This document shows positions 1-26,172 of a DNA stretch of 26,172 nucleotides, piece after piece (positions within the stretch are counted from its first letter, which is position 1; every line of letters starts with the position of its first letter). The notes beneath the pieces are model-generated. The model worked only from the letters and a program-made list of their open reading frames with translations. It had not been told where the DNA came from and did not search any database. Origin of the DNA: a virus. The position numbers and the translations under genes are program-made. The DNA lies in IMG/VR virus record IMGVR_UViG_3300048672_000107, positions 1-26,172 of that record; one strand, written 5' to 3'.

Positions 1-150
1 ATTACGAACCGCACAGCATTCTATTAGTTCGCGTTTTCCTGATTTTACAGGCGCTACTAATAGTGTAAAGCGATTGCGTTCAATATCTTGTACTGTCTTA
101 ACTATTTCTTTTCTATTTTGTTCAAACCATTTTGCATCATGTTTAATCAT
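1..150 (-). CDS. N-terminal 50 residues of a P-loop protein, cut by the window edge
   Basis: A minus-strand frame opens with ATG at 150-148 and stays open for 50 codons to the window edge, so only the N-terminus is present. An AAAGGA Shine-Dalgarno precedes the start. Residues 31-41 read LVAPVKSGKRE, a Walker A-like loop (x4-GK) after a hydrophobic beta strand, as found in SF2 helicases and other phage P-loop ATPases. The following ELIECCAVRN is compatible with the helix after a P-loop. It has its own sigma70-like promoter at 178-205. A helicase or other NTPase is an inference from this single motif; Walker B and later motifs are outside the window. Confidence 0.6.
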   Translation of the reverse strand, partial: MIKHDAKWFEQNRKEIVKTVQDIERNRFTLLVAPVKSGKRELIECCAVRN

Positions 151-177
151 CTTACGTCCTTTGTGTTGTGTGTAGCA

Positions 178-205
178 ACTATAACAGGGCTAAAGATTCT
201 GTCAA
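178..205 (-). promoter_or_regulatory. Sigma70-like promoter P0 (minus strand)
   Basis: Read on the minus strand: TTGACA (205-200), a 16-base spacer, TATAGT (183-178). The leader that follows contains ACACAACACA and then the Shine-Dalgarno of the gene at 1-150. The same leader decamer follows three plus-strand promoters between 5.2 and 6.7 kb. The -35 box lies just after the stop of the gene at 212-802. Unlike those promoters, the spacer has no convincing stem-loop. Confidence 0.7.
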
Positions 206-211
206 CTGAAG

Positions 212-802
212 TCACTCATCTTTCATCTTAGCTAACTTCCGTTCTCGTCTCTTTTCATATAACTCTTCTTTCTCTTCTTGAGTCATTGCTGCATATTTCT
301 CTCGCTGTTTAGCAAGCGATCTTTGATAGTTTTCTTCTTGCCTACGTCTACTTTCTTCTTTCTTAATAGCTAATTCTTCAGCAGTTAGGTCTGTTCTAGC
401 ATGTGATTCTAAAAACTTTTGGTATTGAGTCTTAGAACGTTCTTTTCTTTCTTCATCTGTTAGCGATTGCCACTTCTCTCTATTCTTCTTTCTAATAACT
501 GCTTTGCGTTCTTCAGTCTTAGCATACTTTGCAGTATAGATTTTTGTCTTGTCTTTGTTTCTTGCATTCCAACGCATAGATGCTGCAACTGCGCCTGCTG
601 CTTTCTCTTCTGGTGTACGCTTTGGTGGTTTCTTGTTAATCAAATAGGTGTACAATTCATCTTGATTGGTAATACCTAATTTGTCTCCTTTATCACACAT
701 CATACAAACTTTTGTAATATGACGTAGATTGGTTCCGTCTTCTTTTTGGTGATTGTGGCGCCTGCATGGCTTACCCCACACTAGTTTATCCTTTGGTATC
801 AT
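212..802 (-). CDS. Zinc-knuckle protein with a long charged helical tail
   Basis: 196 residues from ATG at 802-800. I preferred this start to the upstream GTG at 898 because AAGGA lies 7 bases before it and it gives a 17-base overlap with the upstream gene's stop (788-786), a usual phage coupling. The N-terminus carries C13, H16, H18, C33 and C36 (Cx2HxH...Cx2C), like the treble-clef-like module at the N-terminus of many phage HNH-type proteins (GKPC...C..C). No HNH catalytic core is apparent. From about residue 55 to the end the protein is almost entirely Lys/Arg/Glu/Gln and probably a long helix or coiled coil. A nucleic-acid-binding role is inferred; function unknown. It is co-transcribed with 786-1079. 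Confidence 0.75.
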   Translation of the reverse strand: MIPKDKLVWGKPCRRHNHQKEDGTNLRHITKVCMMCDKGDKLGITNQDELYTYLINKKPPKRTPEEKAAGAVAASMRWNARNKDKTKIYTAKYAKTEERKAVIRKKNREKWQSLTDEERKERSKTQYQKFLESHARTDLTAEELAIKKEESRRRQEENYQRSLAKQREKYAAMTQEEKEELYEKRRERKLAKMKDE

Positions 803-1079
803 AGATGAATCCTTCTCCTTTGTGTATCTGATTGTAAATCCACTGTACAGACCTCTCATGAGCCTCGGCTGCATGCCTAACTGACGGAAATCTACCAAGT
901 GGTGTTATTATTGGACGAGCATTTATTGCATTAGCACTCTTCTTAGGAACCTTCCCTGCTTGTGTACGAATGTCTAATATTCTATGCTTAGTTCGTAGAT
1001 TAATTTGAAATTCGGGTATAACTGATTCTTTCCTAACAGCATAGTCCTTTATTGCTTCTTCAAATTCCTGTTGGTCCAT
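786..1079 (-). CDS. Small protein with a C-terminal TPxGxF/AA helix-turn-helix-like domain
   Basis: 97 residues from ATG at 1079-1077, preceded by GAAAGG. A longer TTG-started frame from 1121 is unlikely because that TTG is the -35 box of the promoter at 1093-1121. Residues about 58-94 read ITPLGRFPSVRHAAEAHE, then a second helix (VQWIYNQI) and an aromatic end (GEGFIYD). This is the short module often seen in phage proteins and beside homing-endonuclease DNA-binding repeats (pattern TPxGxFxS...AA). The N-terminal half is basic and unrecognised. It is the first gene of a two-gene minus-strand operon. DNA binding is inferred from the domain pattern. A diverged copy of the motif occurs in the gene at 6663. 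Confidence 0.75.
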   Translation of the reverse strand: MDQQEFEEAIKDYAVRKESVIPEFQINLRTKHRILDIRTQAGKVPKKSANAINARPIITPLGRFPSVRHAAEAHERSVQWIYNQIHKGEGFIYDTKG

Positions 1080-1092
1080 ATTGGCCTTTCGT

Positions 1093-1121
1093 ATTGTATT
1101 TACGATATTTAATAATGTCAA
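1093..1121 (-). promoter_or_regulatory. Sigma70 promoter for the minus-strand operon
   Basis: Minus strand: TTGACA (1121-1116), 17-base spacer, TACAAT (1098-1093). The -35 is perfect and the -10 matches at five of six. Transcription would start near 1086, giving a very short leader to the ATG at 1079. It is divergent from the GATAAATA element at 1134-1141, only 12 bases away. Confidence 0.85.
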
Positions 1122-1133
1122 TCTATCTTCAGC

Positions 1134-1141
1134 GATAAATA
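1134..1141 (+). promoter_or_regulatory. GATAAATA element, copy 1
   Basis: Exact GATAAATA ending 4 bases before the ATG of the GIY-YIG gene. If it acts like a T4-type late promoter (element at about -13 to -6), transcription would begin at or beside the start codon, giving an essentially leaderless message. No Shine-Dalgarno is present between element and ATG, which fits. Confidence 0.6.
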
Positions 1142-1145
1142 TGAT

Positions 1146-1652
1146 ATGTTAAACACAATCTATGCTTTAGTCGAGAAAAATAGCCGTACAATCTTTTATA
1201 TAGGGTTTACTAGTCGTGACCCAAGTGAGAGACTAAAAGAACACAAAAATGCAGCGAAAAAGTACGTTACGGGCGACGAAAACAAGTATCAATATGCACA
1301 TGCTCTAGATGAGTGTGGGATAGAGTGGGATATGGAGATATTGCATACTGTAGAAATAACTGATTCATATAATCAAGATGACACAGAAGATTTTTATGTG
1401 AACAAATATAGAAATGAGCCCTTACAGAATATGAGAGCAGGTAATCAATCAGCTTGGTTTGGTTATGATTACCCGAGTGTAGAAAGTATGGTTGCTGCCA
1501 GACAGCGATACTTAGATAGGGCTAAAATTAAGATGCCTAAAGTTAAGAAAGAAGATAAGTTCGAAACTGAGAAGATGCTTTATAGTTTCGAGAAGCCTAG
1601 TAAGTTCATGAGTCCGGCGTTCGAAGCACTTGCAAAACGCAAACGCAAGTAG
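1146..1652 (+). CDS. GIY-YIG family endonuclease
   Basis: 168 residues. The catalytic module is at the N-terminus: YALV at 6-9 (the GIY strand), YIG at 18-20, Arg29 in SERLKEHK, the family's helix position for the conserved Arg, and Glu81 in DDTEDFYV as the candidate metal-binding Glu, followed by NEPLQN, where an Asn is usual. The family cleaves DNA with one divalent metal ion; phage members are often homing-type or free-standing nucleases. Residues after about 100 are basic (many Lys/Arg) and probably bind DNA or are disordered. It sits alone between the divergent promoter region and the replication leader. No Shine-Dalgarno precedes the ATG. The family call is firm; target and role are unknown. 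Confidence 0.88.
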   Translation: MLNTIYALVEKNSRTIFYIGFTSRDPSERLKEHKNAAKKYVTGDENKYQYAHALDECGIEWDMEILHTVEITDSYNQDDTEDFYVNKYRNEPLQNMRAGNQSAWFGYDYPSVESMVAARQRYLDRAKIKMPKVKKEDKFETEKMLYSFEKPSKFMSPAFEALAKRKRK

Positions 1653-1687
1653 TATACTCTATATTGTGATGTGTATATAAGTTTGTT

Positions 1688-1695
1688 GATAAATA
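1688..1695 (+). promoter_or_regulatory. GATAAATA element, copy 2 (replication operon)
   Basis: Exact GATAAATA, 126 bases before the ATG at 1821. A T4-like start site would be near 1701, just before the first arm of the structured leader (1708), so the predicted transcript contains the whole leader. No good sigma70 promoter was found in 1653-1708; the nearest candidate, TTGTGA with GATAAA, shares this element and is weak. Confidence 0.65.
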
Positions 1696-1707
1696 CATTG
1701 CATATTA

Positions 1708-1808
1708 GTGCGTCGCCAATACACTAAATAGTTTTACTTAATACATCGGTATTGGGTTTATAAAACCTCAACTACAGCTTGGCGGCGCACAGTAGTTGGG
1801 GTTTTTTT
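1708..1808 (+). promoter_or_regulatory. Structured leader RNA / attenuator before the replication operon
   Basis: Three pairings compete. S1: 1708-1719 (GTGCGTCGCCAA) with 1779-1790 (TTGGCGGCGCAC), 12 bp with one G.U. S2: 1716-1722 (CCAATAC) with 1749-1755 (GTATTGG), 7 bp, using part of the S1 left arm. S3: 1766-1775 with 1792-1801, a terminator stem whose loop holds the S1 right arm. S1 and S3 cannot sensibly coexist because only one base separates 1790 from 1792. S1 is therefore an antiterminator candidate and S2 would free the terminator. A GTG at 1708 opens a seven-codon frame ending TAG, a possible leader peptide, but it has no Shine-Dalgarno. The trigger (RNA, protein, ligand or translation) is unknown. 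Confidence 0.65.
1762..1808 (+). terminator. Intrinsic terminator ahead of the replication operon
   Basis: CCTCAACTAC (1766-1775) pairs with GTAGTTGGGG (1792-1801) with one G.U, extended by A/T pairs from 1762-1765, and is followed by seven T (1802-1808). The T-run abuts the GGAG Shine-Dalgarno (1811-1814) of the next gene, so it must be read through for operon expression. Confidence 0.85.
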
Positions 1809-1820
1809 ATGGAGAATAAT

Positions 1821-2021
1821 ATGGACGATGATGATGCAGAGTATATGATGGATGTTTTAAAAGAGAAGTGTAATAGCTTTAAAGTTGAAAATGGTAGATT
1901 AGTAAAATATCAGATATCTAAGCAGCAATGGAAATCTAATAGATGGACTAGAGCAGCCATTAAGAAAATCGTTGCTAATCATAAAGCAATAAAGAGACCA
2001 GATGATAGTAACGCTGTTTGA
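1821..2021 (+). CDS. Small protein, first gene of the replication operon
   Basis: 66 residues starting MDDDDAEYMMDVLKEK. I chose ATG at 1821 because GGAG (1811-1814) stands 6 bases before it. Longer readings from ATG 1809 or TTG 1779 would have to translate the terminator. The first eight residues include five acidic ones, then a mixed amphipathic stretch and a basic C-terminus (RWTRAAIKKIVANHKAIKRPDD). The stop overlaps the primase start by 20 bases, so the two are likely translationally coupled. No family is recognised. The position suggests a replication accessory or regulatory protein, but that is only context. Confidence 0.65.
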   Translation: MDDDDAEYMMDVLKEKCNSFKVENGRLVKYQISKQQWKSNRWTRAAIKKIVANHKAIKRPDDSNAV

Positions 2022-2982
2022 GTCAGTTCAGAAAGCATACACGCGGCCTAATCAGATTATTGATTCTGATTGGCCTACTATTGCTGACTTCCTAACTACT
2101 TTTAATCAATGCGATAAAAAGGAAGATATGGAGTTGTTTAACTTATGGCAGTTTAATCAGTTGGGTGAGTTAGGTAGGAGAAAAGTTTATGAAAATGGAC
2201 AACCCACGGAATATTATGAAACGATTCCGGGTACTATACGCAGGTGTAAGTCGAATGCGGAGGCTTGTTGGGGACTCGTCCTTGACTTTGACGGAGAAGC
2301 TAGAATCGATGAGACAGTTCAAGATCTTGCTGGCCTCTGCTTCGCTTTATACACCTCATTCAGACACACGGAGGAGACGCACAAGTATCGCGTCATCTTG
2401 CCTTTTATTCGACCAGCAACCCAGGAAGAGATTAAAAGGAAAAAGACTTCGATATCGGAAACATTCCCGAAAGTAGACCAAGCAAGTTTTAGCGAGTCAC
2501 AGTCGTTTTACTTGCATAGCGGATTAGATGCTAAGAATGCGATTGCATTCTGGTGTGATGGTCAGATGATTGATATTAACATGTTCGATGACGAAATTCA
2601 GAATGTACCGGTTGTAAGACCCATAACTAATATGCAGGTCGATGTAGTAGCAGAACTTGTCGCAGTTATGGAAGAACTTAAAGAGTTAGAACCAGTTCTA
2701 TCGTATAGTGATTGGTTAAAGGTAACTTTTAGTTGTATGACTCATGTTGGTGTGCAGCAGGGTGCAGTAGTTATGCAAGGATTTTATCCCGAGCAGGAGA
2801 CTGGCGAGTATAATAAGATCGCTATGCACTACTCAATGCAGCATAATGCACCTGGTATCGGTAGCTTGATTGAGCGTGTTAGACGTCATAAACCGAACTA
2901 TCGCAGATCACAGATGAGTGTAGTAGAAAAAACAATAGAAGAAATGAGAAGGAAAATAAGAAATGCTAGACGTAAAGATTAA
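2002..2982 (+). CDS. AEP-type primase / primase-polymerase with PriCT-like C-terminus
   Basis: 326 residues. Residues 91-98 (GLVLDFDG) give the DxD metal-binding pair D95/D97 of archaeo-eukaryotic primases. YTSFRH (117-122) and KYRVILP (128-134) match the later strand where phage PrimPols have a conserved basic residue (R130). The middle (FPKVDQASFSESQSFYL) resembles the D-x-S...Q segment before the final core strand. Residues about 235-310 (YSDWLKVTFSC to GIGSLIERVRRH) fit a PriCT-2-like domain that links primase to helicase. It synthesises primers at the fork and may extend DNA. It overlaps neighbours on both sides (20 bases each) and pairs with the helicase at 2963. The family call rests on motifs; polymerase activity is not shown by sequence alone. 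Confidence 0.8.
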   Translation: MIVTLFESVQKAYTRPNQIIDSDWPTIADFLTTFNQCDKKEDMELFNLWQFNQLGELGRRKVYENGQPTEYYETIPGTIRRCKSNAEACWGLVLDFDGEARIDETVQDLAGLCFALYTSFRHTEETHKYRVILPFIRPATQEEIKRKKTSISETFPKVDQASFSESQSFYLHSGLDAKNAIAFWCDGQMIDINMFDDEIQNVPVVRPITNMQVDVVAELVAVMEELKELEPVLSYSDWLKVTFSCMTHVGVQQGAVVMQGFYPEQETGEYNKIAMHYSMQHNAPGIGSLIERVRRHKPNYRRSQMSVVEKTIEEMRRKIRNARRKD

Positions 2983-4588
2983 GGAATGGAAAAAGATTAC
3001 TAAGGAGGAGAAACTCGACTTAGACTATATGGTTAAGATGAGAGAACTCTATGCACTCCATAAGCACGGATACGAGACAGATGACGATTATATTAAGATT
3101 GCTGATACTGTAACGACTCTGCGTATTAAGTTAGAGAAAGCAGTAGAAGTACTGGAAGAGAAGCAGAGAAAACTTAATGATAGACAACTAAAGCTGAATA
3201 GTTCCTTGCTAGATATTCAGGAAATCATTACTACATATAATATATGGCAGACAGGTAGTGGAAATCTTAGTTGGTACTTGCAAGAGCTTCATGAGAACGA
3301 GTTCGGTGAGCGTGAGTGGACTTGTCTTAAAAAGGAAACCTTACAAGGCCGATTCCCTCAGTTATCGGTTCATATTAGGGGAGGTGCTGGTCAACCAGAT
3401 TATAGTTCCTTTAAAGAGTTTACTGAGATTATGGTTAAGGAAGATAGGATTTTTAATAAACTAGTTCAGAGTTGGACTAAGAAAACTGGTAACGGTACTT
3501 TAAATATTCTATTTCAGGGATTCTGCAAGCCGCAAGAAACAACCGATTATCACTGGATTATAGATGCTGCATTCGAGAGCATTAGCGGTGGTACTGGAGC
3601 AGATAAGAAAGATCACTTAGAGGATATTATATGGGCTAAGTTTTTACACCCAGAGAATATCTTTATTCCAAGCATATTTTTAAACGACGAGGGCTCATCT
3701 GGTAAGGGTGCGTTCGTTGCTAGATTCTTAACTCGCTTATTCGGTGGAGCAGTAGCTGATAACTGTAATATCGAGCACCTAACTGGTAAGTTCAACGGAG
3801 TTATCGCTGGTAAGGCAATCATATTCATAAATGAAACTGCTCGTGATAAAGTGGACGTAGAGAAAGTTAAATCGTTTATTGGTTCGCCAACATTTATGGT
3901 CGAGGAAAAATACGAGAAACCATATGCATGTGATAATACAGGGCTTGTTATTAGTGCAACTAATCAGAAAACCGGTGGTATTACACTAAGCGGTGAGAAT
4001 TCGGATCGTAGATATTCGATCTTTTCTACTAAGACTGATATCTATCAGGTTATTATAAAATACTTCTTAGCTAAGGAAGGTAAGACTCTTACTCGTGCAG
4101 AAGCAACTGATTGGTTAGAGGAAACTGGGCAGCATATTTTACATGACGAGGTAGAGGTCGGTAAGTGGATTGCACATAAACTAATATCTCGCGGTGATAT
4201 TAGATCTGTAAGGGCTATTCATGCAGATGAGTATAAGCACTTGCTCAATCGTCAACGCGGTGCTTGGACACAGACTGTCGAGCAGTTGTTTAATGAGCCC
4301 GGTTTCGATTATATTCGTGCTGCCTTATTAAGAGATTTAGTTCTGCACTATAATAAGGGAGAAGTAATACCTGGTCGTAATAAAATGAATGAGGAAATCG
4401 TTCGTCTATGTAAAGATAAGGGTATTCAGGTAGTTTATCACGAGAATGTAACAATAAAAAATGTTAATGGGTCCATACAGAAGAACTGTTGGAAGGTCGA
4501 TAATGGTAAAGGTACAGTCAACGAGGATGAATCTAAATATGGTGAGATTGGTTCTAAAGGATTCTGGGAATGGAGATGGATCGCCTAA
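2963..4588 (+). CDS. SF3/D5-like replicative helicase (DUF5906-type)
   Basis: 541 residues. The N-terminal 200 contain a charged coiled-coil-like helix (about 30-90). The ATPase core follows: Walker A-like NDEGSSGKGAF near 240-250, Walker B-like KAIIFINETA near 283-292 (ending in NE), an ATN sensor near 331 and NSDRRYSIF near 345-353, a likely arginine finger. This order matches SF3 / poxvirus D5-like helicases that accompany phage PrimPols. The C-terminal 190 residues probably form the D5-type winged-helix region. It should unwind DNA as a hexamer at the fork. The ATG at 2963 overlaps the primase gene by 20 bases, so the two are coupled. A UUCG-loop terminator (4629-4653) closes the operon. 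Confidence 0.85.
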   Translation: MLDVKIKEWKKITKEEKLDLDYMVKMRELYALHKHGYETDDDYIKIADTVTTLRIKLEKAVEVLEEKQRKLNDRQLKLNSSLLDIQEIITTYNIWQTGSGNLSWYLQELHENEFGEREWTCLKKETLQGRFPQLSVHIRGGAGQPDYSSFKEFTEIMVKEDRIFNKLVQSWTKKTGNGTLNILFQGFCKPQETTDYHWIIDAAFESISGGTGADKKDHLEDIIWAKFLHPENIFIPSIFLNDEGSSGKGAFVARFLTRLFGGAVADNCNIEHLTGKFNGVIAGKAIIFINETARDKVDVEKVKSFIGSPTFMVEEKYEKPYACDNTGLVISATNQKTGGITLSGENSDRRYSIFSTKTDIYQVIIKYFLAKEGKTLTRAEATDWLEETGQHILHDEVEVGKWIAHKLISRGDIRSVRAIHADEYKHLLNRQRGAWTQTVEQLFNEPGFDYIRAALLRDLVLHYNKGEVIPGRNKMNEEIVRLCKDKGIQVVYHENVTIKNVNGSIQKNCWKVDNGKGTVNEDESKYGEIGSKGFWEWRWIA

Positions 4589-4628
4589 AAATTCTAGATG
4601 AGTTGAGGTGTAAAAATTCTAGATGAGT
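4586..4628 (+). repeat. 18-bp direct repeat starting at the helicase stop codon
   Basis: TAAAAATTCTAGATGAGT occurs identically at 4586-4603 and 4611-4628 (25-base period). The first copy begins with the helicase TAA. The second leads directly into the terminator. A local tandem duplication or a protein-binding site would both explain it. Confidence 0.85.
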
Positions 4629-4653
4629 AAGGGTTCTTCGGAGCCCTTTCTTA
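4629..4653 (+). terminator. Terminator of the replication operon
   Basis: AAGGGTTC (4629-4636), TTCG loop (4637-4640), GAGCCCTT (4641-4648), then TCTT. An 8-bp stem with one G.U and a stable UUCG tetraloop, 40 bases after the helicase stop. Confidence 0.85.
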
Positions 4654-4658
4654 TGAAC

Positions 4659-4703
4659 TCCTATTCGAAATCCATTTTGGAATCCTATGTGAAACCCGTT
4701 TTG
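4659..4703 (+). repeat. Two iteron-like 21-bp direct repeats, 24-base period
   Basis: TCCTATtcGAAAtCCaTTTTG at 4659-4679 and TCCTATgtGAAAcCCgTTTTG at 4683-4703; lower case marks the four mismatches. They are tandem and in the same orientation beside the replication genes, so an initiator-binding role is plausible but unproven. Confidence 0.65.
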
Positions 4704-4847
4704 AGTTTCGTTCTCGGACCGGTGGGTGTTGATTTCTGTCGTATTAAAACAACTACCCCGAGGCTCTGACCAAACTTCTCAATCTCATATGTAGTATGTG
4801 AGTCAGCTATACATATATGCAACTGGAGCCAAGTATTCATTTAGTTG

Positions 4848-4876
4848 TTGACCGGGTGAGCGATTTATCGCATAAT
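4848..4876 (+). promoter_or_regulatory. Sigma70 promoter P1 with stem-loop spacer
   Basis: TTGACC (4848-4853), 17-base spacer, CATAAT (4871-4876). The spacer holds GCGAT-TT-ATCGC (4860-4871), a 5-bp inverted repeat that touches the -10. It drives the gene at 4909. A second short palindrome (ACTTTAGAAAGT, 4893-4904) covers the weak ribosome-binding region. Confidence 0.75.
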
Positions 4877-4908
4877 ACATACATCGCAACACACTTTAGA
4901 AAGTATAT

Positions 4909-5178
4909 ATGAGAGCAGTATTCGTTGATCCAATCACCGCTAAGCCTACAACAGGTAAGGCTGAATCCCTTACACAATCACAAGAGAATAGTCTGATTGA
5001 GACATTGGCTACAGAGACAGCAATAGTTTTCTGTAATCGTACTAAACTTCCTATGTGTGAAGAAATTATGGTTGACTCCAGGGCCATGATGATTAAAGAG
5101 TTGAAAGCACTTGACAGAAAGAACTGTATAATTGGTGTTTTCATCAAGGATGGATCACTGCATCTATCGCGTAAATAA
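4909..5178 (+). CDS. Hypothetical early protein
   Basis: 89 residues from ATG 4909. It begins MRAVFVDPITAKP and contains a helix-rich middle (SQENSLIETLATETAIVF) and two cysteines (about residues 43 and 51). The end (GVFIKDGSLHLSRK) looks like a beta hairpin. It has no membrane segment, signal peptide or recognised motif. The ribosome-binding site is weak (AGAAAG) and partly within a palindrome. It is the first of the accessory genes with its own stem-loop promoter (P1), and P2 begins right after its stop. The overlapping minus-strand frame at 4896-5147 is regarded as a shadow. Confidence 0.7.
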   Translation: MRAVFVDPITAKPTTGKAESLTQSQENSLIETLATETAIVFCNRTKLPMCEEIMVDSRAMMIKELKALDRKNCIIGVFIKDGSLHLSRK

Positions 5179-5181
5179 ATG

Positions 5182-5210
5182 TAGACAGGGAGTTAATTCT
5201 CCCTTATAAT
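5182..5210 (+). promoter_or_regulatory. Sigma70 promoter P2 with stem-loop spacer
   Basis: TAGACA (5182-5187), 17-base spacer, consensus TATAAT (5205-5210). AGGGAG (5187-5192), TTAATT loop, CTCCCT (5199-5204) fills the spacer. The leader after it reads AAACACTTACACAACACA, shared almost exactly with P3. It starts 3 bases after the stop of the previous gene. Confidence 0.85.
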
Positions 5211-5242
5211 AAACACTTACACAACACAGAAAGTAGGACAAA

Positions 5243-5740
5243 ATGGCATCTACAGCAACAATGCAAGCCCGCGCTAAGGCCCGTAAAGCAGCGGGTAAAG
5301 AACGTATATCTGACTCCGCAGTTAATCGTCAGAAGGCTGCGGACTTCAGGAGTAGCACTTCCCCATCTATTATGATGGTTGATGAGTCAAAGATTCAAAC
5401 TCCGCAGTATAAGGATTTGGATGTGGACTATGAGTGTTTTGTTGAATACCTGAATATGCTTGATATCGATTGGAAGACCGTAGCAGCTAATGGGCTCACA
5501 GGTGAGTGCATGATTTGCTTGAATACGGATAACTTGAAGTATCAGAAGGCATTCGTACTACCTGCGACGACAACTTGTGCTAATGGTGAGCCGGTAATCG
5601 AGTTTGCAGTACTCGGTGGTATCTGGTATGGAATTAAGGGCGTATTGGATATGGTATCCAAGCAAGTAGGCAAGCCTATGCGAGTTATTACTGCGGCGGC
5701 TGGCGCTGATGTGCTCCGCTTTGCAATTATGGTGGAATAA
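5243..5740 (+). CDS. Hypothetical early protein with basic N-terminus
   Basis: 165 residues from ATG 5243 behind a TAGGA ribosome-binding site. The first 35 residues are basic (MQARAKARKAAGKER) and resemble the N-terminus of the next gene product (MGQAKARKEQ). The rest is a compact alpha/beta-looking domain with four cysteines (C61, C86, C89 and C108, by approximate count) and a hydrophobic stretch (FAVLGGIWYGIKGVLDMV). No catalytic motif or transmembrane pattern is convincing. It lies between stem-loop promoters P2 and P3, so it is a one-gene unit. Function unknown; host takeover or metabolic modulation would be typical for early accessory genes but nothing in the sequence shows it. Confidence 0.75.
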   Translation: MASTATMQARAKARKAAGKERISDSAVNRQKAADFRSSTSPSIMMVDESKIQTPQYKDLDVDYECFVEYLNMLDIDWKTVAANGLTGECMICLNTDNLKYQKAFVLPATTTCANGEPVIEFAVLGGIWYGIKGVLDMVSKQVGKPMRVITAAAGADVLRFAIMVE

Positions 5741-5743
5741 TCA

Positions 5744-5772
5744 TAGACAGGGCTAGAAATAGCCCTTATAAT
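5744..5772 (+). promoter_or_regulatory. Sigma70 promoter P3 with GNRA-loop hairpin spacer
   Basis: TAGACA (5744-5749), 17-base spacer, TATAAT (5767-5772). AGGGCTA (5749-5755), GAAA (5756-5759), TAGCCCT (5760-5766) is a perfect 7-bp stem with a GNRA tetraloop. It begins 3 bases after the previous stop, and its leader is nearly identical to P2's. Confidence 0.88.
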
Positions 5773-5802
5773 AAACACTTACACAACACATAGGAGTAGA
5801 TT

Positions 5803-6330
5803 ATGGGCCAGGCTAAAGCACGTAAAGAACAGATCGATGCTATTAAAGCGTCGGGGATAAGAACCAAGTTGGGTTCACCATTTACTCATACTACTGAACA
5901 CGGTAATATGGGGTTGGGTTTCTTCGATCTGAATGCTGAGATTGCTAAAACAGTCGTTCAAGTGATCGATGATCCGAGAGATCATGCTACTGCAATGAAT
6001 AAGCAGGACTGGCTCGATATGCAGCCTCTGTTCCGCGATAGTGCTGGTTTCTTCTTTATTATACAGCAGGTGCACGGGATTGGGCCGAATGGTCAAGGGT
6101 ATCAAGTTGGGTGTAATACTAACTACACACCAGAACAACTTATGAAGTTCTGCAGCCAGTTCAAGCGCACAACCTTTTCACATAAGGGTAAGGACTACTT
6201 GGTATTGAGCACGTTCTGTACACCAGATATGGTTTGGGATAAGTTTGCTGAGGCCAAGCATAAGTTGTGCTGCGTTTCAATCACTTACAGTACACCTAAG
6301 CAGCATCAGATCTTGGGTGAGAATCTATAA
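5803..6330 (+). CDS. Hypothetical early protein with MGQAKARK start
   Basis: 175 residues from ATG 5803, with TAGGAG 6 bases upstream. It begins MGQAKARKEQIDAIKA, a short basic helix seen at the start of several phage and bacterial hypothetical proteins. The body is soluble and aromatic-rich (GMGLGFFDLNAE, SAGFFFIIQQVHGIG). It contains cysteines near 107, 119, 143, 160 and 161 but no clear metal-binding arrangement. The promoter is P3. The lipoprotein gene at 6346 follows after 15 bases with no promoter between, so the two are probably one transcript. Function unknown. Confidence 0.75.
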   Translation: MGQAKARKEQIDAIKASGIRTKLGSPFTHTTEHGNMGLGFFDLNAEIAKTVVQVIDDPRDHATAMNKQDWLDMQPLFRDSAGFFFIIQQVHGIGPNGQGYQVGCNTNYTPEQLMKFCSQFKRTTFSHKGKDYLVLSTFCTPDMVWDKFAEAKHKLCCVSITYSTPKQHQILGENL

Positions 6331-6345
6331 TCACAGAAAGCACAT

Positions 6346-6573
6346 ATGAAACTCGTATTAATCGCTCTCGCAATAACTCTTACTGGTTGTGCTACGACCA
6401 AACAACCTGATTTGGTCTGGAATCATCGAGGTGGAACTGAAAGTTTCTATGAAGATGTAAGTGAGTGTAAAGCTCGTTCGATCTCAATGGTTGGGGCAAA
6501 TCTCATGAGAATGATGATTCAGGAGCGTCTATGTTTGCAGGGTAAGGGCTGGTGGCTGGAAGAACGGCGATAG
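6346..6573 (+). CDS. Small lipoprotein
   Basis: 75 residues. MKLVLIALAITLTGC is a short signal peptide ending in a lipobox (LTGC), so the mature protein should be lipidated at Cys15 and anchored in a membrane. The mature part is short and soluble, with C39 and C61 (possible disulfide) and a C-terminal GKGWWLEE. The arrangement F-x2-D-x3-C ... C-x-QGKGWW is common in small Gram-negative envelope lipoproteins. Possible roles are superinfection exclusion or envelope modification early in infection. An Rz1 spanin is less likely because no Rz or endolysin gene is adjacent and there is no proline-rich region. The ribosome-binding site (AGAAAG) is modest. Confidence 0.8.
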   Translation: MKLVLIALAITLTGCATTKQPDLVWNHRGGTESFYEDVSECKARSISMVGANLMRMMIQERLCLQGKGWWLEERR

Positions 6574-6590
6574 GTCCACATCTTCATTAA
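6570..6590 (+). repeat. Pre-promoter repeat, copy a
   Basis: ATAGGT-C-CACATCTTCATTAA overlaps the lipoprotein stop and ends 13 bases before the -35 of P4. An identical 21-mer except for one base lies at 6965-6985, also 13 bases before the -35 of P5. Confidence 0.85.
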
Positions 6591-6603
6591 TTTACATAAT
6601 CAC

Positions 6604-6632
6604 TTGACTGCGGTCTGACTCCGCAGTACAAT
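6604..6632 (+). promoter_or_regulatory. Sigma70 promoter P4 with stem-loop spacer
   Basis: TTGACT (6604-6609), 17-base spacer, TACAAT (6627-6632). ACTGCGG (6607-6613), 7-base loop, CCGCAGT (6621-6627) is a 7-bp stem running from the -35 to the first base of the -10. The leader again contains ACACAACACA then TAGGAG. Confidence 0.87.
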
Positions 6633-6662
6633 AAACATTCACACAACACATAGGAGTTAAAA

Positions 6663-6965
6663 ATGCACACACCAATTATCACGCCGTACGGCTTCTTCAA
6701 AACTATTAATGCGGCTGCAATGCACATTGAGCGGCATCACGCACCGGAGTTTATTAAGCAGCATAGTGAATACTCGTTCCCGTATGACCATATTAAAATG
6801 GGTCACTATGGCAAGGGCACTAACAATTCATCTCGCCATTACATCTATCACGTAATACAGCAACAGATCGGTAGCGCCACATCGGGGCGTCGTCAACCTA
6901 AATCTGGATGGGCACGTATGCCTAAATCGAGTCTGAGTAGCCCAGCCATCACTTGGGTTGCTTAA
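6663..6965 (+). CDS. Hypothetical protein with TPxGxF motif
   Basis: 100 residues from ATG 6663, TAGGAG 6 bases upstream. The N-terminus reads IITPYGFFKTINAAAMHIE, a diverged form of the TPxGxF...AA module also present in the minus-strand gene at 786-1079. GWARM near residue 80 resembles the aromatic strand that closes such modules. The region between is His/Tyr-rich (ERHHAPEF, SRHYIYHVI), as if a longer insert separates the two halves. DNA or RNA binding is an inference. It is a single-gene unit between P4 and P5, flanked by the two 21-bp pre-promoter repeats, and ends in tandem stops (TAA TAG). Confidence 0.7.
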   Translation: MHTPIITPYGFFKTINAAAMHIERHHAPEFIKQHSEYSFPYDHIKMGHYGKGTNNSSRHYIYHVIQQQIGSATSGRRQPKSGWARMPKSSLSSPAITWVA

Positions 6966-6985
6966 TAGGTTCACATCTTCATTAA
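6965..6985 (+). repeat. Pre-promoter repeat, copy b
   Basis: ATAGGT-T-CACATCTTCATTAA, one mismatch from 6570-6590. Together the two copies bracket the gene at 6663-6965. Confidence 0.85.
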
Positions 6986-6991
6986 GTTAAA

Positions 6992-7027
6992 ATAGCCGTT
7001 GACTAAACTCCTAGTTGCGGCTATACT
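6992..7027 (+). promoter_or_regulatory. Sigma70 promoter P5 enclosed by a stem-loop
   Basis: TTGACT (6999-7004), 17-base spacer, TATACT (7022-7027). Here the outer stem ATAGCCG (6992-6998) / CGGCTAT (7018-7024) encloses the -35 and overlaps the -10, with a possible inner ACTA/TAGT stem. The leader differs from P2-P4 and holds its own hairpin, CATAGC (7033-7038) / GCTATG (7045-7050). Confidence 0.78.
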
Positions 7028-7069
7028 TAACACATAGCAAAGACGCTATGTAACATAGAAAGAAGCAAA

Positions 7070-7315
7070 ATGGCCCAACTAACACGCAGCGAAATGTCAA
7101 CTACCGAACGTGCAAATCACTGGACTAAAGTATGGAACTATGCATACGATGTGGTACGTGCTAACGCTATTGCGGCGGGTTCGACGACTCGTGCAGCTGA
7201 TAAAGCACGTTTGCAATTCTTAGTTTCACAAGGTATTAATACTGTAAAAATGGGTCGCAGCAACATGATTGTGACTGACGATGCTGTATTTAATGCAGCG
7301 GTTGAGGTGGTTTAA
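7070..7315 (+). CDS. Hypothetical small early protein
   Basis: 81 residues from ATG 7070, with a weak AGAAAGAAG ribosome-binding region. Mostly helical in appearance: TTERANHWTKVWNYAYDVVR followed by an Ala-rich basic helix (AAGSTTRAADKAR) and a C-terminal NMIVTDDAVFNAAVEVV. It has no cysteines, no signal peptide and no recognised family. It is the last gene of the accessory block. Its promoter is P5 and a strong terminator begins at its stop codon, so it forms a closed one-gene unit. Confidence 0.7.
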   Translation: MAQLTRSEMSTTERANHWTKVWNYAYDVVRANAIAAGSTTRAADKARLQFLVSQGINTVKMGRSNMIVTDDAVFNAAVEVV

Positions 7316-7335
7316 GCCTTTAAGGGGGCTTTTTT
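7314..7335 (+). terminator. Terminator after the accessory block
   Basis: AAGCCT (7314-7319) pairs with GGGCTT (7326-7331, one G.T) with loop TTAAGG, and the T-run continues to 7335. It overlaps the stop codon of the upstream gene. Confidence 0.78.
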
Positions 7336-7340
7336 GTGGT

Positions 7341-7556
7341 TAAAACACTAAAAGTTTGATGGTTTCCAATCAAAACAATAAAATCGCAAGAGTCCCATAA
7401 ACAGGGGCTTGCAGCTTGGTTTTTTAGTGTTTTTATACTTTTTAGTATAATAATATATATATAGCAGTTACAATATGCATCATAGATTTTCGTCATCGTA
7501 TAGGTCGTGTAGCATTACTTTTTTAAAACAGAACCATAAAGACTAAAACACTAAAA
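7341..7556. repeat. Three scattered TAAAACACTAAAA repeats
   Basis: Direct copies at 7341-7353 and 7544-7556. An inverted 12-base match (TTTTAGTGTTTT) lies at 7422-7433. They may be operator-like sites for one DNA-binding protein; AT-richness makes chance similarity more likely than usual. Confidence 0.6.
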
Positions 7557-7602
7557 TTTCGATTTTCAAAAGTCCCCCAAAGCCGATAAAACTTTTAATG
7601 AA

Positions 7603-7654
7603 GACCTAGACTAGAAGTATTCAGTGGTGACCTAGACGCATAATATTAAGTGGT
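7603..7654 (+). repeat. Two tandem 26-bp imperfect repeats
   Basis: Units 7603-7628 and 7629-7654 both begin GACCTAGAC and end AGTGGT, with a diverged AT-rich centre (TAGAAGTATTC against GCATAATATTA). A third GA follows at 7655 without continuing the unit. Confidence 0.75.
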
Positions 7655-7700
7655 GATTAATGTACCCTCCACTCCTCAACTTCTCCCACTGTAAAATACC

Positions 7701-7889
7701 ATGCAAAATAAAATATTGGATATCGTTTATCGCGATCTAAGTGAAGAAGATAAAGTTATCGTGAAACTCAAAGGAACAGTTATCGTAGAGGCCACGGCTC
7801 TAGAAAAGATCAGTTACGGTCTAAACAAAAACGCCCACCGAAGTGAGCGTAGTGACTGGGATAATGATCGAACAAGGAAGAAAACCTAG
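7701..7889 (+). CDS. Possible small protein of unknown function
   Basis: 62-codon frame from ATG 7701. Residues 1-45 look protein-like (ILDIVYRDLSEEDKVIVKL followed by KGTVIVEATALEKI, a beta/alpha pattern). The C-terminal part (NAHRSERSDWDND) is translated from a strong minus-strand terminator hairpin, so either the real protein simply runs through it or the frame is partly accidental. There is no Shine-Dalgarno. TAAAAT at about 7690-7695 could serve as a -10 for a nearly leaderless message, but no -35 is evident. No family is recognised. Confidence 0.45.
   Translation: MQNKILDIVYRDLSEEDKVIVKLKGTVIVEATALEKISYGLNKNAHRSERSDWDNDRTRKKT
7826..7850 (-). terminator. Minus-strand terminator with UUCG loop
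   Basis: Read on the minus strand: ACGCTCAC, TTCG, GTGGGCGT, then TTTTG and further T. An 8-bp stem with one T.G wobble. On the plus strand that pair becomes a C-A mismatch and no T-run follows, so it works only leftward. No annotated minus-strand gene leads into it. Confidence 0.8.
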
Positions 7890-7895
7890 TCTCTC

Positions 7896-7903
7896 TATTT
7901 ATT
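7896..7903 (-). promoter_or_regulatory. AATAAATA variant element (minus strand)
   Basis: The minus strand reads AATAAATA here, one base from GATAAATA. A start about 6 bases beyond it, near 7890, followed by the terminator at 7826-7850, would give a roughly 65-base transcript. Low confidence because only one such copy points left. Confidence 0.3.
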
Positions 7904-7913
7904 ATTCCATAGT

Positions 7914-7921
7914 AATAAATA
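7914..7921 (+). promoter_or_regulatory. AATAAATA variant element (plus strand)
   Basis: AATAAATA followed by ACTGTAAC, closely like the true copy at 16420-16427, which is followed by ACTGCAAC. It lies 25 bases before the ATG at 7947 and is the likely promoter of that gene if the N-ATAAATA form is functional. Confidence 0.45.
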
Positions 7922-7946
7922 ACTGTAACTATACTCCGAGGTTATT

Positions 7947-8249
7947 ATGCCCCACAAAGGTTACACATGGTCCGATGAATACCGCGAACGCTTTTACAGC
8001 AGTGACGCAGTCAAGCAGCACATGGCTAAATTTATCGCTTTAGCGTCGCAAAATAAGCCGAATTCGCAACGAATTAAGATGGCTCAAGCTAAAGTGGGCC
8101 GCAAGTACACAGAGCAGCATAAAACTAATATGTCCGAGGCTCAAAAGTTCCGTCAAGCATTGAAGAAGGATATCGAGGCCACCCACCCCGACCTCGCCTC
8201 GGACGAGGTGTGGGCGTTAGTAAGACAACAGTGCGAGGCCCTAAAGTGA
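7947..8249 (+). CDS. Small basic protein with a NUMOD3-like DNA-binding motif
   Basis: 100 residues from ATG 7947, GAGG 7 bases upstream. Residues about 40-70 (SQRIKMAQAKVGRKYTEQH then KTNMSEAQK) match the NUMOD3 pattern (KMSxAxxGKxxSEExKxKMSEA) found next to homing-endonuclease catalytic domains and in phage DNA-binding proteins. There is no nuclease domain in the gene. The C-terminus is acidic and helical (DLASDEVWALVRQQCEALK). Its TGA overlaps the GTG start of the next gene, so the two are coupled. A DNA-binding or packaging-accessory role near the terminase is plausible by position only. It could also be a degraded relic of a homing endonuclease. Confidence 0.7.
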   Translation: MPHKGYTWSDEYRERFYSSDAVKQHMAKFIALASQNKPNSQRIKMAQAKVGRKYTEQHKTNMSEAQKFRQALKKDIEATHPDLASDEVWALVRQQCEALK

Positions 8250-8473
8250 TACCCATTGGCTCCACAACTGAAAACAGTGATCACACTCACACAATAAGCA
8301 ACCCAGGCACGGGCTTCACTGATGCTGCACCTGATGGCCACATGCACGGTTTAATTAAAGGCTGCTCCACATGCGCTAAGATACGTGCAGCCCTACACGT
8401 CGCTACTCTACCTACTACATTCGTACAAGGTCACTTTCACTTCTTCAACAGTGATTCGCTGAAGCCGCGATAA
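8246..8473 (+). CDS. Small His/Cys-rich protein, probable metal binder
   Basis: 75 residues. I chose GTG at 8246 over the upstream GTG at 8210 because GAGG (8234-8237) lies 8 bases before it and the GTGA overlap with the upstream stop is a classic coupling signal. The sequence has three HxH motifs (HTH near residue 13, HMH near 32, HFH near 62) and one CxxC (CSTC near 40), with few other distinctive features. Phage tail-tip and fibre proteins bind iron or zinc through paired HxH motifs, and small zinc proteins use HxH plus CxxC. Either is possible. No homolog is recognised by eye. The stop codon overlaps a GATAAATA element and a strong terminator follows. Confidence 0.7.
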   Translation: MIPIGSTTENSDHTHTISNPGTGFTDAAPDGHMHGLIKGCSTCAKIRAALHVATLPTTFVQGHFHFFNSDSLKPR

Positions 8474-8476
8474 ATA
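8469..8476 (+). promoter_or_regulatory. GATAAATA element, copy 3
   Basis: Overlaps the TAA of the gene at 8246-8473. The terminator at 8516-8553 follows only about 40 bases later, so a transcript from here would be short unless read through. Confidence 0.55.
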
Positions 8477-8515
8477 CTTTTATAAACTTTACGTCCATTT
8501 TGTTTATAACTCCGT

Positions 8516-8553
8516 GAAACCCACCGTTCGTTGTTGTCGGTGGGTTTCTTTTT
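8516..8553 (+). terminator. Strong terminator before the terminase gene
   Basis: GAAACCCACCG (8516-8526) and CGGTGGGTTTC (8538-8548) form a perfect 11-bp stem with an 11-base loop, followed by TTTTT (8549-8553). Confidence 0.93.
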
Positions 8554-8560
8554 GGCTGTA

Positions 8561-8568
8561 GATAAATA
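8561..8568 (+). promoter_or_regulatory. GATAAATA element, copy 4 (terminase operon)
   Basis: Lies 7 bases after the T-run of the preceding terminator and 42 bases before the small-terminase start, so it is the likely promoter for the packaging and portal genes. Confidence 0.7.
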
Positions 8569-8610
8569 TGTCTAAAGTTTCGGTGAAACAATTATAAAGG
8601 AGACCACGGT

Positions 8611-9153
8611 GTGGCCAGAATAGCAAGTATTAGTGATGTTGCAAGTAGCATCCCAGCAATCCCAGGTGACGATGAACTCCGCGAGCTAGACGAACTCGCT
8701 GCTAATTCCATTGAGAATCAGAATGAGATCGTTAGTTTATTCTCCAAAGAAAAGAATCGTACTATGCATATACGCCGCGGTGATGTGTATAAGCAAGCCG
8801 CAGTGATGACCAACAACAATGTCCTATCACACCTATACGGTATTGATCGTAAGACATTGGTTAAACATTTCGGCCGTGAATTAGAAATGGCTCGCGCATT
8901 TGGACGCCAACGTCTCATGACCCGCTTCTATCACTTAGCCCTCAACAATAATAACCCAGCCTACTTGATATTCGCATTGAAGAACTTTGCCCAAATGAGT
9001 GATGCCGGCTTGACTGAAGACTTAGAAGAAATTGATGAGTCAGTGGAGTTCAAAGTTAAACGTCCAACCAAGCCTGTTGAAAAGATTATTGAAACATCAC
9101 AGAGCTTAGAAGTTAACGATGCCCTAATTGATATTCAGGACCTAGAAGCATAA
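8611..9153 (+). CDS. Terminase small subunit
   Basis: 180 residues from GTG 8611, with AAGGAG 8 bases upstream. This subunit recognises phage DNA and regulates the large subunit during packaging. A helix-turn-helix-like region lies near residues 66-95 (NNNVLSHLYGIDRKTLVKHF), followed by a helical part (ELEMARAFGRQRLMTRFYHL) and NPAYLIFALKNFAQMSD, a combination typical of small terminases (TLxKHxxxEL... and AxxIFxLKN). The C-terminus is acidic and probably contacts the large subunit. Its stop overlaps the start of the large-subunit gene (TAATG), which confirms the pairing. The N-terminal 60 residues are acidic and not recognised. Confidence 0.85.
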   Translation: MARIASISDVASSIPAIPGDDELRELDELAANSIENQNEIVSLFSKEKNRTMHIRRGDVYKQAAVMTNNNVLSHLYGIDRKTLVKHFGRELEMARAFGRQRLMTRFYHLALNNNNPAYLIFALKNFAQMSDAGLTEDLEEIDESVEFKVKRPTKPVEKIIETSQSLEVNDALIDIQDLEA

Positions 9154-10457
9154 TGAAAGACTTAGAGTTTGAATTGATGTCCTACCAAGAGGACTTCGTA
9201 TTCGATACGGAACATGCTGAACAGGGTTTCACTGGTGGATTCCGTACAGGTAAGAGTGTGGCCGCTGTTCATAAAGCGATATTCTTATCTGCTCTCCACG
9301 CTGGTAAGGCCGGTGCCCTCCTATCTCCTACTTACGGTATGACTAAGAGAAATTTACTTCCAATCTTCCGTAAACTAAAGGAGCAGTATAACTTGAAGGT
9401 TGATGGGCTGAGTTCCGCTAATCCAAGTTTCGTTACTGTTCGCTGGGGCTCTAAGCAATCCACTATTCACTTAGATATTAGTGCTGAAAATCACGATCGC
9501 CTAAACGGGGTCACACTTGCTTGGTGCGGTTTGGATGAAGCGGATAAATGCAACAGTCCGGAAGTCGCTGAGACTGCGTGGATTCAAATGGGCTCACGTT
9601 TAAGCGACCCTATCACGGGTGAAATAGGTGTTCGATTTGCTACCTCCACACCCGAGGGTTTCGGTTTCATGTATTCAACCTTTGCTGAAAATCTAACTCC
9701 AGATAAGAAACTCACAACGGTTTCGATGCTAGAGAATTACATGCTACCAGATTCCTATATTGAAAGCCAATTAAGAAGCCTACCGAAACATTTGCACCGC
9801 CCATACATATTGGGTGAGTTTACAAATATCAATAAGAATGTAGTCTATGTTGAATATGATCGTGACCTAAGCAATACTGATTTAACTTTAGCTGATATTG
9901 AAGACGGTGAAGTCCTACACGTTGGTATTGACTTTAACAACAACGGTATGTCCGCTGTGGGTTTCATAATTAGAAAAGGTATTGCTCACTGTGTATATGA
10001 AAGCATTGGTGCAATGAATACTAATGCATTAGCTAAGAAAATGAAAGCCGATTTGGAAGGCGTAAAGTTCGTTTGCTACCCTGACCCGGCATGTATTCAG
10101 AATAAGAGTTCCAGTGATAACACAGACTTGGTTATTCTCAGACAATATAGATTCAAGATTCAATTAATGAACTCGCATCCCGAGGTCCAAGACCGTGTAA
10201 ACTCAGTGAATGCACGTTTCAATAACATTAAAGAAGAACGAAGATTATTAGTTAATAAGAAGACTTGCCCACTTACAGTGAAGGCATTGTTACAGCAAGT
10301 CTATGATAGCGCGGGTGTTCCACAGAAACGAATCAAGTTAGCTGGTACCTCGCACACACAAGTGGATGGTCCACTCGACGCATTGGGTTATGCAGTTTAC
10401 ACATTATGGCCCTTGAAGAATCAAAGAGCGAAAAATATTACTATTACAGGATTTTAA
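9153..10457 (+). CDS. terL: Terminase large subunit
   Basis: 434 residues. This is the packaging ATPase and headful or cos nuclease. Walker A is GGFRTGKS at 28-35, Walker B is CGLDEAD near 125-131 with the catalytic Glu, and the coupling motif is ATSTPEG near 163-169. The RNase H-like nuclease follows: VGIDFNNNG near 257-265 (first Asp), CYPDPA near 308-313, and DGPLDALGY near 404-412 with the last acidic residue. Length and motif order are standard for a complete protein. It overlaps the small subunit by 1 base and the portal gene begins 2 bases after its stop. The sequence alone does not tell whether packaging is cos or headful. Confidence 0.97.
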   Translation: MKDLEFELMSYQEDFVFDTEHAEQGFTGGFRTGKSVAAVHKAIFLSALHAGKAGALLSPTYGMTKRNLLPIFRKLKEQYNLKVDGLSSANPSFVTVRWGSKQSTIHLDISAENHDRLNGVTLAWCGLDEADKCNSPEVAETAWIQMGSRLSDPITGEIGVRFATSTPEGFGFMYSTFAENLTPDKKLTTVSMLENYMLPDSYIESQLRSLPKHLHRPYILGEFTNINKNVVYVEYDRDLSNTDLTLADIEDGEVLHVGIDFNNNGMSAVGFIIRKGIAHCVYESIGAMNTNALAKKMKADLEGVKFVCYPDPACIQNKSSSDNTDLVILRQYRFKIQLMNSHPEVQDRVNSVNARFNNIKEERRLLVNKKTCPLTVKALLQQVYDSAGVPQKRIKLAGTSHTQVDGPLDALGYAVYTLWPLKNQRAKNITITGF

Positions 10458-10459
10458 TC

Positions 10460-11746
10460 ATGGCAAAGAAAATAGACCCAAGTGTAAAACACCCAGACTA
10501 CTCCGAATTGGAACGTAAGTACGACCTAACCGAAGATGCATTCGAAGGCGATGTGTGTGATTTTGTTCCACAACTCGTCAATCAATCTAAGAAAGAATAT
10601 GAAGCCTATGTGAGTCGTGCTGCTTATTTTAACATGGTTGAGAAGACTGTGACAGCGGTATGTGGTGCCCTAACTAGAAAACCATATGTGCTGAACGGTT
10701 ATAGTGAGTTCCCACTTAATGAATACGGCGATGGTACAACATTCCTACAAGCGATGTACAGAGACCTGTTAATCGGTGCTCGCGTTTCTATTTTAGTAGA
10801 TGTCGATGAAAGCGGTGCAAGCAAATTAGTTCCATACGATGCTGATGATATTATTAATTGGTATGGTGATGGTACGAAGCCCGGTGATTTTGTTATGATC
10901 GAACAAGAAGATCTAGTGCAGAACCCTGATAATCCGTATGAACAGATTGAAGTTGAATCGTGGAGAGAACTTTACATAGACGAAATGGGTTTCTATGCTG
11001 TACGAATTTGGCGTAAGCAAGGCAAAGGCCAGTTCTATGCTGAAGAATTAGAGCCAATGCTAGTTAATGGTGGTAGGATTTCTTACATTCCATTGTTCGT
11101 TGTGACACCCTACGATACTACGTGGGAAGTTTATAACCCGCCGCTGTTCACACAAGCGAGTTTGAATATCCAACACTTCAGACAAGCAACGGATTTGGCT
11201 CACTATGCACACTTCATGGCCTTACCGACTTTCACTATTACTGGTGACCTATATACCTACACCGATGATCAAGGTAATCAGACACAAGCACAGATCAAAA
11301 TGGGCTCCACTCAAGAAGCCCTACACCTTACACAAGGCTCTACTGCATCCTATACAGAAGTTAGCGGTGCAAGTTTCTCTATGCTGCAGAACGAAATGAA
11401 GAATACGGAGGAACGTATCTACATAGCGGGATCTAGATTATTATCCTCGAAGAAAGGTATCGAGTCCGCTGAAGCCCTACAACTCCGTTCAGGCAGCGAG
11501 AGTGCAGTTTTGGACACAATGGTACACTCAATGAGTTCCAGTTTGAATGCTGCTTTAGAATTATGCGGTATGATTGATAATGTTCCTGGTGCAATGATCG
11601 AACTTAATAAGGATTTCACTGCTGCTACTATGGATCCAACGTCTACTAAGGCACTTTTGGAACTTTATACTGCTGGAACTATCACTTTAGAACAGCTATT
11701 GAGCGAATTATATGCAGGTGAAGTGGTGGCACCTCCTGCTCAGTGA
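10460..11746 (+). CDS. Portal protein (DUF4055-type)
   Basis: 428 residues from ATG 10460 (MAKKIDPSVKHPDYSELE). A longer frame from 10406 is unlikely because it would sit inside terL, and AGGA precedes the 10460 start. The portal is the dodecameric ring at one capsid vertex through which DNA enters. YFNMVEKTVTAVCGALTRKP near residues 54-74 and MYRDLLIGARVSILVDV near 98-114 match the DUF4055 portal family, and the C-terminal helical part (IYIAGSRLLSS, SAEALQLRSGSESAVLDTMV) is as expected for clip and crown regions. The position directly after terL supports the call. Its stop overlaps a GATAAATA element. Confidence 0.9.
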   Translation: MAKKIDPSVKHPDYSELERKYDLTEDAFEGDVCDFVPQLVNQSKKEYEAYVSRAAYFNMVEKTVTAVCGALTRKPYVLNGYSEFPLNEYGDGTTFLQAMYRDLLIGARVSILVDVDESGASKLVPYDADDIINWYGDGTKPGDFVMIEQEDLVQNPDNPYEQIEVESWRELYIDEMGFYAVRIWRKQGKGQFYAEELEPMLVNGGRISYIPLFVVTPYDTTWEVYNPPLFTQASLNIQHFRQATDLAHYAHFMALPTFTITGDLYTYTDDQGNQTQAQIKMGSTQEALHLTQGSTASYTEVSGASFSMLQNEMKNTEERIYIAGSRLLSSKKGIESAEALQLRSGSESAVLDTMVHSMSSSLNAALELCGMIDNVPGAMIELNKDFTAATMDPTSTKALLELYTAGTITLEQLLSELYAGEVVAPPAQ

Positions 11747-11752
11747 TAAATA
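11745..11752 (+). promoter_or_regulatory. GATAAATA element, copy 5 (scaffold-capsid)
   Basis: Overlaps the portal stop codon and ends 29 bases before the scaffold ATG. A dedicated promoter would raise capsid and scaffold output above that of terminase and portal. Confidence 0.7.
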
Positions 11753-11781
11753 AAATTTAATATTCCGGAGGAATAATATAA

Positions 11782-12495
11782 ATGTTGAAAATGATTGAAC
11801 AAACTGTCCCGGTGGGGCTTGAACAGTATTACGAAGCAACAGACAGCGGAGCATTTCGCTTAAAGGTTGTTGACGCAGTACCGGTAGCTGAAGTGGAAAC
11901 ATTGAAGCAAAAGAACAAAGAGTTTCGTGACTCTAATATTGCACTAATGAAAGACAACGAGAAGTATAAAGGCTTCTCCCAGGTATTCGGTAGTGAGAAT
12001 GTTAGTGCTGAGAAACTCCAAGAAAGGATTGACGCATTGGCAAATGCTCGTGTAGGTACTTTAACTGAAAACTTAAAGACCACTTATGAAAGCAAATACA
12101 GTGAGTTGGGCGACAAATTAACAAAGGCGAGTTCCAAATTACAAGAACTTACTTTAGGAAATGAAGTCGTAAAGGCTGCTGCTGATCACGGAGTGATATC
12201 CACAGCCCTGGAAGACGTGGTGTTTAGAGCAAAGAATGCATTCGTTGTGAATGAAGATGGTGTTGTTAAGTTCAAAGAAGAAAAGTTGGACTCAACTGGT
12301 AAACCTTATTCAGTATCAAGTTGGATGCAAGAAATGAAGTCTAAGGCTCCACATTTATTTGCACCGTCACAGGGGACTGGTGCAGCGAAGCCGAAAGGTT
12401 CAGGGGTCCGAGTAAATGAAACTCGTAGTGCTGCTGAAAAGATCGCTTCAGGGTTATCACTTTTACAAGGTGGGTCGGTAAAGCGACTTACATAA
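11782..12495 (+). CDS. Capsid scaffold-like protein
   Basis: 237 residues from ATG 11782 behind GGAGGA. Composition is highly charged and helical: VETLKQKNKEFRDSN and later ERIDALANARVGTLTE suggest coiled coils between residues about 35 and 125, and the C-terminal 40 residues are basic (KPKGSGVRVNETRSAAEK...GGSVKRLT), as in scaffolds that bind the coat protein. The position between portal and major capsid gene is the usual one for a scaffold. It carries no serine protease motif, so I see no maturation protease here. It begins LEQYYEATDSGAFRLKV, a start seen in some phage scaffold-like proteins. Family assignment is by context and composition. Confidence 0.75.
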   Translation: MLKMIEQTVPVGLEQYYEATDSGAFRLKVVDAVPVAEVETLKQKNKEFRDSNIALMKDNEKYKGFSQVFGSENVSAEKLQERIDALANARVGTLTENLKTTYESKYSELGDKLTKASSKLQELTLGNEVVKAAADHGVISTALEDVVFRAKNAFVVNEDGVVKFKEEKLDSTGKPYSVSSWMQEMKSKAPHLFAPSQGTGAAKPKGSGVRVNETRSAAEKIASGLSLLQGGSVKRLT

Positions 12496-12516
12496 TTTTA
12501 ATTTAAGGAAACTATC

Positions 12517-13425
12517 ATGGCATCATTTACACTTGCTAATCACAAATTACTTGGTCTTGACGACCTACAAGCCGGCATTGCTGAAACTATCGTTACAGTA
12601 GCACCAGGCTTAGGCTTAATGCCTTTCAACACTGTTTCAGGCAATGCATATGCATTCAACCGCGAAAAGACATTGGTTGACGGTCAACTTATTGCTGCTG
12701 ACGGCACAATTACTGACTCCACAGCAATGGACACAACACTTGTCCAAGTTGCTCTTAAGGGTATCTCCGGTCAAGCTGACATCCCTAACCTACAATTAGC
12801 ACAACAAATTGGTGTTAATGGTGGTAACGATACAATCGCATTGTTAGTGGCTTCCGCTGCTAAAGGTGTTGCTCGTAAGTATCAAGATATGCTTATCAAT
12901 GGTACTGTTGGTGCTAACGGTTGGGACGGTTTGACAGCTATTATGGCTGGTGGCGACTTTGCTGCACAAATCGAAGATGCTGCCGACGCTGCTTTCTCCT
13001 TCGACTTAGTTGATGCTACATTGTCCCGCGCTGCTGTGAAGCCACAGTGGATCATGGGCAATGCGAAAGCCGAGAATGCGTTCCGTAAGGCTATGCGTGC
13101 TGCTGGTGGTGTTACTATTGCAGAATTGAATGGCGTTCAGTTCATGACATACGAAGGTATCCCATTCATCCGTAACGATTATATCGCTACAGACATCGAC
13201 GGTGTTACAGCTGGTAACCAAACAAACATCTTCATGGGAACATGGGATGATGGTACTGCTTCCGGTGGTTTGGCTGGTTTGGCTACTGCTGGTCAATTGT
13301 TCCGTGTTGAACAGTTCGACAAGTTGGAAGGCAAAGACGCAACTCGCGTTCGCGTTTTAATGTACGGCGCTGCTGCTGCATTTAGCCCGGTACAAATGGC
13401 TATGTTGAAGAGCGTAACAGTCTAA
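12517..13425 (+). CDS. Major capsid protein (HK97-like fold)
   Basis: 302 residues from ATG 12517, AAGGA 9 bases upstream. It forms the icosahedral shell. The sequence is rich in Ala, Gly, Thr and Asn, and the order fits an HK97-fold coat: an N-terminal helix (LGLDDLQAGIAETIV), an extended-loop-like part (GNAYAFNREKTLVDGQL), a spine helix (IALLVASAAKGVARKYQDML), A-domain segments (PQWIMGNAKAENAFRKAM, IPFIRNDYI) and a C-terminal strand (ATRVRVLMYGAAAAFSPVQM). Gene order, size and codon bias (many optimal GGT/GCT codons) support high expression. A terminator follows closely. Confidence 0.92.
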   Translation: MASFTLANHKLLGLDDLQAGIAETIVTVAPGLGLMPFNTVSGNAYAFNREKTLVDGQLIAADGTITDSTAMDTTLVQVALKGISGQADIPNLQLAQQIGVNGGNDTIALLVASAAKGVARKYQDMLINGTVGANGWDGLTAIMAGGDFAAQIEDAADAAFSFDLVDATLSRAAVKPQWIMGNAKAENAFRKAMRAAGGVTIAELNGVQFMTYEGIPFIRNDYIATDIDGVTAGNQTNIFMGTWDDGTASGGLAGLATAGQLFRVEQFDKLEGKDATRVRVLMYGAAAAFSPVQMAMLKSVTV

Positions 13426-13437
13426 TAAACTGTAAGC

Positions 13438-13445
13438 GATAAATA
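13438..13445 (+). promoter_or_regulatory. GATAAATA element, copy 6 (connector-tail genes)
   Basis: Its last base is the first base of the next terminator stem. A T4-like start near 13451 would fall inside the left arm, so transcripts from this element could not form the full stem, while read-through from the capsid gene could. Confidence 0.65.
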
Positions 13446-13474
13446 AAGGGTGCCTGGTGCACCCTTTCATCTTT
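13445..13474 (+). terminator. Terminator after the major capsid gene
   Basis: AAAGGGTGC (13445-13453), CTGGT loop, GCACCCTTT (13459-13467), then CATCTTT. A perfect 9-bp stem; the terminal T-run is interrupted. Confidence 0.85.
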
Positions 13475-13486
13475 GCGGAGTACAAT

Positions 13487-14026
13487 ATGGCAATTACAGT
13501 TGGAACAGATACTTACATTTCTTTAGCAGACGCTCGCACATATGTGACTGCAAACGGTTTAGCCCCACTTCCTTTAGTTGACGCCGAGGCTGAAGCCCTA
13601 TTAAAACGTGCAACTACCACAATGGATCGCATCTACGGTGCAAAATACCTCGGATCTAAGGTAAGCATGTCACAATATTTGGCGTGGCCTAGGTTTGTTG
13701 GAACAGGTTACCCACATAGTACAGGTGAAAGTCTATATGTGACCATAGACAGCGACGGTAATCCACGTGATTTTAATGGTTTACAAGTAGAATTAGGTTA
13801 TGCAGAAACAGAACTAGCAGTTATGCTACAGGCAGGCGTCGACCCATATACACAACCTGAGCCGTTTCTTAGTATGGAACGTTCTAAAGTATCAGCACTA
13901 GAGCAAGAAAAGCAATTTAAAGGTGCACAAGGGTATCGCCAAGACCCACTTTATAAAATTGGTTTAATTCTGCGCCCAATCTTAGAATTAGCAGTAGGTA
14001 GCGTATCTATTACGCGAGGCGCTTAA
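13487..14026 (+). CDS. Head-tail connector / adaptor protein (DnaT-like family)
   Basis: 179 residues from ATG 13487, GGAG 6 bases upstream (a longer frame from 13457 lies in the terminator). The N-terminus, VGTDTYISLADARTYVTANG, with LLKRATTTMDRIYG and YLAWPR, is characteristic of the phage family often labelled putative DnaT-like but located in head-tail connection modules (gp6-like adaptors that bind the portal). A replication role is not expected given the position. The rest is helical up to the C-terminal ILRPILELAVGSVSITRG, typical of the family end. The next gene follows after 1 base. Confidence 0.85.
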   Translation: MAITVGTDTYISLADARTYVTANGLAPLPLVDAEAEALLKRATTTMDRIYGAKYLGSKVSMSQYLAWPRFVGTGYPHSTGESLYVTIDSDGNPRDFNGLQVELGYAETELAVMLQAGVDPYTQPEPFLSMERSKVSALEQEKQFKGAQGYRQDPLYKIGLILRPILELAVGSVSITRGA

Positions 14027-14027
14027 T

Positions 14028-14417
14028 ATGACAATGAAGACCGACTTCCAAGCACTTGCGACAAAGTTGATCTATGAAGTATTTGGGTCAATTTCTCAGA
14101 CACTTACTATTCGTCGCCCAATCTATGTGAACTACGATGAAGAAACAGGTGCTCAAATAATGAGTTCCGATGATTATGTGATACAAGCCGTTATCGGCCC
14201 GTGGATTAATAAGAATGAAGCCGCAGCGACAAGCAATGCAATCCGTAGTGATGACCTAAGTGCTATTATTTCTAAAACAAAACTAGCTATCGTCCCCGAA
14301 ATGAATTACGACATTGCTATTACATCAGATGGAATAGAGTGGGCCATTGTTGGCTCGTTCATGGATGAAGCAGAAGCAACTTTAACACTTAGATTATCTA
14401 AGGGCGTAGAGGATTAA
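14028..14417 (+). CDS. Head-closure / connector protein
   Basis: 129 residues from ATG 14028, GAGG upstream inside the previous gene. Beta-rich appearance: TLTIRRPIYVNYDEETG, then YVIQAVIGPWINKNE, TKLAIVPEMNYDIAITSDGIEWAIVG and a final TLTLRLSKG strand. Small beta-barrel proteins in this slot, between the gp6-like adaptor and the gp10-like protein, are usually head-closure or stopper proteins (gpFII / SPP1 gp16-type) sealing the connector after packaging. The assignment rests on position and predicted strand pattern, not on a recognised signature. Confidence 0.65.
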   Translation: MTMKTDFQALATKLIYEVFGSISQTLTIRRPIYVNYDEETGAQIMSSDDYVIQAVIGPWINKNEAAATSNAIRSDDLSAIISKTKLAIVPEMNYDIAITSDGIEWAIVGSFMDEAEATLTLRLSKGVED

Positions 14418-14418
14418 T

Positions 14419-14652
14419 ATGAGAGAAGTTATCACTATACAAATTATTAGACCCAATTTTGAAGTCTTAAATGAAGTTGGTGAGAAACAAATGATTGAAG
14501 AGATGGCTAAGGACATCGCGAAGCAAATACTTACGCAAGAGAAACTTAGACATATGAGTGAAAATATTGCCTATTGGCAAAAGAAGTTTCTAATGTGGGA
14601 AGTAGAAGATCAAGCAAGGGAGACATATGAAAAGCCTAAGCGAACTGACTAA
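14419..14652 (+). CDS. Small hypothetical connector-region protein
   Basis: 77 residues from ATG 14419, AGAGGA upstream, 1 base after the previous stop. Predicted mostly helical and charged (EKQMIEEMAKDIAKQILTQE, then AYWQKKFLMWEVEDQARETY). It overlaps the next gene by 26 bases, which supports a real, coupled gene. No family is recognised. It may be a virion accessory or assembly factor by position only. Confidence 0.65.
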   Translation: MREVITIQIIRPNFEVLNEVGEKQMIEEMAKDIAKQILTQEKLRHMSENIAYWQKKFLMWEVEDQARETYEKPKRTD

Positions 14653-14905
14653 ATCTATTACCCAATGGGCAGAAAAAGAAACTATTAAGATGCAAGAAGA
14701 CTTAGTCTTCGGTATTCGTAAAGATACTCCTGTTGATACAGGTAGAGCCCAAGCAGGTTGGGAGAATGAAAATATAAAGAGACTAGGTGATAAAGGTATC
14801 ATCAAGAATGATGTAGAATATATTGGTTGGTTAGAGTTTGGTACAGATAAGACTCAACCACACGGTATGGTTCGAAGAAATATTAAACGAGTGGTGGGCA
14901 AATAA
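14627..14905 (+). CDS. HK97 gp10-like tail-completion / neck protein
   Basis: 92 residues from ATG 14627, AAGGGAG upstream. IRKDTPVDTGRAQAGW near residues 28-44 and VEYIGWLEFGTDKTQPHGMV near 64-84 are the signature of the HK97-gp10 family: TPVDTGR, then YxxxLEFGT, then P-x-GM. These proteins join tail to head in siphophages. The protein is somewhat shorter than the usual 110-150 residues but keeps both motifs. It overlaps both neighbours. Confidence 0.9.
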   Translation: MKSLSELTKSITQWAEKETIKMQEDLVFGIRKDTPVDTGRAQAGWENENIKRLGDKGIIKNDVEYIGWLEFGTDKTQPHGMVRRNIKRVVGK

Positions 14906-15351
14906 TGTTAGCAGCAAATCAACAAGTAAGAACCTTTAGTGAAGAGCGCGAAGCAATAGAAACTCGCTTCTCTAATATGTTCGATACATATATTACACCT
15001 GTTCAATACGGAAATTTAACGATATTAAAGAAAGGTAATGTCTCGTTACCTACTCCCTACAAAGGAGTTCAGTTTGTAAGGCTTAATCTCATTGGCGGTA
15101 CAAGCGAACAGAGAGAAGTTGGTAGAAACATTACTACAATTAATGGTTTTATTAACATAAATGTCTTTACAGCACAGGATAGTGGTTCCCAACAAGCAAG
15201 AACTATTGTAGACGAAATATTCCCTATCTTTAATGCAGTAGTTTTCAACGGTATTACCACTGGTCCAGCCACAGTGCGTGAGTTACCCCCTAACAACGGC
15301 TGGTATAACATAAATATTTCGATTCCTTACGTCTGGTACCACTGCGTCTAA
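14905..15351 (+). CDS. Tail terminator protein (gpU-like)
   Basis: 148 residues. Its ATG at 14905 overlaps the previous TAA by one base. The order helix (FSEEREAIETRFSNMF) - strand - long loop (LPTPYKGVQFVRLNLIGG) - strand (GFININVFTAQDSGSQQ) - helix (ARTIVDEIFPIF) - strands (WYNINISIPYVWYH) is that of tail terminators of the gpU / DUF4128 type, which cap the finished tail and bind the connector. The place between the gp10-like protein and the tail tube is canonical. Confidence 0.82.
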   Translation: MLAANQQVRTFSEEREAIETRFSNMFDTYITPVQYGNLTILKKGNVSLPTPYKGVQFVRLNLIGGTSEQREVGRNITTINGFININVFTAQDSGSQQARTIVDEIFPIFNAVVFNGITTGPATVRELPPNNGWYNINISIPYVWYHCV

Positions 15352-15357
15352 GCGTGA

Positions 15358-15365
15358 GATAAATA
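15358..15365 (+). promoter_or_regulatory. GATAAATA element, copy 7 (tail tube)
   Basis: In the 41-base gap before the major tail protein, ending 27 bases before its ATG. It would provide separate, high expression of the tube subunit. Confidence 0.7.
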
Positions 15366-15392
15366 ACTAATACATAAACTGGAGATTAACCT

Positions 15393-16355
15393 ATGTCATG
15401 CCAAAACTTTGCTTCCACATCAGAAGGCACCCTTGCATTTGGAGTGCAGAGTGCGTGTGGTACCGTACAAACAACTTTAAAAGAACTTCGTTTCGTATCT
15501 GAAACAGTCGGCTCCACTGCCGCTGTTACTGCATCTAATGAAATTCGTCCTAATCGTAACGTAGCCGATTCTATTAGAACTTCTACATCCATTGGTGGTG
15601 ACATCAATGTAGAGTTTTCGTATGCAACGTACGATGACTTCTTGCAAGGATTGCTACAATCCGCAACACCACTAGATGGTGCTAACACTGAAATTAAAAA
15701 CGGTGTTACTAAGAAGTATTTCACAGTAGAAAAGAATACTCCAGATGCTTCTGGTACAAACTACTTCACACAATTCACCGACATGCAAGTTGGTGGAATG
15801 ACATTGAACATCGCTCAAGGTGCTGTTGTTGCAGGTAACTTTACATTGATGGGTTCCTCTGATGAAACTACATCTAGCACATCCTTAGATGTAAGCGGTT
15901 ACACAGCAGCAAATACAAACCCAGTTTATAACTCGCTTGCAAACGTTTCTGCAGTGCTTATTGATGGTAGCCCAGCAGGTAATGTAGAATCTGTTAACTT
16001 TACAGTAACAAACAACCTACGTGAACAACGTGCTATTGGTTCTGTAGCACCAGCAGGTGTTGCATCTGGCCAGTTTGCAGTAACAGGTACAGTAAAGATC
16101 TATTTTTCTACAAATGCACTATATCAAAAGTTCAAAGCAGATCAATCATTTAGCTTGTCAGTTACAATTGATGACAAAACAGGTGTAACAAATGGTAATC
16201 AGTATACAATCCGCTTACCTAAGTGCAAGTTTACAAATGCTACAAAGAACATCACCGGTAACAACGCAGACGTATTGTTAGAAGGCAGCTTCAGTGCTTT
16301 ACTTGATGGTACTTTAGGTGCCACAATGGGATTGAAGAGTCTAGCAGCAGTTTAA
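15393..16355 (+). CDS. Major tail tube protein
   Basis: 320 residues from ATG 15393, TGGAG upstream. It polymerises around the tape measure to form the tube. It is Ser/Thr/Asn/Ala-rich and beta-dominated, and begins with a pattern typical of siphophage tube subunits (NFASTSEGTLAFGVQSACG, later LKELRFVSETVG, EIRPNRNVADSI). SIGGDINVEFSYATYDDFLQGLLQS resembles the conserved segment in which a strand is followed by D-D-F-L-x-G-L. It is single and tail-tube-sized, is flanked by its own GATAAATA element and a terminator, and precedes the chaperone genes as in other siphophages. Confidence 0.9.
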   Translation: MSCQNFASTSEGTLAFGVQSACGTVQTTLKELRFVSETVGSTAAVTASNEIRPNRNVADSIRTSTSIGGDINVEFSYATYDDFLQGLLQSATPLDGANTEIKNGVTKKYFTVEKNTPDASGTNYFTQFTDMQVGGMTLNIAQGAVVAGNFTLMGSSDETTSSTSLDVSGYTAANTNPVYNSLANVSAVLIDGSPAGNVESVNFTVTNNLREQRAIGSVAPAGVASGQFAVTGTVKIYFSTNALYQKFKADQSFSLSVTIDDKTGVTNGNQYTIRLPKCKFTNATKNITGNNADVLLEGSFSALLDGTLGATMGLKSLAAV

Positions 16356-16378
16356 TTCTCCTCGGCTAAGGCAGAATG

Positions 16379-16412
16379 AGCCCCATAGTAGAAATGCTTT
16401 GGGGCTTTCTCT
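16379..16412 (+). terminator. Terminator after the tail-tube gene
   Basis: AGCCCCA (16379-16385) pairs with TGGGGCT (16400-16406), 14-base loop, then TTCTCTT. A 7-bp GC-rich stem with a broken T-run, 24 bases after the stop. Confidence 0.8.
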
Positions 16413-16419
16413 TGGCGGC

Positions 16420-16427
16420 GATAAATA
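16420..16427 (+). promoter_or_regulatory. GATAAATA element, copy 8 (chaperone-tape measure)
   Basis: Follows the terminator by 7 bases and precedes the chaperone ATG by 33. The same terminator-element spacing is seen at 8549-8568. Confidence 0.7.
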
Positions 16428-16460
16428 ACTGCAACCGAGAGGTTAGAACAAGGAACCAAA

Positions 16461-16871
16461 ATGAACATTAATGATGTATTTAAAAAGTATGATCCAAAGA
16501 GCGAATGCGTGTGGAAAGAGTGGAATGGAGCAAAGTTCTTTATTGCTCCACAAGGCAATAAGATGCAGCAAAAAGAAATGCTTGCCCAATTTACCTTGCA
16601 AGAAGCAAATGATTTTGAAACTAAAGGCCCAATGGTCTTTGGTGCAATGATGGCAGGTGAAGCACTTAAGAAGATTTATAATCTCTATTCATCTACCATT
16701 ATTTTTGATTGGGAATTAGAGAATGATGAAGGGAAGAAAATCCCATTTACTGCTAAGAAATGTGCAGAGATGATGAGCGAGCACTTAGACTTCGGTAACT
16801 GGGTCTTACTTGCATCGCAGGAAGTTGCTAGAGAGAAAGAAGCAAAGGAATCTGAAATAGAAAAAAAATAA
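16461..16871 (+). CDS. Tail assembly chaperone, short form (gpG-like)
   Basis: 136 residues from ATG 16461, AAGGA upstream. This class binds the tape measure and recruits tube subunits. The fold cannot be read from motifs, but size, acid/base-rich C-terminus (VAREKEAKESEIEKK) and position between tail tube and tape measure are diagnostic. It ends right after a run of eight A (16861-16868) at which ribosomes can slip to make the extended form ending at 17170. In siphophages the short form is made in excess. Confidence 0.88.
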   Translation: MNINDVFKKYDPKSECVWKEWNGAKFFIAPQGNKMQQKEMLAQFTLQEANDFETKGPMVFGAMMAGEALKKIYNLYSSTIIFDWELENDEGKKIPFTAKKCAEMMSEHLDFGNWVLLASQEVAREKEAKESEIEKK

Positions 16872-17170
16872 TCGCCTATGTGCGTTGGGAGACTCGTGTA
16901 GCTGAAGCAGCAAGCGAGTCTTTTAGGAAGAACAACCCTCCACCAGAGATCAGTTCTCCTATTAGATTATTTGTTCAGTCTTTCTTTACTTTAAGTTCCG
17001 AGCGCAGCATAGGCCAAGGTGGAATGAGTTTGATACCCTATTCGAAGATAATAGAATACGGTGAGTGGATTGGGTACAAGGATATTACACAGTTTATGAA
17101 GATTATACAACAAGTTGACCAAACTTATGTGAGTGATTTTTATAAGAAGATGGAACAGAATAGGAAGTAA
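16461..17170 (+). CDS. Tail assembly chaperone, -1 frameshift fusion (gpGT-like)
   Basis: Continuing in the -1 frame across AAAAAAAA gives about 236 residues. The extension reads IIAYVRWETRVAEAASESF and goes on through a proline-rich link (NNPPPEISSPI) to a helical end (FMKIIQQVDQTYVSDFYKKM). The downstream part (frame open around 16880-17170) has no Shine-Dalgarno or good start, and its frame is -1 relative to the upstream gene, as required. This is the conserved G/GT arrangement of lambda-like and most other siphophages. The fusion protein contacts the tape measure through the short form and the tube subunit through the extension. Confidence 0.85.
16861..16868 (+). other. -1 ribosomal slippery site (A8)
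   Basis: Eight A residues followed by TAA in frame 0. A-AAA-AAA is a known bacterial slippery heptamer, and the zero-frame stop sits right after it. I saw no strong downstream hairpin; slippage on poly-A does not always need one. Confidence 0.85.
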
Positions 17171-17173
17171 GAT

Positions 17174-20100
17174 ATGACAAAAGAAGTATTTCAATTAGAA
17201 GTCCAGGTAAACACAAACCCTGCTCTTACTGGCCTAAGCGCACTAGATAAGAAACTTAAAGATGTTAAGGACTCTGCTGATAAGATCGGTAAAGGTAATC
17301 CTTTAGGCGGTCTGAATACTTCTGTTAAGACACTAACTGCTTCTTTTGCTGGGCTGGGCTCTATATTAGGCGGACTTGCTATCGGTAAGGTCGCTACCGA
17401 AGCTATAACTGCAATGGTTGCCTATGAGCGACTTGAAACAGTATTAGGTACTGTTACAGGAAGCATTACAAATGCAGCCGATGCTATGAAGTTATTAAAG
17501 GATGTATCTCAGGCTACACCTTTTTCAATTAATCAACTTGGTGATGCCTATATTAAACTTAAATCATCGGGTATTGAGCCTACTGCTGAAAAGTTAAAAC
17601 TATTCAGCGATATCGCAAGTGTAACAACAGATAAAGTTGGTGCATTAACAGCTATTACAGATCTTTACGCTCGTACTACCGCTGGTGGCCTAGGATTAGA
17701 AGAACTTAATAGACTTGCTGAACGTGGTATTCCTGTTTACGATATCTTGGCAAAACGTATTGGCGTTAATCGTTTAGAGATATCTGAACTTGGTAAGTCA
17801 GCACAAGGCTCAGCAATTATTATTCGTCAATTAGAAGCCGGCCTAAAAGAATCATTTAGCGGTGCTAGTGCAAAGAACATTAATACACTTGGTGGCCAGT
17901 TCGATATTTTCCAAAAGAATTTAGAAAATCTAGCAACTACTGCTGGTAAGTCCGGGGCGACTGCAGGACTAACAGACTTAACAAAAACTATTAATGAATT
18001 GACAGTTGCTATGCAACCTATTGCAGCCTTAGTTGGCCGTGGGGTCGGCGATGTACTAAGCGGCTTAACTACTGTAATTAAAGAATTTACAACTAATACC
18101 TTAAAGTCTATTGCTACTATATTAATCTTTATAGGCACATTAAGAACTATTACTACCGTAATAGATCTATTTTCATTACATCTGGCAGTTGTAGGCATTA
18201 AGATGGGTATTCTCTCCTCGACAATCCCGTTATTAACATCTAATGCAAATAAGCTAACATTAGCAGTAGTAGGTACTGTAAGTATTCTTAGAACATTTAT
18301 TACTGCGATAACAGGCTCGTTTGCAGCCTTAGTCGCAGGTAATATCGGCCAAGTTGTACAATTATTTAGAGCATTAGGTGCAGCATTACTTGCTTCTCCA
18401 ATCACTGGGTTTGTTGTTCGTATGTTAGCACTTGCTGGTGTTCTGAACCCGATCGGTGCAACTATTACAGCTATCGTAGGCACCTTATTCCTATTCAGAA
18501 ATTCAGTAATAGAAGTTGGTGGCAGTACAGCCTCTGTCGCTGAAATACTATGGTATGCGTTTAAAAGAATTGGTGATGCAATAGTATGGCCATTCGAACA
18601 GATCGGTAAACTTGTTTCTAAATTAGGCGAACTCATTATGATGGTTCCCGGTGCTGCGGCTGCAGCCGATGCATTAGGTAAAGCATGGGAGATTGCTGGT
18701 AAGGCAGCATCAAGCGCATGGGAGTGGACAAAAGAAGTAACTGTTGGTGGCATCATCAAGAATATAGATGCAGAAAGAAGTGCAGAACAAAGTGCTAAGT
18801 CACGTGCTGAATTTAGAAAATCAGAATCAGAAGATGCTGAGAAGATTCGTTCAGCAACCGAAGATACTGCCGCAGCAGATAGAAAAGCAGCAGAAGATCT
18901 TAAGACAGGTCGTGCTGCTACATTAATTAAGATCTTGGATAGTTTACGTCAAGAGTCGTCCTTACTAGGTAAGACAAAGCAAGATGCTGAACAACTTACT
19001 AAAGAATATGAGTTGCAAAATTCTATTAAGCAAAAGCTATTAACATCTAATCCTACTATTTCGCCTGCAGATTTAGAATCTAAATCTAAATTAACCGGCG
19101 ATGAGAAGGCCTCTATAGCTAGAGAAATCTCTAAGAAGTATCAGCAAGAAAGTATTGCATTAATGAGTGTCATGAACACTGCAAATAACTTAGAAATCTC
19201 TTTGCTATCTAAGTCTAACAACGAACGCGATCGTGCTGTAAAATTAGAAGAAATTAGATTACAATTAGGGATGAAGAGTGCTGACTGGTCTAAAGTAAAA
19301 GCCGGATATGAAGCTGAGATCCTACGTTTACAAGAAGCACAGATTACTGAATCTCTTAATAAAAATCTAGAAGGAATTGCTAAAGAAACTGAGTATTTAA
19401 AACTCGGTAATGATGAACGCGAGAAGCGAATTGCTTTAGATAAGGCAGCAGCAGATGCGGGCTTTAAAGATGCAGCAGAACTTTCTAAGAAAAGACCTCA
19501 AGCAGCATCGTTAATTTCGGATGCTGTCGGTATTAAGAATCAAACTGTTATCGATGTTGCTGGTCAAGCACAAATACGTGATCTTAAAGAAGAGTCAGCC
19601 CTATTAGCAATCACAAATGACCTAGATCGTGAACGTGCTAAGAAGAAGAATGACATCTATAAAGCTATCGACCCAGAAGGTCGTGGTAAGAAGATCAACG
19701 AAATGCAAAGAAACGAAATCGAAGCATTGCTAAACACAATCGAAGCACAAGAAAAGTTATTGGAAGTTAATAAGAAAATCGATGATGCTTTCGCAACTCT
19801 AGGTGATGCAGCATCTAATTGGGCATTAGGCACCGAAGGTGCTATTAAGCGTGTTAGACTTGCTTTGCTTCAACTTGCAACACTTGCAGCATTTAAATAT
19901 TTTGCTGGCGGTATGCCTACAGGAGCAGCAGGCAGTTTCTTAACTGGTGTTCTAGGTGGATTAAGTGGAGCAAGAGCAGAAGGTGGTCCAGTCGATGCAG
20001 GCAAATCATATTTGGTTGGTGAAAAGCGCCCAGAAGTATTTGTTCCTACAACAAATGGTTATATTGTACCTAATACAGCGATGATGAATACCTCTACTGG

Positions 20101-20263
20101 TGCTACTCATGTAACAATGAGCCCGAATCTAATCATCCAGGGCTCTGTAACAGGACAGACAGAATTAGAAAATATGTTCGATCAGTTTGCACAAGCAATG
20201 GCACAAGAGACTCAGAACTTTGTTATTAGTCAACGTGGTCAGAATGGAATTTTAGCGAGGTAA
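17174..20263 (+). CDS. Tape measure protein
   Basis: 1029 residues from ATG 17174, AGGAAG upstream. It sets tail length and is carried inside the tube. Residues about 80-210 match the tape-measure N-terminal domain: AYERLETVLGTVTGSITNA, then LKDVSQATPFSINQLGDAYI and LNRLAERGIPVYDILAKRIG. Strongly hydrophobic, probably membrane-active segments lie near 305-390 (SIATILIFIGTLRTITTVI, ITAITGSFAALVAG) and 410-445 (LALAGVLNPIGATITAIVG). Long charged coiled-coil stretches cover about 540-900. The C-terminus (GGPVDAGKSYLVGEKRPEVF) is the conserved tape-measure ending. At about 0.15 nm per residue the tail would be near 150 nm. The large minus-strand frame inside it is a shadow. Confidence 0.96.
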   Translation: MTKEVFQLEVQVNTNPALTGLSALDKKLKDVKDSADKIGKGNPLGGLNTSVKTLTASFAGLGSILGGLAIGKVATEAITAMVAYERLETVLGTVTGSITNAADAMKLLKDVSQATPFSINQLGDAYIKLKSSGIEPTAEKLKLFSDIASVTTDKVGALTAITDLYARTTAGGLGLEELNRLAERGIPVYDILAKRIGVNRLEISELGKSAQGSAIIIRQLEAGLKESFSGASAKNINTLGGQFDIFQKNLENLATTAGKSGATAGLTDLTKTINELTVAMQPIAALVGRGVGDVLSGLTTVIKEFTTNTLKSIATILIFIGTLRTITTVIDLFSLHLAVVGIKMGILSSTIPLLTSNANKLTLAVVGTVSILRTFITAITGSFAALVAGNIGQVVQLFRALGAALLASPITGFVVRMLALAGVLNPIGATITAIVGTLFLFRNSVIEVGGSTASVAEILWYAFKRIGDAIVWPFEQIGKLVSKLGELIMMVPGAAAAADALGKAWEIAGKAASSAWEWTKEVTVGGIIKNIDAERSAEQSAKSRAEFRKSESEDAEKIRSATEDTAAADRKAAEDLKTGRAATLIKILDSLRQESSLLGKTKQDAEQLTKEYELQNSIKQKLLTSNPTISPADLESKSKLTGDEKASIAREISKKYQQESIALMSVMNTANNLEISLLSKSNNERDRAVKLEEIRLQLGMKSADWSKVKAGYEAEILRLQEAQITESLNKNLEGIAKETEYLKLGNDEREKRIALDKAAADAGFKDAAELSKKRPQAASLISDAVGIKNQTVIDVAGQAQIRDLKEESALLAITNDLDRERAKKKNDIYKAIDPEGRGKKINEMQRNEIEALLNTIEAQEKLLEVNKKIDDAFATLGDAASNWALGTEGAIKRVRLALLQLATLAAFKYFAGGMPTGAAGSFLTGVLGGLSGARAEGGPVDAGKSYLVGEKRPEVFVPTTNGYIVPNTAMMNTSTGATHVTMSPNLIIQGSVTGQTELENMFDQFAQAMAQETQNFVISQRGQNGILAR

Positions 20264-20265
20264 TT

Positions 20266-20619
20266 ATGGCAGTTACATATCCGACAATTATATACGGGCA
20301 AGGAAGCAGAATAGAAACTGCTCCACGTCTAATCGAAACAGGCTACGGCGATGGCTATCAGCAAGTTATTCCAGATGGTATTAACTACCTACCACGTAGC
20401 GGAAACTTAGAGCATCCGTTGATTGATAATGCTACAGCAGCAACCTTACTTGCTTTTCTAAGAGCAAATAGTGGTGGACAAATTGTTGCTATTAAAAATA
20501 TGATGGAAGATCCAACAGGTGCTACAACACTCAATGTAAGAATTAAGAGTTGGTCTAAGCAACAAGACGGTATTACAAATACCTATAATGTGAATTTTGT
20601 AGAGGCGTTTGGATCATAA
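20266..20619 (+). CDS. Minor tail protein, gpM-like
   Basis: 117 residues from ATG 20266, GAGG upstream, 2 bases after the tape-measure stop. The sequence RLIETGYGDGYQQVIPDGIN at residues 21-40 and the later LLAFLRANSGGQIVAIKNM, with a final beta part (YNVNFVEAFG), match the lambda gpM / Phage_min_tail family, a tail-tip ring protein at the distal end of the tube. The next gene starts at its stop (TAATG). Confidence 0.9.
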   Translation: MAVTYPTIIYGQGSRIETAPRLIETGYGDGYQQVIPDGINYLPRSGNLEHPLIDNATAATLLAFLRANSGGQIVAIKNMMEDPTGATTLNVRIKSWSKQQDGITNTYNVNFVEAFGS

Positions 20620-21416
20620 TGGCAACACAACAATATCAATTAACGGTTGATCAATTAACAACCTTAATGACTATAGATTTCTCTACATGCGTGGGATTTA
20701 CTCCGACTGGTACAACTTTTCTTAGATGGACTGCATATAGAAATGGCTCTAATTCAGTTTTCTATGATGGTAATGAATACAAGTATGTGGGTTTTGAAGC
20801 ACAAGGTTTCCGTAGTGAACTAAATGGCAAAGTACCATCTCCATCAATAACTTTTGATAAGGCAAGTTTATTTAATCGTAGTTCATATATGGCACTGTGG
20901 GATCAATACATAGCCCAGACAGGTGAAGATTACTTTGATTGGCGTGGTGCTAAGGTTCAGATATTTAGAACAATCAATTTAGATACTGCACAGCAACTAA
21001 ACATGCAAGAGTATGTAGTTTCTCAAGTTAATAAGGTTACTTCATCAACCATCGAAGTACAATTAAGTATTGGTTTGGGAATAGATAGATTAAGTTCTCA
21101 ATCTATTCAAGCTTTATCCACAAATCGTTGCTCACGTAAGTATCGTACTTGGAACGGATCTAGTTTTGATTATACAAATGAAGATGCTGGTGGTTGCCCG
21201 TATGGCAATCCTACAACGGTAAGTAATTGGACAGCAGTACCAAGTTTCGGTCTAAAGTATTACACAAATATGGATGCCGCACTTGCAGATGCAAATAAGA
21301 ATTTAGACAAGTGCAGTTATTCAGTAAAGGGTTGTTCTCTTAGATTCGACCCAGCAAATAACGGTCTTGCATTACCATTCAAAGGCTTATACGCCGCTAC
21401 TAAAACAGGACAATAA
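20619..21416 (+). CDS. Minor tail protein, gpL-like, with probable Fe-S cluster
   Basis: 265 residues starting at the overlap TAATG at 20619. It contains an N-terminal domain of gpL type (LNGKVPSPSITFDKASLFN) and a C-terminal part with cysteines in NRCSRKYR (near 170), GGCPYG (near 192) and the pair DKCSYSVKGCSLRF (near 232 and 239). In lambda gpL the C-terminal domain holds four cysteines in this order that bind a [4Fe-4S] cluster, so the same is inferred here. It acts at the tail tip, between gpM-like ring and gpJ-like hub. Its stop overlaps the gpJ-like start. Confidence 0.88.
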   Translation: MATQQYQLTVDQLTTLMTIDFSTCVGFTPTGTTFLRWTAYRNGSNSVFYDGNEYKYVGFEAQGFRSELNGKVPSPSITFDKASLFNRSSYMALWDQYIAQTGEDYFDWRGAKVQIFRTINLDTAQQLNMQEYVVSQVNKVTSSTIEVQLSIGLGIDRLSSQSIQALSTNRCSRKYRTWNGSSFDYTNEDAGGCPYGNPTTVSNWTAVPSFGLKYYTNMDAALADANKNLDKCSYSVKGCSLRFDPANNGLALPFKGLYAATKTGQ

Positions 21417-24400
21417 TGGCAAATATTCAAAAATCAGTTTCAAGTGCTTTTGCCAATACACGCGATGCTCGCATAGATTATCATGTTGTAGAAAAAGGAT
21501 CAGCAAGTCTTATCACAGGCATCTATGATCAAACAGATCCATTTACACAGGGATTCTATCGTAAGCCAGATATCACTGAAGTTGGCAGTTCAGCTAAGGC
21601 TGGATTGATATACGGCGAAGTTATGATCACGCCTTATGTAAGAGACGTAGGTGTAGAGAGTTCCGTAAATGATGCAGCAAGTATCTTAAAGACCTATCGC
21701 TTCATTACAGGTGAAGGCCAGAACTCAGGTATCCCAGTTGGGCCAAATGGTTCTCCTTTAGAAAATGTTTATATCCGTGATGCAAATGGTATTCCACAAC
21801 CAGTTGTTGACTCAGCAGGTAAACCATCTATGGGTAATATTGTTCTAGCAAGTGCTTTAGGTGCTGCTATTACTTCTGCTCCAAAGATATGGGATGCTAT
21901 TAAAGGTACATCTACTGCTAAGACACCTAATGTGGATCCAGTAACAGGAAAGACAATTCCATCGGCTACAGAACAGGCTGCAACGAAGGCGGCTGCACAA
22001 ATCCCCTTGGGCAAACTTACTGACGTAAATGATAGCGAAAAAGGCGATAATTACGTGCTTACTTACGATGCTAAGAGCAGTATGTGGGTTGCGAAACCAA
22101 TTAATACTGCGTTCAGTAATGCAATAGGCCCGACTACTGTTACAGGCGGTAGCGGAGGCGCAGGCGGAGCAGGCGGTAATGGCGGAGCAGGCGGTAAGGG
22201 TGGTGATGGCGGTAGTGCAGGCGGTACAGTTCCGGAACCTACTACTTGCTATCCATCAACAAGTTTTGTTGAATATCCACATCCAGCACCTCCACAGAAA
22301 TCTAAGTATGGCATGATTCGTTTACCTACTTTAACTAATACTGCGAATAACGAATATACTCAACAAATTAATGTGCTAGGTACAAACGGTCTAGAATTAC
22401 ATTTCTTTAACAACGGATGTGGTAAGAAGGCCATTTGGTCAGTGGCAGCAGGTGATACTGTTTCGTGCCCACCAGGTGGTGCAGTTGATTGCTTTATTGA
22501 TCCTAATAAAGCAACTGTAGAAAAGCCAGCTACCGCAGGATCATCGGTGATCTATTATGAAGCTGCTACTGCTTCTATTAAAATCTGTCTAACTGCAAAT
22601 ATTTGCGGTGCTGAATATCTAATCTATAGCGCAACAGTTAATGAAACTGCCTTAAGCAAAACAAGTTATACATTTACGGCTCCTATTATCTATTGGGCTG
22701 ATACTAAGATTGCTGCTTTATTAGCAAAGTATCCAGGCCAGGTATGGAATACCGCTAATCCAAATGTTAAACTCTATTTGTCCCGTACAGATGTGGAAGG
22801 AAGCGAATATGATCTATACTTTGAAGGCTATAAGCGTCTAATTGGAGATACTTATTATAAGGGTGTTACCCCACCTATTACTTCTATCCCAGGGACAAAT
22901 ACCCCACAACCACATCCTGTTGTAGTAAAAGCAGATGATGGCAAATTTCCTGATAATATCCCAGGTGGCGGCGGTATGGGTGCACCTAGTTGCCCAGAAC
23001 CAGCAGTTATCCCAGGAACTTTACCTACAGCAGGTGAGCCAGGAACACCAGGTACTAGCGGCGGAGCAGGCGGAACAGCAACACCAGGCTCAACCGGTAC
23101 TATCGATGTGGCACCAGCGCCTAGTTTACCGAGCATAGAAATTTATAGCCCATGCGCTCGTCAATACGGCACACAAACAAGCCCACCGGCTTTCGATTCT
23201 GTACAGTTACCTGCCCTACTATTAGATTCAGGTATTGCTGACCCTACAGTAGATGTGTTCTATGAAGTTCAAGTCGGCTTAGGTACTTTTGCTCTAAGCG
23301 GTTCTATTCCAGGAACAGTTACAGCTACTTTCGGAAGTCAGACAATGGGTCTAGTTGGGCCACAAGCAGACGTGATGACTGCATCTAGTTTCATTAAGCT
23401 ATTCCCTGATAATAGTAGCCAAGGCGATATTCACTACACGATTACTATTACAAACTCCGAAGGTTCTAATGCAGGTGATGCTTGTTTATTAGTTCCTAGT
23501 CAGATTGTTATTAGTGAAAGCCAATCGTCTGTTGCTAAGGTTTGTATCGATGCTTCATCTACAGGCGGTACAGGTAAGGTAATGGTTACTTTCGATAATA
23601 AGACAAGAGATCTTACTAGCGGGTATGTGGCATATAATACTAACCCGACTATCACAGCGGCAGCAATGGCATCGAATATCAATGCAAATATTGCTTTTGC
23701 TAATGCTTATACACCAGGTAGTACCAACTGGTTACCACTATTTGTTGCTACTGCAAGTGGTGATACTGTAACAATTACAGCACCAGCAAGTCGCGGTGCA
23801 GAGTTTAACGGCATAGAACTTTCTACAGCAGTAACCTCCGGGTTTGTATTTGGTAACTGCGTTGGTACATTCTTGGGTGGTGTAACAAAAACAATTACTG
23901 ACTTCCTAAAAGTTAATCCTAAGTGGTCTGCACTTGCTGATATTCTTTACGGAATTGCTGGTAATGTATTAGGTGCAGTTGCATTGAATATGATTATGGG
24001 CGATGTGGGCGAAGAACAATTAAGTGTTCCAGCCGATTTAGCAGTTGATGTGGTATTCTTATATCGTGGTAGAGTAATATCAGTCCCTACTGAATATAAT
24101 GCTACAGCAAGAACAGGTCACCCAACCAGTTATGCTACTTGGGGTGGTACATGGAAGAAAGAATGGACACAAAATCCTGCGTGGATTGTCTATGACTTCA
24201 TCACTAATAAGAAATATGGGTTAGGTAATGAAATTAATTTAACTTCTGCCCAACTGCAATCTCTATTAGAAGATCTATTCTTAATCGGGCACTACTGCGA
24301 TGAATTAGTTACAACTAATGGAGTAACTGGTGTTCGTTTCTCTACTAATACAGTTATTATGGATGGTACTAAGTTACAGATCTTACAACAATTATGCTCT

Positions 24401-25132
24401 GTGTTCTTTGGTTCGGTTGTATTCCATAATGGTGGTATTCGTATCGCCTATGATAGATTGAATACAACTACAAAACTATTAGTTAATCAAGCTAATGCAG
24501 GTAGTTTCGATAAGACACTAAGTTCTAGTAAGAATTTTATTAATAAAGTTAGATTGTCTTATATCGAACCTGCTAATTTCTATACAGAAGAAGTTGTGAT
24601 TGCAGAAGATACAGTCGCAGTAGCAACCTATGGAGAGCGAGTTGCTGATATGATTAGTTTCGGCTGTACAGATGTGAATCAAGCAATGCGTTATGCAGAG
24701 TGGATTCTAAATACAGAAATAGAAAATAGCATAAGTATTTCTTATACTGGCGGTCTAGATCACTATAACTTATTGCCAGGTGATTTAGTTGAGTTCTATG
24801 ATAGCAACGAAAGAAATATTCGTAGAGCAGGTCGTATTGTTAGTCAAACAGGCGTCTATGTGATACTAGATACACCTATTGCTTCAGTTACTGGTGATTA
24901 CTTCAGTCTTACTTTAGCTAATGGAGCAATTCACCAAACTACGATTGCTGCTATTAGTGGAACGAATGTAACTTTAACTGCTGCGCCACCAAGTGCTGCT
25001 AATCCAAATGCAACATTCATTTCTGCAAGTGCTTCATTGGGTCGTAGATATTATAAGGTTATCAAAGTCGATGAAACTTCTAATAGCAAGTTCAACATCA
25101 CATTGCAGCTTTACTCGACAGATAAATATTGA
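21416..25132 (+). CDS. Tail tip / central fibre protein, gpJ-like, with glycine-rich insertions
   Basis: 1238 residues from ATG 21416 (TAATG overlap). Residues about 865-1238 carry the gpJ-type core: VFLYRGRVISVPTEYNATA, then AWIVYDFITNKKYGLGNEI and later LLPGDLVEFYDSNERNIRRA with RRYYKVIKVDE. This part should form the tip hub and bind or approach the receptor. The N-terminal 200 residues are divergent. LTDVNDSEKGDNYVLTYDAK (about 202-221) resembles a short tail-fibre motif. Collagen-like Gly-rich tracts lie near 242-269 (GGAGGAGGNGG) and 528-562 (GEPGTPGTSGG). Domain order is unusual: more than 800 residues precede the conserved core. The gpK and gpI-like genes that separate L and J in lambda are absent. 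Confidence 0.85.
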   Translation: MANIQKSVSSAFANTRDARIDYHVVEKGSASLITGIYDQTDPFTQGFYRKPDITEVGSSAKAGLIYGEVMITPYVRDVGVESSVNDAASILKTYRFITGEGQNSGIPVGPNGSPLENVYIRDANGIPQPVVDSAGKPSMGNIVLASALGAAITSAPKIWDAIKGTSTAKTPNVDPVTGKTIPSATEQAATKAAAQIPLGKLTDVNDSEKGDNYVLTYDAKSSMWVAKPINTAFSNAIGPTTVTGGSGGAGGAGGNGGAGGKGGDGGSAGGTVPEPTTCYPSTSFVEYPHPAPPQKSKYGMIRLPTLTNTANNEYTQQINVLGTNGLELHFFNNGCGKKAIWSVAAGDTVSCPPGGAVDCFIDPNKATVEKPATAGSSVIYYEAATASIKICLTANICGAEYLIYSATVNETALSKTSYTFTAPIIYWADTKIAALLAKYPGQVWNTANPNVKLYLSRTDVEGSEYDLYFEGYKRLIGDTYYKGVTPPITSIPGTNTPQPHPVVVKADDGKFPDNIPGGGGMGAPSCPEPAVIPGTLPTAGEPGTPGTSGGAGGTATPGSTGTIDVAPAPSLPSIEIYSPCARQYGTQTSPPAFDSVQLPALLLDSGIADPTVDVFYEVQVGLGTFALSGSIPGTVTATFGSQTMGLVGPQADVMTASSFIKLFPDNSSQGDIHYTITITNSEGSNAGDACLLVPSQIVISESQSSVAKVCIDASSTGGTGKVMVTFDNKTRDLTSGYVAYNTNPTITAAAMASNINANIAFANAYTPGSTNWLPLFVATASGDTVTITAPASRGAEFNGIELSTAVTSGFVFGNCVGTFLGGVTKTITDFLKVNPKWSALADILYGIAGNVLGAVALNMIMGDVGEEQLSVPADLAVDVVFLYRGRVISVPTEYNATARTGHPTSYATWGGTWKKEWTQNPAWIVYDFITNKKYGLGNEINLTSAQLQSLLEDLFLIGHYCDELVTTNGVTGVRFSTNTVIMDGTKLQILQQLCSVFFGSVVFHNGGIRIAYDRLNTTTKLLVNQANAGSFDKTLSSSKNFINKVRLSYIEPANFYTEEVVIAEDTVAVATYGERVADMISFGCTDVNQAMRYAEWILNTEIENSISISYTGGLDHYNLLPGDLVEFYDSNERNIRRAGRIVSQTGVYVILDTPIASVTGDYFSLTLANGAIHQTTIAAISGTNVTLTAAPPSAANPNATFISASASLGRRYYKVIKVDETSNSKFNITLQLYSTDKY
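25121..25128 (+). promoter_or_regulatory. GATAAATA element, copy 9 (distal tail gene)
   Basis: Inside the last codons of the gpJ-like gene (Asp-Lys-Tyr-stop), 17 bases before the next ATG. If functional, the coding sequence of the gpJ C-terminus is constrained to carry a promoter. Confidence 0.55.
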
Positions 25133-25145
25133 ATAACGGAGTCCT

Positions 25146-26172
25146 ATGGCAATAACTAGAACAATAAATTATACGCAAAATGTCCCAATCACAATGGGGT
25201 TCAGTAATATTGTCACCTCCAGTTCGGCTGCATCGGTCTATATCGATTTTAATAATGCAGGTGGTGACAATAAGATGGGTTCCATCTATGTGGACGAAAC
25301 TGCAGGTGTCTCTGTATCCTATATTGGTTTGAGTACTGACCCAGCGGTATTTGCTGGTATTAACTTAACTGGTACTCAAGCAGCATTGAATACTTGCCTA
25401 AATACAGCAGTATTCCAAAACCATTACTATGAAGCAGAAACTGTTGTACAAGATCTTCTATCACAAGACAGAATCTTACCAAGTGACAAGCACGGCGAAT
25501 TGCAAATACAGATTGCACCTGATTGCGTGCATGGATTAAGTGTTGGTGACTATTGCAGATTCACTGGGTCAAGTAGATTTCTAGTTACTAAGATTGACTC
25601 GACAAATAGCGCAATTCGTATTTGGTTGGCAAGTCGCGGTGATTATGCAAACAGCGATTTGTACTATTCATCTGCTTATAGATTACCAGCAATTGGTACT
25701 TACTTACAAACAACTGGAAGCGTAGATATTACACCAGTTATCGATGTGTCCTATAATAACCCGCATGGTAACTTTGATGTCGTATTGACAGTAAAAGATA
25801 CAGCAGGTGCTACTTTAGATAGCGGAACACTTACTTTTGTAGGTAGTTTCTTTATTGCTGAACCTACATTTACTACTCAGCCGTCAGCGGCACTTTCATT
25901 ACCTACACCAGAAACAACCTATCAGTTCGATCTAGGTGCACGGATTGCTCAAGCAGATAATAACTATCAATCAATACAATTATTAATGAAGTTGTATGAG
26001 AATGATCCTGGTTATTTAGGAGTTACCTCATATTCAGCATTACCCGGTTATCCAAGTGGCGGAACAGCAGATCAGCAGTTGCAGTTTATTGGTGATGCGA
26101 TAAATGCTAAAGCAAAAATGTCCACACCGGTATACATAAGCGATAACTCATTAGGTCAGTTTGGTAATGTAC
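25146..26172 (+). CDS. Probable tail-tip or fibre protein, 3' end outside the window
   Basis: An open frame of 342 codons runs from ATG 25146 (GGAG at 25138-25141) to the end of the window without a stop. It begins MAITRTINYTQNVPITMGFS. The composition (Thr, Ser, Gly, Asn, Ala rich, few charged residues, strand-rich) is typical of phage tail fibre or tip-adjacent structural proteins. It contains ELQIQIAPDCVHGLSVGDYC near 118-137 and DVVLTVKDTAGATLDSGTLTF near 217-238, the latter resembling an immunoglobulin-like or carbohydrate-binding strand pair. No enzyme motif was found. Position after gpJ suggests a side-fibre or receptor-contact protein. Family unknown. Confidence 0.75.
   Translation, partial: MAITRTINYTQNVPITMGFSNIVTSSSAASVYIDFNNAGGDNKMGSIYVDETAGVSVSYIGLSTDPAVFAGINLTGTQAALNTCLNTAVFQNHYYEAETVVQDLLSQDRILPSDKHGELQIQIAPDCVHGLSVGDYCRFTGSSRFLVTKIDSTNSAIRIWLASRGDYANSDLYYSSAYRLPAIGTYLQTTGSVDITPVIDVSYNNPHGNFDVVLTVKDTAGATLDSGTLTFVGSFFIAEPTFTTQPSAALSLPTPETTYQFDLGARIAQADNNYQSIQLLMKLYENDPGYLGVTSYSALPGYPSGGTADQQLQFIGDAINAKAKMSTPVYISDNSLGQFGNV

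Follow-up and report, generated by a model that had tools for sequence, protein, structure and literature searches.

A conserved TAAATA box ahead of late gene units in a small siphovirus family resembles a T4-type late promoter

A short box, GATAAATA, placed ahead of the late gene units of a siphovirus contig is a genuine and conserved feature that has a function of some kind, and it is best read, with a probability of roughly 0.7, as a T4-like late promoter of a small siphovirus family that consists of a -10 element alone. The DNA analysed here, hereafter the window, is an entire linear IMG/VR contig of 26,172 nucleotides (IMGVR_UViG_3300048672_000107) and is a fragment of its phage genome. 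It carries a siphovirus late block from terS through J, with primase/helicase-like genes and small early genes to the left of this block (Table 1). The reading is based on the motif, its strand, its positions, its conservation, the lack of a -35 element, the hairpin context and the split between early and late promoters, all of which are observed; from these we infer a promoter role, a start point, and host core RNA polymerase with a specificity factor as the reader of the box. Descriptions so far assign T4-type late promoters to T4-related phages, which have gp55, gp33 and gp45.

The window matches GATAAATA exactly at nine places, always on the plus and never on the minus strand, and every coordinate given in a preliminary description of this DNA is exact. 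That description had estimated about one chance copy per strand; the first-order expectation is 1.1 on the plus and 0.7 on the minus strand, and none of 100 dinucleotide shuffles reached nine copies (mean 1.68, both strands summed). Each of the nine copies either falls in an intergenic gap or overlaps the 3' end of the preceding gene (its last codons or its stop codon), much as had been described, and the distance from the end of the box to the next start codon is 17–134 bases, the copy at 1134 being the exception with 4 bases. A tenth site, AATAAATA at 7914, was absent from the earlier list; its slot is conserved, with GGTAAATA in the relative G001 and GATAAATA in G002. The best match to TTGACA averages 3.4/6 at the boxes compared with 3.15 at random places, which bears out the earlier remark that no common -35 element lies upstream, and no conserved -35 was found in four genomes, each examined separately. 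A ribosome-binding site is located at least 6 bases 3' of the box throughout, two apparent zero distances being pattern artefacts within a hairpin, and so there is space for initiation at a start 5–7 bases past the box; this spacing is compatible with the T4-type start, which lies about one helical turn from its box.

Table 1. Boxes, hairpins, sigma-70-like early promoters and genes of the window.
Feature	Position	Strand	Remarks
GATAAATA box	1134..1141	+	4 bases before predicted start of GIY-YIG endonuclease gene (1146)
GATAAATA box	1688..1695	+	upstream of 80-aa ORF (1779) preceding primase-like gene
Primase/helicase-like genes	2002, 2963		left of late block, with small early genes
Sigma-70-like early promoter	4848..4876	+	10/12
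Sigma-70-like early promoter	5182..5210	+	TAGACA-17-TATAAT, 11/12
Sigma-70-like early promoter	5744..5772	+	TAGACA-17-TATAAT, 11/12
Sigma-70-like early promoter	6604..6632	+	10/12
Sigma-70-like early promoter	6999..7027	+	10/12
AATAAATA site	7914..7921	+	25 bases before 100-aa NUMOD3-like gene (7947)
GATAAATA box	8469..8476	+	over stop codon of 87-aa gene; distal of two pre-terS boxes
Terminator-like hairpin	8516..8548	+	separates the two terS boxes; stem of 10-11 bp followed by TTTTT
GATAAATA box	8561..8568	+	12 bases past terminator, 42 bases before terS
terS	8611		assigned by position; G001 homolog matches terminase small subunit weakly
terL	9153		
Portal	10406		
GATAAATA box	11745..11752	+	over portal stop codon, 29 bases before scaffold
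Scaffold	11782		
Major capsid	12517		connector genes after
GATAAATA box	13438..13445	+	3' of major capsid gene, abutting hairpin
8-bp hairpin	13446..13466	+	starts directly after box; terminator-like, covarying in relatives
GATAAATA box	15358..15365	+	27 bases before tail tube gene
Tail tube	15393		
Terminator-like hairpin	16380..16405	+	3' of tail tube gene
GATAAATA box	16420..16427	+	14 bases past terminator, 33 bases before tail chaperone gene
Tail chaperone	16461		
Tape measure	17174		
J (J-like) gene	21416		
GATAAATA box	25121..25128	+	over last codons of J-like gene, 17 bases before next tail gene (25146)

The box at 1134 is the weakest member of the set, since no ortholog was found in the relatives and only 4 bases separate it from the predicted start codon; were it a promoter that starts transcription at the T4 distance, the GIY-YIG gene would be expressed from an mRNA with no leader. 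A strong sigma-70 match on the minus strand (TTGACA-17-TACAAT, 11/12, 1093–1121) stands back to back with this box.

Relatives were collected from IMG/VR by terminase, portal and tail-tube searches and comprise a close set with 62–92% protein identity and a few distant members. All are metagenomic contigs or fragments except G009, the name of which suggests an isolate genome. The preliminary description had named relatives with the same gene order but no octamer as the outcome contrary to its claim; instead, the TAAATA core is retained in 49 of the 49 orthologous gaps tested (seven slots, 12 related contigs, up to 11 genomes), a count in which the scaffold gap of L013, taken as the nearest copy, and the post-J gap of G009 are loosely assigned. 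The box is kept before the scaffold gene (10/10 genomes, G007 and G009 among them), after the major capsid gene (11/11), before the tail tube gene (11/11), before the chaperone gene (7/7), before terS and after J, and the double pre-terS site is also present in G001, at 12796/12915. Per-slot product probabilities take the relatives as independent and hence are not p-values. Positions 3–8 (TAAATA) are invariant across the slots and only positions 1 and 2 vary, the prefixes in the family being GA, GG, GC, CA, AA, AC and AG. Therefore, the T4-late-like box ahead of late units stands as first described, but the conserved unit is the TAAATA core and not the exact octamer.

In the close set, GATAAATA copies occur exclusively on the coding strand, and the corresponding gaps of L009 and L055 carry GGTAAATA or GCTAAATA. 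The conservation extends to about 26–45% protein identity and to genomes of 51–55% GC, in which chance copies are rare. The coding strand of G009 (33.5 kb, 54.5% GC; portal 46% and terminase 40% identical) has 14 copies of TAAATA and the opposite strand has two, against 1.3 and 1.1 expected, and about nine of the 14 precede a gene start, with the prefixes AG, AC, AA, CA, GA and CT. In G007 (32 kb, 51% GC; portal 42% and terminase 28% identical), CATAAATA is among the most over-represented octamers, with 11 copies on one strand and none on the other (0.2 expected), and L018, a 4.2 kb fragment of 60% GC, has three ATAAATA copies where none is expected. The shuffles, the slot conservation and the GC-rich relatives together rule out chance or AT-richness as the source of the boxes. 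The trait appears confined, since the motif is absent from 12 isolate phages that have a distant homolog of the terminase, portal, capsid or tube, some of them scanned in part (Effie, 73, Xp15, PaMx74, Kintu, phiPSA1, V45iii, Barton, R5C, Pan1, Pkon1 and Eidolon); it is also missing from most IMG/VR relatives with 30% terminase identity. The collection searched holds no close isolate phage of the window, and DNA-level searches gave no close isolate for either the window or G009. The one hit of a genome search for the host, a weak terminase match on a contig of a Bacteroidota MAG, comes without the motif pattern and does not point to a host.

The box shares with the late promoters of T4 (Straboviridae) a length of eight bases, the TAAATA core, the lack of a -35 element and a position ahead of late genes. 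The T4 late promoter is TATAAATA, with A at -13 in nine sites, and those of Aeh1 have a/gC at -13/-12 (PMC2988020); the cyanophages S-PM2 and Syn9 use NATAAATA, of which the ATAAATA core with a free first base covers both CATAAATA of G007 and GATAAATA of the window (PMC2984593). The two leading bases that vary in the siphovirus box are thus also the variable ones in T4-family late promoters (PMC2988020, PMC2984593). The siphovirus box begins with G or C at most sites, whereas that of T4 begins with T, and the siphoviruses are small (about 35 kb) and lack a detectable gp55 homolog, whereas such a homolog is readily identifiable in every T4-related genome (PMC2988020). T4 also has the gp33 co-activator and the gp45 clamp, neither of which was noticed when the siphovirus ORFs were scanned by inspection, and cyanomyoviruses likewise differ from the siphoviruses in carrying g55, g33 and g45 homologs. 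AT-richness downstream of the box, a T4 late trait, is not decisive, since it is present in the two AT-rich genomes G000 and G001 (71–72% compared with 59–61% genome-wide) and absent from the GC-richer G007 (48%) and G009 (43%). The Escherichia myovirus rV5 sets a precedent: TggTAaAAtA, a motif of T4-late-like appearance, precedes its late genes, and the phage is reported to lack homologs of gp45, gp33 and gp55; the rV5 motif is looser and different, and it was described there from 8 copies in one genome of an unrelated large myovirus (PMC3606486). Our literature searches tied GATAAATA to comparable phage work only in a PhagePromoter list and found no report of it as a late system in siphoviruses.

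Terminator-like hairpins are found 7–60 bases 5' (nearly all 7–24) or 0–2 bases 3' of 22 of 74 boxes, and the same context is found at 2.7% of random positions. The 8-bp hairpin after the capsid gene lies immediately 3' of the box in ten relatives including G009, and every pair of its stem varies with compensation, with no non-standard pair in nine distinct stems. The late promoter of these phages would be NNTAAATA (GATAAATA in the window phage), which would work like that of T4 as a lone -10-type box without a -35 element, placed just past a terminator or just ahead of a hairpin, and transcription would start about 5–7 bases past the box to give a short leader that leads into the ribosome-binding site of the late gene block. 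On the hairpin side, a start about 6 bases past the box would fall within the 5' arm, and so the new transcript could not fold into the terminator at which transcription from upstream stops, which may explain the strict adjacency of box and hairpin.

The same hairpins bear on the explanation that the box acts as an RNA element, in which AU-rich single-stranded GAUAAAUA in a long late transcript would be cut by an RNase such as RNase E and the hairpins would protect the ends. The frequent position of the box beside hairpins, directly abutting one after the capsid gene, fits this explanation, and processed 5' ends have in the past been difficult to separate from T4 late starts (a caution given in PMC2988020). 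However, many boxes lie 7–24 bases past a strong terminator, where little RNA is left to cut, others come right ahead of a ribosome-binding site and lack a hairpin, and the late block lacks sigma-70 promoters that would make the long transcript. In addition, the six-letter core is fixed and its surroundings are not, whereas RNase E cleavage sites are loose in sequence. An RNA element is therefore an unlikely origin of the box.

A sigma-70 match of 10–11/12 lies just upstream of each of five early genes, whereas the late block (8400–26172) is depleted of such matches, with 25 compared with 45.8 ± 6.0 in shuffles. The boxes do not have the sigma-70 layout (a TTGACA-like -35, 15–19 bases and a TATAAT-like -10), and TAAATA fits TATAAT poorly; a sigma-70-like match of 9/12 lies near the 1688 box, at 1630–1658. 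Under the late promoter reading, the early genes would be transcribed by unmodified host polymerase from ordinary sigma-70 promoters, and a specificity factor made or recruited later, either a diverged phage sigma or a host sigma, would turn the polymerase to the box. Alternatively, the box could be the -10 element for host sigma-70 polymerase, or for another host sigma, aided by an upstream phage activator as in a MotA-type middle promoter. This would agree with the failure to find a phage sigma in seven records and with three G007 copies (those at 17853 and 20713, in coding-strand coordinates, and one on the minus strand), which have a TTTACA/TTTGCA-17-TATAAA-like arrangement typical of sigma-70. 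It is nevertheless improbable, because no genome has a conserved upstream box or -35, TAAATA lacks the final T of the sigma-70 -10, most sites have G or C as their first base, and the same core is used by phages of 39–60% GC, the hosts of which are probably different. The repeated element of G007, TTTACA/TTTGCA-17-NATAAA(TA), resembles sigma-70 early promoters that share letters of TATAAATA.

Another DNA-binding protein site, such as a repressor operator or a packaging or recombination site, or a boundary sequence is a very improbable identity for the box. Its placement at unit boundaries is very regular, and other phages carry repeated boundary words such as stoperators and start-associated sequences. 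In mycobacteriophages, the latter are brief conserved words that stand before many genes and keep an almost constant spacing to the start codon, whereas the siphovirus box-to-start distance ranges from about 17 to more than 100 bases. Strict orientation to the genes, the position upstream of the ribosome-binding site and the sigma-70 depletion of the block argue against such a site, which would also have no need for the TAAATA core used by T4-family promoters. Host sigma-28 (-10 GCCGATAA) is ruled out since its GCC is not conserved, and an archaeal TATA box is ruled out since the ribosome-binding site is too near downstream and the early promoters are of the bacterial sigma-70 type.

The preliminary description had suggested a search for a gp55-like sigma. 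The T4 gp55 family profile (phrog_234), which recognises T4 gp55 as a positive control, a second late-sigma family (phrog_12791) and sigma-70 region 2 (PF04542) gave nothing in seven records, including the 34.9 kb relative G001, which appears near-complete as both of its contig ends lie in tail-fibre-like sequence. The single-subunit RNA polymerase profile PF00940 matched none of the seven records and was silent on its control too, and the G001 ORF list has no unassigned ORF big enough for such an enzyme; none of the unassigned G001 proteins, which are small, is annotated as a sigma. Outside the structural block, no gene, and hence no regulator, is common to G000, G001, G007 and G009. These results suggest a phage protein that is new or has diverged, a factor that differs from subgroup to subgroup, or one supplied by the host. 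The short -10-only promoter originally proposed thus keeps its T4-family-like box, its lack of a -35 and its place at late units, and a promoter role is probable, but the searches of the seven records gave no late sigma that would support the phage-altered polymerase proposed with it. It is possible, at slightly less than even odds, that TAAATA is read in these siphoviruses by a late specificity factor, phage-encoded or taken over from the host, with no sequence relationship to gp55; this would be an independent or very diverged minimal switch with no need for the T4 replisome clamp.

If a family of small siphoviruses uses this core box and has no detectable gp55, then either gp55-like sigmas have diverged and spread far beyond what sequence searches reveal, or another protein has converged on the same box. 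In genomes of about 35 kb, a minimal late switch could be sought among a handful of unknown genes, and the box would offer a simple rule for late operon prediction in such phages. The 100-aa gene at 7947, present in G000, G001 and G002 and preceded by a TAAATA box of its own, is not claimed as the reading factor, the sole family hint being a NUMOD3-like homing-endonuclease stretch. Its protein (window 7947–8249, L048:10951–11259, L050:10869–11177) is 53–56% conserved and encoded just upstream of the terminase region, and its AlphaFold model is all-helical (pLDDT 78, pTM 0.38) with no significant PDB match. YDxxA-like motifs (YDLRAGVFGVLA and YDISACAPTIL), by eye similar to polymerase motif A, are present in L050:8175–9863 (G002) and L075:7950–9050 (G009). 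The G009 protein has no Pfam, PHROG or NCBIfam match and the G002 protein no NCBIfam match, and G002 has no BLAST match to the primase/helicase genes of the window.

Three of the five early promoter spacers contain an inverted repeat of 5–7 bp, at 5187–5204, 5749–5766 and 6609–6625, and 4.4% of random 20-mers have one. The repeats differ in sequence (AGGGAG..CTCCCT, AGGGCTA..TAGCCCT and TGCGG..CCGCA) and may be operators, or else terminators of the preceding gene that have become part of the promoter. Near-duplicate short stretches (AATAGGTYCACATCTTCATTAAKTTA; AAAAATTCTAGATGAGT, twice) also lie between early genes, at 6570–6600 and 6965–6995 and at 4580–4630.
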